From positions 1,704,277 to 1,768,276 of the forward strand of contig NZ_KB913013.1 in the NCBI RefSeq assembly GCF_000383955.1: a stretch of 64,000 nucleotides of DNA, given 5' to 3'. This stretch comes from Rudanella lutea DSM 19387. GTDB lineage: Bacteria; Bacteroidota; Bacteroidia; Cytophagales; Spirosomataceae. Below are positions 1 to 64,000 of the stretch, in pieces (the stretch's first letter is position 1; each line of letters starts with the position of its first letter). A program made the translations under genes and the position numbers. The notes under the pieces are model-generated. The model did not search any database. It saw only the letters and a list, made by a program, of their open reading frames with translations, and was not told the origin of the DNA.

Positions 1-1424
1 TGAGTCAGTTCATGGCCGAGTCGGTACTCACCACGGTGCTGGCTATGGGACTGGCCCTGCTGCTAGTGAGCCTCGCGTTGCCGCTGTTCAACAGGCTGGC
101 CGCTAAAGAAATTGGTTTGGGGCAGTTGCTAAGCCCGCACTGGCTACTCGCGCTAACGGTGTTCCCGATAGTGGTAGGCCTGCTGGCCGGTAGTTACCCC
201 GCTTTTTTCCTGTCGGGTTTCCGACCCATCAGCGTACTCAAAGGCGGCATACCCACCATTGGGAAGGATGGGTTTCAGCTGGGCAAATTGAGTCTGCGGA
301 GTGGTCTGGTGGTGTTTCAGTTCATGATGTCGGTGGCGCTCATGGTAAGCACTATTGTCGTGTACCGGCAAATCACCTACATACAGACCAAAAACCTCGG
401 CTTTCAACGCGATCAGGTCCTGATTATCAACGATACCTACGCGCTGGATAGACAGACCGAAGCCTTTCGGCAGGAGGTTCTGAAATTACCGGGCGTGGTG
501 AGCGGGTCGGTGTCGGGCTACCTGCCTACACCCTCTAACCGCTCCAACACGATATTTTTCGTGGAAGGTGAGGTAAATAAAAACAAAGGGGTGACGATGC
601 AAAACTGGGGTGTAGACCACGACTACATCAAAACGCTGGGTATGCAGATGGTGGCTGGGCGCGATTTTGCACGAACGTTTGGCACCGACTCGCTGGGCAT
701 CATTTTGAACGAAACAGCCGCCAAACTCTTTGGCGGGCCAAGTGTGCTGGGCAAACGCATTGTCCGGCTCAACGACGCTTCGCTGGGGACCCAAAAGGTG
801 TACACGGTGATTGGCATTGTGAAGAATTTCCACTACGAATCGCTCCGCTCCACCATCGGTGCCGTATCGCTCTCCCTCGACCGAAACACAGGTGCCACCA
901 CGTTCCGGCTGCACGATGCGAATATCTCCACGCTGGTGAGTCAGATTGAAGCCAAATGGAAGCAAATGACCCCCGGTATGCCGTTCAACTACGAGTTCAT
1001 GAACGCGAGTTTCGAGCAGACGTACCGCGCCGAGCAACGTGTTGCCACGCTCGCCCTGACGTTTGCGGGCCTGGCTATTTTCATCGCCTGCCTCGGTCTG
1101 TTCGGGCTGGCAACCTTTACCGCTGAGCAGCGTACCAAAGAAATCGGCGTGCGAAAAGTACTCGGAGCCAGCGTTACCAGCATCGTGGCGCTGCTGTCGA
1201 AAGACTTTCTCAAACTGGTGCTGATTGCCATTATTATGGCCTCGCCCGTGGCCTGGTACGTCATGGACCGCTGGCTGCAGGATTTCGCCTACAAAGTCGA
1301 CATCGAGTGGTGGGTATTTGCCGGGGCGGGTGTGTTGGCGGTAGGCATTGCGCTTTTGACGGTGAGTTTCCAGAGTATCAAAGCGGCACTTGTCAATCCG
1401 GTGAAATCACTAAAAACGGAGTAA
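1..1424 (+). CDS. FtsX/MacB-type ABC transporter permease, 5' end cut by window
   Basis: This is the C-terminal part (about 474 residues) of a large two-domain permease. The frame is open to the window edge: the codons before the first ATG (position 12) read S-Q-F, and QFMAES is the conserved context at the first FtsX domain in the related gene at 7933. The true start therefore lies outside. Visible parts are the end of FtsX domain 1 with membrane segments, a GSYPAFFLSGF turn, a central membrane helix, a periplasmic MacB_PCD-like domain and a second FtsX domain with the family signature EIGVRKVLGA. The C-terminus (WWVFAGAG to NPVKSLKTE) is close to that of the permease at 10323, so the two are recent paralogues. 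Such proteins normally work with a LolD/MacB-like ATPase in export or mechanotransmission at the inner membrane; none is visible here. Substrate unknown. Confidence 0.88.
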   Translation, partial: SQFMAESVLTTVLAMGLALLLVSLALPLFNRLAAKEIGLGQLLSPHWLLALTVFPIVVGLLAGSYPAFFLSGFRPISVLKGGIPTIGKDGFQLGKLSLRSGLVVFQFMMSVALMVSTIVVYRQITYIQTKNLGFQRDQVLIINDTYALDRQTEAFRQEVLKLPGVVSGSVSGYLPTPSNRSNTIFFVEGEVNKNKGVTMQNWGVDHDYIKTLGMQMVAGRDFARTFGTDSLGIILNETAAKLFGGPSVLGKRIVRLNDASLGTQKVYTVIGIVKNFHYESLRSTIGAVSLSLDRNTGATTFRLHDANISTLVSQIEAKWKQMTPGMPFNYEFMNASFEQTYRAEQRVATLALTFAGLAIFIACLGLFGLATFTAEQRTKEIGVRKVLGASVTSIVALLSKDFLKLVLIAIIMASPVAWYVMDRWLQDFAYKVDIEWWVFAGAGVLAVGIALLTVSFQSIKAALVNPVKSLKTE

Positions 1425-1433
1425 AGGAGGAAG

Positions 1434-1486
1434 GAGTAAAGGGAGAAAGGAAACGCAGGCGCGGCCATCCCCTTCTCCCTTTACTC
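1434..1486. repeat. Purine/pyrimidine hairpin repeat, family D copy 1
   Basis: The 94-base gap between two permeases is purine-rich, then pyrimidine-rich. A perfect 14-bp stem pairs 1434-1447 with 1473-1486. The loop and right arm contain a 29-base block (1453-1481) that recurs at 3971-3999 with one mismatch. Confidence 0.75.
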
Positions 1487-1518
1487 ACCTTCCCCCCTCT
1501 CCTCCCTCTCCTCCTATT

Positions 1519-3888
1519 ATGTTAAAATCCTACTTCTTGCTCGCGTGGCGAAACCTGCTCGCCAACAAACTGACTTCCACCATCAACATGGTGGGACTGT
1601 CTATTGCGGTGGCGTGTAGCATCACGGTGTTTCTGGTGCTGAGAAACTTCTGGACACTCGATGATTTCCATGTCAATGGCGACCGGATATACATGCTCGA
1701 GTATGTACAGAAACATCAGGACGAAACCCGCACCTTCGGCGATGCCCCCGCGCTCATGGCCGACGCGCTCAAAACAGACTTCCCACAGGTGAAGCAAACC
1801 GTGCGGATCAAGCGCGAAAATGTGACGGTCTATCGGAACGAGAGCGTCATTGGCGAGATGATTACCTATACCGACACTACCTTCTTCGATGTCTTTACGT
1901 TTCCGCTCGCACAGGGCAGCCCGGCCGCCCTCCGCGATCCGTCGGCCCTGATTCTGAGTGACGACATGGCCCGGAAATACTTTCCCGGTCAGAATCCTAT
2001 TGGGCAACCGTTCACCGTTCTAACCGGTAACCGTGAACAGAAACAGTTTGTGGTGCGGGGAGTAGCCGCGAAGTTCCCGGATAATATCGGTTTCAAATTC
2101 ACGCTGCTGACAGGTTACCACCCCGTTCATGCCGCCCTGAAAAATCAGGACTGGAGCAGTCATATCAATGGAGTTTTTGTGGAGTTGCATCCGCAGGCTA
2201 CCATCGCTACGCTGGCCGGGCAGATGAAACCCTATGTGGCCCGTTACAACGCCCGCAACCCCGACAAGCCCATCGAGTCGTTTGTGTTCGACAACCTCCG
2301 GCACCCACCCGCCGATGCCTACGACGTGTATCGCCGACCCGCCGAAGCCAACCACCCGCTCATCTCGTTGGTATTTGTAGCTATTGCGCTGGTCATGATG
2401 GCCATTTCGTGCGTCAACTACGTCAACATTTCGCTGGGGGGCGTTACGCGTCGGCTCAAAGAAATCGGGATGCGGAAGGTGCTGGGCAGCACCCGGCAGC
2501 AACTGATTGGGCAGTTCATGGTCGAAAACCTGCTGCTGTGTGCGTTCGCGCTGGCGTTCGGGCTGGTGATCACCGAACTGTTCCTGATTCCCCTGTTCAA
2601 CGACCTGATGACCATGACGATCTCGCTGACATTTAGCCAAAACATGGGGCTTTGGGGATTTCTGGCCGGTTTGCTGGTGTTTACGGCGGTGGTTTCGGGA
2701 GCCTATCCGGCCCTGTATGTGTCGGCGTTTCGGCCCACGGTGGTCTTTGCCGGCAAGCTGAAGTTCAGCGACCGGCGTACTGTGGCGCGAGTGTTGCTGG
2801 TGGGGCAGTTCGCGCTGGCGTTCATTGCCGTCATCATCGGCGTAGCCTTCACCCACGCAGGCAAACAGTGGCAGAACATGGGCTGGGGCTACACGCCCGA
2901 CAACACGCTGGTGCTGCGCCTGACCGACAGCACGCAGTACACCATCCTGAAAAACGAGTTAGGCCAACTACCCAACGTGCAGGCTGTGTCGGGGGCGGGC
3001 ACCCACGTGGGCGAGTCGATGAACATTCAGTCGGTTTGGATTGGTGGCGAGGAGAAGCGGTCGCTGGTGTTCGATGTTGGGCCCGACTACCCGCAAACAC
3101 TCGGTCTGAAGCTGGCGCAGGGCCGGTTTTTCGATGCCCAACGCCGGGCCGAAAACGCGCAGTCGGTGCTGGTGAATCAGACGTTTGTGGATCGACATGG
3201 CCTCAAACAACCCGTTGTGGGTCAGACCCTGCGGCTCGACAGTCAGTTGGTGACCGTGGCCGGCGTGGTACAGAATTTCAAGTGGTTTGGCGCAGGTTCA
3301 GAACGCCCGGCTATATTCAGAACCACCCCCGAGCCCCGTTTCACGTACCTGATCGCCGAATTTGAATCGGGTAGCGGGGCGCAGGTGGCCGCAGCCGTGG
3401 AGCGCATTTGGAAGGCAAACGTGCCAACCATGACCCCGTCCTGGTTTTATCAGAAAGACGTCTTCGAACACTTCAACACGACGACTGGCAGGCTCTCGGC
3501 GGGGTTCGGGGTGCTGTCGGCACTGGCGTTGCTGATTGCCTGCATGGGGTTGTATGGGCTGTCCACACAGCATTTTGTGCGTCGGATCAAGGAAGTAAGC
3601 GTCCGCAAAGTGCTGGGGGCCACGGTCTCGCAGGTCATTTTTCTGGTAAACCGGGAATTCATCACGCTGTTGCTGGTGGCTGGTGTGCTGGCCAACGTCG
3701 TGTGTTTTAGCGGAATCCAGTTGCTGTTAGCACAAACCCAGCAATTTACGGGTGGTTTGCGGTTGGGCTTATCACCCTACGCGGTGTCGAATCTGGTGGT
3801 GTTACTCACAGCGGCCATAGCCGTGAGTGTGCAGAGCTGGAAAATAGCCCACGTAAAATTGGCCGAGTCATTGAAAAATCCGGAATAG
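1519..3888 (+). CDS. FtsX/MacB-type ABC transporter permease (two-domain, 789 aa)
   Basis: A complete permease of the large MacB_PCD-FtsX-MacB_PCD-FtsX architecture. A first membrane helix lies near residues 24-42 (MVGLSIAVACSITVFLVL), followed by a periplasmic domain to about residue 275. Three helices of FtsX domain 1 (about 280-400) include the KEIGMRKVLGS signature and a GAYPALYVSAFRP turn. A central helix sits near 425, then a second periplasmic domain, and FtsX domain 2 (about 660-789) with KEVSVRKVLGA. The length is typical of the roughly 800-residue form common in Cytophagales. It follows the upstream permease on the same strand after a repeat-bearing gap, so co-transcription is possible. 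There is no ATPase partner nearby. Inner-membrane export or envelope remodelling is the family-level role; the substrate cannot be inferred. Confidence 0.9.
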   Translation: MLKSYFLLAWRNLLANKLTSTINMVGLSIAVACSITVFLVLRNFWTLDDFHVNGDRIYMLEYVQKHQDETRTFGDAPALMADALKTDFPQVKQTVRIKRENVTVYRNESVIGEMITYTDTTFFDVFTFPLAQGSPAALRDPSALILSDDMARKYFPGQNPIGQPFTVLTGNREQKQFVVRGVAAKFPDNIGFKFTLLTGYHPVHAALKNQDWSSHINGVFVELHPQATIATLAGQMKPYVARYNARNPDKPIESFVFDNLRHPPADAYDVYRRPAEANHPLISLVFVAIALVMMAISCVNYVNISLGGVTRRLKEIGMRKVLGSTRQQLIGQFMVENLLLCAFALAFGLVITELFLIPLFNDLMTMTISLTFSQNMGLWGFLAGLLVFTAVVSGAYPALYVSAFRPTVVFAGKLKFSDRRTVARVLLVGQFALAFIAVIIGVAFTHAGKQWQNMGWGYTPDNTLVLRLTDSTQYTILKNELGQLPNVQAVSGAGTHVGESMNIQSVWIGGEEKRSLVFDVGPDYPQTLGLKLAQGRFFDAQRRAENAQSVLVNQTFVDRHGLKQPVVGQTLRLDSQLVTVAGVVQNFKWFGAGSERPAIFRTTPEPRFTYLIAEFESGSGAQVAAAVERIWKANVPTMTPSWFYQKDVFEHFNTTTGRLSAGFGVLSALALLIACMGLYGLSTQHFVRRIKEVSVRKVLGATVSQVIFLVNREFITLLLVAGVLANVVCFSGIQLLLAQTQQFTGGLRLGLSPYAVSNLVVLLTAAIAVSVQSWKIAHVKLAESLKNPE

Positions 3889-3952
3889 CCCAGCAACACA
3901 CGTTCGGATGAACGTACCCGTTTGGGGGCTTTCAGAGTATTAAGGTGGGAAG

Positions 3953-4017
3953 GGAAAAAGGAGAAAGGATACGCAAGCGCGGCCATCCCCTTCTCCCTTC
4001 TCCCTTTTTCCTTCACT
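3953..4017. repeat. Purine/pyrimidine hairpin repeat, family D copy 2
   Basis: This lies between two convergent permease genes. A purine-rich left arm (about 3951-3969) faces a pyrimidine-rich right arm (about 3991-4013) in an imperfect hairpin. The 29-base block 3971-3999 matches 1453-1481 with one mismatch. The right arm reaches the stop codon of the minus-strand gene, so it may also act as a bidirectional terminator. Confidence 0.75.
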
Positions 4018-5236
4018 CCCTCCGAATTGCCTCAACCGGGTCGAGACGGGCGGCCCGCATAGCGGGGTACGTACCAAACACAATGCCGATAAACATGGCT
4101 ACAACCAGGATCACCAGAAATGTAGTGGGTGTGTAGGCCGCCTGGAACGGCACTTCGGTAAACGCCTTGATCACCGGAACAAAGGCGAGCGTAGCGCCTA
4201 TACCCAGGGCCAGACCAAGCAAGCTGCCCAGGGTCGAGATGGTGATAGATTCCGATAGAAACTGCCACAGAATGTCGCGCTTTTTGGCCCCCAACGCCTT
4301 GCGCACCCCGATCTCAACGGTGCGCTCGGTTACCGAAATGAGCAGCACGTTCATCACCCCAATACCCCCCACCAGCACCGATATACCCACAATAAGCCCC
4401 ATTACGAGCCGGAACAGCAGAAACCCCCTGGCGGCCTGTTCCACCCGCTGTTCATTGGTGGCCACCGAAAAGTCGTCGATACCGTTGGGCATCTTCGTTT
4501 TGAGCCACGTTTCGACCTCGGTTTTCAGGGCGGGTACATCTTCGACCCGGTCAGCTTCGATGACACACATGGGCGGGGAAGCCTTCAGAATGCTGTCGGA
4601 CAAGAGGGTAATCGGTATCATCAACTGCCCTGCTTTGGCGTCTTTATCAGCCGTAACCCCCAGCACGGTGAGCACCTTACCACCGTACACCACTTGCTTA
4701 CCCACCGCCGACTGCTCGGGCTGTTTGCCCACGAGCTGCCGGGCAAGGTGCGGGTTGATAAAAGCCACCGGCTGGGCTGCGGTCAGTTCGGCCTGGTTAA
4801 ACGCCCGGCCATGTTGCAGGCGCATATCAGGGTGCAACGGCAGGCTTGTTCCGAGCACAACAGCTCCTATGGGCCGGTTTCCGGCCGGGCTGCGTAACTC
4901 CTGACTTTGCCGCCAGATCAGGTACGCCGTAGCCGGCCGGGTCAGCGACGCCCGCAGGCTATCGAAGCGACCGGGACGCAGGTAGGCAAACGCTGTTTTA
5001 CGTACCTCCACCCCGTTGACCTGCTTAAACGGCCGCGGGTTTACCCCAATGGCTTTGATGGAGGTCGTTTTGGTGATCTGCTCACGGGCATACTGCTCCA
5101 TTCCATCGATTAAGGACAGAATAGCCACCAAAGCCGCCACCCCGATCACAATCCCCAGAATCGACAGAACCGTGTGAAAAAACCGGCCACGAATGTTTTG
5201 CAGGGCCGTAGCGAACGAAACGAGAATCTTTTTCAT
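4013..5236 (-). CDS. MacB-like ABC transporter permease (407 aa)
   Basis: A single-FtsX-domain permease of the MacB/YknZ type. The N-terminus has one membrane helix (about residues 20-42, TVLSILGIVIGVAALVAIL), then a MacB_PCD periplasmic domain, then three C-terminal helices with the signature TVEIGVRKALGAKKRDIL and a final FGTYPAMRAARLDPVEAIR, the classic ending of the MacB permease family. The start at 5236 (MKKILVSF) is chosen because the 55 codons upstream in frame look nothing like the family. Unlike the roughly 800-residue permeases around it, this form usually pairs with a MacB-type ATPase and a periplasmic adaptor (macrolide, lipoprotein or peptide efflux). Neither is visible, and the gene stands alone, convergent with the preceding permease. 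Confidence 0.88.
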   Translation of the reverse strand: MKKILVSFATALQNIRGRFFHTVLSILGIVIGVAALVAILSLIDGMEQYAREQITKTTSIKAIGVNPRPFKQVNGVEVRKTAFAYLRPGRFDSLRASLTRPATAYLIWRQSQELRSPAGNRPIGAVVLGTSLPLHPDMRLQHGRAFNQAELTAAQPVAFINPHLARQLVGKQPEQSAVGKQVVYGGKVLTVLGVTADKDAKAGQLMIPITLLSDSILKASPPMCVIEADRVEDVPALKTEVETWLKTKMPNGIDDFSVATNEQRVEQAARGFLLFRLVMGLIVGISVLVGGIGVMNVLLISVTERTVEIGVRKALGAKKRDILWQFLSESITISTLGSLLGLALGIGATLAFVPVIKAFTEVPFQAAYTPTTFLVILVVAMFIGIVFGTYPAMRAARLDPVEAIRRE

Positions 5237-5474
5237 CGGGAAAGCTACCCATTTGGGATGAGCGCCAGACAAGGTAAGCCCGCTCCATAGGCCTTTCCAA
5301 ACGCTATTTGACAAACGGCAATGAGTCGGGCAGGCTATCGGCAAACAGCCCGTTTTTAACGCTGTAGCGACATTGTATACTAAAACAGCAACAAAAGACA
5401 ATTAACAAAATACAAACCTGAGCAGTTTGTATATCAGGCGTTGCATAATGCCATTTATCTTTAAACAGTACGTC

Positions 5475-5939
5475 ATGAAATCAATGCAAGCATTAGCGTT
5501 TGGCTCCCTGCTGGGGCTGGCGGTTTTGGGGTTCTCCTGTAAGGACGATGATGATACGGCCACACCCGTCAACAATATCGACACCTTCGGAGCCACACTC
5601 AACGGGGCGCAGGAAGTACCGGCTGTGAGCACCACGGCAACAGGTAACTACACAGGTCGCTTCGACAAAAACTCCAAGGTTCTGAGCTACACCGTCACCT
5701 ACCAGGGGCTGACACCCACCATGGGGCATATTCACTCGGTAACGGCCGCAACCGCCGAAGGCAACAACGGCCCTGTTAGCATTCCGTTCGGCAACGTTCT
5801 GACATCACCCATCACCGGGCAAACCACTCTTACGCAAACGCAGCAGGATGAGATGTACGCCAACCGGACGTACGCCAACCTGCACACAACCCGTGCTCCG
5901 GGAGGAGAAATTCGCGGAAATATTCGCAAGACCAACTAA
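5475..5939 (+). CDS. CHRD domain lipoprotein
   Basis: A 154-residue protein. The start at 5475 (MKSMQALAF) is preferred over the in-frame start at 5427 because it places a lipoprotein signal at the N-terminus, with lipobox LGFSC and the lipidated cysteine near residue 22, followed by an acidic KDDDD stretch. The rest matches the CHRD fold (a domain first seen in chordin): an opening like ATLNGAQEVPAV, a central GxIH-like motif (TMGHIHSV) and the ending ANLHTTRAPGGEIRGNI, all diagnostic. CHRD proteins in bacteria are small secreted beta proteins with no established enzymatic role. It is probably anchored in the outer or inner membrane facing the periplasm or exterior. A hairpin terminator follows. 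A TATCTTTA sequence at 5456-5463 resembles a -7 element but lies very close to the start codon. Confidence 0.85.
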   Translation: MKSMQALAFGSLLGLAVLGFSCKDDDDTATPVNNIDTFGATLNGAQEVPAVSTTATGNYTGRFDKNSKVLSYTVTYQGLTPTMGHIHSVTAATAEGNNGPVSIPFGNVLTSPITGQTTLTQTQQDEMYANRTYANLHTTRAPGGEIRGNIRKTN

Positions 5940-5958
5940 GGCTGACTCAAAACGAACA

Positions 5959-6000
5959 ACAGCGGGGAGGTTCCATCTGGAGCCTCCCCGCTGTGTTTTA
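5959..6000. terminator. Hairpin terminator between convergent genes
   Basis: A 12-bp perfect stem pairs 5959-5970 with 5983-5994, extended inward by four more pairs (one a wobble) around a 4-base loop. It is followed by GTTTTA on the plus strand. It sits between the CHRD gene and the convergent minus-strand gene ending at 6018. Confidence 0.8.
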
Positions 6001-6017
6001 ATGCAGGCTAGATTTTG

Positions 6018-7613
6018 TTACTGCAACTTAGCCAGCCACAGCGAAGCATTGATGTGCAGAGCCGGGTGCGAAGTGTAGCCAGAAGGGGCATCGCCCGACC
6101 AGCCATTGAACAGCGTATCGTTGGTATCGCCCGTGCCATCGTCGGCCGGTGAGCTGTCGCCAACAAACACGATCCGGCCACTGCCGTAGGTTGACAGCAA
6201 CGCCATCACCCCCGTGGTGCCGTTCAGCGTACTACCCATGCGCCAGAAAAGCCCCTGCACCGTAGCGTTGTTGGTTGGGTATAATGTAGCCGACGTACCG
6301 GCGTAAAAAGCCAGTTTAGAAGCGGTTCCGGCCACGCCGTTCAGCACTTTCTGAGCATTGGTATTTGTACCGGTATAGACTTTGGTCGTGGGTTGTTCGT
6401 CAATGTCGATGTAATCGACCCGGAAACCAAACGGATTATTGTTGTTAATGCCGTTGTTGGTCATCAAATCATTCAGAACCCGGGGCGAGTCGGCCCCGTC
6501 GCCATCGCGGTCGGAGGGCAGGTACCCGTTGGGGTCGGTACCCGTGAGCGAAGGTGCCGTATGATCCGCAATGAGCATGAGGCCACCGCCATTGGCCACA
6601 AAATTCATAATGGCCGTTTTCTCCGAAGCCGTGAAGAGCCGGTTCGGCTCCACCACCACGTACACATCGTAATTGCTCAAATCCTGCGCATTGGCGGTGT
6701 TTCCGTACGTAATAGCCGTACCAGCGGGCAGCGTTTCGACCAGATTACCGCGCTTCACCAGCTCAACGGCCCAGGCCGAAATACCGCCTTTCCAATACGT
6801 TTCGGAGGTGCTGGCCGTAATGCCCGTGTACGAGGGCGTTGGGTACCGCTGCGCTTTGCTCTCGACTGTGGTACCGCCGGTGTATGTCGGTACACTTTCG
6901 GTTCCGTCGGCATCAATCAACCAGTCAGCATTGCCCGCATTTTCGTACTTACTCGCGTCAAACAGAAACTTTTTACCCGTTGGTGTGGGCGTGCCGCCCC
7001 CCGCATAATCGTTTACAACAATATCGTCAATATTGATCCGGTTGGTTGCGCCCGTCAGTTTTCGGATTTCGAGCCGCACCGTACCCGACACGTTCAGCGT
7101 AAATGTCTGCGTTTGCAGCGTCGTGGTGGTAGTCACGTTCGATCCCGTTTGGGTCCAGGTACTGCCGCTATTGGTTGAGTACCAAAGTCCCCACTGACTG
7201 GCGGCATCGGTGCCGTACGTGGCGTGTTTGACCGTCACGGTGCTGATGCCCGAGGCTGTGTTGAACAACATCGTGATCTTGCCCGTATTTCGGATTCGGG
7301 CCGACCAGCTACCCGCCCGCCGGTCGCCACTCAGATTCCCGATCAGGGCGTCGTATAGATTCCACGATCCCGACGGTAAGGTTACGTTGTCGCCACTGGC
7401 CGAACCGGTGGGGCTAATGTCGTACGAGCCTTTGGGGCTGGTAGTGCCAACTTCAAAGCCCTCGGTCAGCGATACGGCCAGCAGCTTGGCTGACCCCGCC
7501 GACGGTGTGGGCTGAAGGGTTGGCGTAAGCCCATCGAATGAGTGACATCCCACCAGTAAAACGCCCAGCACAGTTGTGACCAGCACCCGTGCCTTTAGGT
7601 TAACGAATTGCAT
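6018..7613 (-). CDS. Lipoprotein with beta-sandwich and C-terminal GIFT/ThuA-like domain
   Basis: A 531-residue protein. The start at 7613 (MQFVNLKARV) gives a signal ending in LLVGC, consistent with a lipoprotein. Residues about 40-200 form a beta-rich domain (EGFEVG, TVKHATYG, INIDDIVVNDY) of a kind often joined to secreted nucleases and hydrolases in Bacteroidota. The C-terminal half (about 215-531) begins KKFLFDASKYENAGNADW and contains LSNYDVYVVVEPNRLFTASEKTAIMNF and GGGLMLIADHT, typical of glutamine-amidotransferase-fold domains without catalysis (GIFT/ThuA/DUF4350-like). It ends with GRIVFVGDSSPADD. Such domains are thought to bind sugars or act as scaffolds; the function here is unknown. 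It is convergent with the CHRD lipoprotein. Confidence 0.65.
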   Translation of the reverse strand: MQFVNLKARVLVTTVLGVLLVGCHSFDGLTPTLQPTPSAGSAKLLAVSLTEGFEVGTTSPKGSYDISPTGSASGDNVTLPSGSWNLYDALIGNLSGDRRAGSWSARIRNTGKITMLFNTASGISTVTVKHATYGTDAASQWGLWYSTNSGSTWTQTGSNVTTTTTLQTQTFTLNVSGTVRLEIRKLTGATNRINIDDIVVNDYAGGGTPTPTGKKFLFDASKYENAGNADWLIDADGTESVPTYTGGTTVESKAQRYPTPSYTGITASTSETYWKGGISAWAVELVKRGNLVETLPAGTAITYGNTANAQDLSNYDVYVVVEPNRLFTASEKTAIMNFVANGGGLMLIADHTAPSLTGTDPNGYLPSDRDGDGADSPRVLNDLMTNNGINNNNPFGFRVDYIDIDEQPTTKVYTGTNTNAQKVLNGVAGTASKLAFYAGTSATLYPTNNATVQGLFWRMGSTLNGTTGVMALLSTYGSGRIVFVGDSSPADDGTGDTNDTLFNGWSGDAPSGYTSHPALHINASLWLAKLQ

Positions 7614-7932
7614 AAAAGTTGATTTGAGAGGTTTCGGCATCTAAAATCGCCTTTTCTACCTAAATATGCAGCAAATGACATATTATTCTTTTGTTACCAC
7701 CCTGTTTGTAGCATACATTTTGGTAACTAATCGAAAGCCGACGCACGTAACGGGGAGTTAGTTCCTGTACCATCCCAACAGTGTCCGGGGCCGAACGTAC
7801 AACGTCCGCAAACGGACATATAGCCAAACCGCCCAGAAATAACAAACTAACAATCAGCAATTTACTTTTTTCGGCACACCGTTTGGTCGTTTATTGGGCA
7901 GGAATAGCCGCTACCCATTTCTGGCCACGACC
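7614..7932. other. Divergent intergenic region, 319 bases
   Basis: This lies between the divergent genes starting at 7613 (minus) and 7933 (plus). It is AT-richer than its flanks. A GTCCG/CGGAC palindrome lies at 7804-7817 and a further TGTCCG at 7782. No open frame with protein-like composition and no RNA gene were seen. Confidence 0.5.
7804..7817. promoter_or_regulatory. GTCCG-N4-CGGAC palindrome, putative operator
   Basis: Perfect 5-bp arms flank a 4-base CAAA centre, 115 bases upstream of the permease start at 7933. A half-like TGTCCG at 7782-7787 lies 16 bases before it. Position and symmetry suggest a regulator site; which protein would bind it is unknown. Confidence 0.35.
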
Positions 7933-10296
7933 ATGCTCAAAAACTACCTCAAGATTGCCGTTCGGAACCTGTGGAAACACAAGCTGTTTTCGCTCATCAA
8001 TGTGTTTGGGCTGGCTTCGGGGCTGACGGTTTGCCTGCTGGCCATTGCCCACATCCGGGGCGCGTTTACGTACGACTCCTTTCATTCGAACCGCGACCGC
8101 ACGTACCGGATTCTGACCGATGTGGTGTCGCAAACCAATGACATGCATCCCTACGCCACCTCGCCCATGCCCCTGGCTGAGGTGCTTAAGCGCGACTACC
8201 CCTTTGTGGAAGCAGCCACACGGGTAGTACGCACCTACGGCGACGTATCGGGCAATGGGCGGGTACTGTCGCTGATTACCTTCGCGGTCGATCCCGGCTT
8301 TTTTAGGCTTTTTAGCTACCCGCTCGCGCAGGGTCGGCCGGCCACCGAACCCGGCACCGCCGTGGTGACCCGCCAAACCGCCGAACGATTTTTCGGAACA
8401 GCCGATCCGATTGGCAAAACCCTGCAACAGGGCGATACCGGCCCGATGCTGATTACGGGTGTGCTGGCCGAGAACCCGGCCCCGTCGCACCTCCGGTTCG
8501 ATATGCTGGTTTCGCTCGCTCCCTCAGCCCAAACCAAACTACCGGGTGTTTTTTACGACTGGCGCGAGTACCACAACGGCTACACTTACGTGCTGCTGAA
8601 ACCGGGCACCCGCCCCGAACAACTCGACAACGTGCTGCCTTCGCTCGCCCGGCGGGTTACGCAGGGGCTGGCGTTTGCGCACGAAAAAGGCTACAGCTTC
8701 CGCACACAGGCGCTCACCCGCCTGTCGCCCTCGCGGCAAGACCTGATGTTTACCACCTACGAACCCCAAATTGGCGGGCTCCTGGCCGAGCTGGGCATTG
8801 GGCTGATTACCCTGCTGATGGCCGGTTTCAATTACATCAACCTGACGCTGGCCCGTTCGCTCGGCCGCGCCCGCGAGGTAGGCATCCGGAAAGTGGCCGG
8901 GGCTCTGCGCTGGCAGGTGCAGGCGCAATTCATGGCCGAATCGGTGGTGCTGGCCCTGCTGGCTCTCGGGCTCGCAGTGGGCATGCTCGAACTGGTCCGG
9001 CCCATGGCCTTTGTGCAGCAATGGATGCTCGGCAGTATGGCCTGGGACGCTCCGTTGTGGGCCATGTGCCTCGGCTTCAGCATCGTGGCCGGCCTGTTGG
9101 CCGGGCTGATACCGGCCCGGGTGCTGTCGGGGTTTGAGCCCGCGCAGGTGCTACGCAGCCAAACCGGCCTCCGGGTATTACGGGGGCTCTCGTTGCGCAA
9201 ATCGCTGATTGTAACTCAGTTTACCATCTCGCTCGTGGCCATGATTACACTCATGACCCTCATGCGGCAAATGAACTACATGGCTACGGCCGATTATGGT
9301 TTCCGACGGACCAACGTACTCACCATTCCGCTCGCCGACCTCCCCGCCGATCGGCTGGCCCAAAAAGTTGAGCAGTTGGCGGGCGTAGAAAGCGTAGGCG
9401 TTACCTCAGACCTGTTTGGTGCTCACGGCGACACGCGCATGGCCCGTCGGCAACGCAACGCCCCCGACTCAACACCCGCCTTTACATTTGCCGTAGGCCG
9501 TCAGTTTCTGCAAACCCTCCAACTCAAACTGGTAGCCGGTACCGACCCGTTCTCGTCCGTAGCCGACACGAGTAGCCATCGAGTGGTGATCAACGAAGAG
9601 GCCGTGCGAAAACTCCGGCTCGGGAGCCCCGCCGAGGCCGTTGGGCAAACCTTCTGGTTCGACGGGGCCGAGCTACAGGTGGCCGGGGTCGTGAAGGATT
9701 TTCGGTTTACGAGTTTTGCCTGGGCCATTATGCCGCTCGTACTGCGCCACCAACCGGGTGGGCTTCGGTACCTTAACGTAGCCGTAGCCGACGGGGCTAC
9801 CGACAACGTCCGGGCGGAGGTGGCTCAAATCTGGAAAGCCCTCAAACCCTACGACCCATTTGCCGGAATCTGGTACGACGATCACCTGCGCGAACGCCAT
9901 ACCCATGCCGACGATACTGATTTTATGGGTTTGCTGGTGGGGCTGGCTTTTTCAATTGCCTGCCTGGGCCTGCTGGGTATGGTTACGTACTCTACCCAAA
10001 CCCGCACGAAGGAAGTAGGCATCCGAAAGGTGATGGGCGCCGAGGTGGGACAAATTGTCTGGCTCCTGTCGCGGGGATTTGTGTGGCTGCTGCTGCTGGC
10101 TGCGGCTATTGCCCTGCCGCTCGGTTTTCTGGCGGGTCACGCCATTCTGTTTCATTTTGCGTACCACGTTTCTATTGGGCTCGAAACGCTCGGAGCCTGC
10201 TTTGGAGTGCTGCTACTGCTGGGTAGCCTCACAATCAGTTTCCAGACCTACCGGGCTGCCCTCGCCGACCCCGTCAAATCGATTCAAACCGACTAA
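7933..10296 (+). CDS. FtsX/MacB-type ABC transporter permease (two-domain, 787 aa)
   Basis: A complete large permease. The start at 7933 (MLKNYLKIAVRNLWKHK) is chosen because this amphipathic N-terminus is the family's standard opening; the in-frame extension to 7894 is not. Order: first membrane helix near residues 22-40, periplasmic MacB_PCD-like domain, FtsX domain 1 (about 290-400) with REVGIRKVAGA and QAQFMAESV, a central helix after LRKSLIVTQFTISL, a second periplasmic domain, and FtsX domain 2 (about 665-787) with TKEVGIRKVMGA. It is 26 bases from the next permease start and probably co-transcribed with it, so a heteromeric permease pair is conceivable. There is no ATPase gene nearby. 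Possible control through the palindrome at 7804. Confidence 0.9.
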   Translation: MLKNYLKIAVRNLWKHKLFSLINVFGLASGLTVCLLAIAHIRGAFTYDSFHSNRDRTYRILTDVVSQTNDMHPYATSPMPLAEVLKRDYPFVEAATRVVRTYGDVSGNGRVLSLITFAVDPGFFRLFSYPLAQGRPATEPGTAVVTRQTAERFFGTADPIGKTLQQGDTGPMLITGVLAENPAPSHLRFDMLVSLAPSAQTKLPGVFYDWREYHNGYTYVLLKPGTRPEQLDNVLPSLARRVTQGLAFAHEKGYSFRTQALTRLSPSRQDLMFTTYEPQIGGLLAELGIGLITLLMAGFNYINLTLARSLGRAREVGIRKVAGALRWQVQAQFMAESVVLALLALGLAVGMLELVRPMAFVQQWMLGSMAWDAPLWAMCLGFSIVAGLLAGLIPARVLSGFEPAQVLRSQTGLRVLRGLSLRKSLIVTQFTISLVAMITLMTLMRQMNYMATADYGFRRTNVLTIPLADLPADRLAQKVEQLAGVESVGVTSDLFGAHGDTRMARRQRNAPDSTPAFTFAVGRQFLQTLQLKLVAGTDPFSSVADTSSHRVVINEEAVRKLRLGSPAEAVGQTFWFDGAELQVAGVVKDFRFTSFAWAIMPLVLRHQPGGLRYLNVAVADGATDNVRAEVAQIWKALKPYDPFAGIWYDDHLRERHTHADDTDFMGLLVGLAFSIACLGLLGMVTYSTQTRTKEVGIRKVMGAEVGQIVWLLSRGFVWLLLLAAAIALPLGFLAGHAILFHFAYHVSIGLETLGACFGVLLLLGSLTISFQTYRAALADPVKSIQTD

Positions 10297-10322
10297 CCGA
10301 CTTCTCTTTTTCTCCGATCACC

Positions 10323-12737
10323 ATGTTCCGCAACTATCTCAAAATCGCTTTCCGGACGCTTACCAAACACAAAACCCATTCGCTCATCAACCTGATTGGG
10401 CTGTCGGTAGCGTTTGCCTCGGCTACGCTGCTTTTTATGACGGCGTGGTTTGAGTGGAGTTATGACCGGTTTCATGCCGACTCCGAGCGGATTTACCGGC
10501 TCTACATTCAGGAGTCGTCGGGCGAGTCGACAAGCATTATGCCCTACCCGCTCACGCCTGCCCTCCAAACCGAACTAAACGACGCCGAGGCCGTAACGCG
10601 GTTTATGTGGTCGCAAACCGAATTTGTGGGCGAGAAACGGGTAGCCAAAGACATCCGGTTTGTGGATCCGGCCGTTTTCAAGACCTTTTCGTTTCCGTTC
10701 ATTCAGGGCGATCCCAACACGGCCCTGAACGAATTGAGCAGCATGGTACTAACCGAAGACATGGCGCAGGACCTCTTCGGCAACGAGAACCCGCTGGGCA
10801 AAACCCTCCGTACCGATGGCCTCAACATGGGCCGCGATTTTGTGGTGACGGGCGTGATTGCCAACCCGCGTACCAACTCTTCGTTTCAGTTTGATGCGCT
10901 GGTGCGGCCTGAGGTACGCGCCGACTATCAACCCAACAAGGCCGAGTGGGGTAATCGAAACCACGAAATTTTTGTCAAGCTCAAGCCCGGCATCGACGCG
11001 CAAACGGCCGAACGGCGGCTGAGTGCGTTGAGCCAGAAATACTGGCAGGCCGATATTGCCGAAGCCAAGCGCCGGGGCGACAAACCCGACGAGCGGGGCG
11101 AGTACATCAGCCTGCGTTTACAACCCCTCACCGATATTCATTTCGACACCAAAGGCGTGATGGGCGGGGGAATCAGCCGCACGTACGTGTATGCGCTGGC
11201 GCTCATCGGATTGTTTATTCTGCTGATTGCGGGCATCAACTACGTAAATCTGTCGCTGGCCCGGTCGGTAACGCGGGCGCGGGAGGTGGGCGTTCGGAAA
11301 TCACTGGGCGCACAACCGGGGCAACTGCTGGGGCAGTTCTGGGCCGAGTCGTTGGTGGTGTGTGTGCTGGCGCTGGGTATCGGGTTCGGATTGGTACTTT
11401 GGCTGCGTCCATCGTTCAACCGGTTGTTTGGCACCCGGCTCAGTACCGACCTCCTGTTTCAGCCCGGTACGCTCATAGCCATCGGGTTGGGCTTTGGCCT
11501 GATCAGCCTGCTTACGGGTGGCTACCCAGCCTGGCTGATGGCTCGTTTCGAAGCCGTTACGGTGCTCAAAGGCAAGCTCAAAGGACCCAAAGCGGGCGGG
11601 TTACGCAGCGTCCTGATTGTGGCTCAGTTTGCCCTGGCGAGCCTGCTCATCACCTGCACTCTCCTGATTGGGCAGCAGCTCCGGTTCCTGCGCGAACGGC
11701 CGCTCGGCTTCAACGAAGAACAGGTGATTAGTTTGCCCCTCCGCAATCAGGACAATCTGGATGGAAACCGGGCCGTGCGGCTCCTGCGCGACCGGCTCCG
11801 CAACAATCCCGACGTGGTGAGCATATCGGGTACAGCCAGTAACGTTGGCGAAGGGATGGACGGCAACATGTCGCGGAGTATGAGCGGCTGGACGCACAAC
11901 AATCGCGAGGTACAAACGGACTGGCTCCGGGTCGATTTCGACTACCTCAAAACGTTGGACATGACCCTGCTGGCGGGCCGCGATTTCAGCCCCGCGTTTA
12001 GCACCGATACGGCCTCGGCGGTTATTATCACCCAAAGTATGGCCAAACAGCTGGGCGAGAAGAACCCCGTGGGCGTCTTTATCCACCCCGACACGACCGG
12101 CCCGAAATACCAGGTTGTCGGCGTCATTCCCGACTTTAACCTGTATTCGCTGCGACAAAAAGCTACGCCCATCACCATGCACCTCGACGCATCAACGGAG
12201 CTGTCGTATGCACTCATCCGAACCACACCGGGCGGTATGATCCGGGTAATGGATCAGCTGAAAGGCCTCTGGCGCGAAATGGCCCCGACGGCCGCATTTC
12301 AGGCCTCGTTTGTGAACGAAAATACCAACCGCTGGTACGTGCGCGAAGAACGGTTTGCCACTATTTTTCAGCTGGCAGCCGGACTGACCATTTTGCTGTC
12401 GTGCATGGGTCTGTTTGCGATTGCGCTGCTGTCAATTGAGCAACGCACCAAAGAGATTGGCGTGCGAAAAGTGCTGGGGGCGTCGGTGCCGGGGCTGGTG
12501 GCGCTCATCAGCAAGGATTTTCTGAAACTGGTCTTGATTGCGGTGGTGATTGCCGCGCCCGTGGCCTGGTACGCCATGAACGCCTGGTTGCAGGACTTCG
12601 CCTACAAAATCGATATTGAGTGGTGGGTATTTGCCGGGGCGGGGCTGCTCGCGTTGGTTATTGCGTTTGTCACGGTGAGTTTCCAGAGCGTAAAAGCCGC
12701 CCTGATGAACCCGGTAAAGAGCCTCCGGGCGGAGTAA
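10323..12737 (+). CDS. FtsX/MacB-type ABC transporter permease (two-domain, 804 aa)
   Basis: Second gene of a likely two-gene permease operon (26-base gap). The N-terminus MFRNYLKIAFRTLTKHK matches the family opening. FtsX domain 1 carries REVGVRKSLGAQPGQLLGQFWAES and domain 2 carries TKEIGVRKVLGA. The last 95 residues are strongly similar to those of the partial permease at the window start (KDFLKLVLIA, WLQDFAYK, DIEWWVFAGAG), which points to duplication within this cluster. Two periplasmic MacB_PCD-like domains lie between the membrane parts. The stop codon is three bases from the stop of the convergent Uma2-family gene, with no room for a dedicated terminator. Substrate unknown. Confidence 0.9.
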   Translation: MFRNYLKIAFRTLTKHKTHSLINLIGLSVAFASATLLFMTAWFEWSYDRFHADSERIYRLYIQESSGESTSIMPYPLTPALQTELNDAEAVTRFMWSQTEFVGEKRVAKDIRFVDPAVFKTFSFPFIQGDPNTALNELSSMVLTEDMAQDLFGNENPLGKTLRTDGLNMGRDFVVTGVIANPRTNSSFQFDALVRPEVRADYQPNKAEWGNRNHEIFVKLKPGIDAQTAERRLSALSQKYWQADIAEAKRRGDKPDERGEYISLRLQPLTDIHFDTKGVMGGGISRTYVYALALIGLFILLIAGINYVNLSLARSVTRAREVGVRKSLGAQPGQLLGQFWAESLVVCVLALGIGFGLVLWLRPSFNRLFGTRLSTDLLFQPGTLIAIGLGFGLISLLTGGYPAWLMARFEAVTVLKGKLKGPKAGGLRSVLIVAQFALASLLITCTLLIGQQLRFLRERPLGFNEEQVISLPLRNQDNLDGNRAVRLLRDRLRNNPDVVSISGTASNVGEGMDGNMSRSMSGWTHNNREVQTDWLRVDFDYLKTLDMTLLAGRDFSPAFSTDTASAVIITQSMAKQLGEKNPVGVFIHPDTTGPKYQVVGVIPDFNLYSLRQKATPITMHLDASTELSYALIRTTPGGMIRVMDQLKGLWREMAPTAAFQASFVNENTNRWYVREERFATIFQLAAGLTILLSCMGLFAIALLSIEQRTKEIGVRKVLGASVPGLVALISKDFLKLVLIAVVIAAPVAWYAMNAWLQDFAYKIDIEWWVFAGAGLLALVIAFVTVSFQSVKAALMNPVKSLRAE

Positions 12738-12740
12738 CAC

Positions 12741-13208
12741 TTACCGAAAGAGCTGACTGAAAGGCACTTCGATGCCAGTGGCTGGGTCGTGCACCACCCC
12801 GTCGGTGTACGTTTTTTTCTGCCCGTCGGGTGTTCTAACCTGAACCATCTGGAGCGGGGGTACAATAATCCAAACCGACTGCACACCCGCCGGAAAATAA
12901 ACCGTATTGACCTTGGTGGTTATATCGGTAGTAGCTTGCTTCGGCGACTGAATTTCGATGGCGATGATCGGCGGTTGGGTGTAGAAAATGATGTCGTTTT
13001 CCCAATCCTCGGCTCGTTTGGGGAACACGCTCACATCCGGCTTACACTTACCCGTGGATAATTCGAGTTCAAGCTCAGGCAGAATATCATAGTCAGTATC
13101 ATAGCGGTCGAGAGCTACGCTTAACCGGTGCATGATTTTAGAATGATTGTAGGACATGATATCTTCTGAGTGAAACTCTTCGATCAGATCAAACACGGGC
13201 GTTTCCAT
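12741..13208 (-). CDS. Uma2 family (DUF820) restriction-endonuclease-fold protein
   Basis: A 155-residue protein. The ATG at 13208 (METPVFDLIEEF) is preferred over a TTG seven codons upstream. The Uma2/DUF820 pattern is clear: KCKPDVSVF (PD motif aspartate), then IIAIEIQSPKQATTD (E-x-x-SP, the E-x-K-like part of a PD-(D/E)xK core), then KVNTVYFPAGVQSVWIIVPP, matching the family's K-Y-G-V-x-x-x-W-x-V-x-P stretch. The family is abundant in cyanobacteria and some Bacteroidota. A nuclease fold is known but the biological role is not settled. It is convergent with the permease operon and not linked to a visible toxin, restriction or mobile gene. One substitution to note: the usual EVLSPST reads EIQSPKQ. 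Confidence 0.82.
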   Translation of the reverse strand: METPVFDLIEEFHSEDIMSYNHSKIMHRLSVALDRYDTDYDILPELELELSTGKCKPDVSVFPKRAEDWENDIIFYTQPPIIAIEIQSPKQATTDITTKVNTVYFPAGVQSVWIIVPPLQMVQVRTPDGQKKTYTDGVVHDPATGIEVPFSQLFR

Positions 13209-13289
13209 AACAAAAGGCGTTTGTACCAAAGATAACGCAACAAGGTAAACGATTCGCTACCAGCACACCAAAATTACCCGGTACAAGGT

Positions 13290-13335
13290 GCATCCAAACA
13301 GCAATTGGGGGCTAATAATCTCCCGGTTTGGATGC
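13290..13335. repeat. Inverted repeat in a divergent gap
   Basis: Perfect 10-bp arms at 13290-13299 and 13326-13335, separated by 26 bases, lie between divergent genes. A terminator is not expected here, so it could be a paired protein-binding site. Low certainty. Confidence 0.35.
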
Positions 13336-13368
13336 CCCGGCTTTTCTAGGCAACTTGCCGGCGTTCCG

Positions 13369-13412
13369 GTTTTTAGTTTTTAGTTTTTGGTTTATTGTCT
13401 TTGGTTTATTGT
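13369..13412. repeat. T-rich intergenic repeat, family A copy 1
   Basis: A run of degenerate units of the form TTTTTAG / TTTTTGG / TTTATTG. The same words recur at 19916-20021 and 56163-56247. It lies directly upstream of the NamZ-like gene; no facing right arm is seen in this copy. Confidence 0.6.
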
Positions 13413-13465
13413 TCCTGGCGGCCGACCTTTCGGTTCATCGTTCATCGCTCATCCCTCTCCTTCCT

Positions 13466-14695
13466 ATGAAACTCGCGTACCTCCCCCTGCTGCTGGGTTT
13501 ACTCGCTCCAGCGGGGCATTCACCAATTCCCTTGCTTACACCGGTGCCGACGGCTACCCGACCCGCGCCCGTGCTGCAAACCGGTGCCGATCAGGTGAGC
13601 CGCTACCTGCCTTATCTGAAAGGCAAACGCATCGGGATGGTCGTCAATCAAACGTCGATTATCGGCAACAAACCGAGCGTCGATAGTCTGGTGAGTCTGG
13701 GCGTAAACGTGGTATCAATTTTCGGGCCCGAACACGGCTTCCGGGGCAACGCCAGCAACGGCGCCAAGGTCGACGATAGCGTTGACCCCAAAACCGGGAT
13801 TCCGATTATTTCGCTGTACGGCAAAAACAAGAAACCATCCAAAGAGCAGCTAGACAAAATCGACCTGCTGGTGTACGACATTCAGGACGTGGGGTGCCGG
13901 TTTTACACCTACATCAACACCCTCGACCATGTGATGGAGGCCTGCGCCGAAAACGGCAAAGAACTGCTTATTCTGGACCGGCCCAATCCCAACGGCTACC
14001 TCGTCGACGGGCCCATGCTGGAAGACCACCTGCACTCGGGGATCGGGATGCACCGCATACCCATTGCGCACGGCATGACCATCGGCGAGTTTGCCCGGAT
14101 GATCAACGGCGAAGGCTGGCTACCCAACAAGATGCAGTGCAAGCTAAACATCATTAAGGTAGCCAATTACACGCACGACACGCCCTACGTGCTGCCGGTA
14201 GCACCCTCGCCCAACCTCAACACGCCCCAGTCGATTCTGCTGTACCCGAGCGTTTGTCTGTTCGAAGGCACCATTATCAGTCAGGGGCGGGGCACCTACA
14301 TTCCGTTTACGGTACTGGGCGCACCGGCGCTCAAGGGGCAGTACTCGTTTTCGTTCAAGCCGGTGAGCATCAAGGGCATGAAAGAGGCTCCATTGCATCA
14401 GGATACCGAATGCTACGGCCTCGATCTGCGGCAATACGACACGGCCCAACTACGCCGGTCGAAACAACTGAACCTGCAATGGCTCATGGAACTGTACAAA
14501 GCCTACCCCGACAAAGCCCGGTTTTTCGACATGAGCCAAAGCCGCGAGATCGGCAACTTCGACAAGCTGGCCGGCACCGAAAACCTGAAAAAACAGATCA
14601 TTGCCGGGACGCCCGAAGCCGAAATCCGAAAAAGCTGGGAGCCGGGTCTGTCAGCCTACAAAGCCATGCGCAAGAAATACCTGCTGTATCCGTAG
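13466..14695 (+). CDS. Exo-beta-N-acetylmuramidase NamZ family protein (DUF1343)
   Basis: A 409-residue secreted protein. The start at 13466 (MKLAYLPLLLGLLAPAG) gives a signal peptide; the upstream in-frame codons run through a repeat and are not convincing. The DUF1343/NamZ signature is complete: GMVVNQTSI near residue 45, FGPEHGFRG, LLVYDIQDVGCRFYTYI, LLILDRPNPNG, HRIPIAHGMTIGEFA, and a C-terminal GTENLKKQI. Characterised NamZ enzymes release terminal MurNAc from peptidoglycan fragments, so the inferred role is cell-wall turnover or recycling in the periplasm or outside the cell. No MurNAc kinase or other recycling gene is adjacent. A very strong hairpin terminator follows. Confidence 0.88.
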   Translation: MKLAYLPLLLGLLAPAGHSPIPLLTPVPTATRPAPVLQTGADQVSRYLPYLKGKRIGMVVNQTSIIGNKPSVDSLVSLGVNVVSIFGPEHGFRGNASNGAKVDDSVDPKTGIPIISLYGKNKKPSKEQLDKIDLLVYDIQDVGCRFYTYINTLDHVMEACAENGKELLILDRPNPNGYLVDGPMLEDHLHSGIGMHRIPIAHGMTIGEFARMINGEGWLPNKMQCKLNIIKVANYTHDTPYVLPVAPSPNLNTPQSILLYPSVCLFEGTIISQGRGTYIPFTVLGAPALKGQYSFSFKPVSIKGMKEAPLHQDTECYGLDLRQYDTAQLRRSKQLNLQWLMELYKAYPDKARFFDMSQSREIGNFDKLAGTENLKKQIIAGTPEAEIRKSWEPGLSAYKAMRKKYLLYP

Positions 14696-14725
14696 GGTTT
14701 AGTCCCTATCCACGCTTCGCATCAG

Positions 14726-14783
14726 AAGCAACGCGCCCCTCCGGAAACGCTTTAGGAAGCGTTTCCGGAGGGGCGCGTTGCTT
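14726..14783. terminator. Perfect 27-bp bidirectional hairpin terminator
   Basis: The left arm 14726-14752 pairs without mismatch with the right arm 14757-14783 around a TAGG loop. It is GC-rich in the middle with AAGC/GCTT ends. It lies between the convergent NamZ-like gene (stop 14695) and the TonB receptor (stop 14796). Confidence 0.85.
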
Positions 14784-14795
14784 TGCGGCTATTGT

Positions 14796-17700
14796 TTAGA
14801 AGGTGTAGCGGGCACCCAGCTGAACCGAGTACGGGGTGCCGTTTTTCTGGGTTACGCCCACGTTTTCGTTCACCCGGTAGCTATACTGCCGGGTTGTGGG
14901 GTTGAAACCCGAGGGCGTCAGCAGGGTCTGGTTGCCCAGGTTGTAGTTGCCGCCCCAGTTCCGGCGCGAAGTTGCTTCGTTGCCTTTCAGCATCACCCCG
15001 TCGAGGGCTTGCCCAAGCAGGTTAGCGAAATTGAATACATCGACACTCACCTCCAGCTTCTGAGTACCGAACGTTTTAAACGCTTTGGCCAACCGCACAT
15101 CAAACGTACCAGAGAACGGGTTTTCGCCCCCATTCCGATTCGAGATGGTACCCAGACTGTTGCGAATAAACGAAGCGGCCCGATTATCAGGGTTATCGAG
15201 TACCCGTTGCATCGACGTCCGAATGCCCTGGGCCACCTCAGGGTTACTCGGGTCGAACACAAACGCCAGGTCGTTGTCGTTGCCGGGGCCTCCCACAAAG
15301 TCGCCGTTGATATCGCCGTCCACGACCAGCGAGTAGCGGGTTCCGCCCAGGCCCGTAAACCGAACACTGAGCACCACCCCACCCACCGAGGGCGTCGACC
15401 CGAAGGCTACGATCTTGTGCCGGAACTGGTTGTCGGAGTAATTGATCTCATCGAGGCTGCGCGGGTCACTCTTGATGGGCCGGAATGTAGAGGTATTGGC
15501 CACGTTGCCGTTGTACGAGGTGTTGTCTCTGGCATCGTTCCAGGTGTAGCTAAACGCCAGCGAGCCATTGCGGGGCAAGCGCACCTCCCCGTCGAACACA
15601 AAGGTTAGGGTTTGCAGCCTCGCTCCGTTGGTCAGCATGAGCGTGCGACCCACGGCCTGCGTTTTCCGGCCCAGTACATTGTTTGTTTGTCCGCTGTTGG
15701 TCGCAATCGTGTTGGCGGGTACAAACACCGCCCGGTTAGCTTCGTTACTCAACCGGAAATAGGGCTGATCAACAAGGTTCTGGTCGATGTACACGTAGTT
15801 GTTCACCGTGCGGGCATACAGCAGGTTGGCCCCTAACCGCACCCGATCGCCGAAAAACCGGCTGTACGACAGGTTGGCCTTGTAAATAGTGGGCACCTGA
15901 AACTTTGGGTCGTTGAGGTTGATAGTCGACACGTAGCTGGCACCAGCGGGTACGCCCGGTGCGGTGCCCGGATCGTTACGGTAGGCCACAAAATCGGGGC
16001 GGGGTACCAGATTGGGCTGGCTCGCGTTGGCCGGGCGCGTCACATCAATCGACGCTACTTTGGTACCGCTATTCTGGATGTTATTGACCTGTGCGTAGTT
16101 GATCACGTAGGCCGAGAAAGCCCCCGCCCCGAACCGGATCACATCCCGATTTTTACCGCCGGGGTTCCACGTCAGCTGTAAACGGGGCTGAATATTGTTC
16201 CAGTCGGTCGGGTTGGCGTCGGTACGCAGGCCCAGCTCCCGATCAACTACGGGGTTGTAATCGCCCTTGGTCAGATAACTGGTGAGGTCCCAGCGGAGGC
16301 CAGCCTGCACGGCCACATCCGGGTGGGGGTTAAACTGCATCTGCCCGAACAACGATGCGTTGAGTACGTACTGCTGCACCGAGGGCACTCCGTTGATAGG
16401 CACCTCGCGGGCATACCGCGACGGGTTCAGATCGTTGAACTCCTGCAGATTATTGAAGATAAACCGGCCGTTCTGCTCGTTGGAAATGTACGTATCGAGG
16501 TAAGTAAGGGTGTTATCTGTGCCGAAGGTGAAATTGTAGCGACCTTTGTTCCAGTACAACGTATTGACCAGTTGTATCTGGTTTTCGAGGTTGCGCTCGG
16601 GCGTAAACCGCTGCCCGCCAAACTGCACCGATGTGTTGCTGGTGCGCCCGTTGGGCAACAACGACCGCACCGTAACAATAGCCCGCGGAATATTGGCCGA
16701 GGGCAACAGGCTGTTGGGCTCGTAATTGCGGGTAGCGTGCTGGTATTGCAGCTTCAACTCGTTCACGAGGGTCGGTTTGATGGTCGAGCGGAGCGATACC
16801 AGCGTACTGTTTTCCAATGACTTGAAACCACCATACACCTCAAACAGGTTGATAGCCGAGTTGTCGTTGTTGCTGTTGGGGTTGTTCCAGTTACTGAAAT
16901 TGTTCCGCAGCGTGAGCGTGTTTCTAGCGTTGATCTGCCAGTCGAGCCGGGTAAATACCGTATTGGCTACCGTTTGGCGGTTAAACTCCCCAACCTGCTG
17001 GGTCTGGCTCAATCCGTATTTCTGCCGGGCAATGGTAATCACGCTGTCCAGCACGGCCTTGCTGATGCCCAATGCATTAGCGTCGGCATCGCTCCGAATA
17101 TCGGCAATGTAAAACGGGGCCGACTCGGTCTGCCGGTCGAGAGCAACAAAATAATGCAGCTTGTCTTTGATGATAGGCCCACCGAGGCTGAACCCATACT
17201 GAAACCGGCTAAAGTCGACCGTGCGCACGTTGCCCCGCATATCGCGCGGACTGGCCAACCCGTCGGCGTTGTAGTATGTAAAAGCTGTACCCGTCACCTT
17301 GTTGGTACCCGACTTGGTTACGGCACTCACCGTACCGCCCCCCTGCCGCCCTTTGGTGACGTCGTACTCATTGGCAACGATTTCAAACTCCCGGATGGCT
17401 TCGAGCGAGAGCGAAAACGGCCCGCTACCCAACTGCCCGCTGGTGAGGTTGTTGCGGGCACTGGCCCCGTCGATCAGGTAGTTGGTCGAGGAAGCCAGCT
17501 GCCCCCCGATACTGATGCCATTGCTCAGGGGCGACAGGGCCAGCAGGTTGGTAAAGCTTCGGTTGAATACGGGCAACCGGGCAATGTTACCCGCCGTAAT
17601 GGCAGTGGAGGCCCCCAACCGATCCACGCGGCTTTTGAGGCCCGTTTCGGTTACGATTACCTCCTGTAGATCCTGGTTGGTTTCGATCATGGCGGTGTTA

Positions 17701-18029
17701 ATCGTGACCAGATCACCCTGATTCATCTGGTAACCCGTACGCACAACCTGCGCAAACCCCACGAACGTGAACGTGACGGTGTACGGCCCGCCCAATGGCA
17801 ACTGTTTGATGGTAAACCGGCCATCGACCCCGGTCTGAGTGCCAGTCTGGAAACCGGTCGATTCATTTTTCACCGAAACGGTGGCACCGGGCAACACGGA
17901 CCCGGCCGCATCTTTCACAATACCCGCAATGGTGGCATCGGTAGCCTGCCCCCAAACGGATGTAGTCAGAAAAAGCAGCCCGACCAGTACGGAGGCTACG
18001 TACTTCATTAACAAGGAGTTGTTTCTCAT
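14796..18029 (-). CDS. Oar-like TonB-dependent receptor with carboxypeptidase-regulatory-like N-domain
   Basis: A 1077-residue outer-membrane protein; the ATG at 18029 (MRNNSLLMKYV) leads a signal ending near SVWGQ. Residues about 25-115 form a carboxypeptidase-regulatory-like (CarboxypepD_reg) domain (IAGIVKDAAGSVLPGATVSV, GRFTIKQLPLGGPYTV). The plug follows at about 125-240 (VIVTETGLKSR, NRSFTNLLALSP, YLIDGASARNN, GRQGGGTVSAVTKSG), then a beta barrel to the C-terminal phenylalanine (LGARYTF). The architecture is that of Oar/TonB receptors of Myxococcus and Bacteroidota, not SusC: no SusD-like gene is adjacent. Ligand unknown; such receptors import large substrates or help protein export. 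A Crp/Fnr gene lies 178 bases upstream on the same strand. Confidence 0.88.
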   Translation of the reverse strand: MRNNSLLMKYVASVLVGLLFLTTSVWGQATDATIAGIVKDAAGSVLPGATVSVKNESTGFQTGTQTGVDGRFTIKQLPLGGPYTVTFTFVGFAQVVRTGYQMNQGDLVTINTAMIETNQDLQEVIVTETGLKSRVDRLGASTAITAGNIARLPVFNRSFTNLLALSPLSNGISIGGQLASSTNYLIDGASARNNLTSGQLGSGPFSLSLEAIREFEIVANEYDVTKGRQGGGTVSAVTKSGTNKVTGTAFTYYNADGLASPRDMRGNVRTVDFSRFQYGFSLGGPIIKDKLHYFVALDRQTESAPFYIADIRSDADANALGISKAVLDSVITIARQKYGLSQTQQVGEFNRQTVANTVFTRLDWQINARNTLTLRNNFSNWNNPNSNNDNSAINLFEVYGGFKSLENSTLVSLRSTIKPTLVNELKLQYQHATRNYEPNSLLPSANIPRAIVTVRSLLPNGRTSNTSVQFGGQRFTPERNLENQIQLVNTLYWNKGRYNFTFGTDNTLTYLDTYISNEQNGRFIFNNLQEFNDLNPSRYAREVPINGVPSVQQYVLNASLFGQMQFNPHPDVAVQAGLRWDLTSYLTKGDYNPVVDRELGLRTDANPTDWNNIQPRLQLTWNPGGKNRDVIRFGAGAFSAYVINYAQVNNIQNSGTKVASIDVTRPANASQPNLVPRPDFVAYRNDPGTAPGVPAGASYVSTINLNDPKFQVPTIYKANLSYSRFFGDRVRLGANLLYARTVNNYVYIDQNLVDQPYFRLSNEANRAVFVPANTIATNSGQTNNVLGRKTQAVGRTLMLTNGARLQTLTFVFDGEVRLPRNGSLAFSYTWNDARDNTSYNGNVANTSTFRPIKSDPRSLDEINYSDNQFRHKIVAFGSTPSVGGVVLSVRFTGLGGTRYSLVVDGDINGDFVGGPGNDNDLAFVFDPSNPEVAQGIRTSMQRVLDNPDNRAASFIRNSLGTISNRNGGENPFSGTFDVRLAKAFKTFGTQKLEVSVDVFNFANLLGQALDGVMLKGNEATSRRNWGGNYNLGNQTLLTPSGFNPTTRQYSYRVNENVGVTQKNGTPYSVQLGARYTF

Positions 18030-18207
18030 AAAATGCAATGACTGTATAGCAAGTCATCGCAAAACTCCCCTCTGCCCCCGGTTCGGGCATGTTAAAAATT
18101 AACAATCCCAAAACTCTTAACGAATTGGTTAAACACCCCCGCCCGCAGCGCCCGAAACGTAGCATTGGCATAACATTGTACACACATTCGGGTAACAAAC
18201 ACGGGCA

Positions 18208-18789
18208 TCAGCGCCGGATAACCTGCTTGAGTTTTTTCGAGACCGTTTGCCGGGTGGCCCCCACCAAATCGGCCATTTCCTGATGCGACAGCAGTTCGAA
18301 GGGCAGGTGTAGCCCGTGGTCGGCATCACGCACGGGTGTGCCGTACTGCCGGGACAGATGCAGCAGGCGATTTTCGACGGTTTCGCGGGCGCGCTGCAAC
18401 AGCCTCACCTCGGCCTTGTACCATCGGCGTACCACGGCCTGCCCAAACCATTCGGCCACCACCGGGTCGTGAACGGTACGGTGACGAAACACCGAGCGAT
18501 CTACCGCCAGCACCACCGCACTCGTAGCGGCCTGGGCAAACTCGAAAAACTCTACCTCGTCGAGGTAATCCAGATCCCCGAACGTCTCGCCCGGTTGAAG
18601 CACATCGTACACCACCCGCTCACCCTGCGGGCCCAGGCTACCCGTTTTTACCACGCCCCGCTCAATGAGGTAGATAAGGGGCTGGTTGTCGCCCACCTTG
18701 TAGACGTACTCCCCCCGCTCCACCCGACAGCGAGTGCAGGCATCGGGTACTTGATCCAGGAAGTAATCCGAAATAGACGCCAAAGTCAT
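18208..18789 (-). CDS. Crp/Fnr family transcriptional regulator
   Basis: A 193-residue protein with an N-terminal cyclic-nucleotide-binding-like beta roll (about 15-110; GEYVYKVGDNQPLIYLIERGVVKTG, GETFGDLDYLDE) and a C-terminal winged helix (about 135-193) whose recognition region reads LSHQEMADLVGATRQTVSKKLKQ, the standard Crp helix-turn-helix. The cNMP phosphate-binding arginine context of true CRP is not evident, and there is no FNR-type cysteine cluster (only the CTRC pair near residues 18-21), so the signal is unknown. It lies upstream of the Oar-like receptor on the same strand and diverges from the PhoD-like gene at 18891, so either could be a target. Confidence 0.88.
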   Translation of the reverse strand: MTLASISDYFLDQVPDACTRCRVERGEYVYKVGDNQPLIYLIERGVVKTGSLGPQGERVVYDVLQPGETFGDLDYLDEVEFFEFAQAATSAVVLAVDRSVFRHRTVHDPVVAEWFGQAVVRRWYKAEVRLLQRARETVENRLLHLSRQYGTPVRDADHGLHLPFELLSHQEMADLVGATRQTVSKKLKQVIRR

Positions 18790-18890
18790 GTAGCTGCTCC
18801 CCTTTGTTCTGTGTTAACAAATTTTGAAAAGTATATAAAAAAGGCCGGGTCGTTTTAATATTGCCAGAATTACAAAACTACTTTGCTTTC

Positions 18891-19913
18891 ATGAAGAACC
18901 TGTTCACACTCGGCCTGCTCGGGTGCGTTTTTGCTACCGGCTGCCGGACTACCACGCCCAACACCTCGGCGTCAGGTGGACAACAGCCCGTTTCGGTCAT
19001 TGCGTTTGGTTCGTGCAGCGACCAGAAACGCCCCCAACCCCTCTGGGACGATATTCTGGCCCAAAAGCCGAACGTCTGGATTTGGTTGGGCGACAACATC
19101 TACGGCGATTCGGAAAACCTTGATACACTGCGCAATAAGTATGCCCGGCAGAAGAGTAACCCGGTTTACACCCAGTTGCGGCAGTCGACCTCGGTTATTG
19201 GCGTTTGGGACGATCACGACTATGGCGTTAATGACGGCGGCAAAGAGTACCCACGCCGGCGCGAGAGCCAGCAGCTGATGCTCGATTTCTTCGATGTGCC
19301 CGCCAACAGTCCCCGGCGTACTCAGGAAGGCGCGTACTCGGTTCACACGTACGGACCCAGGGGGCAGCGCGTGAAGGTGATTCTGCTCGACGGCCGGTAC
19401 TTCCGCGATCCGCTCAGGAAAGAGGGTCGCAATAACGTCCCCGACCCTACAGGCGATATTCTGGGCGAGACTCAGTGGAAATGGCTCGAAACCCAACTGA
19501 CCAACTCCGATGCCGAGGTGCACATTATTGGCTGTGGGATTCAGTTTATCGCCGACGAGCACCCTTACGAGAAGTGGGCCAATTTCCCCACCGCCCGTCA
19601 GCGCCTGTTCGATCTGCTGGGTAAAACCAAACCCAAAGGAGCCATACTGATCAGTGGCGACCGGCACATTGCTGAGGTAGCCAAAGTGAGCATTCCGGGG
19701 CTCGGGTATGACCTGTACGACATCACCAGCAGCGGCCTCACCCACGTATCGAAGCCACACGTAGAACCCAACCGCCACCGCGTAGGCGAGATGGTAGCCA
19801 AACTGAACTACGGCCACATTACGGTCAACTGGGGCCAGAAACCCCTGTCGGCTACGGTACGCATCAAAGGCGATGCCGACAGCACGCACCTGACCCAGAC
19901 GATTCGGTTCTAG
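18891..19913 (+). CDS. PhoD-like alkaline phosphatase
   Basis: A 340-residue lipoprotein-like protein. The start at 18891 (MKNLFTLGLLGCVFATGC) gives a lipobox-type signal ending in ATGC. The metallophosphatase motifs of the PhoD family are present in order: IAFGSCSDQ, WIWLGDNIYGD, VIGVWDDHDYGVND, KVILLDGRYFRDP, IIGCGIQF and ILISGDRHIAEVAK near the C-terminal end, then YDITSSGLTH. The Fe/Ca-binding aspartate, asparagine and histidine positions of the family all appear intact. The protein is shorter than Bacillus PhoD because it lacks the N-terminal PhoD_N domain. The role is hydrolysis of phosphate mono- or diesters in the periplasm or on the surface. It is divergent from the Crp/Fnr gene. Confidence 0.88.
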   Translation: MKNLFTLGLLGCVFATGCRTTTPNTSASGGQQPVSVIAFGSCSDQKRPQPLWDDILAQKPNVWIWLGDNIYGDSENLDTLRNKYARQKSNPVYTQLRQSTSVIGVWDDHDYGVNDGGKEYPRRRESQQLMLDFFDVPANSPRRTQEGAYSVHTYGPRGQRVKVILLDGRYFRDPLRKEGRNNVPDPTGDILGETQWKWLETQLTNSDAEVHIIGCGIQFIADEHPYEKWANFPTARQRLFDLLGKTKPKGAILISGDRHIAEVAKVSIPGLGYDLYDITSSGLTHVSKPHVEPNRHRVGEMVAKLNYGHITVNWGQKPLSATVRIKGDADSTHLTQTIRF

Positions 19914-19915
19914 AA

Positions 19916-20021
19916 GTTTATTGTTTTTGGTTTTTGGTTTATCGTTTTTGGTTGGATGGCTGTTCGGGGTATTAGCCCACACTCCAGCTCAGCCAAAAAC
20001 GATAAACCAAAAACAATAAAC
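19916..20021. repeat. T-rich intergenic inverted repeat, family A copy 2
   Basis: The left arm 19916-19951 and right arm 19993-20021 are reverse complements, except that the left arm carries one extra TTTTTGG unit. The 41-base loop is unrelated sequence. It follows the PhoD-like stop by two bases and could terminate transcription. Confidence 0.7.
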
Positions 20022-20168
20022 CGCTAAAACCAACTCATCCGAACAAAACGGCATTTCTGGAGGCCCTTCTGGCAACTCAGGCGGGTTTGAAATGGCCCTG
20101 CGCAACGGACAAGACAATTTTGGAGCAACAGCAAACAACGCTGACGCAACAAATACCTGTCTCTGCCC

Positions 20169-21392
20169 GTGAAAACACTATGCTACTCCCTCCTGTCGGT
20201 ATGGCTATGCCTGAGCGCCTGCCGCACCGAACCCAACCCCGTTGTGGAGCCCGATCAGACGGGCGAAATCACCGATTTGGGTGAACCCGATGGGCCATCC
20301 CTCACCCAAACGGTTGGTCCCGAAGGTGGCAATCTCGCTACCCCCGATGGGCGCGTGCGGCTCTTGATTCCGGCCGGGGCGGTGGACAAACCAACCGCGA
20401 TTTCGATTCAACCCATCACCAACAACACCCCCAACGGCGTAGGGCAAGCCTATCGATTTTTACCCGACGGACTTCAGTTCAGGAAACCGGCCACCCTCAC
20501 CCTTGCCTACATAGAATCAGACGTAGCCAACAGCGCCCCCGAAGCCCTCGGCATTGCCTACCAGCGCACCAACCAAGTGTGGTATGCCGTACCCGGCAAA
20601 CAGATGAACCCGCAGAAGCAGGAAATTTCGGTGCCTATGCCCCACTTCAGCGACTGGAGTCTGTTTGAGAGTTTCCATCTGGTGAGTGTCTCGGGCGGAG
20701 ACGATATATTTCTGGACTTCGGTGAGTCGATGACGCTGGAAGTTGTTGAGATAGCCCCGCTGACGGGCAAAACCGAAGAACCGCTCGTGATCAAAACCGG
20801 GGGTTCAGGCCCTAAATGGTCGCTTATTGGCGAGGGCGTATTACGGCCTGATGGCTACACCGCCACCTACACCGCCCCTCGCACCGAACCCAGACAAAAC
20901 CCCGTGACGCTATCGGTTGAACTGACGTTTGGCAACAGCCCGGCCAAAATGATTTTGTTGCGGCAAGTGCACATCGGACGGGGGTACGTAAAGGTCAAAT
21001 TTTTAGGAAAAGAGCGCGTGTACAACCTGGGTGTGTACCTCAACGACGAAGAACCCGAGTACTCAGCCGTTGTGGGCGGCAACGCTACCGAGATGCTAAG
21101 CATCAATTTCGCCAATGGCACCGAAGGCAACGTACTCCGGTTCAACAATGTAAGCGAAGCAGGCAAATGCCGGGTTGTGTTTGCATTCAATGGCGGCACC
21201 CAGTACGACTCGGGTCACCACAACTGCAACGGTCAGGACGTGTACGCCATCGGGCAGGTTGTATTTGAAACCTACAAACCGGGCCAATACGTAAAAGGAA
21301 GACTCTCAGGCAACCTGATTGAGTATTCGCCTACTTGTACCGCCAATGGCCCACCCATCAGCGCCGAGTTTTTTGTGCGGGCCATGAAGTAA
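20169..21392 (+). CDS. Lipoprotein with ZU5-like domain
   Basis: A 407-residue protein that appears to start at a GTG (20169): the signal MKTLCYSLLSVWLCLSAC with lipobox LSAC begins there and no in-frame ATG precedes it. Residues about 45-160 match the ZU5-like domain used in secreted Bacteroidota proteins: TVGPEGGNLATPDGRVRLLIPAGAV, ISIQPITNN, YRFLPDGLQFRKPATLTLAY, then WYAVPG and VPMPHFSDWSLFE. The C-terminal half (about 165-407) is beta-rich and unrecognised; it includes FNNVSEAGKCRVVFAF and two cysteines that could pair. Probably an outer-membrane surface lipoprotein. Function unknown. Confidence 0.7.
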   Translation: MKTLCYSLLSVWLCLSACRTEPNPVVEPDQTGEITDLGEPDGPSLTQTVGPEGGNLATPDGRVRLLIPAGAVDKPTAISIQPITNNTPNGVGQAYRFLPDGLQFRKPATLTLAYIESDVANSAPEALGIAYQRTNQVWYAVPGKQMNPQKQEISVPMPHFSDWSLFESFHLVSVSGGDDIFLDFGESMTLEVVEIAPLTGKTEEPLVIKTGGSGPKWSLIGEGVLRPDGYTATYTAPRTEPRQNPVTLSVELTFGNSPAKMILLRQVHIGRGYVKVKFLGKERVYNLGVYLNDEEPEYSAVVGGNATEMLSINFANGTEGNVLRFNNVSEAGKCRVVFAFNGGTQYDSGHHNCNGQDVYAIGQVVFETYKPGQYVKGRLSGNLIEYSPTCTANGPPISAEFFVRAMK

Positions 21393-21455
21393 GCAAGGCC
21401 TACCGACAGGGTACCCACAACGGAGTTAGTGCTATCAACTAACCCCGCCTTTTTG

Positions 21456-21463
21456 TAAATTTG
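21456..21463 (+). promoter_or_regulatory. Putative -7 element (TAAATTTG)
   Basis: Exact match to the Bacteroidota TAnnTTTG consensus, 42 bases before the M3 peptidase ATG. No convincing TTTG -33 box was seen at the usual spacing. Confidence 0.5.
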
Positions 21464-21505
21464 GCCTTTGCAAATCTGCGAAAACAGACCAGTTAACTTC
21501 ATCGC

Positions 21506-23632
21506 ATGAAACTCGCATCAACCCTGTTAGCACTGACCATTGCCATGACGGGCTTCACTCTCCCGGCCGACCCGCCGACTACAAACCCGTTTTTTAGCGC
21601 CTACAATACGCCGTTTGGCGTTCCCCCTTTCGATCAGATCAAGCCTGAGCATTTCGAGCCAGCCATCGACGAGGGTATCCGGCAGCAAACCGCCGAAATC
21701 ACGGCCATCACGAGCCAGAAAGCAGCCCCCACCTTTGCCAATACGGTAGAGGCTCTGGAAGCCAGCGGAGAGTTGCTCCGGCGGGTCAATACGGTATTAG
21801 GGAACCTCAACGGAGCCAACACCAACGATCAGCTCCAGAAAATTGCCCAGACCGTAGCGCCCAAACTGGCCAAGCATTCCGACGACATTATGCTCAACCC
21901 CGTGCTGTTTGGCCGGGTGAAAGCCGTGTACGAAAGCCGGAACAAGCTCAAGCTATCGGGCGATGCCGGGCGACTGCTCGAAAAAATGTACAAAAACTTT
22001 GTGCGGAGCGGGGCTGCCCTGCCCGCCGACAAGCAGGAGCGCCTGCGTAAAATCAACGGCGAGCTGTCGGTACTCACGCTCAAGTTTGGCCAGAACCTGC
22101 TGGGCGAAAACAACTCGTACACCCTCGTCATCGACAAAGCCGACGACCTCAAGGGCTTGCCCGAATCAGTGGTTGCGGCTGCCGCCGACGATGCCAAAAA
22201 GCGCAAGCTCGACAACAAATGGGTGTTTACGTTGCAGAACCCGAGCATCATGCCGTTTTTGCAGTATGCCGACAACCGGGCTCTGCGCGAGAAAATCTTC
22301 CGGGCGTATCTGGAACGCGGCAACCACAACGACACCCGCGACAACAAGGCCATCATGGCCAACATGGTAGCCTTGCGGGCCGAAAAAGCGCAGCTGCTCG
22401 GCTACGAAAACCACGCGGCCTACGTGCTCGAAGAGAGCATGGCCCAAACACCCGCCAAAGTAGCCGAACTCCTCAACCAGCTCTGGACAGCCACCGTACC
22501 CGTGACTAAGCAGGAGGCCGCCGACCTTCAGGCTATGATGGACAAAGACCCATCCGTCGGGAAAGGCCAGAAACTGGCGGGTTGGGACTGGCGCTACTAT
22601 GCCGAGAAGCTGCGGAAAGAGAAGTACGCCCTCGACGAAGAAGAACTCCGCCCCTACTTCTCGCTCGAAGGGGTGCGCGAGGGGATCTTCACCCTCACCA
22701 ACCGGCTCTATGGCCTGCGGTTTGAGCGCCTTACCAACGTGCCCCTCTACCACGAAGAAGCCACGGTGTACGAGGTCAAAGAAGCCGACGGCAAACACAT
22801 CGGCCTTATTTACATGGATTTCCACCCACGGGCGAGCAAGCGCGGTGGTGCCTGGATGACCAGCTACCGGCGTCAGGAGATCGAAAACGGCAAGAAAATC
22901 ACGCCTGTAGTTTCGATTGTCTGCAACTTCTCTAAACCAACCGGCAGCGCCCCTGCCCTGCTTACGCTCGACGAAGTGAGCACGTTCTTCCACGAGTTTG
23001 GCCACGCCCTGCACGGTCTGCTGTCCAATGTTCGTTACGGAAGCCAGTCGGGCACCTCGGTACCGCGTGACTTTGTGGAGCTGCCCTCACAGATCATGGA
23101 GAACTGGGCCGTAGAGCCCGAAATGCTCAAACTCTTCGCGAAGCACTACAAAACCGGCGAGGTGATTCCCGACGCGCTGGTGGAGAAAATCAAGCGGAGC
23201 AGCCTGTTTAACCAGGGGTTTGCCACGAGCGAATACCTGGCGGCTTCGTTGCTCGATATGGCCTACCATACCCTGAAACCGGGGCAGACACCTACCGACG
23301 TGCTGGCGTTTGAGAAACAGGCGATGGACAAAATCGGGCTGATCGACCAGATTCCGCCCCGCTACCGGAGCACCTACTTCCAGCATATTTTTGCGGGGGG
23401 CTACTCAGCGGGCTACTACAGCTACATCTGGTCGGCGGTGCTCGATGCCGACGCCTTCGAGGTGTTCAAGCAGAAAGGCCTGTTTGATCAGAAATCGGCG
23501 CAGTCGTTCCGGAAAAACGTGCTGGAGCGGGGTGGCACCGAAGACCCCATGGCCCTGTACCGTAAGTTCCGGGGTGCCGAGCCCGACATTAAGCCCCTGC
23601 TGCGTCGGCGCGGGTTGCTGAAGGAGATATAA
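21506..23632 (+). CDS. M3 family zinc metallopeptidase (Dcp/oligopeptidase A-like)
   Basis: A 708-residue protein with an N-terminal signal (MKLASTLLALTIAMTGFTLPA), so probably periplasmic. The M3 (thimet oligopeptidase) family is clear: the zinc site HEFGH spans residues 496-500 within STFFHEFGHALHGLLS, and the third ligand is E525 in RDFVELPSQIMENW. Further family landmarks are LIYMDFHPRASKRGGAWM and the C-terminal FAGGYSAGYYSYIWSAVLDADAFE. The RDFVELPSQ context and length are closest to peptidyl-dipeptidase Dcp. It would cleave dipeptides or short peptides from oligopeptides, supporting peptide scavenging. A TAAATTTG element lies 42 bases before the start; paired terminator hairpins follow. 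Confidence 0.92.
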   Translation: MKLASTLLALTIAMTGFTLPADPPTTNPFFSAYNTPFGVPPFDQIKPEHFEPAIDEGIRQQTAEITAITSQKAAPTFANTVEALEASGELLRRVNTVLGNLNGANTNDQLQKIAQTVAPKLAKHSDDIMLNPVLFGRVKAVYESRNKLKLSGDAGRLLEKMYKNFVRSGAALPADKQERLRKINGELSVLTLKFGQNLLGENNSYTLVIDKADDLKGLPESVVAAAADDAKKRKLDNKWVFTLQNPSIMPFLQYADNRALREKIFRAYLERGNHNDTRDNKAIMANMVALRAEKAQLLGYENHAAYVLEESMAQTPAKVAELLNQLWTATVPVTKQEAADLQAMMDKDPSVGKGQKLAGWDWRYYAEKLRKEKYALDEEELRPYFSLEGVREGIFTLTNRLYGLRFERLTNVPLYHEEATVYEVKEADGKHIGLIYMDFHPRASKRGGAWMTSYRRQEIENGKKITPVVSIVCNFSKPTGSAPALLTLDEVSTFFHEFGHALHGLLSNVRYGSQSGTSVPRDFVELPSQIMENWAVEPEMLKLFAKHYKTGEVIPDALVEKIKRSSLFNQGFATSEYLAASLLDMAYHTLKPGQTPTDVLAFEKQAMDKIGLIDQIPPRYRSTYFQHIFAGGYSAGYYSYIWSAVLDADAFEVFKQKGLFDQKSAQSFRKNVLERGGTEDPMALYRKFRGAEPDIKPLLRRRGLLKEI

Positions 23633-23642
23633 CCTAAAGCCT

Positions 23643-23756
23643 AAACCTGCAAGGTCTTTGCGACCTTGCAGGTTTTTTTATCCCATTCAAACCTGTAAGG
23701 TCTCTTTTATCCCATTCAAACCTGCAAGGTCGCAAAGACCTTGCAGGTTTTTTTTA
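23643..23756. repeat. Palindromic CCTGCAAGG repeat array, family E (terminator-like)
   Basis: Two hairpins, each with a perfect 14-bp stem and 5-base loop, lie at 23643-23675 and 23718-23750, both followed by six or more T. The second loop is the reverse complement of the first. Between them is a partial copy with one changed base and no right arm. A short spacer beginning TTTATCCCATTC separates the units. Works as a terminator for the M3 gene, but its modular form suggests a dispersed repeat. Confidence 0.8.
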
Positions 23757-23766
23757 ACCCAGCCTC

Positions 23767-24291
23767 ATGCTACACCTGCTCTGGACGCTTCTGAACATCG
23801 CGGTGTTTATCCTTTTCCTCATTACCTGCTTTCGGGCAACCAAACTTCTGCGACAGGAGTTGGGGCTGGCAACAACGCTGTTTCTGGTTTTCGGGATTCT
23901 CTCGTTTGTTTCGCGGTCAACCGATAGCCCGACGGCCGGTCGGGGTGCGCTCAAAAACACGGCTCAAACGTGGGTGTTTAACCCCGTCGACAGCCTGCAA
24001 CAGGGTACTATACGGATGGTAGACATCAACCTGGAACAAACGCCCCTGCTGACGTACGGGCTAAGCATTCGGTACGGGTCAACCCCCACCGCCAACCGCC
24101 CGATTGACGCATACTCTACGTTGACCGGATTCGTCGGCGGCATAAAATGGCACCCCGCCGATGTGTCGGTCGTGGAGGCCCGCAAAGGGCAACTTCGGTA
24201 CACAGTCATGGGCACCGTCGAGTGGCAGTTGCTGAACACCACCCTCTATACTGAGCCGAAACAGTACGAGGGAACCGTTTCGGTGCCCTAA
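23767..24291 (+). CDS. Hypothetical membrane-anchored protein (174 aa)
   Basis: Not recognised. The N-terminus has two hydrophobic segments, about residues 4-22 (LLWTLLNIAVFILFLITCF) and 36-50 (LATTLFLVFGILSFV). A polar, probably periplasmic, domain of about 120 residues follows, with beta-strand-like alternation (INLEQTPLLTYGLSIRYGS, LRYTVMGTVEWQLL). It has no cysteine after residue 21 and no catalytic motif. The gene starts directly after the family E repeat array and is convergent with the M14 peptidase gene. The composition is like neighbouring genes, so it is probably a real gene. Confidence 0.6.
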   Translation: MLHLLWTLLNIAVFILFLITCFRATKLLRQELGLATTLFLVFGILSFVSRSTDSPTAGRGALKNTAQTWVFNPVDSLQQGTIRMVDINLEQTPLLTYGLSIRYGSTPTANRPIDAYSTLTGFVGGIKWHPADVSVVEARKGQLRYTVMGTVEWQLLNTTLYTEPKQYEGTVSVP

Positions 24292-24327
24292 CTCAAGGCC
24301 GGGCCGCGACTTACGGCCGGGCCACGA

Positions 24328-26070
24328 TTACGGCCGGGCCGCTTCGAGCCGGTACACCGGGTAGCGGTTGAAAGTCTTTTCGAAATAGGGCGTCTGCCGA
24401 TAAATAAACTCCAGCTGTGCGTTGGCATTTTCGGCAAAGGCTTTGTCGGCGGCCCGTTTTTCGGTCAGCTTCTGCCGCAGGACCGGGTCGGTACGGAGCA
24501 ACTCGGCGGCCGTGTCTTCAAAAATGTAATCCGAGAAATATTCTTTCTGATCGAGGATGCTATCGAAGAAATTCCAGGCAAAAAACGAATCGGCGGCCTG
24601 CGGCTCCAGCGTCTCAATCAGATAGCGATTGGTGGGGCCATTGGCCGGAATGAGGTAATCGCCCATGTAAAAAGGCAGCGTCACGGTTTCAGTCCGAACC
24701 TTCACGCCCGTGTGCAGATAGTGCCCCTCGTAGGGCCGGGGGCTTGTTTTGTACTCATCCAGGTAATAGGCCGACACCTGCATGAGCGTATCGCGGGTGA
24801 GCCGCTGCACAGGCACGCCGTTGCGCCGGAGCAGGGTAACCACCTCCTGCCAGCCCTGCGGAATGAGGTAGGCCTGCGGGCGGGTCAGCCGAAGGTCGGG
24901 CACGAAGGTGTTCAGATACGGAATCCGTTTGGTAAACGGCCGGGTACGGTCGTAATAAAGCCGTTGTAGTCCCGACACCTCGCTCGGTTTGTAACCGGCT
25001 TCGTACCCCAAAAACGTCACCGAATCGACCCGGTTCCGGTCGAGTCTGTAATTCAAATCAAAGGTTGTCTGGCGGCTCACGGCGGCATCGGCCCGTTGTT
25101 TATTGGCCAAAATCGTCCGGGCATCGCGCTCGCACAGGCGCAAAACGGCCTCATCGAAGGCATAACTCCCCTTGACCCGCGCCGGGTAGTCTTTCCACAT
25201 ATGCGTTTCGAGCGTAAACCCGAAGCAGTTGAACAGGGCCGCGTAACCGGTTGAGTACCGGGGCGAATCGTTGAAGCCAAGCAACCCGCTTTCGGGGGTG
25301 TCTTTGGGATGATTTACGTAGGGAGCCGTCGGGAAACCAGCACCGGCCAGCATCCGGTCGAGGTCGGGCTGGAAGGTCCGGGTCATGTACCCCGACACGT
25401 CGGGGTGAAGCTTGTCTTTCTGGGTAGCGAAATACGTAACAACGTACTGATAATCGGCCCCATTGCTGGTGTGATTATCGACGAACACTTGCGGTTTGAG
25501 CCGTTGAAACATGGCCTGAAACGCCCGCGTGTTCTCGGCATCGGCCTTGATAAAATCGCGGTTGAGGTTCAGGTTACGGGCGTTGCCCCGGAAACCGTAC
25601 AGCTCAGGGCCATTCTGATTCACTCGCGACAGCCCCCGGTTGAGTGCCCCGTCGACGTTGAGCACCGGCACAATAGCCACCAGTACATGTTTGGGCAGCT
25701 TATTGGCCAGCAGCAGATCGCGGGCCAGCATCATGCAGGCATCAATCCCCTCCGGCTCGCCGGGGTGAATACCGTTGTTGATAAGCAGAGTGACGCGGTC
25801 GGGACGGGCCGTAAATACCTTATCGGCCGCCAGCAGAAACAGGTGCAGGGGCTTTCCCACGTCGGTTTTACCAATTTCGATTAGTTTGGCCTGCTCAAAC
25901 TGCCGGTCGAGCCGCCCGTAGTAGTCGATGATTTCGGCGTAGGTAGCCGTTTGGCGGCCGCCACTCCGTTCGTAGGGTGTAATGAGTTGGGAGGTTTGCT
26001 GCGCCCAACCAGCCGTTGCCAACAGCATGGACAACAGAAAAATGAGGATATTCAGGGTAGCGTGTTTCAC
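24328..26070 (-). CDS. M14 family zinc carboxypeptidase
   Basis: A 580-residue protein starting at a GTG (26070): the signal MKHATLNILIFLLSMLLATAGWAQ begins there and an in-frame stop lies seven codons upstream. The M14 fold is shown by the zinc ligands H102 and E105 in NNGIHPGEPEG, the third ligand H200 in VFVDNHTSNG, and the catalytic glutamate E288 in FGFTLETHMW. NLNLNRDFIKADAENTRAF is the typical substrate-pocket stretch. The C-terminal 250 residues are an extra domain of unknown role, as in many Bacteroidota M14 proteins. The predicted role is periplasmic or secreted trimming of C-terminal residues from peptides or peptidoglycan stems. It is divergent from the small secreted-protein operon at 26276. 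Confidence 0.88.
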   Translation of the reverse strand: MKHATLNILIFLLSMLLATAGWAQQTSQLITPYERSGGRQTATYAEIIDYYGRLDRQFEQAKLIEIGKTDVGKPLHLFLLAADKVFTARPDRVTLLINNGIHPGEPEGIDACMMLARDLLLANKLPKHVLVAIVPVLNVDGALNRGLSRVNQNGPELYGFRGNARNLNLNRDFIKADAENTRAFQAMFQRLKPQVFVDNHTSNGADYQYVVTYFATQKDKLHPDVSGYMTRTFQPDLDRMLAGAGFPTAPYVNHPKDTPESGLLGFNDSPRYSTGYAALFNCFGFTLETHMWKDYPARVKGSYAFDEAVLRLCERDARTILANKQRADAAVSRQTTFDLNYRLDRNRVDSVTFLGYEAGYKPSEVSGLQRLYYDRTRPFTKRIPYLNTFVPDLRLTRPQAYLIPQGWQEVVTLLRRNGVPVQRLTRDTLMQVSAYYLDEYKTSPRPYEGHYLHTGVKVRTETVTLPFYMGDYLIPANGPTNRYLIETLEPQAADSFFAWNFFDSILDQKEYFSDYIFEDTAAELLRTDPVLRQKLTEKRAADKAFAENANAQLEFIYRQTPYFEKTFNRYPVYRLEAARP

Positions 26071-26088
26071 GCCCCTAAGTTAGCCACC

Positions 26089-26124
26089 AGAGATGTCATC
26101 TCGTTTCGGAGAGATGACATCTCT
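26089..26124. repeat. AGAGATGTCATCTC hairpin repeat, family F
   Basis: Perfect 14-bp arms (26089-26102 and 26111-26124) flank an 8-base loop. It lies in the divergent gap, 19 bases upstream of the M14 start codon. Each arm contains a near-palindromic GATGTCATC core. Dispersed repeat or regulator site. Confidence 0.6.
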
Positions 26125-26243
26125 CTTCTAAAACAGCAGGCGACAATCTGAGCGAAAATGCCCGTAACGCCCTTAAAACCACTTTTTACATTTCGTTAAC
26201 AACGTTTTACAGCCGCTTGACGCCCTCTTGCCGACGGGCCATT

Positions 26244-26251
26244 TAGATTTG
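26244..26251 (+). promoter_or_regulatory. Putative -7 element (TAGATTTG)
   Basis: Exact TAnnTTTG match 24 bases before the ATG at 26276, upstream of the three-gene operon. TTG trinucleotides at 26217 and 26228 are off the usual spacing for a -33 box. Confidence 0.5.
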
Positions 26252-26275
26252 TTTCGAACCAAACGGACAAATCGA

Positions 26276-26683
26276 ATGACAACTGCACGACACCTTTTCA
26301 CCCTCCTGATGGTGAGCCTTTGGGGCACCATGACCCTTGCCCAAACACCCCATGCCTGCTCGGCCGCGTTTGTGGGCGACAAAATGGTGGTTGACCAATA
26401 CACCCCTACGGGTAAATGCACCCTCGCGACCTCGGCCACCGGCGAACTGACGGTGCAGACCGTCGAGCTATCGGCCACATCGTCGCGAGCCCTCGAACCG
26501 ATTGACTTTAAAGTAGCCATCCGCGACAAAGCTACCGGAACCCTGCGCCTGTTTGCCGACAAGCCGTTTCGGCGGGTGCCTGTTCAGCAGGTGCTGGCAC
26601 ACTGTTCCAAAGGCGACCGGATTGTGTTGCTGACCCTCGACGCACGCTATGCTCTTCCCCACAACGAAATCCTTATCCAATAA
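26276..26683 (+). CDS. Small secreted protein, first gene of regulator operon (135 aa)
   Basis: Not recognised. The start at 26276 (MTTARHLFTLLMVSLWGTMTLAQ) gives a clear signal peptide, cleaved near residue 23. The mature part is about 112 residues with two cysteines near the front (HACSAAF and GKCTLA) and one later (AHCSKGD). It contains FKVAIRDKATGTLRLF, then VPVQQVLAHCSKGDRIVLLTLD, resembling the layout of the next gene's product (FKAYLRRGDTDIL, then ALPLNELLPLARYGDLLILEP), so the two may be distant paralogues. The gap to the next ATG is four bases, so translation is probably coupled. The context suggests these are periplasmic partners of the membrane regulator encoded third. A GldM-like C-terminal fold is only a guess. 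Confidence 0.65.
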   Translation: MTTARHLFTLLMVSLWGTMTLAQTPHACSAAFVGDKMVVDQYTPTGKCTLATSATGELTVQTVELSATSSRALEPIDFKVAIRDKATGTLRLFADKPFRRVPVQQVLAHCSKGDRIVLLTLDARYALPHNEILIQ

Positions 26684-26687
26684 AACC

Positions 26688-27134
26688 ATGACAAAGCACT
26701 CAACCCGATTTGGCACCCTTTTGCTAGCTCTCTGCTTACTAACGAACCTTAGCCGGGCGCAACGCACCCCGGTGGTGGCCCACATCAACGGCCACCCCAT
26801 TGACTTAAGCCTGTTCTCGCTCAGCAGCCGGGGCGTTTTGGCCTTGTATGAGCTTGGTTCTGAATCAAAAAAGCGACAACCGATTCCGTTTAAAGCGTAT
26901 CTTCGTCGGGGCGACACAGACATCCTGCCCAGGTCGGGAGCCGAGTCGGGGCAGCAGTACGCGTTGCCGCTAAACGAATTACTGCCGCTGGCCCGCTACG
27001 GAGATTTGCTGATTCTCGAACCAACCCAGCCCAAATACACGGCCGGAGGCCGAAACGGGTCGGGCAAGCAGGTGATTCCGCTGAAACCGTTTAATTTTTT
27101 CAGGTTTGCCCTCGTCAAAAACGACGGCTGCTAA
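26688..27134 (+). CDS. Small secreted protein, second gene of regulator operon (148 aa)
   Basis: Not recognised. The start at 26688 (MTKHSTRFGTLLLALCLLTNLSRAQ) yields a signal peptide. The mature domain is about 120 residues, beta-rich and basic, with a single cysteine as the last residue (KNDGC). The segment from FKAYLRRGDTDIL through LPLNELLPLARYGDLLILEPTQPKY matches the preceding protein in pattern. Only four bases separate it from the gene before and seven from the gene after, a tight operon. Probably periplasmic; an accessory or ligand-presenting role for the downstream membrane regulator is inference from context. Confidence 0.65.
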   Translation: MTKHSTRFGTLLLALCLLTNLSRAQRTPVVAHINGHPIDLSLFSLSSRGVLALYELGSESKKRQPIPFKAYLRRGDTDILPRSGAESGQQYALPLNELLPLARYGDLLILEPTQPKYTAGGRNGSGKQVIPLKPFNFFRFALVKNDGC

Positions 27135-27141
27135 CGATTGT

Positions 27142-28041
27142 ATGAAACAGACACGCCTTTTCGGTTTACTGGCACTGGGGCCCGCTTTACTGCTGGCAGG
27201 CTGGTTTACGATTCGGTCGGTGGAGGCTACCCCCTCCGCCGACCGGAACCGGGCCGATGCGGTCAATCTGGCCCTCCGCCGAACGGCCCATCACCTGCTG
27301 CGCCACGCTGGCGACTCCACCTCGCGCATTGCGCCCGTAAGCCAGCCCGACGCGCAAACCTTCCGGCTGACGCTGTCCCGCTCGTTCAACTACGATCAGC
27401 TGCCCCGGTTATTGCAGGCCTCGTTTGAGCAGTACCAGATCCGGGGCACGTACGACGTAGCCGTTCTCGATTGTGCCACCCAGACTCTGCAACTCGGCTA
27501 CACAGCCAGCGACCTCCTCACCCAGGAAACAGTGCCCTGTAGCGGCCGCGATCAGCAGGCTGGTTGCTCTACCCTACAGATTACGTTTCGCGAAACGCCC
27601 CCGGCAACCTCCCCGGCCGCCATCGGATGGGGGCTCGCCAGTCTGGCTTTACTCATGGGCTTTGTGTACACGGCCTGGCCCCGCCCTAACGCCCAACCCA
27701 TGCCCACCTCCGAGGCTGCAACCCAGCCCCAGGCCCCGGCGGGCCTCACCATCGGTTCGGTATATTTCGATCCCAACAACCAAACCGTACGGATTGGCGA
27801 GGTAAGCCATACGCTTACCTACCGGGAGGCCAAACTGCTCCGGCTCTTTGCCGAACACCCCAACGAACTGCTCACCCGCGAGGCCATTCTGGGTGCCGTT
27901 TGGGAAGATGAGGGCGTCACGGTAGGCCGCAGCGTCGATGTGTTTGTGTCGCGGCTACGGAAACTACTCCAGCCCGACCCGACGCTGAAACTGGTGGCGG
28001 TGCACGGTGTTGGTTACCGACTTACCGTAGCGAATTGGTAG
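27142..28041 (+). CDS. Membrane-anchored winged-helix (OmpR/ToxR-type) transcription regulator
   Basis: A 299-residue one-component regulator. Order: membrane helix 1 (about 6-24, LFGLLALGPALLLAGWFTI); a periplasmic domain (about 25-160) with three cysteines (LDCATQ, VPCSGR, AGCSTL); membrane helix 2 (about 165-183, AIGWGLASLALLMGFVYTA); a proline-rich linker; and a C-terminal OmpR/PhoB-type winged helix (about 205-297) with LTYREAKLLRLFAEHPNELLTREAILGAVW, RSVDVFVSRLRKLL and VAVHGVGYRL. This is the reverse of ToxR/CadC, where the DNA-binding domain is N-terminal, and looks like a sensor kinase input domain joined straight to an output domain. It is the last gene of the operon. The N-terminus overlaps no other gene; the start at 27142 lies seven bases past the previous stop. 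Confidence 0.85.
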   Translation: MKQTRLFGLLALGPALLLAGWFTIRSVEATPSADRNRADAVNLALRRTAHHLLRHAGDSTSRIAPVSQPDAQTFRLTLSRSFNYDQLPRLLQASFEQYQIRGTYDVAVLDCATQTLQLGYTASDLLTQETVPCSGRDQQAGCSTLQITFRETPPATSPAAIGWGLASLALLMGFVYTAWPRPNAQPMPTSEAATQPQAPAGLTIGSVYFDPNNQTVRIGEVSHTLTYREAKLLRLFAEHPNELLTREAILGAVWEDEGVTVGRSVDVFVSRLRKLLQPDPTLKLVAVHGVGYRLTVANW

Positions 28042-28095
28042 AAAGACGTACGAGGTTTGCTTTATCAGGGCAACGCAATACCCCGTTTGTTAACC

Positions 28096-29496
28096 ATGAA
28101 GTTGCTCCTGCCCCGGCTCACCCTGAGCCTGCTGCTTACCACCGGACTGCCCGCTGTTTTGCTGGCCCAGAAAAAAACACCCCCTAAAGCCAACGACAGC
28201 ACCACGCCCCTGCACGCGCTGCAACCCGACTACCCGGTGCCGTACGATGCCCCCAAACCGGCGCAGGTGAAGGCAGTACTCGACCGGGTCTTTGCGTATC
28301 TGGATGCCAACACGCCCGCCCAACTAATCGACAAAACAACCGAGAAACCCATTACCGACCTGAGTCGGCTGACCGACGCTTCGGTACGGGCCAACGCTAT
28401 TATTAAACCCGGTGATTTTCGACTGACCAGCTACGAATGGGGCGTTACCTACGCCGGCATGCTGCTGGCGGGTGAGGCCACCGGCGACCCGCGCTACACC
28501 CAATACACCCACTCACGGCTTCAGTTTCTGACAAGCCTGCGCACGCCGTTTCTGGCTCAGGCCCAAACTGAAGGGGCTCCGCTTGACCGTTCGCTCCGTC
28601 AGATGCTGGCTCCCCACGCCCTCGACGATGCCGGTGCTATGTGCGCGGCTCTGATCAAAGCCAGCCGTGCGGGCGGAGTAGGTACTGAGCAAGCCCGACC
28701 GAGCGCGGCCCGACCCCAGATTGATGCCTACATGGATTACATCATGAACAAGGAGTTTCGGCTCGCCGACGGAACACTGGCCCGTAACCGGCCTCTGCCC
28801 CGCACCCTCTGGCTCGATGACCTGTTTATGAGTGTGCCCGCCATCGCGCAGATGGGGAAACTCACCGGTGAGACCCGCTATTACGACGAAGCCGTGAAGC
28901 AGGTGACGTTGTTCTCCGGGCGTATGTTTAACCCCCAGAAAGGCCTGTACATGCACGGTTGGGTTGAGGGCATGAGTGCTCACCCCGAATTTCACTGGGC
29001 ACGGGCCAACGGCTGGGCTATTCTGACCAAAATTGAACTGCTCGATGTATTGCCCGAAAACCACCCCGGCCGGGCGGCCCTGCTCGATTTGCTGCGGGCG
29101 CACGTACGGGGCCTCACGGCCCAACAGTCGGGCTCGGGATTCTGGCATCAACTCCTCGACCGGCACGACTCGTACCTCGAAACGTCGGCTACGGCCATTT
29201 ACGCCTACTGCTTGGCCCGGGCCATCAACCGGGGCTGGATCGACGCCCGGGCGTATTCACCAGCCGCCCTGCTTGCCTGGAATGCGGTAGCCACCAAAGT
29301 AAACGCACAAGGTCAGGTAGAAGGCACCTGCGTGGGTACGGGTATGGCGTTCGATCCAGCGTTCTATTACCACCGTCCCATCAATGTGTACGCGGCCCAC
29401 GGTTACGGCCCCGTATTGCTGGCCGGTGCCGAAGTAATCAATCTGCTCAAAAACCAGTCGTTTATCATTAACGACAGCGCGCTGATGATGAAATAA
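28096..29496 (+). CDS. Glycoside hydrolase family 105/88 (unsaturated rhamnogalacturonyl hydrolase-like)
   Basis: A 466-residue secreted protein; the start at 28096 (MKLLLPRLTLSLLLTTGL) gives a signal ending near VLLAQ. The (alpha/alpha)6 barrel of GH105/GH88 (YteR-like) is seen in TSYEWGVTYAGMLLAGEATGD, TLWLDDLFMSVPAIAQMGKLTG (the second aspartate of the DD pair fits the catalytic acid), MHGWVEG, FHWARANGWAI, HDSYLETSATA and a final HGYGPVLLAGAE. These enzymes hydrate the unsaturated uronic sugar left by pectin lyases. The next gene is a DUF1080 protein, a frequent partner in plant-glycan loci, but no lyase, SusCD pair or transporter is adjacent, so the substrate assignment is by family only. 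Confidence 0.87.
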   Translation: MKLLLPRLTLSLLLTTGLPAVLLAQKKTPPKANDSTTPLHALQPDYPVPYDAPKPAQVKAVLDRVFAYLDANTPAQLIDKTTEKPITDLSRLTDASVRANAIIKPGDFRLTSYEWGVTYAGMLLAGEATGDPRYTQYTHSRLQFLTSLRTPFLAQAQTEGAPLDRSLRQMLAPHALDDAGAMCAALIKASRAGGVGTEQARPSAARPQIDAYMDYIMNKEFRLADGTLARNRPLPRTLWLDDLFMSVPAIAQMGKLTGETRYYDEAVKQVTLFSGRMFNPQKGLYMHGWVEGMSAHPEFHWARANGWAILTKIELLDVLPENHPGRAALLDLLRAHVRGLTAQQSGSGFWHQLLDRHDSYLETSATAIYAYCLARAINRGWIDARAYSPAALLAWNAVATKVNAQGQVEGTCVGTGMAFDPAFYYHRPINVYAAHGYGPVLLAGAEVINLLKNQSFIINDSALMMK

Positions 29497-29535
29497 ACGA
29501 ATAACTACCCCTGTCCAAATACGTGCCCAGTCGAT

Positions 29536-29614
29536 GTTGGACATTAGACGTTAGATCTCCCTCTATAAAGATAGTAAGTCTAACGTCTGGTGTCTGAAGT
29601 CCAAATGTCCAGTA
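29536..29614. repeat. TCTAATGTCC inverted repeat, family B copy 1
   Basis: The left half holds GGACATTAGACGTTAGA and the right half TCTAACGTC... to GTCCAGTA, so the whole can fold on itself. The 23 bases 29592-29614 are the exact reverse complement of 59464-59486, 30 kb away. It is followed at once by a family C element. Confidence 0.75.
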
Positions 29615-29646
29615 ATGATTGTGCATTATTCATTGTACATTCTCTT
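29615..29646. repeat. ATTGTACATT repeat, family C copy 1
   Basis: A short, degenerate block (TGCATTATTCATTGTACATTC) that shares words with the longer elements at 48005-48080 and 61692-61790. It lies 21 bases before the DUF1080 start. Confidence 0.5.
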
Positions 29647-29667
29647 ATCTCAAATCCTGTTTATACC

Positions 29668-30450
29668 ATGCGACTTCTTACCGCTCTGACCTTATTTGCC
29701 GCTCTGCTGACCTTGAGCCTCACCCGACCGACCCTCCGCAAAGAGCCCGTGGGCGTTGGTACCAAAGCTCCAAACGGAGCCGAGGTGTTTTTCGACGGCA
29801 CCCGCGCTATGCTCGACCAGAAATGGACCTACTGGGCAGGCCCCCGGCTGGCGGCTACCTTGCCCATCAAGTGGTTTTTGCAGCCTAACCCCACCAACCC
29901 GGCTGAGCAGGTACTCAATACCAACGACCCGGCCGGGGCCGGTGGCAAGTACGGTGCCGCCGATATTGTCACGAAAAAAGAGTTTCGGGACGCCCGTATT
30001 CACGTCGAATTTCTGATTCCCGAAAAAGGTGGCAACAGCGGGGTGTACCTGCAAAACCGGTACGAAATTCAGGTGCTCGACGGCGATACCACCAGCCACG
30101 GCATGGCGGCTGTCATCAACGAGTCGCCCTCGCCCTACTACGCCTACAATGGAATCGGCAAATGGAATGCGTACGACATTACGTTCCGGGCGGCCCGGTT
30201 TAGCGGGGGCAAACGCGTGGAGCCCGCTATGGTCACCCTCTATTTCAACGGCAAAAAGGTGCACGTAAACCGCCCAATTCAGCAAGTGTGGGGTGGCCCC
30301 AACTCCGGTATCGACGGGGGGAATGACGGCGGCAAAGGCATCACCGACACGCCGGGTGGCCTCAAGCTACAAGCCGAAGGGCACAATGTACTCTACCGCA
30401 ACATCTGGATTAAACCGCTGGACCTGAAGAAAGCCGACACTGATTTTTAG
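29668..30450 (+). CDS. DUF1080 (3-keto-disaccharide hydrolase) family protein
   Basis: A 260-residue secreted protein; the start at 29668 (MRLLTALTLFAALLTLSLTRP) gives a signal peptide, while the in-frame codons upstream run through repeats. The DUF1080 concanavalin-like fold is shown by DIVTKKEFRDARIHVEFLIPEKGGNSGVYLQNRYEIQVLD, then GKWNAYDITFRAARF and VTLYFNGKKVHVNRPI, and a closing GGLKLQAEGHNVLYRNIWIKPL. Members have been linked to hydrolysis of 3-keto-glycosides and to glycan binding. It probably acts together with the preceding GH105 enzyme. Its stop codon overlaps the stop codon of the convergent histidine kinase (shared bases 30447-30450), leaving no terminator between them. Confidence 0.87.
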   Translation: MRLLTALTLFAALLTLSLTRPTLRKEPVGVGTKAPNGAEVFFDGTRAMLDQKWTYWAGPRLAATLPIKWFLQPNPTNPAEQVLNTNDPAGAGGKYGAADIVTKKEFRDARIHVEFLIPEKGGNSGVYLQNRYEIQVLDGDTTSHGMAAVINESPSPYYAYNGIGKWNAYDITFRAARFSGGKRVEPAMVTLYFNGKKVHVNRPIQQVWGGPNSGIDGGNDGGKGITDTPGGLKLQAEGHNVLYRNIWIKPLDLKKADTDF

Positions 30451-33101
30451 CACGGCAGATACACCACGAAGGTGGCTCCTTCGTCCATCGTACTGAAGGC
30501 CGTAATGGCCCCGCCGTGGTTATCGACCACTTTTTGCACAATAGCCAGCCCAATACCCGTGCCGGGGTACTGGAGTTTGCTGTGCAACCGCTGGAATACC
30601 TGAAAAATACGTTCCCGGTACCGCTCGTCGAACCCGATTCCGTTGTCGGATACGGTAATCATGTGGTACCGGGACGCTTTCCGTACGGGGCTGACATCAG
30701 CGGGTAGCTCGGCGGCCATCACCGTCTGTGCCCGAATGGAGATGATCGGCTGGGCTTCTGGCTTACGGAATTTGAGCGCGTTAGATATAAGATTCTGAAA
30801 CAACTGCCGAAGCTGCGATTCTTCGCCCCGCACCGTAGGCAGGTCGGCAAACTGAATGGATGCGTGGGTTTCACTAATCGGTACATCCAGATCTTCAAGT
30901 ACCAGACTCACTACATTATTCAGGGCAACAGGGCCCATAGGCATTGTCTGAGTTGACAGACGCGAGTATTCGAGCAGATCACGGATAAGCGTCGACATAC
31001 GCATGGCCGACGCTTGCATCCGGGTGATAATATCGGACCCCTCCCCCAGCAACGGCGCATAGTTCAGCTTCAGTACGTCGCCGAATGCCTGAATTTTGCG
31101 CAGGGGCTCCTGAAGGTCGTGCGAAGCTACGTAGGCAAACTGCTGAAGATTGTCGTTGGAGCGTTGCAAATCGGCAACAGATCCTTCGAGTTGCTGTTGC
31201 AGACGTTTGAGAGTGGTATAGTCGACCAGCGTCACCAGCACATCGTCGCCCATTTTGGTGCTGATGATATCGAACCAGAGGCTCATTTCGCCGTCCTCAT
31301 AGTTAAAATCGAAGTGCAGGGTTTCGGCCGTGCGGTAGGTGTGGCAATACTGCGCAAACAAGCCCTGGTTTTTGTAGTCGGGAAACCACTCACTGGCAAG
31401 GGCTCCCACCATGTCTTCAGGCTCAAGCTTCATATAACCCGCAATTTGCCGGTTGGCCCGCCGGATACGGAAATCAACCAGCTCACCCTGCTCATTTTTG
31501 ACAGGCTCGTACAGAATAATTCCCGTTTGCGACGAGTTGATGATGGTTTGGAGTTTCATTGCCGACTGCTCCACAATGCGCGTCGCCCGTTTCAGGGCCG
31601 ACACATCAGAAAAGGTTACCACAAACCCATCGCCCAGCTTATGCGCCGAAATGGTGAGCCAAAAATCAAGCCCATCGTAATTGTAGTACACTTCGGTATG
31701 ATACGGCTCGCCGGTTTCGGTGGTGTGTACATAGCCATCAAATAAGCCCGAATCAGCATTGCCCGGAAATACCCGCAGTAAGGTTCGTCCAATTACGCTC
31801 GACGGAGCCCGCCCGGTTACGTTTGTACTGGCCTGATTCGCCATCAGGAACCTGAAATCAACAATTTTATTTCCATCCTCAGGCGAGCGAATGGCCTCGA
31901 AAGCCATAATGCCGTTATCGGAGCTATCGAGAATACTATTGAGCAAACCCGCCTGCTCACGGTTACGACTCAACTGCCATTCGAGAGTCTGTTGGGTCTT
32001 TTTGAGGGCCGTAATGTCGGTGAATGTCACCAGTACCTCGTCGTCCTGCCGAGTGCACTGCACATTGAACCAAACATCGAAACCGTCGAGGTTGTAGTTG
32101 GTTTCGAAGCGTGCGTTTTCACCCGTATGATAGGTATGTCGGTAGCGCTCCATCAGAGCCGGCTCCCGGATGATATTCGCCCACCGTTCTACGAGCGCCT
32201 GCCGAAGGGTTTCGGGTTGTTGCCCCACAAAAGCCTCGGTAAGCCGGTTGGACCGGGTAAACTGAAAATCGATTACCTCACCCGCTTCATTGCATACTGG
32301 CTTGAGGACCAGAATCCCCGTTTGCGACGAGTCGATAATGCGCTGTAAATAGGTATTGGTTTCTTCGAGGGCTTTTTTATACTGGCGGGCCTCGGTACTA
32401 TTAGAGAACGTGAGTACCAGTCCGTTACCGTGTCGAACAGCGGCCACCTCAAACCATCCCTGCAACTGTTCATCGCTGTAGTACGACTCTACCCGGCGCG
32501 GCTGCCCGTCGGTGTACGTAGCGCAAAACTGTCTGAAGAATCCATCGGCCCGGTACTGCGGGAACACTTCACTATGAAGCCGCCCGATGGCTTCAGCCGG
32601 TGTAACATGCGTCATCACACTCAGCGCCGGATTGGCGGCCAAAATCCGAAAGTCAGTAATACGGTCTTCGGCAAAGACGGGTTCGAGCAACATGACGCCC
32701 TGCGTTGTCCCCTCGATCATGGTCTGGCTCCAACTGCCCGGGTTTGCATCGACGGGTGTAGGCTTAATCAGGCACAGCACCCCGTCGGCCATCGGACGGT
32801 ATTCTTCGGTCAGGTGCCCTTGTGTAATCTGGTAGGGTTGTCCTGTTTGCAGAACGCTCACCAACTGCCGAAAGTGAGCCTGTTGGGTGGCAGAGGGCGT
32901 CTCGCCGTGAAGCAGCATGGTGCCGGGCGAGAAAGCACCCAACGTATTGGGCAGTTTACCCGCTTCCTGGCCCACGAATCGGACCCGGAAGTTAATTGGT
33001 TCGCCGTGATTGTTGCGGATGCACTGCATCCAGACCGCGGCACCGGGCAGGGTGTCGAGAAGTTCAAAAAACTGACTCTCAGGAAGCTGAACCGACAGCA
33101 T
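30447..33101 (-). CDS. Multi-PAS sensor histidine kinase
   Basis: An 884-residue cytoplasmic kinase without membrane helices. Five PAS-like domains lie in tandem (about 8-120, 130-245, 250-375, 380-510, 515-635). The last three open alike: IIDSSQTGILVLKPV, ILDSSDNGIMAFEAI and IINSSQTGIILYEPV. A coiled linker leads to the HisKA box with H661 (VASHDLQEPLRKIQAFG). The HATPase_c domain has its N box LFQNLISNALKFRKP, G1 VSDNGIGFDE, F box IFQVFQRLH and G2 GTGIGLAIVQKVV. The H box belongs to the phytochrome-like group common in Cytophagales. No response regulator is adjacent, so it is an orphan. The stop overlaps that of the DUF1080 gene. Signal unknown; the repeated PAS sensors suggest several ligands or redox inputs. 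Confidence 0.92.
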   Translation of the reverse strand: MLSVQLPESQFFELLDTLPGAAVWMQCIRNNHGEPINFRVRFVGQEAGKLPNTLGAFSPGTMLLHGETPSATQQAHFRQLVSVLQTGQPYQITQGHLTEEYRPMADGVLCLIKPTPVDANPGSWSQTMIEGTTQGVMLLEPVFAEDRITDFRILAANPALSVMTHVTPAEAIGRLHSEVFPQYRADGFFRQFCATYTDGQPRRVESYYSDEQLQGWFEVAAVRHGNGLVLTFSNSTEARQYKKALEETNTYLQRIIDSSQTGILVLKPVCNEAGEVIDFQFTRSNRLTEAFVGQQPETLRQALVERWANIIREPALMERYRHTYHTGENARFETNYNLDGFDVWFNVQCTRQDDEVLVTFTDITALKKTQQTLEWQLSRNREQAGLLNSILDSSDNGIMAFEAIRSPEDGNKIVDFRFLMANQASTNVTGRAPSSVIGRTLLRVFPGNADSGLFDGYVHTTETGEPYHTEVYYNYDGLDFWLTISAHKLGDGFVVTFSDVSALKRATRIVEQSAMKLQTIINSSQTGIILYEPVKNEQGELVDFRIRRANRQIAGYMKLEPEDMVGALASEWFPDYKNQGLFAQYCHTYRTAETLHFDFNYEDGEMSLWFDIISTKMGDDVLVTLVDYTTLKRLQQQLEGSVADLQRSNDNLQQFAYVASHDLQEPLRKIQAFGDVLKLNYAPLLGEGSDIITRMQASAMRMSTLIRDLLEYSRLSTQTMPMGPVALNNVVSLVLEDLDVPISETHASIQFADLPTVRGEESQLRQLFQNLISNALKFRKPEAQPIISIRAQTVMAAELPADVSPVRKASRYHMITVSDNGIGFDERYRERIFQVFQRLHSKLQYPGTGIGLAIVQKVVDNHGGAITAFSTMDEGATFVVYLPC

Positions 33102-33402
33102 ACAAATTTACATTCAACGGCTACGTACAAGGCGTTACGAGCGGGCAAGTTACAGTACGAGCGAGGTTATTCCTACCAAAACGAAAGATTAAGAGCACCG
33201 AATCGAGGCTTGATGAATACATTGTTTGTCAGTATTTTACCAGCGTCACTACCCTCGTGTACTACTTAATAACCACGCAAAGAAGACTTTCTCTTCCAAG
33301 TATCCCAAATTTACAATTCGTAAAAATAACTTAATCTTAGGGTGACGTGAGAAACCAACCGCATGTCTTACTTTTGTTATTATTTAATCTCTAATTCATT
33401 TC
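33102..33402. other. Divergent intergenic region, 301 bases
   Basis: This lies between the kinase start and the nuclease-domain gene. It is AT-rich towards 33400. Apart from the TACTTTTG element at 33369-33376, no hairpin, repeat, RNA gene or credible open frame was seen. Confidence 0.5.
33369..33376 (+). promoter_or_regulatory. Putative -7 element (TACTTTTG)
   Basis: Exact TAnnTTTG match 26 bases before the ATG at 33403. No clear -33 TTTG. Confidence 0.5.
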
Positions 33403-36400
33403 ATGACAAAACATCTATTAACACGACCGCTGACCTGGCTGTGGCTTATGCTGCTGGCCTTGTCAGCACAAAGTGCCTGGGCACAGGTGAGTCTGACTTC
33501 AGGCAGCCTGACCTACACGCAGGACTTTAATAGTCTGTCTAGTTCTGCAAACATGACTTGGGCAAACAATTCAACCTTGCCCGGGTGGTATGCAGTGAAC
33601 AGTACAGGAGCCCCATTGACCTCACTTAGTATCGGTACCGGTTCATCAAATGCAGGGGCATTTTTCAATTTTGGTTCCTCTGCTTCAACTGACCGGGCGC
33701 TGGGCTCATCAGCGTCTGGCGCAGCGGGATTAGGCTCGCCAGGTACGGGCGCGGTTGCCCTTCGCTATGGTGTGCTTTTTACGAACAATACAGGGTCGGC
33801 GATAACGTCTCTGAGTGTTACCTACACGGGGGAACAATGGAGAAACGGCGGTAATACAACGGCGCAAATACTTGCTTTTGAGTACGCCACTGGAAGTACC
33901 TTATCACTTTCGGCAACAAGTGGATACACCTCAGTTTCTAATCTATCGTTTACGACTCTTGTAAACACAGCTACTGCGGCAGCACTCGACGGTAACGCTT
34001 CAGCTAACCGCACTACGTTATCGCAGCTCATTACATTTACAACACCTGTTGCCAATGGAGAATCAATTATTCTTCGGTGGAATGATCTGAATGATTCAGG
34101 TAACGATCATGGCTTTGGCATTGATGATTTAAGCGTAACAGCAACTATTCAGGTCACCGGTCCACAGCCACCTGTAGTAGCCAACGCCATTCCGGCCCAA
34201 ACGGGCACGGCGGGTACACCGTTTAACTTTGTTATTCCGGCCAATACATTCTCAGACCCGAACAACGATGCCCTGACGTACACGGTTAGCGGTCTGCCCG
34301 ACGGCTTGAGCTTTTCGTCGTCGACCTCGGCCATTACGGGTACGCCCACCACGGCTGGGGGCAGTTCGGTAACCGTTGTTGCCTCCGACCCCGGCAGCCT
34401 CTCGGTAGCCACCACCTTTACGTTGACGATCAACCCGGCCAACAGCCCCTCATTGGCCGTTAGCCCCAATGCCCTGTCGGGTTTCACAACCTCGCTGGGT
34501 ACGGCCTCGGCCGAGCAGTCGTACACCGTCACAACAGCCAATCTGACGAATGATGTAACAGTGACGGCTTCGGGCAATGTGCAGATTTCGACCACCTCAG
34601 GCAGCGCCTACACCGGCTCGCTGACTATTCCGGCGGCCACTACCTCGACCGTTATTTTTGTTCGTTTGTCGGATGGTGCTCCTGCTGGCCCATTCTCGGG
34701 CAATATCACGCACACGAGCGGTGTACTCACAGCTACCGTGAGCGTAAGCGGTACAGTGAGCGTTCCCGTTGGGGCACCCATTTCGATTGCCACGGCCCGT
34801 ACGCTGAGCGGTAACACCGTCACCGTTGAAGGTCGGGTAACGGTAAGCTCGCAGTTTGGCGGCCGGTTGTTCTACATTCAGGATGCCACGGCAGGTATGG
34901 CCGTTTTCAGCGGTGCATCGCCCGCTGTTGCCATTGGCAGCGTGGCCGAACTGGGTGATCTGGTTCGCGTAACGGGCCTTGTGAAAGTATTCAACGGGTA
35001 TCTCGAAATCGACTCGCCCACGGGTTATACCATTACCAAGGGTACTTCGGTCGACGTGCCGGCTCCGGTTGTGATTACGTCAATTGACCAGCTATCGGCC
35101 AATCAGGGCCGACTGGTGCAACTTGCCGACGCTACCTTTACGAGTGGTGGCACAACGTTTGCCACCACCTCAAGCAACTACTCGATTACTGCCGGTGGCC
35201 AGAACGGTATTTTCCGGGTCAATGCCAGCTCTGAACTCGCCGGGGCTACCAAGCCTACTACGGCTACCCTGACCGGTATTGCCGAACGTTTTGTGAACGG
35301 CTCGACCGCGGCTGGCAACGACAATATGCAGTTACAGGGCCGGATTCTGCGCGACGTATCGGGCGCGGCTACGGGTGGTGCTTCGGGCTCATTCTGCGCC
35401 GGTGACGGTACCACATCAGGTAACGATAGCAGCTTCGATCTGGTTACCTGGAACGTGGAATGGTTTGGACACCCGACCAACGGTCCCTCGAACAACGATC
35501 AGCAAGCCACCAACGTCCGGACGGTTCTGCAAAACCTGAATGCCGACATCTACGCCATCCAGGAAATCAGCGACCTGCCCCGTTTTGCGGCTACAGTTAG
35601 CCAATTGGGCAGTTACTCGTACGTTTGCTCTGATCGCTACTCGTACAGCTTCTCAAACCCACCCGATGCCTTCGGACAGCGGGTGTGCGTAGTGTACAAA
35701 ACAAGCACCGTAACGCCGGTAATTGGCGAAACGCGCGCGTACCTGACCGACTTCCCGGTGAGCAACTACCCAACTGGTAACAACAGCAGTTTCTGGGCTT
35801 CGGGCCGCTTCCCATTCCTGTTTACGGCCGACGTAAACATCAACGGGGCTACGCGTCGGGTCCGCGTGATCAATATTCACGCTAAATCAGGCTCAGCTAC
35901 TGAAGACCTCGCGCGTCGGGTGTATGACCTCAACGCGCTGAAGCAGCGGATGGATGCTGACTTCCCGAATGATGCGGTTATTCTGACGGGTGACTACAAC
36001 GACGACGTTGACGTTTCGATTGCAGTAGGCAACCCATCGCCCTACAAACCATTTGTGGATGATGCGGGCAACTACAGGGTGGTAACGAGCGTGTTCAACC
36101 AGAGTGCCTGCTCAACCACGGGCGGCTATCCCGACGCTATCGACCACATCATGGTGTCGAACGAACTGTTTGCAAACACGATCGCCAACGCCACAACGTC
36201 GGTTCGCCCGATCATCGCCAACTACCTGAACTCAACGTCGGACCACTATCCATCGCTGACTCGTTTCGCTTTTGCGGCACCGGTAACGGCCCTGACGCTG
36301 ACCGCTTCGGCCTCGCCAAGCGCCATTACCACTTCAGGTACCACCACGCTGTCGGCTACGGTAGCCGGTGGCTCGTCGCCGTACACCTACTCGTTTAGCG

Positions 36401-38298
36401 GCCCCGGCACCATCACGCCGAGCGGCAACACAGCTTCCGTATCCGGCCTGTCGGCTGGTGTACAAACGTTTACGGTAACAGCCGTGGATGCTACGTCGCC
36501 CACCGCCCAAACTACCAGCACAACAGTTAGCGTATCGGTTACTCAGCAAAACCTGGCCCCGGTAGCTCCCACGGTAGCTCCGCAGTCAGCTACGGTAGGG
36601 GCTGCATTTAGCTACGTGGTTCCTGTCTTTACGGACCCCAACGGCGACGCACTTACCTACGCAGCTACGGGCCTACCCGCCAACGGTCTGAGCTTTGATG
36701 CCACGTCGCGTGCGATCACGGGTACGCCTTCGACAACGGGTACAGTCAACGTAACCGTTACGGCCACCGATCCCGGTAGCCTCTCGGCATCCGTGACATT
36801 TACTATCACGATCAGCCCGGCTCCCCCGCAGAACCTAGCCCCGGTCGCTCCCACGGTAGCTCCGCAGTCAGCTACAGTAGGCACCGCCTTTAGCTTCACG
36901 GTTCCTGTCTTTACGGACCCCAACGGCGACGCACTTACTTACGCAGCAACAGGCCTGCCCGCCAACGGCCTGAGCTTTGACGCCACGTCGCGTACGATCA
37001 CCGGTACCCCGTCGATGTCGGGTACAGTCAACGTAACGGTTTCAGCCACCGACCCCGGCAGCCTCTCAGCGTCGGTAACCTTTGCTATTACAGTTAGCCC
37101 GGTTGCCAGCACGACCACTGCTCCGCCTTCGGGCTCGGCGCTGACCCTACTGACACCGACATACAACTGTTCTACAGGCGACATCACGTTTAACACTACG
37201 GGTGGCGACGGTACGACCATTACGTATGTAGCCATTGGTGTTCAACGGGCCTCAGCCACCAGCAACACGGGTGTGGTAGAAGCCGGTCTGCGCGCCGATG
37301 CCAAACCGCTGACTATCTCGGCAACCCAGAGTGGTACTACAGTAAGCATCACGTTTGACTTTGCCGCTTTCTGCGCCAACCCCGGCTCGGGTACAACCAC
37401 TACCCCGCCTTCGGGCTCAGCTCTGGCGCTGCTGCCACCCACCTACAACTGTGCAACGGGCGACATTACCTTCAACACCCAGGGTGGCGATGGTACAACC
37501 ATTACGTACTCAGCAGTAGGTGTACGGCGGGCTTCAGCCACCAGCAATACGGGTGTAGTAGAAGCGGGCCTGCGCGCCGATGCCAAACCGCTGACCATCT
37601 CGGCAACCCAAAGCGGTGTAACGGTAAGCATCACGTTTGACTTTGGTGCTTTCTGCGCCAACCCCGGCTCGGGTACTACCACTACCCCGCCAACGGCAAC
37701 TACCACCTGCGGCAGCTCGGCCAGCACCATTGGTCAGTCGCTTCAGGTAACAGGGGTAACAGATGTGAATTGCCAGACGGGTACGTTCCGGATTCTGACC
37801 AGTGGTGGCAACGGCAGCGCGATTAGTTACGCCAACATAGTTGGGTTGAGCAACGCTGATCCGACCAACTGTCTGCGTAGCGTCGATGGTCCTGATCTGT
37901 TGCGGGCTATCAATACGGCTTCGTCTGATATTGGCCCGTTCAGTCTGCGTGTTAGCCAGGGTAGCGTACAGAGCAACACCTTTAGCTTCAACTTCAAGCA
38001 GTACTGTACGGCTGTTCCTGCCCGGATCGCCCGCGAGGCAGCTGCCGAGCTAAACGTCACGGTGCTGGGTAACCCCACCACGAGCGAAGCTGTTGAGGTC
38101 GACGTACGCGGAGCCGGTCAGGAAGCAGTGCGATTTGTATTGACAACGGTACAGGGTCGGGTGATCAACCAGAACTCAGCACAACCGGTACAAGGCACCC
38201 TACGGCAGCGTATCGAACTGGGTAATGCTACGGGTATTTATTTACTCCAGGTTACTACCGACACCCAGAAACAAACCGTGAAAATTGTGAAGCAGTAA
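33403..38298 (+). CDS. Giant T9SS-secreted endonuclease/exonuclease/phosphatase-domain protein (1631 aa)
   Basis: Order: signal peptide (1-27, ending SAWAQ); beta-sandwich (28-248); putative-Ig (He_PIG) repeat (256-346); beta domain (347-456); OB-like domain (about 460-656; VEGRVTVSSQFGGRLFYIQDATAGMAVF); endonuclease/exonuclease/phosphatase domain (about 680-955) with catalytic motifs LVTWNVEWFG, YAIQEI, VINIHAKSG, ILTGDYNDDVD and STSDHYPSLTRF; an Ig-like domain; two near-identical He_PIG repeats (about 1050-1235); three copies of a two-cysteine module (about 1245-1330, 1339-1422, 1436-1535); and a T9SS type A sorting domain ending QKQTVKIVKQ. It is therefore exported through the outer membrane and attached or released. 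It probably degrades extracellular DNA or acts as a phosphodiesterase; the OB-EEP pairing resembles secreted bacterial nucleases (ExeM-like). Confidence 0.9.
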   Translation: MTKHLLTRPLTWLWLMLLALSAQSAWAQVSLTSGSLTYTQDFNSLSSSANMTWANNSTLPGWYAVNSTGAPLTSLSIGTGSSNAGAFFNFGSSASTDRALGSSASGAAGLGSPGTGAVALRYGVLFTNNTGSAITSLSVTYTGEQWRNGGNTTAQILAFEYATGSTLSLSATSGYTSVSNLSFTTLVNTATAAALDGNASANRTTLSQLITFTTPVANGESIILRWNDLNDSGNDHGFGIDDLSVTATIQVTGPQPPVVANAIPAQTGTAGTPFNFVIPANTFSDPNNDALTYTVSGLPDGLSFSSSTSAITGTPTTAGGSSVTVVASDPGSLSVATTFTLTINPANSPSLAVSPNALSGFTTSLGTASAEQSYTVTTANLTNDVTVTASGNVQISTTSGSAYTGSLTIPAATTSTVIFVRLSDGAPAGPFSGNITHTSGVLTATVSVSGTVSVPVGAPISIATARTLSGNTVTVEGRVTVSSQFGGRLFYIQDATAGMAVFSGASPAVAIGSVAELGDLVRVTGLVKVFNGYLEIDSPTGYTITKGTSVDVPAPVVITSIDQLSANQGRLVQLADATFTSGGTTFATTSSNYSITAGGQNGIFRVNASSELAGATKPTTATLTGIAERFVNGSTAAGNDNMQLQGRILRDVSGAATGGASGSFCAGDGTTSGNDSSFDLVTWNVEWFGHPTNGPSNNDQQATNVRTVLQNLNADIYAIQEISDLPRFAATVSQLGSYSYVCSDRYSYSFSNPPDAFGQRVCVVYKTSTVTPVIGETRAYLTDFPVSNYPTGNNSSFWASGRFPFLFTADVNINGATRRVRVINIHAKSGSATEDLARRVYDLNALKQRMDADFPNDAVILTGDYNDDVDVSIAVGNPSPYKPFVDDAGNYRVVTSVFNQSACSTTGGYPDAIDHIMVSNELFANTIANATTSVRPIIANYLNSTSDHYPSLTRFAFAAPVTALTLTASASPSAITTSGTTTLSATVAGGSSPYTYSFSGPGTITPSGNTASVSGLSAGVQTFTVTAVDATSPTAQTTSTTVSVSVTQQNLAPVAPTVAPQSATVGAAFSYVVPVFTDPNGDALTYAATGLPANGLSFDATSRAITGTPSTTGTVNVTVTATDPGSLSASVTFTITISPAPPQNLAPVAPTVAPQSATVGTAFSFTVPVFTDPNGDALTYAATGLPANGLSFDATSRTITGTPSMSGTVNVTVSATDPGSLSASVTFAITVSPVASTTTAPPSGSALTLLTPTYNCSTGDITFNTTGGDGTTITYVAIGVQRASATSNTGVVEAGLRADAKPLTISATQSGTTVSITFDFAAFCANPGSGTTTTPPSGSALALLPPTYNCATGDITFNTQGGDGTTITYSAVGVRRASATSNTGVVEAGLRADAKPLTISATQSGVTVSITFDFGAFCANPGSGTTTTPPTATTTCGSSASTIGQSLQVTGVTDVNCQTGTFRILTSGGNGSAISYANIVGLSNADPTNCLRSVDGPDLLRAINTASSDIGPFSLRVSQGSVQSNTFSFNFKQYCTAVPARIAREAAAELNVTVLGNPTTSEAVEVDVRGAGQEAVRFVLTTVQGRVINQNSAQPVQGTLRQRIELGNATGIYLLQVTTDTQKQTVKIVKQ
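37135..37386 (+). repeat. Two-cysteine secreted module, copy in nuclease-domain protein (1 of 2 tandem)
   Basis: Encodes the YNCSTGDITF to FAAFC module. The next stretch (37420-37668) is a tandem near-copy at DNA level (for example the shared run from GCCACCAGCAA through the GGCCTG/GGTCTG codons). It is part of the nine-copy family described in the findings. Confidence 0.8.
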
Positions 38299-38320
38299 TC
38301 TTCGTTTTTTCGCAAAAAAC

Positions 38321-38355
38321 TGAAAGAGGCCCCTCAATTTGAGGGGCCTCTTTCA
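38321..38355. terminator. Hairpin terminator after the nuclease-domain gene
   Basis: A 16-bp perfect stem pairs 38321-38336 with 38340-38355, with a 3-base loop. The stem is closed by TGAAAGAGG / CCTCTTTCA, giving a T-containing 3' arm. Confidence 0.8.
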
Positions 38356-38602
38356 TACCATTTACTCAGGGATTAATACTACTACTTTGTAAACTACCTC
38401 TATACTTCAATCTATTTCATAAACTCAATTTTCTCTACTCAAACATTGACAGTCAGTCATATAACTTATCTCGACCGACTACCAGAAAAAGTTTCCGTTC
38501 GGACTTTAATTGCTTTATAATATCGCGTCTTCTACGCAATATTGCGGGAACAAATACATCTGTTTTCCACATTCAATTTGTCTCAATTTTTACCACGTTT
38601 TT
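38356..38602. other. AT-rich leader upstream of the giant adhesin-like gene
   Basis: With the terminator this makes a 304-base gap (38299-38602). It is markedly AT-rich. A perfect 12-bp palindrome CGCAATATTGCG lies at 38535-38546. No TAnnTTTG element was found, no RNA gene and no credible open frame. Confidence 0.5.
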
Positions 38603-41600
38603 ATGTCTCACCTACTACGACCACCAACCGGCCGTCTTTTGACGTGCCTGTTGGTACTGCTCTCCTTATGCTTGGCGCGCAGTGGTCAAGCACAAACCCC
38701 CGTTCCTTTAGCCTCTCAACCTGGGTTATCTTACACAGCTACCTTTGCAGATATCGCTAACTGGACGAACGACTTTGCGGCTGGCATAGAAGCCAACCGA
38801 TTCAAAGGAGTTCCCATAGGCGGTTCTGCTTCGATACCTGATCCGACTCGAACCACACATACGAGCACTTCCTTTACAAGTGGATCATCGGGTGGGGTAC
38901 AAAGAGGTTCCGGTACATTAGTCTTATTAGCCACTGGAACAACTGACAACACAAACAGTGTAGCCGTTGACTTTTATGTGAGCTTCACGGGGCTGAAAGC
39001 CGGAACACTGTCGTTCGATGCGTCGACAATAGATAACAGTACTGGCAACCGAAAGGGTACGTTGAAAGTATATGGATCAACCGACAACGGCGCCAGCTTT
39101 ACAGACCTGAATGCCAACTATGTAGCGACCAACAACGTAGCTGGTTCAGCAAACGTATCGGTGCAGTTACCAGCGGCATATAATAATGCAACTTTAGCCA
39201 TCTTCCGGCTGTACTACCATAACGGTGGTACACCTGCAGGCACTACGGGCAGCCGTCCGAAAATTGCGGTTGATAATCTGACAGTCACGGGTTTCGAAAA
39301 CACCGTTACGCTCGCCAGCAGCAACTCGATTAACTGCGAGCTGACTTCGGCAACCATCACGGCGGCTGCTTCGGCCACCGATGCATCAACAACGTACGCA
39401 TTTAGCGCGGGGGCTACTCCCGTTGCCCCGAATAGCAATCAGGCTGTCGTCAACACGGCAGGCCCCCACTCAGTCGTAGTCAATACGACTGGTTACATAT
39501 CGAGTTCGGCCACGATTACCATCACCGTTGATCAAAACCCGCCCGTGCTGAGCATTTCGCCTTCGGCAACGGCCATTTGTAGCGGGGCTACGGTAGGCCT
39601 TACGGCAAGCGGTGCAGTATCGTACACCTGGAGTACAGGGGCTAACACGGCCACCATTAACGTCAACCCCACCAGCACCACTACCTACACAGTAACCGGT
39701 GCCAACGCGGGCGGCTGTACCAGCACCAGTACGGTAACGGTAACAGTGAACTCGTTCGGAACAGCACCCACGCTCACGCCGAGCGGGACACTGGGTTGCG
39801 GAGCGCCAACCATAACACTGACCGCTACGCCAGCCGGTGCGGCTAATTATGCGTTTACGGGTCCGGCGGCTGTTACCGCAAGCGGAGCCACGGCCACCGT
39901 AAATACCCCCGGCACGTACACGGTTACAGTAACCGATGCCAACGGCTGCTCGGCTACGGCCACCGCTACCGTAACGGGCACGGGGGGCAGCTGCCCAGTG
40001 CAGAACGTGACCAAGAATCTGTTCTACGCCACGATTCAGGCAGCCGTTTCGGCCGCGAGTGCCAACGACCTCATCTATGTACCCGCCGGCACCTACGACG
40101 AGCTGGTGGTGATCGACAAGCCGCTTTCGCTCAGCGGTCAGGGCGTCAGCACCAATGTGACCTTTACGGGTACGGTGCCTGGCTCAGCGGTTGCGTCGCT
40201 CTTCACGGTAGCCTCGGCCGACGTGACGATTCAAAACTTCGGTTTTACGGTGAATCAGAGCAAGACGCACTCGGCCATCCACACAACCGGCAACGACCGC
40301 TCGAACCTGCGCGTGCTGAACAACACCATCACACCAGTTGGTCCGGTTGCCGGTTCTTATGGACTTCGTAATGCCATTGCTATCAACCCGATCGTGAGTA
40401 CCCCTAACTACACACTCGACAACGACGGGTTTGGGGGTGTGGTCGTGCAGGGCAACCGGGTCAATGCTACTGCAACCAATGCATTCCGGGCGGCCGTTCA
40501 GATCGATCTGGCTTCGGGTATCATTGGCGGCACGGGTGCTGGTCAGGGTAACTCGTTTACGGCGATCAACCACGATGTAGTGGCCCGCTTTACCGAGCAG
40601 GGCGACATCACCATCCAGGGTAACACGGCCGGTGGCGGTGGTATTCAGATTTCGGACCCCAATCCGGGAGCTGGCACCATCACGGTATCGAACAACACCT
40701 TCGACGGAACATTCGCACAGCCCACTACTGGCGTCCTCCCAAGCGGAGCCCTTCTGCGGATTCAGAATAACGGTATTTCGGGCACGAAAACCCTGCTGGT
40801 ACAGAACAACACGTTCTCGAACCACCGCTGGGCTATCAGCGCCGAAAACAACGCGGGCTTCACCATCACGGGTAATACCTTTACGCCCAATGCAGCCGCT
40901 ACCGACTACCGCCATATCTCAGTCAACACAAAGCTGATTGCCTCGAACAGCGCTACGTTGACCGACGCGCAAATGCAGACGCTGGGCGGTACTATTGCGG
41001 GCAACACGTTCAACGGCTCGTCGACGCCCAACAGCGGAACGGCCATTGCGTTCCTGAACCACCGCACAGCCGGGGCCAAGTTTGGCGCGTTTACCATTGG
41101 TTCGTCAGGTTCTGAGAACCAGTTCAACGCAGCAATCGGCACGTTTGTCATGCTCGACAACAGCACCGGAGCCAGCTCAGGCTACGGCTCGCCTTTCGGT
41201 GATTATGCGGGCGTACCATCGGCTATCACGACCATGGGCCCCTGGGCTACCGACCTCGACATTCGGAACAACCGGTTCGATATTGGCGGTGGTCTGACAC
41301 TGCCCTCGGCCTTCAACGGTACGCAGCGTGCTACCCTCGAAACCCGGCTCTTCCACAAGCCCGACGATGTTACGGTAGGTCGACTGCTGTACTTTGATCC
41401 GGTACGTAACCTCACCCAGAACACGTTCTTCCCCACTATCCAGTCGGCAGTTAATGCCGCCAATGCAGGCGACGTGATCCAGGCAGCGGAGTACACCTTC
41501 AACGAGCGGGTAACCATCGACAAGTCGCTCACTCTGCAAGGAGCCAGCAAAACCGCCACCATCCTCGACGGTACAGGACTGAGTGGTACCGGCAGCGGTA

Positions 41601-44600
41601 TCTCGATCAATAGCGGAGTTACCAACGTGACTATCCGCAACCTGACCGTGCAGAAGTATGTGGGTAACGGCCCCAACAGCAGTGCCGGTATCTACGCAGC
41701 TCTGGGCAACAACAACCTGGTCATCTCGGACGTACAGTCGCTGAGCAACTCGGGTGGCTCAGGCTTCTACGCCAACGGGCCCGTGCAGAGTGTGACGGTA
41801 ACGAGCTCGACCTTCTCGGGCCACGACAACTCGAAAGGGGCAGCCCGGGGTATTGTGATCTGGAACGGCTTCAAGCAGAACATCTACATCGTCAACAACA
41901 CGGTGACCAACAACAACTGTTGCGGCATCGAGTTGCAGGACGGTACGGCATCGGGCGTAACCATCACGGGGAACACCGTAACGGGTAACGGCGACAGCGG
42001 CATTGGCCTTACGGGCTTGAAAGGTGGAGCTGGTGCTAACCTCATCGCCGGAAACACGATTTCGAACAACGGCCGTTTCGGCATCGAAGTCAAGAATCCG
42101 AACGGAACGGGTGCCACTTCGGGCGATGGCAGCATCGTCGTAGAAAACAATACGGTAAGCTTTGCCGCCAGCCCATCGATGAACAACCGCGACCATGCGG
42201 GTATCTCGGTGTACCGGCGGGCTATGCTGCCGAACAACACCGAAGGCTACCCGGATGTACCCACAGGCGTTGTGGTTCGGAACAACACCGTGACGGGCTT
42301 CACGCACCAGAATCAGGTGTCAGCACCAACCGAGAGCGAAGGCTTCGGTATCGTGATCGAAGGCCGGAACCATACCGTAACGGGTAACACGCTGAATAAT
42401 AATAATATTGGTATTCAGCAGCAAGGCGGTTTGCACCCCACGGCCAACTACGTAGCCAATAACGCGGGCGATGGCCTTCAGGATGCCGGTGCGTCCCCAT
42501 CTTACTTCGGCCGGGGCAACTCACCGACCGTATGTAACAACACGGTGGATGCCAATAACTTTAGCGGCAACACAACAGACGTTCGGTACAGTGGCCCGGC
42601 CGCCTTTACGGTAACGGCCCTGGCCTCGTCGGCAACGGCCTGCATCGGGCAACCGGTTGAACTGTCGGCTCAAACCGTCAACGGTACGGCTCCGTACAGC
42701 TTCACGTGGGTAGCGCCCGCCGGTGCCACCATCAATGCCACCAACCTGAGCGCCGTAACGGGTACGCTGTCGGCATCGGGCACGCAAACGTTCACGGTTA
42801 ACGCACAGGACACGTACGGTTGTACCACATCGGCAACGGTGGTCGTAACCGGCAAGCCTCTGCCTGTAGCTACGCTGGTAGGCCCGGCCGAAATCTGCGC
42901 GGGCAACAGCCTGACGCTGACTGCCGGTGGTGGTGTTAGCTACGTGTTCTCACCCAATGTGGTCAGCAGCACGGGCAACACGGCCATTATCAACGCAGCC
43001 GGCACGTACTCGGTAACAGCGACAAACAGCGACGGTTGTACCGCCAGCAAGAGCCTGACAGTAACCGAGGCAGCAGCGGCTACCGCTACCCTCTCGTCGG
43101 CTACCTTGACTTGCGCCCAAACGAGCGTAACTCTGACCGCCACCGGTGGTACCAGCTATACCCTGAGCGACGGACAGACCAACACAACGGGTCTCTTCAC
43201 CGTAACGGCCGCCGGTAACTACACCGTAACGGTAAGCAACGCAGCCGGATGTACCGCTACAGCGACCTCATCGGTAACGCTGAATAACACGCAGCCTACC
43301 CTGACCATCAGCCCCTCGGCCACCACGATCTGTGCCGGCACGAGTACGAACCTGACAGCCAGCGGTGCGGCATCGTTCACCTGGAGTACAGGCGCCACAA
43401 CGGCCGGTATCAGCGTATCGCCCACGACGACAACGGTTTACTCGGTAACGGGTACCAACGCCATTGGTTGTACGGGTACGGCATCCGTTACGGTGACCGT
43501 AAATCAGATTCCGAATGTGACGGTAGCCGTGAACCCCTCGCAAACCGTTTGCGCAGGCACGTCGATCACACTCACAGCGAATGCTCCTGCGGGCAGCACA
43601 TACCGCTGGGCTCCGGGTCTGATCAACAACACTTCAGCCTCGTTTGCTCCGCTGCTTCCGATCAACACAACCACTACGTACAGTGTAACGGTAACCAACG
43701 CCGGTTGCCGCACCACCATCAGTACGGAGGTCACCGTGAACCCACGGCCAACGGTATCGGTATCGCCAAGCGCAGCCTCGATTTGCTCAGGTCAGTCGGT
43801 AACGCTGACGGCCAACGCAACCGGCACGGGTCCGTTCAGCTACACCTGGACCAACGCGCCAGCGGGTCAGCAGAACAATCCGTTTATCGTGGTTGATGCA
43901 AGTGGTGCCTACACGGTTCGGGTAACCGATGCCAACGGATGTACCCCATTGCTGCCGGGTGCTTCAGCCATTGTAACGATTGGTCTGCCAGCCGCTCCTG
44001 TGGTCAGCAGCACCAACAACTTCACGGCCTGCGAGGGTACGCCAGTTAGCCTGTCGGCCAGCTGCGTAACGAATACAACCGCCCGCTGGCGTGCAAGCGA
44101 TGGTACCATCACCAACGCATCAACGCTCAGCAGCCCAAGCACGGCCGGTACGTATAACTACACGGTTGTCTGCGTAGCTTCGGGCATTGGCAACTGCGAA
44201 AGCACCTCGATTCTGGCAACGGCTACTGTATCGGCTGCGCCGGTGGTTAGCCTGGCAGGTCCGGCCCTGGTGTGCTCAGGTAGCAGCGCTACGCTGACGG
44301 CATCGGCGGCTGCACCCGGCACCACGTATGTGTTCTCGTCGAATGTGGTGAGCAGTGCCGGTAACACGGCGGTGATCAACGCGGCAGGCACCTACTCGGT
44401 AACGGCTACGGCCAGCGGTTGCTCGTCGACCACCAGCCTCACCGTAGGTGCGGGTACGACGCCAACGGCTTCGCTCACCAACAGCGGTGTACTGAGCTGC
44501 TCGAACACGACGGTTACGCTGACCGCTACGGGCGGCAACAGCTACACCCTGAGCAATGGGCAGAGCAATACGACGGGTATCTTCACCGTATCAACAGCCG

Positions 44601-47600
44601 GTACTTATACCGTGACGGTAGGTAACGGCGACGGTTGCACCTCGACGGCAACAACTACGGTAACGAGCACCACCAACGCCATCACGGCAACACTGGTGGC
44701 GAGCGGAACCCTCTCGTGCGCCAACCCAAGCGTAACCCTTACGGCTACCCCATCGGGTCTGGCTTCGTATGTGTTCAGTGCGGGTGCTACCCAAATTGGT
44801 GGCAGCACGGGTAATACCGCTACCGTAACCACGGCGGGTACGTACTCCGTTACGATCACCGACGCGGGTGGTTGCTCGGCAGTGGCACAGGTTACCGTAA
44901 TGGGTAGCTCAACCGCTCCGGTGGCCTCACTCACCGCCAGCGGTGTACTCAGCTGCTCAACTACGTTTGTTGCCCTGACCGCTTCACCAGCGGGTGCTGT
45001 CTCGTACGCATTCAGTTCAGGTGCCACCCAGATTGGCGGCAGTGCGGGCAATACGGCTACCGTAACGACACCGGGTATCTACTCAGTAGTCATCACGGGT
45101 GCTAATGGCTGCACCACCTCGGCTTCGGTTACGGTGATGGGCAGCAGTACCGCCCCAACGGTCAGCCTGGCCAACAACGGCACCATTACCTGCAACAACA
45201 CGAGCGTAACACTGACCGCTACGCCGGCTGGTCAGGGTACGTATATGTTCAGCGCGGGTGCTACGCAGATTGGCGGCAGCACGGGTAACACCGCTACGGT
45301 ATCGGCAGGTGGTACTTACACCGTTGTAGTAACGGCGGCTAACGGCTGCACGGCTTCGGCTACAACCACGGTCGAAAGCGCCACCAACGCGGTCAACGCA
45401 ACACTGGCAGCTTCTGGTACACTCACCTGTGCCCAAACGAGCGTGACCCTGACAGCTACGGGTGGCAACAGCTACACCCTGAGCAACGGTCAGTCCAACA
45501 CGACGGGTATCTTCACCGTATCGACGGCCGGTACATACACCGTAACCGTAAGCAATGCCGGCAACTGCACGGCAACCGCTACCGCGACGGTGATGAGCAG
45601 CACCGCTGGCCCGGCCGTAACGATTGCGGCTCTGCCGGGTAATACGGTAACGATGGGTCAAGGCCTGACGCTGACGGCCTCGGGTGCCACCAGCTACACC
45701 TGGAGCACCGGTGCCACCACGGCGAGCATCAACCCGCCCACCTCAGCAACGGGAACCTTTACCTACTCGGTAACGGGTACAGCGGGTAACGGCTGCTCAG
45801 GCACGGCGACGGTCTCAATCACGGTATCGAACACAGTAGCACCGGCCTGTGGTAGCCCAGCAGGTACCATTGGTCAGCCGCTGGCGCTGATGGAGCCGAT
45901 CTACAACTGTCAGACAGGTCAGATTCAGTTTATCACCGTAGGTGGTAACGGTAGCCCGATTACGTTCTCGGCAGTGGGTATCACTGGCCCAACCATGAGC
46001 TGCACAGCGATGGTTGACGGTCAGGTAGCGATCGACATCCGCAACCAGAGCACCAACGTGCAACCGTTTGTTCTGTTTGCAACGCAAAATGGCGTAACGG
46101 TGAGCTATACCTGGAACGCCCTGGCAGCCTGCTCGGGTGGTATGGGTAACAACTCGCCAACGGTCGTAAACCCAGTGGGCCCGCAGTCGGCTACGGTTGG
46201 TGTACCGTTCACGCTGAACATCGGGAATGTATTTAGCGATATGGAAACGCCGAACAGCCTGGTGCTGTCGGTAAGTGGCCTGCCTGCCGGTCTGACCTTC
46301 AGCGGTACGACCATCAGCGGCACGCCATCGTTCTCGGGTGTGAGCACGGTTACGCTACGCGCCACCGATCCGGGTAGCCTCTCAACCGGCGCTACCTTCA
46401 CGCTGACCGTAAGCCCGGCCAGCAGCACGACGGTAGCTCCGCCTGCCAACACGGCCCCCACGGTGGCCAACGCAGTAGGACCTCAGTCGGCAACGGTGGG
46501 TACCGCTTACTCGCTCAACGTGGGTGGTGTCTTCACCGACGCCCAGACGCCGGGTAGCCTCGTGCTCTCAGCCAGCGGTCTGCCGGCTGGTCTGTCACTG
46601 GCAGGAACCACCATCAGCGGTACCCCATCAGTATCGGGTGTGGTTACCGTTACGCTGACGGCCACCGACCCCGGTAGCCTCTCGGCCAGCACCAGCTTCC
46701 AGCTTACGGTGAGCCCAGCAGCCAGCACCACGACCAACCCACCTGTGGGCGGTCCGTTGGCCGCTACGGTGGTGAGCTACAACTGCCAGACGGGTGCGAT
46801 TGTCTTTGGTTCGACGGGTGGCAACGGTTCAGCGGTTGAGTATCTGGCCATCGGTATCACCGGCTGGACCACCAACACCAACCACATGATCGAAGCTGGT
46901 CTGCGGGCCGATCCCAAGCCGGTGACGGTGCGGGTACGCCAGAACGGTGTGGAAGGAACCGCCTTTGTCTTCGACTTTGGTGCCTTCTGCTCGGGCAACC
47001 CACAACCGCCCACCAACACGGCCCCCACGGTGGCCAACGCGGTAGGACCTCAATCGGCAACGGTAGGTACCGCTTACTCGCTCAACGTGGGTGGTGTCTT
47101 CACCGACGCCCAGACACCGGGTAGCTTAGTGCTCTCAGCCAGCGGTCTGCCGGCTGGTCTGTCACTGGCAGGAACCACCATCAGCGGTACCCCATCGGTA
47201 TCCGGTGTGGTTACCGTTACGCTGACGGCCACCGACCCCGGTAACCTTGCAGGTAGCACCAGCTTCCAGCTCACGGTAAGCCCGGCAACGAGCGGCACAA
47301 CCACCCCGCCTGCGCCTGCAAGCTGTGGTAGCCCAGCCAATACGTTGGGTGGTGCACTCCAGATCACGGGTGTAGCGGATGTGAATTGCCAAACGGGTAC
47401 GTTCCGGATTCTGACCAGCGGTGGCGACGGCAGCGCGATTAGCTACGCCAACATCGTCGGTCTGAAGAATGCCGATCCAACCAACTGTCTGCGTTCGCTG
47501 GATAACCAGGATCTGATCAATGCGGTGAACAACCCATCGTCTGACATCAATCCGTTCCAGCTGCGCGTAACTCAGGGTGGTAACACCAGTAACACGTTTA

Positions 47601-47911
47601 GCTTCAACTTCAAAGGCTTCTGCACAGGCGGAGCCCGGGTTGCACGCGAAACGGCTGCTGAGCTGGAGGTTACGGTAATGGGCAACCCAACTTCGGCCGA
47701 GTCAGTTGAGGTCGAGGTACGCGGAGCCGGCGACGAAGCCATCACCCTGCGCGTAGTTGCTCTGCAAGGTCAGTCGGTGAGCAACCAGTTAGTAACTCCT
47801 GCTTCGGGCGTAGCTCGTGGTCGGGTGAAACTGGGCGAATCGGCGGGCACGTACCTCTTGCAGGTAAGCACACCGACCCGGACTAAAACCGTGAAGGTGG
47901 TTCGGCAGTAA
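38603..47911 (+). CDS. Giant T9SS-secreted beta-helix/Ig-repeat adhesin-like protein (3102 aa)
   Basis: The start at 38603 (MSHLLRPPTGRLLTCLLVLLS) gives a signal ending SGQAQ; the 31 codons upstream in frame are not signal-like. Order: beta-sandwich (about 39-235); Ig/PKD-like repeats (235-463); two right-handed parallel beta-helices (about 464-930 and 937-1330) opening with FYATIQAAVSAASANDLIYVPAGTY and FFPTIQSAVNAANAGD, rich in NNTxTGN-like turns; a long array of SprB-like Ig repeats of about 80-95 residues (1333-2413; SGVLSCSNTTVTLTATGGNSYTLS type); then two-cysteine modules alternating with He_PIG repeats (2416-3008); and a T9SS type A sorting domain ending TKTVKVVRQ. The protein is probably displayed on the surface for adhesion, gliding or polysaccharide binding. 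The beta-helices could be lyase-like, but no catalytic triad is claimed. Confidence 0.88.
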   Translation: MSHLLRPPTGRLLTCLLVLLSLCLARSGQAQTPVPLASQPGLSYTATFADIANWTNDFAAGIEANRFKGVPIGGSASIPDPTRTTHTSTSFTSGSSGGVQRGSGTLVLLATGTTDNTNSVAVDFYVSFTGLKAGTLSFDASTIDNSTGNRKGTLKVYGSTDNGASFTDLNANYVATNNVAGSANVSVQLPAAYNNATLAIFRLYYHNGGTPAGTTGSRPKIAVDNLTVTGFENTVTLASSNSINCELTSATITAAASATDASTTYAFSAGATPVAPNSNQAVVNTAGPHSVVVNTTGYISSSATITITVDQNPPVLSISPSATAICSGATVGLTASGAVSYTWSTGANTATINVNPTSTTTYTVTGANAGGCTSTSTVTVTVNSFGTAPTLTPSGTLGCGAPTITLTATPAGAANYAFTGPAAVTASGATATVNTPGTYTVTVTDANGCSATATATVTGTGGSCPVQNVTKNLFYATIQAAVSAASANDLIYVPAGTYDELVVIDKPLSLSGQGVSTNVTFTGTVPGSAVASLFTVASADVTIQNFGFTVNQSKTHSAIHTTGNDRSNLRVLNNTITPVGPVAGSYGLRNAIAINPIVSTPNYTLDNDGFGGVVVQGNRVNATATNAFRAAVQIDLASGIIGGTGAGQGNSFTAINHDVVARFTEQGDITIQGNTAGGGGIQISDPNPGAGTITVSNNTFDGTFAQPTTGVLPSGALLRIQNNGISGTKTLLVQNNTFSNHRWAISAENNAGFTITGNTFTPNAAATDYRHISVNTKLIASNSATLTDAQMQTLGGTIAGNTFNGSSTPNSGTAIAFLNHRTAGAKFGAFTIGSSGSENQFNAAIGTFVMLDNSTGASSGYGSPFGDYAGVPSAITTMGPWATDLDIRNNRFDIGGGLTLPSAFNGTQRATLETRLFHKPDDVTVGRLLYFDPVRNLTQNTFFPTIQSAVNAANAGDVIQAAEYTFNERVTIDKSLTLQGASKTATILDGTGLSGTGSGISINSGVTNVTIRNLTVQKYVGNGPNSSAGIYAALGNNNLVISDVQSLSNSGGSGFYANGPVQSVTVTSSTFSGHDNSKGAARGIVIWNGFKQNIYIVNNTVTNNNCCGIELQDGTASGVTITGNTVTGNGDSGIGLTGLKGGAGANLIAGNTISNNGRFGIEVKNPNGTGATSGDGSIVVENNTVSFAASPSMNNRDHAGISVYRRAMLPNNTEGYPDVPTGVVVRNNTVTGFTHQNQVSAPTESEGFGIVIEGRNHTVTGNTLNNNNIGIQQQGGLHPTANYVANNAGDGLQDAGASPSYFGRGNSPTVCNNTVDANNFSGNTTDVRYSGPAAFTVTALASSATACIGQPVELSAQTVNGTAPYSFTWVAPAGATINATNLSAVTGTLSASGTQTFTVNAQDTYGCTTSATVVVTGKPLPVATLVGPAEICAGNSLTLTAGGGVSYVFSPNVVSSTGNTAIINAAGTYSVTATNSDGCTASKSLTVTEAAAATATLSSATLTCAQTSVTLTATGGTSYTLSDGQTNTTGLFTVTAAGNYTVTVSNAAGCTATATSSVTLNNTQPTLTISPSATTICAGTSTNLTASGAASFTWSTGATTAGISVSPTTTTVYSVTGTNAIGCTGTASVTVTVNQIPNVTVAVNPSQTVCAGTSITLTANAPAGSTYRWAPGLINNTSASFAPLLPINTTTTYSVTVTNAGCRTTISTEVTVNPRPTVSVSPSAASICSGQSVTLTANATGTGPFSYTWTNAPAGQQNNPFIVVDASGAYTVRVTDANGCTPLLPGASAIVTIGLPAAPVVSSTNNFTACEGTPVSLSASCVTNTTARWRASDGTITNASTLSSPSTAGTYNYTVVCVASGIGNCESTSILATATVSAAPVVSLAGPALVCSGSSATLTASAAAPGTTYVFSSNVVSSAGNTAVINAAGTYSVTATASGCSSTTSLTVGAGTTPTASLTNSGVLSCSNTTVTLTATGGNSYTLSNGQSNTTGIFTVSTAGTYTVTVGNGDGCTSTATTTVTSTTNAITATLVASGTLSCANPSVTLTATPSGLASYVFSAGATQIGGSTGNTATVTTAGTYSVTITDAGGCSAVAQVTVMGSSTAPVASLTASGVLSCSTTFVALTASPAGAVSYAFSSGATQIGGSAGNTATVTTPGIYSVVITGANGCTTSASVTVMGSSTAPTVSLANNGTITCNNTSVTLTATPAGQGTYMFSAGATQIGGSTGNTATVSAGGTYTVVVTAANGCTASATTTVESATNAVNATLAASGTLTCAQTSVTLTATGGNSYTLSNGQSNTTGIFTVSTAGTYTVTVSNAGNCTATATATVMSSTAGPAVTIAALPGNTVTMGQGLTLTASGATSYTWSTGATTASINPPTSATGTFTYSVTGTAGNGCSGTATVSITVSNTVAPACGSPAGTIGQPLALMEPIYNCQTGQIQFITVGGNGSPITFSAVGITGPTMSCTAMVDGQVAIDIRNQSTNVQPFVLFATQNGVTVSYTWNALAACSGGMGNNSPTVVNPVGPQSATVGVPFTLNIGNVFSDMETPNSLVLSVSGLPAGLTFSGTTISGTPSFSGVSTVTLRATDPGSLSTGATFTLTVSPASSTTVAPPANTAPTVANAVGPQSATVGTAYSLNVGGVFTDAQTPGSLVLSASGLPAGLSLAGTTISGTPSVSGVVTVTLTATDPGSLSASTSFQLTVSPAASTTTNPPVGGPLAATVVSYNCQTGAIVFGSTGGNGSAVEYLAIGITGWTTNTNHMIEAGLRADPKPVTVRVRQNGVEGTAFVFDFGAFCSGNPQPPTNTAPTVANAVGPQSATVGTAYSLNVGGVFTDAQTPGSLVLSASGLPAGLSLAGTTISGTPSVSGVVTVTLTATDPGNLAGSTSFQLTVSPATSGTTTPPAPASCGSPANTLGGALQITGVADVNCQTGTFRILTSGGDGSAISYANIVGLKNADPTNCLRSLDNQDLINAVNNPSSDINPFQLRVTQGGNTSNTFSFNFKGFCTGGARVARETAAELEVTVMGNPTSAESVEVEVRGAGDEAITLRVVALQGQSVSNQLVTPASGVARGRVKLGESAGTYLLQVSTPTRTKTVKVVRQ
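46447..46700 (+). repeat. Long direct DNA repeat inside the giant gene (copy 1)
   Basis: The He_PIG-encoding segment here recurs at about 47017-47270 with only scattered, mostly third-position differences, so it is a recent duplication or gene conversion. The segment between the two copies encodes a two-cysteine module. Confidence 0.8.
47017..47270 (+). repeat. Long direct DNA repeat inside the giant gene (copy 2)
   Basis: Near-identical to 46447-46700. Recombination between the copies would delete one module and one He_PIG unit (about 570 bases) and keep the frame. Confidence 0.8.
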
Positions 47912-47928
47912 CAGGTTCTGCTTAGAAC

Positions 47929-47968
47929 AAGAGCCCCCGACCTGACCGTCGGGGGCTCTTTGTTTATA
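47929..47968 (+). terminator. Hairpin terminator after the giant adhesin-like gene
   Basis: A 13-bp perfect stem pairs 47929-47941 with 47948-47960 around a 6-base loop, followed by TGTTTATA. Confidence 0.82.
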
Positions 47969-48004
47969 TAGACGCTGAACACGCACTATGTCAGCACAAA
48001 CTGT

Positions 48005-48080
48005 CTAATGAATAGTGTACAGTGTATAATGAGCTATTGTGCTGACTGTACATTATACCCTATTCATGGTACATTCATGT
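48005..48080. repeat. ATTGTACATT repeat, family C copy 2
   Basis: The left part (GTGTACAGTGTATAATGAGC) and right part (GACTGTACATTATACCC) are imperfect inverted copies. It shares word order with 61692-61790. It lies between the giant gene's terminator and the amylase promoter. Confidence 0.6.
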
Positions 48081-48126
48081 AGTGGTCATATTTGTCACCC
48101 CACTGAGAACAAACTCGCCGATGAAT

Positions 48127-48134
48127 TATATTTG
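48127..48134 (+). promoter_or_regulatory. Putative -7 element (TATATTTG)
   Basis: Exact TAnnTTTG match 49 bases before the amylase ATG. A similar ATATTTGTCA string lies 38 bases upstream (48088). Confidence 0.5.
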
Positions 48135-48183
48135 TCAGTTCATCTATCCTATTTTGAAACTACTGTTCATCTAACAACTGTCC

Positions 48184-51153
48184 ATGCGAAACCATTTACT
48201 CAGCCTTTGTTGCCTGCTCGCATTCGCCCTTCAGGCCGTCGCGCAGTCGACACCGCAGATTATGTTTCAGGGTTGGTACTGGGACTATCCCAAAACGGGT
48301 CAGAGTACCACCGGCCCATCGGGCGTTTCGTTTAACTGGTCGGATACACTCCGGCTCAAAGCCCCCGCCCTGAGTCAGGCCGGCTTCACCCACGTATGGT
48401 ACCCGCCCTTTGCCGGCAACGGCAACCGGAGTGGTGGCTACGACCCGCGCGACCTGTTTGTGGGCCCCTCGCAAACCTCCCTCGGCACCCTTCCCGAAAT
48501 CAAAAGCATGGTCAACTCGCTAACCGCCGTGGGCATCACACCCGTAGCCGACATGGTGTACAACCACCGCGACGCGGGCGATCTGGAAACCAACCCCGCC
48601 GTAAAAGATTACATCACCACCTTTGCGAGCGGCAACAACCCCAGTTGCGGGTTCAAGCGCCCTTTTCCGTCGGATCGGTACCGAATGGTCATTCCGATTG
48701 GCGGCTCGGCAGCCGAGGGTGCCGGCACGTACTACATCAAAATGCGGTCGCGGGGAAATATTTTCAACGGCGCCAAGTACGCGTTTCATGCCACGACCAA
48801 CAAAATCGGCGGGTCGCGGTGGAGTCCGGTTGTGACGCCCGACGTTGACCTGACCACCTCGGCCGACGTATTTCAGTACTCAGCCCAGCTGGGCCGGAAC
48901 TACCTCAACCGGATCGACGGAAACGGCGACCTCGATGAATTTGCCGTGACCGTGACCACCAACGATTTCAATGCGGCCGGTGACCTGCTTATTATTCAGG
49001 CTATCAACTACGACAGCGAATACTCCGACCACCTGCCTATTGATATTTTCTACGTCCCGGCCAATGGTGGGGGGGCTTACAACGTAGCCGATTTCACCAA
49101 TCCGTTTGGTGCAGGGTACAAACTCCAGTTTCAGACCTACACCAACTTTGGCAACATGCCCAGCGGGCGGGGAGCTCTCGACTGGAACGGTTTCCGGCCG
49201 CACTTCACCAGCAGCAGCCCGGCGGGATGGTCGCAAACCACCTGCCTGGGGCCGCAGTGGTCTATGCAGAGTCTGGATTATTTCTACGATTACGACCACA
49301 ACATCCCGGCGACCAAAGACCTGCTGGTCGACTGGACGAAGTGGGCCTTCGACGATTTAGGATCAAAGGGCCTTCGTGTCGATGCTGTCAAACATTTTGA
49401 GCCCTCGTTTATGCGCACCATGCTTGAAGAAATGCGCGCCAGTGGCCGAACGCCCAACCTGGTGGTGGGTGAGTGGTACGGCAACAACCGCGCTGAGCTG
49501 AAAGGCTGGGTTGATGCGGTGTACAGCGGCATGAATACCGATACTCGCAACAACGTACAGGTGCGGGTGTTCGACTTTGCCCTGCGCGACGCCCTCAAGC
49601 AGGCCCTCGACAACGGAGCCGACCCGCGTAATGCGTACTTCAACAGCCTCCGCTTTGCCACCGATGGCAACAGCTTTGGATCGGGCAACAACATTGTGAC
49701 GTTTCTGAACAACCACGATTTCCGCAGCGACAACCCCACGTTTGGCGATGCCCTCGTGCACAACAACCCCGACCTGGGCTACGCCTGGATTCTGACCAAT
49801 AACCAGTTGGGCGTACCGGCCGTTTTCTACCCCGACTATTACGGTTACCCAGCCCGCAATACCACCTATGGTAACGATGTGATCGGGTTTAATTACCACC
49901 CCGTGGGGCTACCGGCTCTCAAACCCGCTATCGACAAGCTGATTCAGGTCCACAAAAAATACATAACCGGTTCCACGAGCATGGACCTGCTCAACCATTT
50001 TGGCGGTAGCAACACAGCCCCGGCTCCGAACAACTATATTCAGAGCAGTCCGAACAAGGTTTTGATTTACCAGTTGAATGCCTCAGGTTCTGTGGGCGGC
50101 AAAGAGGTGCTCGTGGCTATTAACTTCGACAACCAGCCTTTGCGGGTCGATCATCAGATTGCCGTCCGCAACGGAATCCAGACCGGCACCCGTTTCGGCG
50201 ATGTGCTGGGGCGCTCGGCTTTCCCGTTTGCCGTAGTCGACGGACAAAACCGGGTCTACATGGAGCTACCCGCCAAGAGCTATTCTGTTTGGGTGCAGGA
50301 TGCCGCACCACTGTCGGTAACCTTGGCCAGCACCACCGTTTGTGCGGGCGAATCCAATACGCTCACCGCTGCAGTTTCCGGCGGAACGGCTCCTTATCAA
50401 TATCAATTTTCGGCGGGTACGGTAGCCGTTCCGGGCAGCAGCAGTATAGCTACGGCCAGTACGGCCGGGGTGTACTCCGTAACCGTTACCGACGCCCTCG
50501 GCCTATCGGCAACGGCAACCGTGAGCGCCACGGTTTTGCAGCCAGCTTTTGCTGCGGCACCTACCCTGTCGCAAACACTGGTGTCGGGTGGGCAATCGCT
50601 CACGCTATCGTACATGGCCAATAACGCACCGGGCAGTTGCGCGTTTGCCGCCAATGGACCATTCTGGGCGGAGATCGCTTCTAATTCGAGCTTTCCAACC
50701 TCCACAACGCTCACCCCCGTTACGGCCGATGCCACCCAAATGGTGGTAGCTCTGCCCGCTTCGCTCAATGCCGGAGAGCTCTACTACCTGCGCGTTGGCT
50801 ACGGCCAGGCGGTTTACAGCCCGGCGGCCTCGTTGGTGGTCAGTACAACGCTCACGATTGTTGCCAACCAGACGGTGGTTTGCCCCGGTGGGCAGGTACA
50901 GCTCGACGCAAGCGGCTGCCCGGCCCCCAATGTGGTAGTCTGGAGTACCGGACAAAGCGGGCCAAGCATCATTGTCAATCCCGCGACCACCACCACTATC
51001 TCGGCCTCATGCGTAAGTGCCACCAACGCCCGAATGGCCTCGCCTAATACAGCTAACGGATCTTTGCCAACCGGTAACCAAGGGGCAGCTGAGCAGGCGT
51101 TTCCCAAAAAGCCCACGGCATCACCAAACAATAGGCAGAGCCAACCTAAATAA
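48184..51153 (+). CDS. Secreted alpha-amylase (GH13) with C-terminal Ig-like repeats, no T9SS tail
   Basis: A 989-residue protein with signal MRNHLLSLCCLLAFALQAVAQ. The GH13 barrel occupies about 24-590: conserved region I DMVYNH (D123, H128), region II GLRVDAVKHF with nucleophile D400, region III VVGEWY with acid/base E430, and region IV FLNNHDF with D512. YWDYP and GGYDPRDLF at the front fit the bacterial/plant-like liquefying amylase group. A C-terminal beta domain (about 640-700) is followed by an SprB-like Ig repeat (about 705-785) and two further beta domains. The last 35 residues are polar, ending NNRQSQPK, with none of the sorting-domain pattern of its neighbours. It hydrolyses alpha-1,4-glucans outside the cell or in the periplasm. 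A strong terminator follows at once. Confidence 0.9.
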   Translation: MRNHLLSLCCLLAFALQAVAQSTPQIMFQGWYWDYPKTGQSTTGPSGVSFNWSDTLRLKAPALSQAGFTHVWYPPFAGNGNRSGGYDPRDLFVGPSQTSLGTLPEIKSMVNSLTAVGITPVADMVYNHRDAGDLETNPAVKDYITTFASGNNPSCGFKRPFPSDRYRMVIPIGGSAAEGAGTYYIKMRSRGNIFNGAKYAFHATTNKIGGSRWSPVVTPDVDLTTSADVFQYSAQLGRNYLNRIDGNGDLDEFAVTVTTNDFNAAGDLLIIQAINYDSEYSDHLPIDIFYVPANGGGAYNVADFTNPFGAGYKLQFQTYTNFGNMPSGRGALDWNGFRPHFTSSSPAGWSQTTCLGPQWSMQSLDYFYDYDHNIPATKDLLVDWTKWAFDDLGSKGLRVDAVKHFEPSFMRTMLEEMRASGRTPNLVVGEWYGNNRAELKGWVDAVYSGMNTDTRNNVQVRVFDFALRDALKQALDNGADPRNAYFNSLRFATDGNSFGSGNNIVTFLNNHDFRSDNPTFGDALVHNNPDLGYAWILTNNQLGVPAVFYPDYYGYPARNTTYGNDVIGFNYHPVGLPALKPAIDKLIQVHKKYITGSTSMDLLNHFGGSNTAPAPNNYIQSSPNKVLIYQLNASGSVGGKEVLVAINFDNQPLRVDHQIAVRNGIQTGTRFGDVLGRSAFPFAVVDGQNRVYMELPAKSYSVWVQDAAPLSVTLASTTVCAGESNTLTAAVSGGTAPYQYQFSAGTVAVPGSSSIATASTAGVYSVTVTDALGLSATATVSATVLQPAFAAAPTLSQTLVSGGQSLTLSYMANNAPGSCAFAANGPFWAEIASNSSFPTSTTLTPVTADATQMVVALPASLNAGELYYLRVGYGQAVYSPAASLVVSTTLTIVANQTVVCPGGQVQLDASGCPAPNVVVWSTGQSGPSIIVNPATTTTISASCVSATNARMASPNTANGSLPTGNQGAAEQAFPKKPTASPNNRQSQPK

Positions 51154-51165
51154 ATAATCTCGACA

Positions 51166-51214
51166 CGCAAAAAGGGCGGCCGTAGACAGAACATCTACGG
51201 CCGCCCTTTTTGCG
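51166..51214. terminator. Perfect 21-bp hairpin terminator after the amylase gene
   Basis: The arms 51166-51186 and 51194-51214 pair without mismatch around a 7-base loop. The 3' arm carries CCCTTTTTGCG. Confidence 0.85.
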
Positions 51215-51570
51215 TATGTACCTACCGGTAGCCAGGCCATTGATCGCTTCCCGACAGCCAATTGATCAGGCAAACTACTTTTCAAATAAAGAATACTATA
51301 TCTATTTATTAAGATACATAGGAACAAGTTGCTCCATTTTTGCTTAGTCGGAATACTTATACTTTTAAAAGCAATACCAGTTCTTCAAAAACTATACCAA
51401 TTAATAAAAAATTTTCCCGCCTAAGCCTAAATGTTTACTATGAATATAGAATTAAATGTCTATTTGAGCCTACGGGACACTTTCTATACAAATATATTTA
51501 TTATCATATAACAATGGTACGAAATTGGAATCAAATTTGCCTATACTACTATATAAAAACCCCCGTATGT
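51215..51570. other. Long AT-rich leader before the 1507-residue gene
   Basis: About 355 bases with a sharp drop in GC against both flanks, many TATA/TTAA runs and no G-rich stem. The frame is open through part of it (to 51340) but the implied residues are not protein-like. No exact TAnnTTTG element was found; CAAATTTG at 51533-51540 is one base off. Possibly a long 5' leader or horizontally acquired DNA. Confidence 0.5.
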
Positions 51571-54500
51571 ATGCTTAAAAAATTTACCCTTCCGTTATTA
51601 GTGTTTATTTGCTTATCGGTTACATGCAACTACGTCTTCTCGCAAGACATTCCGGCACAAACGGCCTTGATTCCGTCGCCCCGAAAAGCGTTTACGCCGA
51701 CCCCGCAATCGGTACGGGGGTATTGGAATATCGACGTAGTCGATGACTTTACGCTGCCCAAGAGTAAACACCTTACCTTTAGTGGGGCCGGGCGCAACCT
51801 GCACGTTAAAGACAGTTGGGACAAACTGTTCCGAAGGGGGTTTTCGGCTATTGAGCGATCGCGGATGACCGACGACGAGCTCGGCTACTCGCCTTTAGCC
51901 AACGCCAAGTACGACCGGGGGTCAAAATTCACACAGTCGAGTACCTGGACCAGCCGGCTACTACCCGAGCAACGTTCGCTCATTCTGTACCAGAACTATT
52001 TTACTGACTTACCCTTTAACCTACCCTGGGCCCGCAACAGCGACCTGGCCAAGGACACGTATTTTCTGCGGCCACCCGGCTCGATCAACGAGCGCGAGAG
52101 TCTGGGGCAGGCCATGTCTGAGCTGAGCGGGGGTTGTGTTGGCTTCGGTGACTGCCCACCTTCGGGGCAGGTAAGTACGTTCGGCAAGATTTTCTTCGAC
52201 ATTGAAAACGAAGGCACCAGCCCTGGCAACGAGCAGGAGCACGCTAATCTGTACGTGTACAAGATGTGGATGCTTCGGCAGCGTATCAGCCCGTACACCG
52301 AAATCGGTGGGATTGGCCCGGTGCCGCACAACAGTTATGGCTACTCGCGTTCGTCGGACTTTGCCAATATTAGCTCGCCCGACTGGCTTTGGCGTATGCC
52401 CGCCAAACAGATTGACGCCACTAATACCCGAGGCCGGGGTATGCCCGATGCGATTGTGGGTAAAACCTTTGGCGAACTGGCTCATTTCCAGATGCCCGGC
52501 ACGTACTTTTTGTCGTCGGACTTCGATTATGCGGCCCGGCACAACGGCGATGAAGACCGGCACTGGCTTGCCAGCGTATTGGGCGAGCAGGAAGTGAACA
52601 TGAAGCTTTCGCCCAAAAAGCGAATTGCGTGGCAGTGGCTGTTCAACACCCAAAGTTCGGAACCGGGGCAGGCTGCCCGGGCTGAATACCCGGCTCCACC
52701 GGCCATTGCCGAAGGAATGGCTATTTTTTACTGGTTTACGGGCGCACACGGGGCTATTCTGTGGGACGACTGGAATATTCTGACGCCCAATGCCCCCGTG
52801 GTACCGGGCCGCGAAAACCTCGACAACGACCGCAACTATAGCGTGTACGAGCACTACCTCCACGGCCTGTGGCGGCTGTTTAAGCACCACGGTGACCTGT
52901 TCAACGGGCAGGAGATCTACCTCAACGAAGCCACCGAATGCTCGTACGATAACGGTAAGACCTGGTACCGGCTCAACTCAAATGCCCAGAAGCGGAGCGG
53001 GAAGCCGTTTGCCCGCGCCATTGTCAACGGAAGTCAGATTCTGATTGCGGCTACCCAACCGTACGCGTCGGCGAGTCAGGAAACCCAGATGATGGTGCGG
53101 TACGTGCAGGGTAACTACCGCTTTTATACAACGATTAACCTGAAGGGCGACGAAATTTTTCTGGGTCGGGCAACCATGCCTACCGGCACAAGCTCTTTCT
53201 CGCCAGCTCTGACCACCATGGACCCACCGGCTCCCAAGCCGTTGGCCGCTACCGTATCAACGTACAACTGCTCAACGGGGGCTATTGTATTCGGGTTTAC
53301 AGGTGGCAGCACCACCTCGCCCGTCGAGTACAAAGCACTGGGTATCACCGACTGGACGACCAACGCCAACCAGGTCATTGAAGCCGGCCTGCGGGCTGAC
53401 CCAAAAACGATCACAATCTATATTCGGCAAAATGGCGTAGAGGGAGCTCCGTATAATTTCGACATGAAAGCGTACTGCTCGGGTAACCCGCTGCCACCCG
53501 CCAATACCGCGCCGGTGGTAGCCAAAGCCCTATCTCCTGAGTCGGGAACGGTCGGAGTTGGGTACAGCCTGAACCTGAGTACGGTATTTACCGATGCCGA
53601 AACGCCAACCGGGCTGGTGCTGTCAGTGGCAGGTTTGCCCGCGGGCCTTCAGTTTTCGGGGGGTACCATTTCGGGAACGCCTTCGGTATCGGGGGTGAGT
53701 ACCATTACCGTTACAGCTACCGATCCGGGGAACCTATCGGCACAGACAACCTTTGCACTAACCATTAACCCGGCCTCTGCCCCCACTCCCACCCCTCCGC
53801 CCCCAATAACCGGCGGGCCACTGGGAGCCACGGTGGTTACGTACAACTGTTCGACAGGGGCCATTATGTTCGGCTTTACCGGCGGTAATGGCTCAACGGT
53901 TGAGTACGCGGCTATCGGTATTACGGGCTGGACCACCAACCCCTCGCATATTCTGGATGCGGGCTTACGCTCCGACCCCAAAACTATTTCGGTTATGGTT
54001 CGGCAGGGCGGTGTGCAGGGGCTGTCGTTTTCGTTCGATATGAAAGCCTATTGCAGCGCCCCGCAGCCTGTAACCAACACAGCCCCTACGGTGGTGAACC
54101 TTGTTGGACCACAGTCGGCCACGGTTGGTACGGCGTACTCGCTGAATATTGGCTCAGTGTTTACCGATGCCCAGACGCCCGGCAACCTGACTTTGTCGGC
54201 AGCGGGACTACCTGCAGGCTTGACCCTCACGGGAACCGCCATCACCGGCACCCCCTCGGCATCGGGCGTGAGCACCATTATGCTCAAGGCCACCGATCCC
54301 GGTAACCTGACTACTGCGACCAGTTTTCAACTGACGGTAAGTCCGGTACCAAGTGTAACTGTGGTGACCAACACAGCTCCCACTATTGCGAACCTCGTTG
54401 GAGCACAAACAGCTACGGTTGGCACGGCCTACTCGCTCAACGTGGGCAACGTCTTCACCGACGCCCAAACGCCCAACAGCCTGACCTTGTCGACCCTGGG

Positions 54501-56094
54501 GCTCCCGACCGGCCTGACCCTAAACGGTAGCCTAATTACCGGTACGCCTTCCACTTCGGGGGTAAGCAATGTGGCTCTTATAGCTACCGACCCCGGCAGT
54601 CTCTCCACCGTTACTCTTTTTGTGCTGACGGTGAACCCGGCTCCGAGCGTGACGGTAGTGACCAACACGGCCCCTACCGTGGTGAACCTCATCGGCGCAC
54701 AAACGGGTACTGTCGGTACGGCGTACTCGCTGAATATTGGCTCGGTGTTTACCGATGCCCAGACGCCCGGTAGCCTGACCTTGTCGGCAATGGGCCTGCC
54801 TGCGGGCCTGACCCTGACGGGAACGGCCATCACCGGCACCCCCTCGGCGACAGGTGTGAGTACCATTACGCTCAAAGCCACCGACCCCGGTAACCTGACG
54901 GCCGCCACCAGTTTTCAGTTAACGGTACGTTTGGGGAATACGCCCCCGGTTGTTGTGAATCCCGTTGGCCCACAGTCGGGTACAACCGGTGTAAGCTACA
55001 GCCTGAATGTAAGCGCCATTTTTACGGATGCCGAAACCCCCACGCAACTGCTGATGTCGATTAGCGGACTGCCAGCGGGGCTGCAACTGTCGGGCTCTAA
55101 TCTGGTTGGTACGCCAACCGTAGCCGGTAGCAGCACTATGATTATTACCGTGACCGATCCGGGAGGGCTCTCAACGACGTTCCGGATTCCGATTACGATT
55201 GTGCAGGGCAACACGCGCCCCGTTATTGCCAATCTCGTCAGTCCGCAAACGGCTACGCAGGGTGTAAGCTATACGCTCAATGTAGGGTCGGTGTTTACCG
55301 ATATGGAAACCCCCAATAGCCTGACGCTATCGGCAGTGGGCCTTCCGGCCGGGTTAACCCTCACCGGTACCACGATCACCGGAACGCCTTCGGTCACTGG
55401 CCAGAGCAGTGTGGCCCTCGTAGCCACCGATCCCGGCAGCCTCACTACCGCTACCATTTTTCTCTTGACGGTGAATGCGCCCGTGAGTACCACCGGTTGC
55501 GGCAGCCCGGCCAACACCATTGGTCAAACACTGCGGATTATGGGCGTTACGGATGTGAATTGTCAGACGGGTACGTTCCGCATCAGTACACGCGGAGGTA
55601 ACGGCACTACGATATTCTACGACAACAACGTGGGCCTGAAAAATACCGACCCAACTAACTGTTTGCGGATACTCGACAATCCGGATATGGTGAAGGCAAT
55701 CAACAACCCGAACTCCGACATCGGAGCTTTCCAACTGAAAGTTCGGCAGGGCAACGTGACCAGCAACACGTTTACGTTCAACTTCAAGCAGTATTGCACC
55801 GGTGCTGGAGCTACCTCCCGCATGGCTTACGAAAGCCCCGGTGACCTAACCGTACTGGTCTTGGGGAACCCCACACCCGACGAATGGGCCCGGCTCGAAA
55901 TTCAGTCGGTTGGCAACGAACCCCTTTCGCTACAGGTCTTGAACGTACAGGGGCAGGTACTCAGCATCCGGCACGTTGAGCCCTCAGGCGACACGATTCG
56001 GCAGCAGGTATGGCTGGGCAAAACACCCGGCGTATTTGTGGTGCAGGTTAGTACGCCCACACGCAGCCAAAGCGTAAAAGTGGTGAAGCAATAA
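51571..56094 (+). CDS. T9SS-secreted protein with unrecognised N-terminal domain and putative-Ig repeats (1507 aa)
   Basis: The start at 51571 (MLKKFTLPLLVFICLSV) gives a signal ending VFSQ at residue 25. Residues about 27-550 form one large globular domain I do not recognise. It has IFFDIENEGTSPGNEQEH, GIGPVPHNSYGYSR, HNGDEDRHW, RIAWQWLFNTQSSE and EGMAIFYWFTGAHGAILWDDWN, reminiscent of a glycosidase barrel with acidic residues at strand ends. Then come two-cysteine module 1 (about 557-637), He_PIG, module 2 (about 750-830), six He_PIG-like repeats (about 833-1305), module 3 (about 1310-1410) and a T9SS type A sorting domain ending SQSVKVVKQ. Calling the N-domain a carbohydrate-active enzyme is a guess; secretion and surface location are well supported. 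Confidence 0.85.
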   Translation: MLKKFTLPLLVFICLSVTCNYVFSQDIPAQTALIPSPRKAFTPTPQSVRGYWNIDVVDDFTLPKSKHLTFSGAGRNLHVKDSWDKLFRRGFSAIERSRMTDDELGYSPLANAKYDRGSKFTQSSTWTSRLLPEQRSLILYQNYFTDLPFNLPWARNSDLAKDTYFLRPPGSINERESLGQAMSELSGGCVGFGDCPPSGQVSTFGKIFFDIENEGTSPGNEQEHANLYVYKMWMLRQRISPYTEIGGIGPVPHNSYGYSRSSDFANISSPDWLWRMPAKQIDATNTRGRGMPDAIVGKTFGELAHFQMPGTYFLSSDFDYAARHNGDEDRHWLASVLGEQEVNMKLSPKKRIAWQWLFNTQSSEPGQAARAEYPAPPAIAEGMAIFYWFTGAHGAILWDDWNILTPNAPVVPGRENLDNDRNYSVYEHYLHGLWRLFKHHGDLFNGQEIYLNEATECSYDNGKTWYRLNSNAQKRSGKPFARAIVNGSQILIAATQPYASASQETQMMVRYVQGNYRFYTTINLKGDEIFLGRATMPTGTSSFSPALTTMDPPAPKPLAATVSTYNCSTGAIVFGFTGGSTTSPVEYKALGITDWTTNANQVIEAGLRADPKTITIYIRQNGVEGAPYNFDMKAYCSGNPLPPANTAPVVAKALSPESGTVGVGYSLNLSTVFTDAETPTGLVLSVAGLPAGLQFSGGTISGTPSVSGVSTITVTATDPGNLSAQTTFALTINPASAPTPTPPPPITGGPLGATVVTYNCSTGAIMFGFTGGNGSTVEYAAIGITGWTTNPSHILDAGLRSDPKTISVMVRQGGVQGLSFSFDMKAYCSAPQPVTNTAPTVVNLVGPQSATVGTAYSLNIGSVFTDAQTPGNLTLSAAGLPAGLTLTGTAITGTPSASGVSTIMLKATDPGNLTTATSFQLTVSPVPSVTVVTNTAPTIANLVGAQTATVGTAYSLNVGNVFTDAQTPNSLTLSTLGLPTGLTLNGSLITGTPSTSGVSNVALIATDPGSLSTVTLFVLTVNPAPSVTVVTNTAPTVVNLIGAQTGTVGTAYSLNIGSVFTDAQTPGSLTLSAMGLPAGLTLTGTAITGTPSATGVSTITLKATDPGNLTAATSFQLTVRLGNTPPVVVNPVGPQSGTTGVSYSLNVSAIFTDAETPTQLLMSISGLPAGLQLSGSNLVGTPTVAGSSTMIITVTDPGGLSTTFRIPITIVQGNTRPVIANLVSPQTATQGVSYTLNVGSVFTDMETPNSLTLSAVGLPAGLTLTGTTITGTPSVTGQSSVALVATDPGSLTTATIFLLTVNAPVSTTGCGSPANTIGQTLRIMGVTDVNCQTGTFRISTRGGNGTTIFYDNNVGLKNTDPTNCLRILDNPDMVKAINNPNSDIGAFQLKVRQGNVTSNTFTFNFKQYCTGAGATSRMAYESPGDLTVLVLGNPTPDEWARLEIQSVGNEPLSLQVLNVQGQVLSIRHVEPSGDTIRQQVWLGKTPGVFVVQVSTPTRSQSVKVVKQ

Positions 56095-56112
56095 CGAATT
56101 CAACCCCAAAAG

Positions 56113-56155
56113 AGCGGGCCGCCCGAAGAAGTTTACCTTCTCTGGGCGGCCCGCT
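56113..56155. terminator. Hairpin terminator after the 1507-residue gene
   Basis: A 12-bp perfect stem pairs 56113-56124 with 56144-56155, with a partly self-complementary 19-base interior (GAAGAAG/CTTCTC). It lies between convergent genes and is followed by a family A repeat. Confidence 0.75.
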
Positions 56156-56162
56156 GTCTTGC

Positions 56163-56247
56163 GTTTGTGGTTTATCGTTTTTGGTTTTTAGTTAATGCCG
56201 ACCGCTAAACACCAAAGACAACAAACCATAAACTAAAAACCATAAAC
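56163..56247. repeat. T-rich intergenic inverted repeat, family A copy 3
   Basis: The left part GTTTATCGTTTTTGGTTTTTAG faces the right part CTAAAAACCATAAAC; the words are those of 19916-20021. It abuts the stop of the minus-strand TonB receptor. Confidence 0.65.
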
Positions 56248-59200
56248 TTAAAACAAGTACCGAACACCAAACTGGAACTGGCGGGGCGGAGCGGCATTCC
56301 GCTGCACAATACCGCTACCCCGTGGGCCTACCTGAATCTGGTTACTTTGGGTTGCGTTGTTCGAATAGCCACTCAAATTGTTGGTATTGAGTACATTGAA
56401 CACATCAGCCCGAATCTCAACCCGGCGGGTAGTACCTTCGCTGTTGCCCAACATCCGACCCAGCGGAATCTGATACTGTAAGCTCAGGTCCACCACCTTC
56501 GACCAGGGTAAGCGGTCGGAGTTGCGGGTTTCGCCCGGCTGACGGTCGGAGTTACCCACGTACGCATCGCCAAAAGCCCCGCCGTCGCCGTTCAGGTCGT
56601 TTGTGGTCAGGGGTTGGCCATTGGCACCCAGCAAAGGCTGTCCGTTGGCACCCACAATCCGGTACATGGCGCCGTTCGGAATCCGGTTGATGGGCTGCCC
56701 GCTCTGCACCAGTGCAGCCGCTGTAGCCACAAAATTGCGACCGATGTAGTAGTTGAATATACCGTTGATGATGTGAGTCCGGTCGTTGATACTCGGTCCC
56801 CATTCGGCCGCGAAATTATTCGCATCCATCGCCCGGAAGTTGATATCCTCAGTGTCATTTTTCAACGACGACAGGGTGTAGATCAAGCGGTAGCTGTACG
56901 AGTCATCCATCCGCTCCTTCTGCATATTCAGGCTCAGGGCTACATAGCGCGAGCGGCCTTCAGTCTCGGTCACAACCACACTCCGGGCGGCACCAGGAAT
57001 ATTCGTGGCACCACTTACCCCGGCACCCGACGCCAGAATGGGCAACGGACGGGTCAGGTCGGCAACGGCCGTGGCGCGGGCAATGCCCTGCTGCGCGCTC
57101 AGGTTGTAATCCCAGGCCGCCGGGGCGTTGAGGTTACGCGTACGGAAAAGGTTATACGACTCATTATACACCACATCGGCATACAACAACAGCTTGTCGC
57201 TCGCCTGGTATTGGTAGCCAAGTGTGGTTTGCAGTGTGTAGGGATTGTGGTAGCCGTTGGGGTTCAGAATCCGGCGCTCGCCCGTGGGCAGGTTACGCTG
57301 ATCGGCAAAGGTGCTGGCGGCCGGGCCCTGCAAGTAGCGGAATGGTAAACCCGCATTGTTGCTCGTACCTACGCCGAGGTTTCCATCAAATGTAACCCGG
57401 TCGATGTCGGTATTGGCAGGCAGAATGCCCCGCTCCTTGAAATACTGCAACTGCCGTTTGAAGTCGGCACTCGCGCTGTTTTGCTGGAGAGCATCGGAAT
57501 AAATCGCGTACAAAATCTTGTCATAGAACAACCCGATACCACCGCGCAGGGCCGAGCGGCCCGTTAGTTTGTAGTTGAAGCTCGCGCGGGGGGCAATGTT
57601 ATTGAAGTCGCCCCGTGTGTCGCCCCCTTTGCTCAGGTTATCGTAATCCCAGCGCAGGCCGATGGTCAGGTTCAGGCGCGAAGTAGCCGCAATCTGATCT
57701 TCAGCGTACAGGCTCACAATATTCTGGGTTGTACCGAACGAGTTAGGGCGCAACTCGACCGAGTATCCCGTAACACGGGCATCGGCGGGTACGTCGTTCA
57801 CCCCGAAGTTGCTGCCCAGATTCCGGGCCCGTAGCGCCGATAATTGCCCCGCTGTCAACTGCACGGTATAGCTACCGTTGGGGTTACCCCCACCAAACAA
57901 CCGGTGGCGGCTGCTGATCAGCTCAGCGCCAGACCGGAACGTATGGTTACCCCGGTAGAACGAGAACTTCTGCTGGAATTGCACGGTGCTCTCGTGCGAA
58001 TCGAAGAGATAACCGGGGTGACCGAGTACTGCAACGGTTTGGCCGGTCGGGTCGAGCACAGTTACGTTAGGGCTGCTGGGGTCAACAGGGCGGGCGTAGT
58101 TCCAGCGGAAGCGGGCGTACTGCACGTTGGTTTCCGACGCAAATCGCTCGGTATTATACGTATTGCGCGACGCAATCAGCACCGAGTTTCGATCCTGCGC
58201 GTTGGCCGCCGACGGGAACGCCAAGCCACCGGTGAGCCCACCTGCCTGACGGCCAATAGCTACCTGCCCCACGTTGAAACGCAACGACGATTTGAAGCGG
58301 TCGGTCCAGAACTGATCGAGCTTGCCCGACACGTAGGTGAAACGGTTGGTACCCCGAACAGTTTCATTCACACCCAACAGGGGGGCCGTCAGCAGGTTAT
58401 CCTTGATATCAGTGGTGTGTTCGGCGTTGAGGTAGTAGAAGGTTTTGTTTTTGACGAGGGCTCCACCCACGCCAAAACCACCCTGATAGCGCTGAAAACC
58501 GTCGCGCACCTGATTACCCGACAAATCGCGGAGGGGGTACTCCGTCTGGGCGTCGATTACGGCACCGGGGCGGGTCAGGAAAAAGGCTTCGCCCGTAGCC
58601 TGATTGCTCCCCGAGCGGGTGGTGAGGTTGATAATGCCGTTGCCCGTGTTACCAAACTCAACCGAGTAATTGTTGGTCAGGACGTTTACGTTGCGCACGA
58701 ATCCAATCGGCATGGCAAACTTTTGCCCACCTAGAAACCGCTCGTTGTTGTCCATACCATCAATGAGGTAGTTGTTGAACAAGGCATTGGCCCCGTTGAT
58801 GCTCACGTTGGGAGCCTCGGGGAAGAAACCCGTTGCCTGGCTCACATTGGGCAGGCGGTACAGCACCCGCGTAATGTCGCGACCTTCAACGGGCAGTTCT
58901 TCTACCTTCCGAACGTCGATCTGCGACGCCACTTCAGCGTTGATGGTGTTGATACGCGACGTACTCCGCCCCCGTACCTGCACCTCGGTCAGGTTTACCT
59001 CGCGCCGGGAGGGCAGCAACAGCGTCACCGACTGCCGGGCGTTGGCCCGGAGCACAATACCTTCGGCCGCACTTTCGAGGTACGTGTCGTTTTCGTTCGC
59101 AAAAACACGGTACACACCGTTGAGGGGCAACGCCCGAAACTGCACTTGTCCGTTGGGACCCGACGTTGCTGACAAGCTGAGGCCAATAGACGGATTGGCC

Positions 59201-59334
59201 AGATACACCACCTGCCCCGACAGGGGTTGCTGGCGGGTGAGTTCGCGCACACTTACGGTAAGGTCCGTAGTCTGCGCAAAGGCAGTAAACGATAAAAGGC
59301 TGAATAACAGCCAACTGATTGTAAATTTTCGCAT
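56248..59334 (-). CDS. Oar-like TonB-dependent receptor (1028 aa)
   Basis: A signal peptide (MRKFTISWLLFSLLSFTAFAQ) leads a carboxypeptidase-regulatory-like domain (about 22-105; TVSVRELTRQQPLSGQVVYL, ANENDTYLESA), then the plug (about 115-235; TEVQVRGRSTSRINTINAEV, LPVEGRDITRVLYRLPNV, NNYLIDGMDNNERFLGG, FGNTGNGIINLTTRSGSN) and a beta barrel ending in FGVRYLF with the terminal phenylalanine of outer-membrane proteins. Architecture and length resemble Oar. It differs from the receptor at 14796 in sequence, and neither has a SusD partner. It sits just downstream of, and convergent with, the T9SS-cargo cluster. Likely roles are transport of large or peptide ligands or a surface function linked to protein secretion; the ligand is unknown. 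Confidence 0.88.
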   Translation of the reverse strand: MRKFTISWLLFSLLSFTAFAQTTDLTVSVRELTRQQPLSGQVVYLANPSIGLSLSATSGPNGQVQFRALPLNGVYRVFANENDTYLESAAEGIVLRANARQSVTLLLPSRREVNLTEVQVRGRSTSRINTINAEVASQIDVRKVEELPVEGRDITRVLYRLPNVSQATGFFPEAPNVSINGANALFNNYLIDGMDNNERFLGGQKFAMPIGFVRNVNVLTNNYSVEFGNTGNGIINLTTRSGSNQATGEAFFLTRPGAVIDAQTEYPLRDLSGNQVRDGFQRYQGGFGVGGALVKNKTFYYLNAEHTTDIKDNLLTAPLLGVNETVRGTNRFTYVSGKLDQFWTDRFKSSLRFNVGQVAIGRQAGGLTGGLAFPSAANAQDRNSVLIASRNTYNTERFASETNVQYARFRWNYARPVDPSSPNVTVLDPTGQTVAVLGHPGYLFDSHESTVQFQQKFSFYRGNHTFRSGAELISSRHRLFGGGNPNGSYTVQLTAGQLSALRARNLGSNFGVNDVPADARVTGYSVELRPNSFGTTQNIVSLYAEDQIAATSRLNLTIGLRWDYDNLSKGGDTRGDFNNIAPRASFNYKLTGRSALRGGIGLFYDKILYAIYSDALQQNSASADFKRQLQYFKERGILPANTDIDRVTFDGNLGVGTSNNAGLPFRYLQGPAASTFADQRNLPTGERRILNPNGYHNPYTLQTTLGYQYQASDKLLLYADVVYNESYNLFRTRNLNAPAAWDYNLSAQQGIARATAVADLTRPLPILASGAGVSGATNIPGAARSVVVTETEGRSRYVALSLNMQKERMDDSYSYRLIYTLSSLKNDTEDINFRAMDANNFAAEWGPSINDRTHIINGIFNYYIGRNFVATAAALVQSGQPINRIPNGAMYRIVGANGQPLLGANGQPLTTNDLNGDGGAFGDAYVGNSDRQPGETRNSDRLPWSKVVDLSLQYQIPLGRMLGNSEGTTRRVEIRADVFNVLNTNNLSGYSNNATQSNQIQVGPRGSGIVQRNAAPPRQFQFGVRYLF

Positions 59335-59463
59335 TGCGAAGCTGTATAGATTAGTGAGAGGCAGACATCAGAAAGCTACTTCTGCATGGAACAACAAGTC
59401 TGGTTCGCATTTGTCCACCGATTTGCAGAAAACTTACGCGAAAAATCCATTCACGGACTTTTG

Positions 59464-59539
59464 TACTGGACATTTGGACTTCAGACACTAGACGTTAGAC
59501 TTCTCTACAGAATAGTAGTACGTCTGATGTCTAGTGGCC
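59464..59539. repeat. TCTAATGTCC inverted repeat, family B copy 2
   Basis: It opens with 23 bases (59464-59486) that are the exact reverse complement of 29592-29614, then GACGTTAGAC, a short centre with TACAGAATAGTAG, and a decayed right arm (GTCTGATGTCTAGTGGCC). Confidence 0.75.
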
Positions 59540-59663
59540 AGCGTCTACTGTTCAATACTGAGTTCACCGACTTTTAATCCAGTCTATATTCCCCAAAATC
59601 AGGCTCATAGCTACTGATACAGAACTTTGTGGGTCTGTCGAAAAAATAAATTCAAACAACATC

Positions 59664-59671
59664 TATCTTTG
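59664..59671 (+). promoter_or_regulatory. Putative -7 element for kup (TATCTTTG)
   Basis: Exact TAnnTTTG match 56 bases before the ATG at 59728. A TTTG at 59626 is too far upstream to be a normal -33 box. Confidence 0.55.
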
Positions 59672-59727
59672 CCCCGTTTTGCAGCAGCCCCTTCGCTTTT
59701 CCATTGCGCGGGGGCCTTCTCTTTCTC

Positions 59728-61671
59728 ATGGAAGATAAAAAGCACTTAGATACCGTATCGGCCGCTGGCTTGCTGGTAGCCCTCGGTATCATCTACGGCG
59801 ACATTGGCACCTCGCCTTTGTACGTACTCAAAGCCATTCTTGGCGAAACCACTCCCATTCATCCAGAAGTAGTTCGCGGGGCCTTGTCCTGTATTTTCTG
59901 GACCATCACGCTCCAGACTACAGCCAAGTATGTCATCCTGATTCTGCGGGCCGATAACCGGGGCGAAGGCGGTATTTTTGCCTTGTACGCACTGGTTCGC
60001 CGGCATGCCCCCTGGCTTACGATACCGGCTATTATCGGCGGAAGCTCGTTGCTGGCCGATAGTATCATTACCCCGCCTATCTCGGTTTCATCGGCCGTAG
60101 AAGGGTTGCGGATTATCTACCCCGAAATCGACACCATCCCAATTGTGATCGGGATTCTGTCCTTGCTGTTTCTGATTCAGTCGTTCGGAACGGGGGTAGT
60201 GGGTACCGCATTCGGGCCCATCATGTTTGTCTGGTTCACGATGCTGGGCGTGCTGGGCCTGGTGAATGTCTCGAGCGATTTGAGCATTCTGAGCTCGATC
60301 AGCCCGGTGTACGCGTACGACTTTCTGATGGGCTACCCCGGTGCTTTCTGGTTGTTGGGTGCCGTATTTCTGTCGACAACAGGTGCCGAGGCCCTGTACT
60401 CCGATATGGGGCACTGCGGCCGGGGCAACATTCGGGTGAGCTGGGTGTACGTAAAAATGTGCCTGTTGTTCAACTACTTTGGGCAGGGTGCTTACGTCGA
60501 ATCGCTGGCGGGTCAGGCCCTGGGCGAGCGCAATCCGTTTTACGAGCTCATGCCCGAGTGGTTTCTCATTATCGGTATCAGCATTGCCACCGCGGCTACG
60601 GTTATTGCGAGTCAGGCTATGCTGAGCGGGGCCTTTACGCTCATCAGCGAGGCTATCCGGCTCAACCTTTGGCCCAAAGTACGGCTCCGGTATCCGAGTG
60701 TACAGAAAGGGCAGTTGTACGTACCGAGCATCAACTGGTTGCTTTATGCGGGTTGTATTGCGGTAGTTCTGTACTTCCAGGAATCGAAACGGATGGAAGC
60801 AGCTTATGGTCTGGCCATTACGCTGACCATGATGATGAGCACTATTCTGTTCAGCTATTACATGTACTCGAAAAAGTACAACGCCTGGCTCGTTATTTTC
60901 TTCCTGGTGTTCTACCTGAGTCTGGAAAGCTGCTTCCTGGTGGCCAACCTGATTAAGTTTACCCACGGTGGCTGGGTGTCGGTACTTATTGCGGGGCTCA
61001 TGGCCTGCATCATGATCATCTGGCTACAGGCGTTTAAGATCAAGCTCCGCCTGACCGAGTATGTCCGAATCGATACGTACCTACAGGCTATCAAAGAACT
61101 CAGCCGCGACATTAGCATCCCCAAATACGCTACGCACCTGGTTTTTATGAGCAATGCGGCCCGGCAGTCGGAGATTGAGTCGAAGATTATTTACTCCATT
61201 TTCCAGAAACGCCCCAAACGGGCCGACATCTACTGGTTTGTGCACGTGGATACGACCGACGACCCGTACACGATGGAGTATAAAGTAAACACCATTGCCC
61301 CCGATGATGCCTATAAGGTGACGTTTAAGCTCGGCTTCCGGGTGGAACAACGAATCAACCTGTTTTTCCGGAAGGTGATCGAAGACCTGGTGCGCAACAA
61401 AGAGGTGGATATTACGAGCCGGTACGAGTCGTTGAACCGGCAGAACGTGATCGGCGATTTCCGGTTTGTGGTGCTGGAGAAGTTCCTATCGTTTGAAAAC
61501 GACCTGCCGTTCCGTGAGCGGGTGATCATGAACATCTACTTCTTTATCAAGACCTTAACGACCACCGAAGACCGCTGGTTTGGCCTCGACAGTAGCTCGG
61601 TAAAAATCGAGAAAGTCCCGCTCGTGATCCGGCCGGTCGAGAACGTGAAGTTGAAACGCATACCGTCTTAA
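59728..61671 (+). CDS. kup: KUP/HAK/KT family potassium uptake permease
   Basis: A 647-residue inner-membrane K+ transporter. The start at 59728 (MEDKKHLDTVSAAG) is preferred to an upstream TTG. The family's N-terminal signature ALGIIYGDIGTSPLYVLKA lies at about 17-35, with Y23, G24 and D25 in the ion path. Further landmarks are RADNRGEGGIFALYAL, LADSIITPPISVSSAVEGL, TTGAEALYSDMGHCGRGNI, NYFGQGAYV and ASQAMLSGAFTLISEA. About twelve membrane helices run to residue 440, followed by a roughly 200-residue soluble C-terminal domain typical of KUP (VFMSNA, IYWFVHVDTTDDPYT). It is a proton-coupled low-affinity potassium importer. It stands alone with its own -7 element and is divergent from the TonB receptor. 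Confidence 0.93.
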   Translation: MEDKKHLDTVSAAGLLVALGIIYGDIGTSPLYVLKAILGETTPIHPEVVRGALSCIFWTITLQTTAKYVILILRADNRGEGGIFALYALVRRHAPWLTIPAIIGGSSLLADSIITPPISVSSAVEGLRIIYPEIDTIPIVIGILSLLFLIQSFGTGVVGTAFGPIMFVWFTMLGVLGLVNVSSDLSILSSISPVYAYDFLMGYPGAFWLLGAVFLSTTGAEALYSDMGHCGRGNIRVSWVYVKMCLLFNYFGQGAYVESLAGQALGERNPFYELMPEWFLIIGISIATAATVIASQAMLSGAFTLISEAIRLNLWPKVRLRYPSVQKGQLYVPSINWLLYAGCIAVVLYFQESKRMEAAYGLAITLTMMMSTILFSYYMYSKKYNAWLVIFFLVFYLSLESCFLVANLIKFTHGGWVSVLIAGLMACIMIIWLQAFKIKLRLTEYVRIDTYLQAIKELSRDISIPKYATHLVFMSNAARQSEIESKIIYSIFQKRPKRADIYWFVHVDTTDDPYTMEYKVNTIAPDDAYKVTFKLGFRVEQRINLFFRKVIEDLVRNKEVDITSRYESLNRQNVIGDFRFVVLEKFLSFENDLPFRERVIMNIYFFIKTLTTTEDRWFGLDSSSVKIEKVPLVIRPVENVKLKRIPS

Positions 61672-61691
61672 AGGCGGCCGGGAGCCGTTTA

Positions 61692-61790
61692 AGTGAATGA
61701 ACAATGTAAAATGTATAATGAACTATTGAATTACCTGCTGATAATCAGCCATCTCATTGTACATCTTACACTATTCATTTTACATTTAAT
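61692..61790. repeat. ATTGTACATT inverted repeat, family C copy 3
   Basis: The left half is AACAATGTAAAATGTATAATGA and the right half contains TCATTGTACATCTTACACTA and TTCATTTTACATTT, a long imperfect palindrome. At its centre is a small perfect hairpin, GCTGAT-A-ATCAGC (61737-61749). It lies just upstream of the Crp/Fnr gene. Confidence 0.65.
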
Positions 61791-61808
61791 TCTGTCCGAG
61801 TACTTAGC

Positions 61809-62375
61809 ATGCAAGAATTGATCCATTTGATCGGTCGTTTGCACCCGGTCAGTGATGAGTTTTTACAGGCTTTAACGGCTCAACTCAAACGAATCGAACG
61901 ACCAAAGCGTAGTCTGTTACTGTCGCCCGGCGAGGTTTCGTCTGAACTTTACTTTCTGGAAGCCGGGCTGGTACGGGGCTATTATCTGAACGATGGGAAA
62001 GAGTTTTCGACCGGATTTATGGCCGAGGGCTCTTTCATCATCTCTCCACTCAGTTTTTTTACCCAGACGCCCTCCTACGAGTACCTTGAATTACTGGAAG
62101 ACAGCCGGTTGTGGGTACTCAGTAAAGGGCAATTAGAGCAACTATACACTCGCTTTATCGAGTTCAACGTTGTTGGCCGATTAATCACCGAGCAATACTA
62201 CACCCGGAGCGAATGGCGTGCCCACCAACTCCGAACCCTCAGCGCCGACGAGCTTTATGAGGCCTTCACAAGCGAGTATGCCCCCATACTCAACCGGGTG
62301 AGCAATCGACACATTGCTTCATTTTTGGGTCTCACCCCCGAGACCGTTAGTCGAATTCGGGCTAAAAAACGATAA
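61809..62375 (+). CDS. Crp/Fnr family transcriptional regulator
   Basis: A 188-residue protein of the compact Bacteroidota type. The N-terminal cNMP-like beta roll (about 25-115) has RSLLLSPGEVSSELYFLEAGLVRGYYLNDGKEFSTGFM. The C-terminal winged helix ends with SNRHIASFLGLTPETVSRIRAKKR, a textbook Crp recognition helix. There are no cysteines for an iron-sulfur cluster and the usual cAMP-binding arginine is not obvious, so the effector is unknown. An FNR-type palindrome (62556-62569) lies 180 bases downstream, before the next gene, and could be its target or that of another family member. The region upstream of the start is occupied by a family C repeat. Confidence 0.9.
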   Translation: MQELIHLIGRLHPVSDEFLQALTAQLKRIERPKRSLLLSPGEVSSELYFLEAGLVRGYYLNDGKEFSTGFMAEGSFIISPLSFFTQTPSYEYLELLEDSRLWVLSKGQLEQLYTRFIEFNVVGRLITEQYYTRSEWRAHQLRTLSADELYEAFTSEYAPILNRVSNRHIASFLGLTPETVSRIRAKKR

Positions 62376-62422
62376 ACGCTACCAACAGCGGGTATCCTGC
62401 CCCGTGTTTGCTTTCTTTTCAG

Positions 62423-62544
62423 CACTGGACATTCGGACTTCAGACACTGGACATTAGACTTACTACCTTTAGATATGGAGGTCTAACGTCTAATGTCCAA
62501 CGTCTAATGTCCAACATCTAATGTCCAACATCTAATGTCCAGTA
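62423..62544. repeat. TCTAATGTCC inverted repeat with 14-base tandem units, family B copy 3
   Basis: The right arm is a tandem array of a 14-base unit TCTAATGTCCAACR, four copies at 62489-62544 with the last ending AGTA. The left arm (ACTGGACATT..., twice) is its reverse complement, so the whole can form a cruciform. The centre (CTTACTACCTTTAG) resembles the reverse complement of the copy 1 centre. There are no spacers, so it is not CRISPR. Confidence 0.8.
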
Positions 62545-62555
62545 CTGAGGCTTTC

Positions 62556-62569
62556 TTGATATAGATCAA
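62556..62569. promoter_or_regulatory. FNR/CRP-type palindrome (TTGATATAGATCAA)
   Basis: Perfect match to the FNR consensus TTGAT-N4-ATCAA, extended by one more pair (C at 62555, G at 62570). It lies 56 bases before the HEAT-repeat gene ATG and 180 bases after the Crp/Fnr gene stop. Binding by a Crp/Fnr-family protein is inferred from consensus and position. Confidence 0.6.
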
Positions 62570-62625
62570 GTTTTGGGTCGTGCTGTGTCCTCATCTTTAC
62601 GAGGTTATCAGATGCTGCCACACAC

Positions 62626-64000
62626 ATGCACCGTTATTTACGCACACTGCTTATCGGCCTGATTTGCTTCCCGGCCTGCGCTCAGTCAGTCACCATCACA
62701 CGCCGTAACCCCACCGAGGTGGTTTATGGGGCCGATTCGGTCAGTATACACCAACTCAGGGCTGAGGTCCAATCGGCCACCAGCTCCACATTTTCTGCAG
62801 CCGATCTGAACCGGCTTATGAAACAGTATCCGCTGTTGTTACAACCACACGTCAAAGCCGTGCAGTTTCTACCTCACTTACAGGGGCAGACCGTACAGCC
62901 GTTCCCGCTTCGGGCATGGCCAAGCGATCCGGCGTATGCCAACACCATTCAGCAACTCGTAGCCTCGTCGAACCAGAAACACCGCCTATTGGCCTATATG
63001 CTGCTGGCTGCTACCCACGACAATACCTTCGAAAACACACTACTCGACCGAATGAAAACCGATTCGAGCCAGATAGAGCGCGTTTGGTGCGGCATGGCGT
63101 TGCTGCACCTCCGAAGCAGGCACACCACCCCATTGTTTGACTTTGTGATCGCCTTTGAGAACTGGAACAATGTCTTTCTGTTCCCGATGCTGGTCCAGTT
63201 AGATCCAGACTCCCTGCGCCAAACGGCCCACCAGCGTATTCAGAGCACCGTTTTACTGGAACAGATTGTTGCAGCACAGGTACTGGGCTATACACAGGCC
63301 AACCCAAAGACAGAGCAGCTACTCAAACAAAGCGTGCGTACCCTCCCGTTATCGACTTAAGGGTACGCGATTGCCTCTATGGGCCGTTTGGGTTTGGGCG
63401 ATTTACTACCTGTGCTGAAGCCGTTGGTCGATAGTACCGCAACCCGGCAAATTGCGTTGAGCGCCCTCGCCAACAGCCCGAGCACATCTGACCGGGCGTA
63501 TCTGTTTGACCTGGCTAATCGTCAGGATACCGTTTCTACGGAGGTACTGAGAGCCTTATCTAAATCAAACAAGCCCGAAAGCGTCCGTCACTGGTTGCAG
63601 CTACTGCGCACCCGGCCTCTGCCCACCAACTACTACATTTTTCGGGGAGATCTACCCCTTTTACAAGATGAGGCCCTACTGGACGACTTGCTATTCACGT
63701 TACAAAACCTTTCAAATACCCAAACGCTGTCGCAACTGCTGTGGGCCTTACACGGGCACTCGAACGAACAGGTTACAACCTACCTGATTAGCCAGCTCAC
63801 CCACCCCGACCGGTCGGTGCGGTATGAAGCCGCCACTTCGCTACGAGGCAACAAATCAGCGCTGTTACAAGCCAAACTACCGGGTCTGCTGGCCGACTCA
63901 ACCGGACGAACCGAGTCGCTGCACCATCTGGTGCTAGAGCATGAGTTGGATAGCTTGCAATCCATCTACGAGCAGATTTATCTTAACCCTCACAGCGCCT
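62626..64000 (+). pseudogene. Secreted HEAT-repeat protein interrupted by an in-frame TAA and cut by window end
   Basis: The first reading segment (62626-63360, 244 residues) has a signal (MHRYLRTLLIGLICFPACAQ) and alpha-helical HEAT-like repeats (LLAYMLLAATHDNTFENTLLDRM, VWCGMALLHLRSRHTTPLFDFVI, LLEQIVAAQVLGYTQANPKTEQLL). It stops at TAA 63358-63360. The same frame then stays open for 213 codons to the window end and continues the same repeat pattern: GYAIASMGRLGLGDLLPVLKPLV, then TRQIALSALANSP, STEVLRALSKSN and DRSVRYEAATSLRGN. The stop falls inside helix A of a repeat, so this is most simply one gene with a nonsense change (or a sequencing error). A separate gene starting at ATG 63379 is the alternative. 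The function is unknown; HEAT proteins are scaffolds. An FNR-type site lies just upstream. Confidence 0.7.

What the first reader, a model, noticed from the sequence alone, without database searches (positions are those of the whole stretch)
37135..55800. Nine copies of an apparently undescribed two-cysteine module in three T9SS-secreted giants
Each of the proteins at 33403, 38603 and 51571 carries three copies of a domain of about 80-100 residues. The pattern is: strand, NC-x-TG-x-(I/F)-x-F, x-GG-(N/D)-G-(S/T), (I/V)-x-(Y/F), x-(A/N)-(I/V)-(G/V), a variable arm, then (L/V)-x-(V/A)-x-Q-x-G-x(4)-F-x-F-(D/N)-x(3)-(F/Y)-C. Approximate spans are 37135-37386, 37420-37668, 37706-38010, 45847-46134, 46756-46992, 47320-47625, 53240-53480, 53818-54057 and 55498-55800. 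There are two subtypes: a short form with EAGLRADPK, and a long form (CGSxAxTxGQ... NADPTNCLRSLD) that always sits directly before the T9SS sorting domain. The framing cysteines could form a disulfide. Position before the sorting domain suggests a stalk, anchor or glycan-binding role. I recognise no named family.
Basis: partly seen in the sequence, partly recalled or inferred. Interest (0 to 1): 0.75.

Follow-up and report, generated by a model that had tools for sequence, protein, structure and literature searches.

The report
Cysteine-stapled domain in secreted bacterial proteins
A small, so far uncurated protein building block with two paired cysteines usually sits just before the export tag of secreted proteins in one group of bacteria, probably as a rigid spacer that holds very different working ends at the cell surface.

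Summary
Observation confirmed. The nine modules are where stated, form one homologous family and have no consistent match to Pfam, NCBIfam or PDB sequences. The window's genome, a Rudanella, holds 78 copies in 31 ORFs; in 26 the last copy ends 90-105 residues before the C-terminus, and these are among 62 type A T9SS sorting domains found. Hits are confined to one family: 66 of 200 family genomes, none outside it in order, class and phylum draws. Of 275 distinct modules 274 have both framing cysteines, one neither, none one: good evidence for a disulfide. The model is an Ig/FN3-like sandwich (pLDDT 95). Modules go with a sorting-domain subtype (GNP) and an ARxA linker. Heads are unrelated. Best reading: a disulfide-stapled spacer before the sorting domain, like the gingipain IgSF domain in place and fold type, but a separate, expanded, uncurated family. 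Glycan binding is untested. The NADPTNCLR-type long form is always next to the sorting domain (11 of 11), the other four-cysteine form is not (7 of 16).

The parts
33403..38298 (+). Protein A, 1631 aa: head with Exo_endo_phos match, He_PIG repeats, three modules, T9SS sorting domain
35443..36180 (+). Exo_endo_phos (nuclease/phosphatase) match in protein A, residues 681-926
   Evidence: E 7.4e-12
37138..37374 (+). module A1, short form, 79 aa
37420..37656 (+). module A2, short form, 79 aa
37708..38007 (+). module A3, long four-cysteine form (L1), 100 aa, directly before the sorting domain
38071..38295 (+). T9SS type A sorting domain of protein A (GNP subtype)
   Evidence: TIGR04183, E 5.6e-8
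38603..47911 (+). Protein B (ORF open from 38510, likely ATG at 38603): head with a NosD-like match below that family's cut-off, Ig-like array, three modules, sorting domain
45848..46132 (+). module B1, intermediate four-cysteine form (L2), 95 aa, not next to the sorting domain
46754..46990 (+). module B2, short form, 79 aa
47324..47623 (+). module B3, long form (L1), 100 aa, directly before the sorting domain
47684..47908 (+). T9SS type A sorting domain of protein B (GNP subtype)
   Evidence: TIGR04183, E 1.1e-4, 22.1 bits, cut-off 23; over cut-off
51571..56094 (+). Protein C (ORF open from 51340, likely ATG at 51571): head without Pfam match, six He_PIG stretches, three modules, sorting domain
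53239..53478 (+). module C1, short form, 80 aa
53818..54054 (+). module C2, short form, 79 aa; the one whose structure was predicted
55498..55797 (+). module C3, long form (L1), 100 aa, directly before the sorting domain
   Evidence: identical in sequence to the copy in L091 that is counted
55894..56091 (+). T9SS type A sorting domain of protein C (GNP subtype)
   Evidence: TIGR04183, E 3.1e-6

Best explanation
The module is an extracellular Ig/FN3-like beta-sandwich of about 75-100 residues, closed by a disulfide between the turn after its first strand and its last residue. It is used as a spacer (stalk) between unrelated working heads and the T9SS C-terminal sorting domain. After Sec export the module folds and is oxidised in the periplasm; the T9SS moves the protein out by its C-terminal domain; PorU removes that domain in or near the 'ARxA' linker that follows the module's last cysteine, so that in the mature protein the last module is the part nearest the cell surface. 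The disulfide ties residue 11 to residue 79, so pulling or proteolysis at the ends can open only the first strand: a stiff, protease-resistant link. Four-cysteine forms add a second staple from the leader (CG[SADP]) to the arm. Shown here: the family, its cysteine pairing by covariation, its usual place, its link to a sorting-domain subtype, its range. Inferred: the bond itself, oxidation, the PorU cut site, the mechanical role.
For: Homology of all nine copies. 78 copies in 31 ORFs of the own genome. Cysteines: 274 both, 1 neither, 0 single of 275 distinct modules (with narrower windows 271 both, two copies whose profile match starts late but hold the first cysteine, one copy, in L108, with the last cysteine five residues further on, and the one without either). 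Leader and arm cysteines go together: of 27 copies with CG[SAD] upstream 26 have an arm cysteine, the exception being the tail of a preceding module, and one more (CGP) also has both. AF2 model pLDDT 95.3, pTM 0.83, seven strands; nearest solved folds are Ig and FN3-type domains (VIA Z up to 7.9, 69 residues aligned, rmsd 2.4). The last module ends 90-105 residues before the C-terminus in 26 of 31 own ORFs and 67 of 89 ORFs from other loci; of the 22 others 6 are cut by a locus end and 16 are not. Heads differ: SASA esterase (3), nuclease, trypsin-like, GSDH, DUF4331, DUF285, FG-GAP, SBBP, SprB (2) among the 27 of 31 ORFs scanned. The own genome has a PorU at 1255 bits. The most conserved columns are glycines (14, 22, 23, 34, 65), hydrophobic positions and Gln63. 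Low dN/dS. In gingipain RgpB an Ig domain precedes the CTD and 'may act as a spacer or insulator' (PMC4804311, abstract and passages).
Against: No coordinates could be measured, so the Cys11-Cys79 distance is inferred from topology. Fold matches are weak (no Foldseek E at or below 0.001; VIA Z under 8 may be only a common arrangement). Three own-genome ORFs (L058, L065, L070) and 16 uncut ORFs of other loci carry their last module elsewhere, and L058's module lacks both cysteines, so neither place nor disulfide is absolute. 36 of 62 sorting-domain matches are not seen to follow a module, so it is not needed for export as such. No binding assay or force data. The variable arms could as well be ligand loops. 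Acid or amide residues recur at positions 10, 24, 47, 53 and 74, so metal binding is not excluded.
Confidence: 0.6

Rival explanations
1. The module is an accessory glycan- or matrix-binding domain: it holds secreted enzymes and adhesins on extracellular polysaccharide, the variable arm giving specificity.
For: Carriers include three SASA esterases, one of them with CBM_6 and CBM_35 matches; copy number per ORF is 1-4, as for many CBMs; Foldseek lists surface glycan-binding protein B (7kwb, E 0.087) among its weak hits and VIA lists 7kv6 and 7kv7 of the same kind; the arm varies in length and sequence.
Against: Positions that are aromatic in over 80% of modules (9, 18, 30, 73) look like core positions in strands, and the candidate exposed W38 is aromatic in only 66%; heads include a nuclease, a trypsin-like domain and DUF4331 with no obvious common ligand; the 7kv6 match is to chain residues 39-114, which I recall, not from a call, as part of the Ig-like spacer and not the binding site.
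Confidence: 0.17
2. Module, ARxA linker and GNP-type C-terminal domain together form a bipartite sorting or anchoring signal of the T9SS, read by a dedicated shuttle or sortase step that sends these cargoes to one destination.
For: Of 26 module-linked sorting domains 22 fall in one group with one other (91/88), 5 label changes against 19.7 in shuffles, 0 of 500; GNP motif 21 of 26 against 1 of 34; linker motif 26 of 26 against 7 of 34 (pattern chosen after seeing the rows); module count tracks the count of matches to the GNP-type profile over 37 family genomes (rho 0.84) better than the count of all sorting domains (0.47); the L1 form is CTD-adjacent in 11 of 11.
Against: GNP-type sorting domains occur without a module (L200 in the own genome; 10 of the 22 family genomes without a module match have at least one profile match, G035 having 14); four own module proteins have PNP-type domains; three carry modules elsewhere. 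Linkage may only reflect duplication of whole 3' gene ends; genomes are not independent points.
Confidence: 0.15
3. The module is simply a divergent He_PIG (putative Ig) repeat of the arrays in which it often sits, with no special role.
For: He_PIG stretches occur in 16 of the 27 module ORFs scanned; profile-profile comparison gives probability 52%, E 1.5e-4 over 53 columns; the orthologue of protein B in R. paleaurantiibacter has a repeated He_PIG-module unit.
Against: He_PIG is not among the families listed for any of 102 modules at E up to 1; the He_PIG repeats compared lack paired cysteines; 11 of the 27 ORFs have modules without He_PIG.
Confidence: 0.08

Closest known systems
IgSF domain of gingipain RgpB (Porphyromonas gingivalis)
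   Same: Ig-like domain placed directly before a T9SS sorting domain, joined by a disordered linker; proposed as spacer or insulator (PMC4804311, abstract and passages).
   Different: No disulfide in the gingipain domain (same paper); no detectable sequence relation (best PDB hit of the module profile E 0.73, an entry named ZZ4); the paper names it for Kgp, RgpB and PPAD, not as a family of dozens per genome.
FNIII-like domains D7/D9 of cytophagalysin
   Same: Ig/FN3-like domains in a Cytophaga protein; D9 is followed by a short linker and D10, which resembles the RgpB CTD (PMC11674741, passages).
   Different: Predicted only, and the authors leave open whether the protein is a T9SS cargo; none of the predicted disulfides seen in the passages lies in D7 or D9; one protein.
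SprB repeat (PF13573)
   Same: By eye: Cys, then G-x-(I/A)-x-(F/V)-x(3)-GG-x-G, then an aromatic; SprB repeats occur in two module ORFs.
   Different: Listed for only 1 of 102 modules, at E 0.18; profile-profile probability 2%.
He_PIG (PF05345)
   Same: Ig-like, often in the same proteins.
   Different: No paired cysteines in the repeats compared; sequence link only suggestive (52%).
Cross-linked Ig-like stalk domains of Gram-positive pili and adhesins (FimP; Mobiluncus giant adhesin)
   Same: Tandem Ig-like domains with intramolecular cross-links, in the Mobiluncus adhesin also disulfides (starts of abstracts in a search listing).
   Different: Cross-links are mainly of other kinds (ester, isopeptide, thioester); Gram-positive hosts; no sequence relation was sought beyond the PDB search.

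Membership tests
He_PIG PF05345 | Pfam match (cut-off 24 bits) on the module | tested here: not met
   best stretch shown lies outside the modules in each window protein; not listed for any of 102 modules at E up to 1
He_PIG PF05345 | profile-profile similarity | tested here: inconclusive
   probability 52%, E 1.5e-4, 53 columns, against 11 He_PIG repeats typed from own loci
SprB repeat PF13573 | Pfam match (cut-off 28 bits) on the module | tested here: not met
   1 of 102 modules, at E 0.18 (that call prints no bit scores for members)
SprB repeat PF13573 | profile-profile similarity | tested here: inconclusive
   probability 2%, 19 columns, against only 12 repeats of low diversity (Neff 2.3)
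TIG_plexin PF17960 | Pfam match (cut-off 22.7 bits) on the modules | tested here: not met
   one whole protein (L061) at 23.0 bits, no stretch passing on its own; 1 of 102 modules at E 0.089
T9SS sorting domain (TIGR04183 / PF18962) | C-terminal 70-75 residues with the sorting profile | tested here: not met
   the module lies before the domain; module against GNP-type domain 1.9%; the matches fall downstream
Ig/FN3-like fold | two-sheet beta-sandwich of 7 strands resembling solved Ig or FN3 domains | tested here: inconclusive
   model pLDDT 95.3; VIA Z up to 7.9 to Ig and FN3-type chains, but no Foldseek match at E 0.001
gingipain IgSF-type pre-CTD spacer | domain directly before the CTD in a T9SS cargo | tested here: met
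   26 of 31 own ORFs; adjacency to TIGR04183 matches
gingipain IgSF-type pre-CTD spacer | detectable sequence similarity to solved chains | tested here: not met
   profile of 102 modules against all PDB chains, one hit at E 0.73 (ZZ4)
carbohydrate-binding module | glycan binding | not testable with these tools
   no assay; no CBM family among the 22 listed for 102 modules
T9SS cargo | type A sorting domain and a T9SS sortase in the genome | tested here: met
   A, C over cut-off; B 22.1 of 23; all three over cut-off; PorU 1255 bits

The most novel reading that the evidence does not exclude
A clade of Spirosoma-like bacteria has rebuilt the end of its T9SS cargoes into a transferable cassette: stapled Ig-like module, ARxA linker and a GNP-type sorting domain, with a dedicated CTD-proximal form (L1). 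The cassette would act as a bipartite address that tells the sortase or shuttle where to leave the protein, and its spread over unrelated heads (26 of 62 type A sorting domains here) would be the modular equivalent of an LPXTG wall anchor with its stalk.
Probability: 0.15. Interest if true: 0.75.

Novelty: new variant of a known kind. Interest (0 to 1): 0.5.

Why it matters
T9SS work that I know of rests mostly on Porphyromonas and Flavobacterium. Here one uncurated domain stands next to 26 of 62 type A sorting domains in a genome and goes with its own sorting-domain subtype. That gives a natural test of whether the domain next to the signal takes part in sorting, cutting or anchoring, and a profile that would name part of proteins now called only 'T9SS type A sorting domain-containing protein', as the one plasmid hit is. 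The cysteine pair offers a simple handle (Cys to Ser) for testing stability and anchoring. If it is only a spacer, it is still a clear case of lineage-specific expansion of a stalk domain.

Tried and rejected
SprB origin: the eye sees Cys, G-x-I-x-F and GG-x-G in both, but profile-profile gives 2%, so it is not shown. Two separate families for short and long forms: rejected, short-only and long-only models find each other, although the long-only model missed C1 (E 7.3). Phage or virus source: 45 stretches in viral contigs matched the pattern, none encodes a relative. General T9SS requirement: rejected, 58 of 59 relatives have type A sorting-domain matches but only 15 of 59, the own genome counted, have modules. 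Wide spread: order draw 18 of 291, class draw 4 of 395, phylum draw 3 of 395, each hit in the window's own family; these draws overlap in part and include the own genome, and only 14-28 candidates per genome were scored, so match counts there are lower bounds and a weak miss is possible. Frame shift of a sorting domain in the amylase at 48184-51153: rejected, no sorting domain is seen in the other frames and the orthologue ends the same way. Long-form fold search: weak, Z at most 5.8; no conclusion drawn. Literature searches: I saw no description of this module among the titles and abstract starts listed; the library lacks most subscription journals.
Full report
WHERE IT IS. The window is position 1,704,277-1,768,276 of the main contig of a 6.55 Mb genome. 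Its congener G001 has a contig of 1,257,572 bases, the length of a contig of Rudanella paleaurantiibacter HX-22-17. Proteins A and C are 95% and 96% identical in amino acids to their orthologues there and the last 734 aligned codons of B 97%, with dS 0.48, 0.45 and 0.29. So the window comes from a Rudanella of another species, perhaps R. lutea, the only other named species; that last step is inference.

OBSERVATION. The nine copies are present at the stated places and align with ten invariant columns. A model from the five short copies finds the four others (E 4.6e-15, 1.4e-8, 5.5e-8, 1e-7); a model from the three long copies finds B1 and four of the five short copies at E 3.7e-11 to 7.7e-4 but C1 only at 7.3; the best controls were E 4.4 and 0.48. 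So short and long are one family. Copy B1 is intermediate: it shares the CGS..GQ leader with the long form and much of the body with the short one.

NAMED FAMILIES. In the window proteins Pfam finds He_PIG, Exo_endo_phos, Ig-like and sorting-domain stretches and no family whose best stretch lies on a module; NCBIfam likewise for these proteins. Scanned one by one, 102 diverse modules give 22 families with one or two members each, best E 0.0097, none consistent. One whole protein of another locus (L061) has TIG_plexin at 23.0 bits, just over that family's cut-off of 22.7, with its best stretch on a module; it did not recur. No PDB chain matches the profile better than E 0.73.

SPREAD. Own genome: 78 matches at E up to 0.01, and 78 in 31 ORFs by a model iterated on the fetched loci, whose set of 138 hits did not change over four rounds; a few of the 31 may be pieces of one gene. 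Same-genus genomes: 63, 50 and 29; G031 (contig lengths fit Arsenicibacter rosenii) 42; 15 of 59 relatives, the own genome counted, have a match at E up to 0.001. With the broader profile 66 of 200 genomes of the family, in 13 of 36 genera. Wider draws: 18 of 291, 4 of 395 and 3 of 395, each hit in the same family. A scan of named genomes gave 63 loci: Rudanella, Arsenicibacter, Spirosoma, Larkinella, Fibrisoma, Fibrella, three MAGs, and one record named Flavobacterium.

CYSTEINES. Of 275 distinct modules without N, 274 have both framing cysteines, one (L058) has neither, none has one alone. With narrower windows 271 pass: two more hold the first cysteine but their profile match starts late, and one (L108) has the last cysteine five residues further on. 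A pair that is kept or lost together is what a disulfide would give, though only one loss was seen. In four-cysteine forms the leader cysteine and the arm cysteine also come together: 27 copies had CG[SAD] upstream, 26 with an arm cysteine; the exception is the end of a preceding module. Eight copies without that leader have arm cysteines: one has a CGP leader, five have a CARTC-type pair within the arm, two have a single extra cysteine.

STRUCTURE. Short form C2: mean pLDDT 95.3, pTM 0.83, strands at 3-9, 15-21, 28-32, 36-39, 43-45, 56-63, 71-74. Cys11 lies in the turn after the first strand and Cys79 is the last residue. In an Ig-like topology the A-B turn and the end of strand G lie at the same pole, so the bond is plausible; this is inference, as coordinates were not at hand. 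Foldseek gives no match at E 0.001 (best 0.082). Re-alignment ranks chains of CD48, CD2, HCF-1, cytokine receptors and FN3 domains at Z 6.1-7.9 in the 50 rows shown; such Z values may only mean a common arrangement. I recall, not from a call, that the membrane-proximal CD2-family domain has an extra A-G disulfide. The long form was modelled less well (pLDDT 86.2) and has only weak matches (Z at most 5.8).

ARCHITECTURE. In 26 of 31 own ORFs the last module ends 90-105 residues before the C-terminus; the other five are L058, L065, L070, one ORF cut by a contig end and one that ends in N. In ORFs from other loci it is 67 of 89; of the 22 others 6 are cut by a locus end and 16 are not. The 26 coincide with TIGR04183 matches, of which the genome has 62. 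The up to about 390 residues before 35 of the other 36 were looked at: best module score E 0.024, 6.4 bits. The L1 type is CTD-adjacent in 11 of 11 distinct copies, the other four-cysteine type in 7 of 16, short forms in 73 of 248. Heads, in 27 of the 31 ORFs (four fragmentary, N-containing or short ones were not scanned): SASA esterase in three, Exo_endo_phos, trypsin-like, GSDH, DUF4331, DUF11, DUF285, FG-GAP, SBBP, SprB in two, CBM_6/35 in one; He_PIG in 16; some have no Pfam head. So the module is attached to unrelated functions.

SORTING DOMAIN SUBTYPE. Sixty sorting-domain ends of the own genome were compared: 26 after modules and 34 others (35 taken; one with N dropped; one of the 62, on the 3.7 kb contig, not included). 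Twenty-two module-linked ends fall in one group with one other (support 91/88, below the tool's own mark for a sure branch), 5 changes of label against 19.7 in shuffles, 0 of 500; columns are few and 26 of 57 inner branches open. Most have GNP where most others have PNP (GNP 21 of 26 against 1 of 34). Soon after the module's last cysteine comes x-R-hydrophobic-small in 26 of 26 against 7 of 34 others at the matching place, and in 54 of 67 ends from other loci (the pattern was chosen after looking). Across 37 family genomes the module count follows the count of matches to the GNP-type profile (rho 0.84) more than that of all sorting domains (0.47); genomes are related, so the p-values are not to be taken at face value, the profile may also pick up other types, and matches exist without modules (10 of 22 family genomes without modules, G035 with 14; L200 in the own genome). 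In the own genome 22 of the 26 listed profile matches (30 in all) follow a module.

EVOLUTION. Module codons are conserved between the two Rudanella (dN/dS 0.02-0.05; rest of the proteins 0.047-0.063). The orthologue of protein B has a repeated He_PIG-module unit with identical modules, where the window's protein has one: copy number changes by duplication of that unit.

MECHANISM. T9SS cargoes go by Sec to the periplasm, cross the outer membrane by their C-terminal domain and are cut and often attached to A-LPS by PorU (PMC10202324, passages). The own genome has a PorU. If the cut falls in the linker, the last module becomes the membrane-proximal end. RgpB has an Ig-like domain there, which may be a spacer or insulator and has no disulfide (PMC4804311, abstract and passages); cytophagalysin is predicted to have an FN3-like domain before a CTD-like one (PMC11674741, passages). 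So the kind is known; this family, its terminal staple, its scale and its coupling to a sorting-domain subtype are what is new to me. The title and start of abstract of PMC12618676 (listing only) speak of shuttle proteins that recognise T9SS signals, which makes the bipartite-signal reading testable.

VERDICT. A real, uncurated, lineage-bound domain family; most likely a disulfide-stapled spacer next to the T9SS sorting domain (0.6). New variant of a known kind.

Noticed in passing
window 48184-51153: An alpha-amylase-like protein (PRK09441-type models, below their cut-offs) with an SprB-type stretch ends soon after 'SCVSATNARMAS', the same cysteine and ARxA junction that precedes the GNP-type sorting domain, but shows no sorting domain; the Rudanella paleaurantiibacter orthologue ends likewise, so a loss would be old.
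   Followed up: partly
L091 (orthologue of the window protein at 38603): Two identical modules in a repeated He_PIG-module unit, where the window's protein has one: duplication of the unit.
   Followed up: partly
L117, L126, L130, L133, L142, L146, L151, L154: A record named Flavobacterium sp. SUN052 carries modules at 47-53% G+C, which is high for Flavobacterium as I recall it; it may be a misnamed relative of Spirosoma.
   Followed up: no
G000 contig C2 (203,683 bases), L080; plasmid NZ_CP089541.1: Two module ORFs lie on a 204 kb contig of the own genome and one plasmid of Spirosoma oryzicola encodes a relative, so the module also occurs on secondary replicons.
   Followed up: no
L200: A sorting domain of the GNP group without any module in the stretch read; by eye the head looks like a glycoside hydrolase (no call made).
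   Followed up: no
G035 (same family): Fourteen matches to the GNP-type profile but no module match: the subtype may be older than its link to the module.
   Followed up: no
L102, L125, L095: Spirosoma modules with a cysteine pair inside the arm (CARTC), perhaps another way of adding a staple.
   Followed up: no
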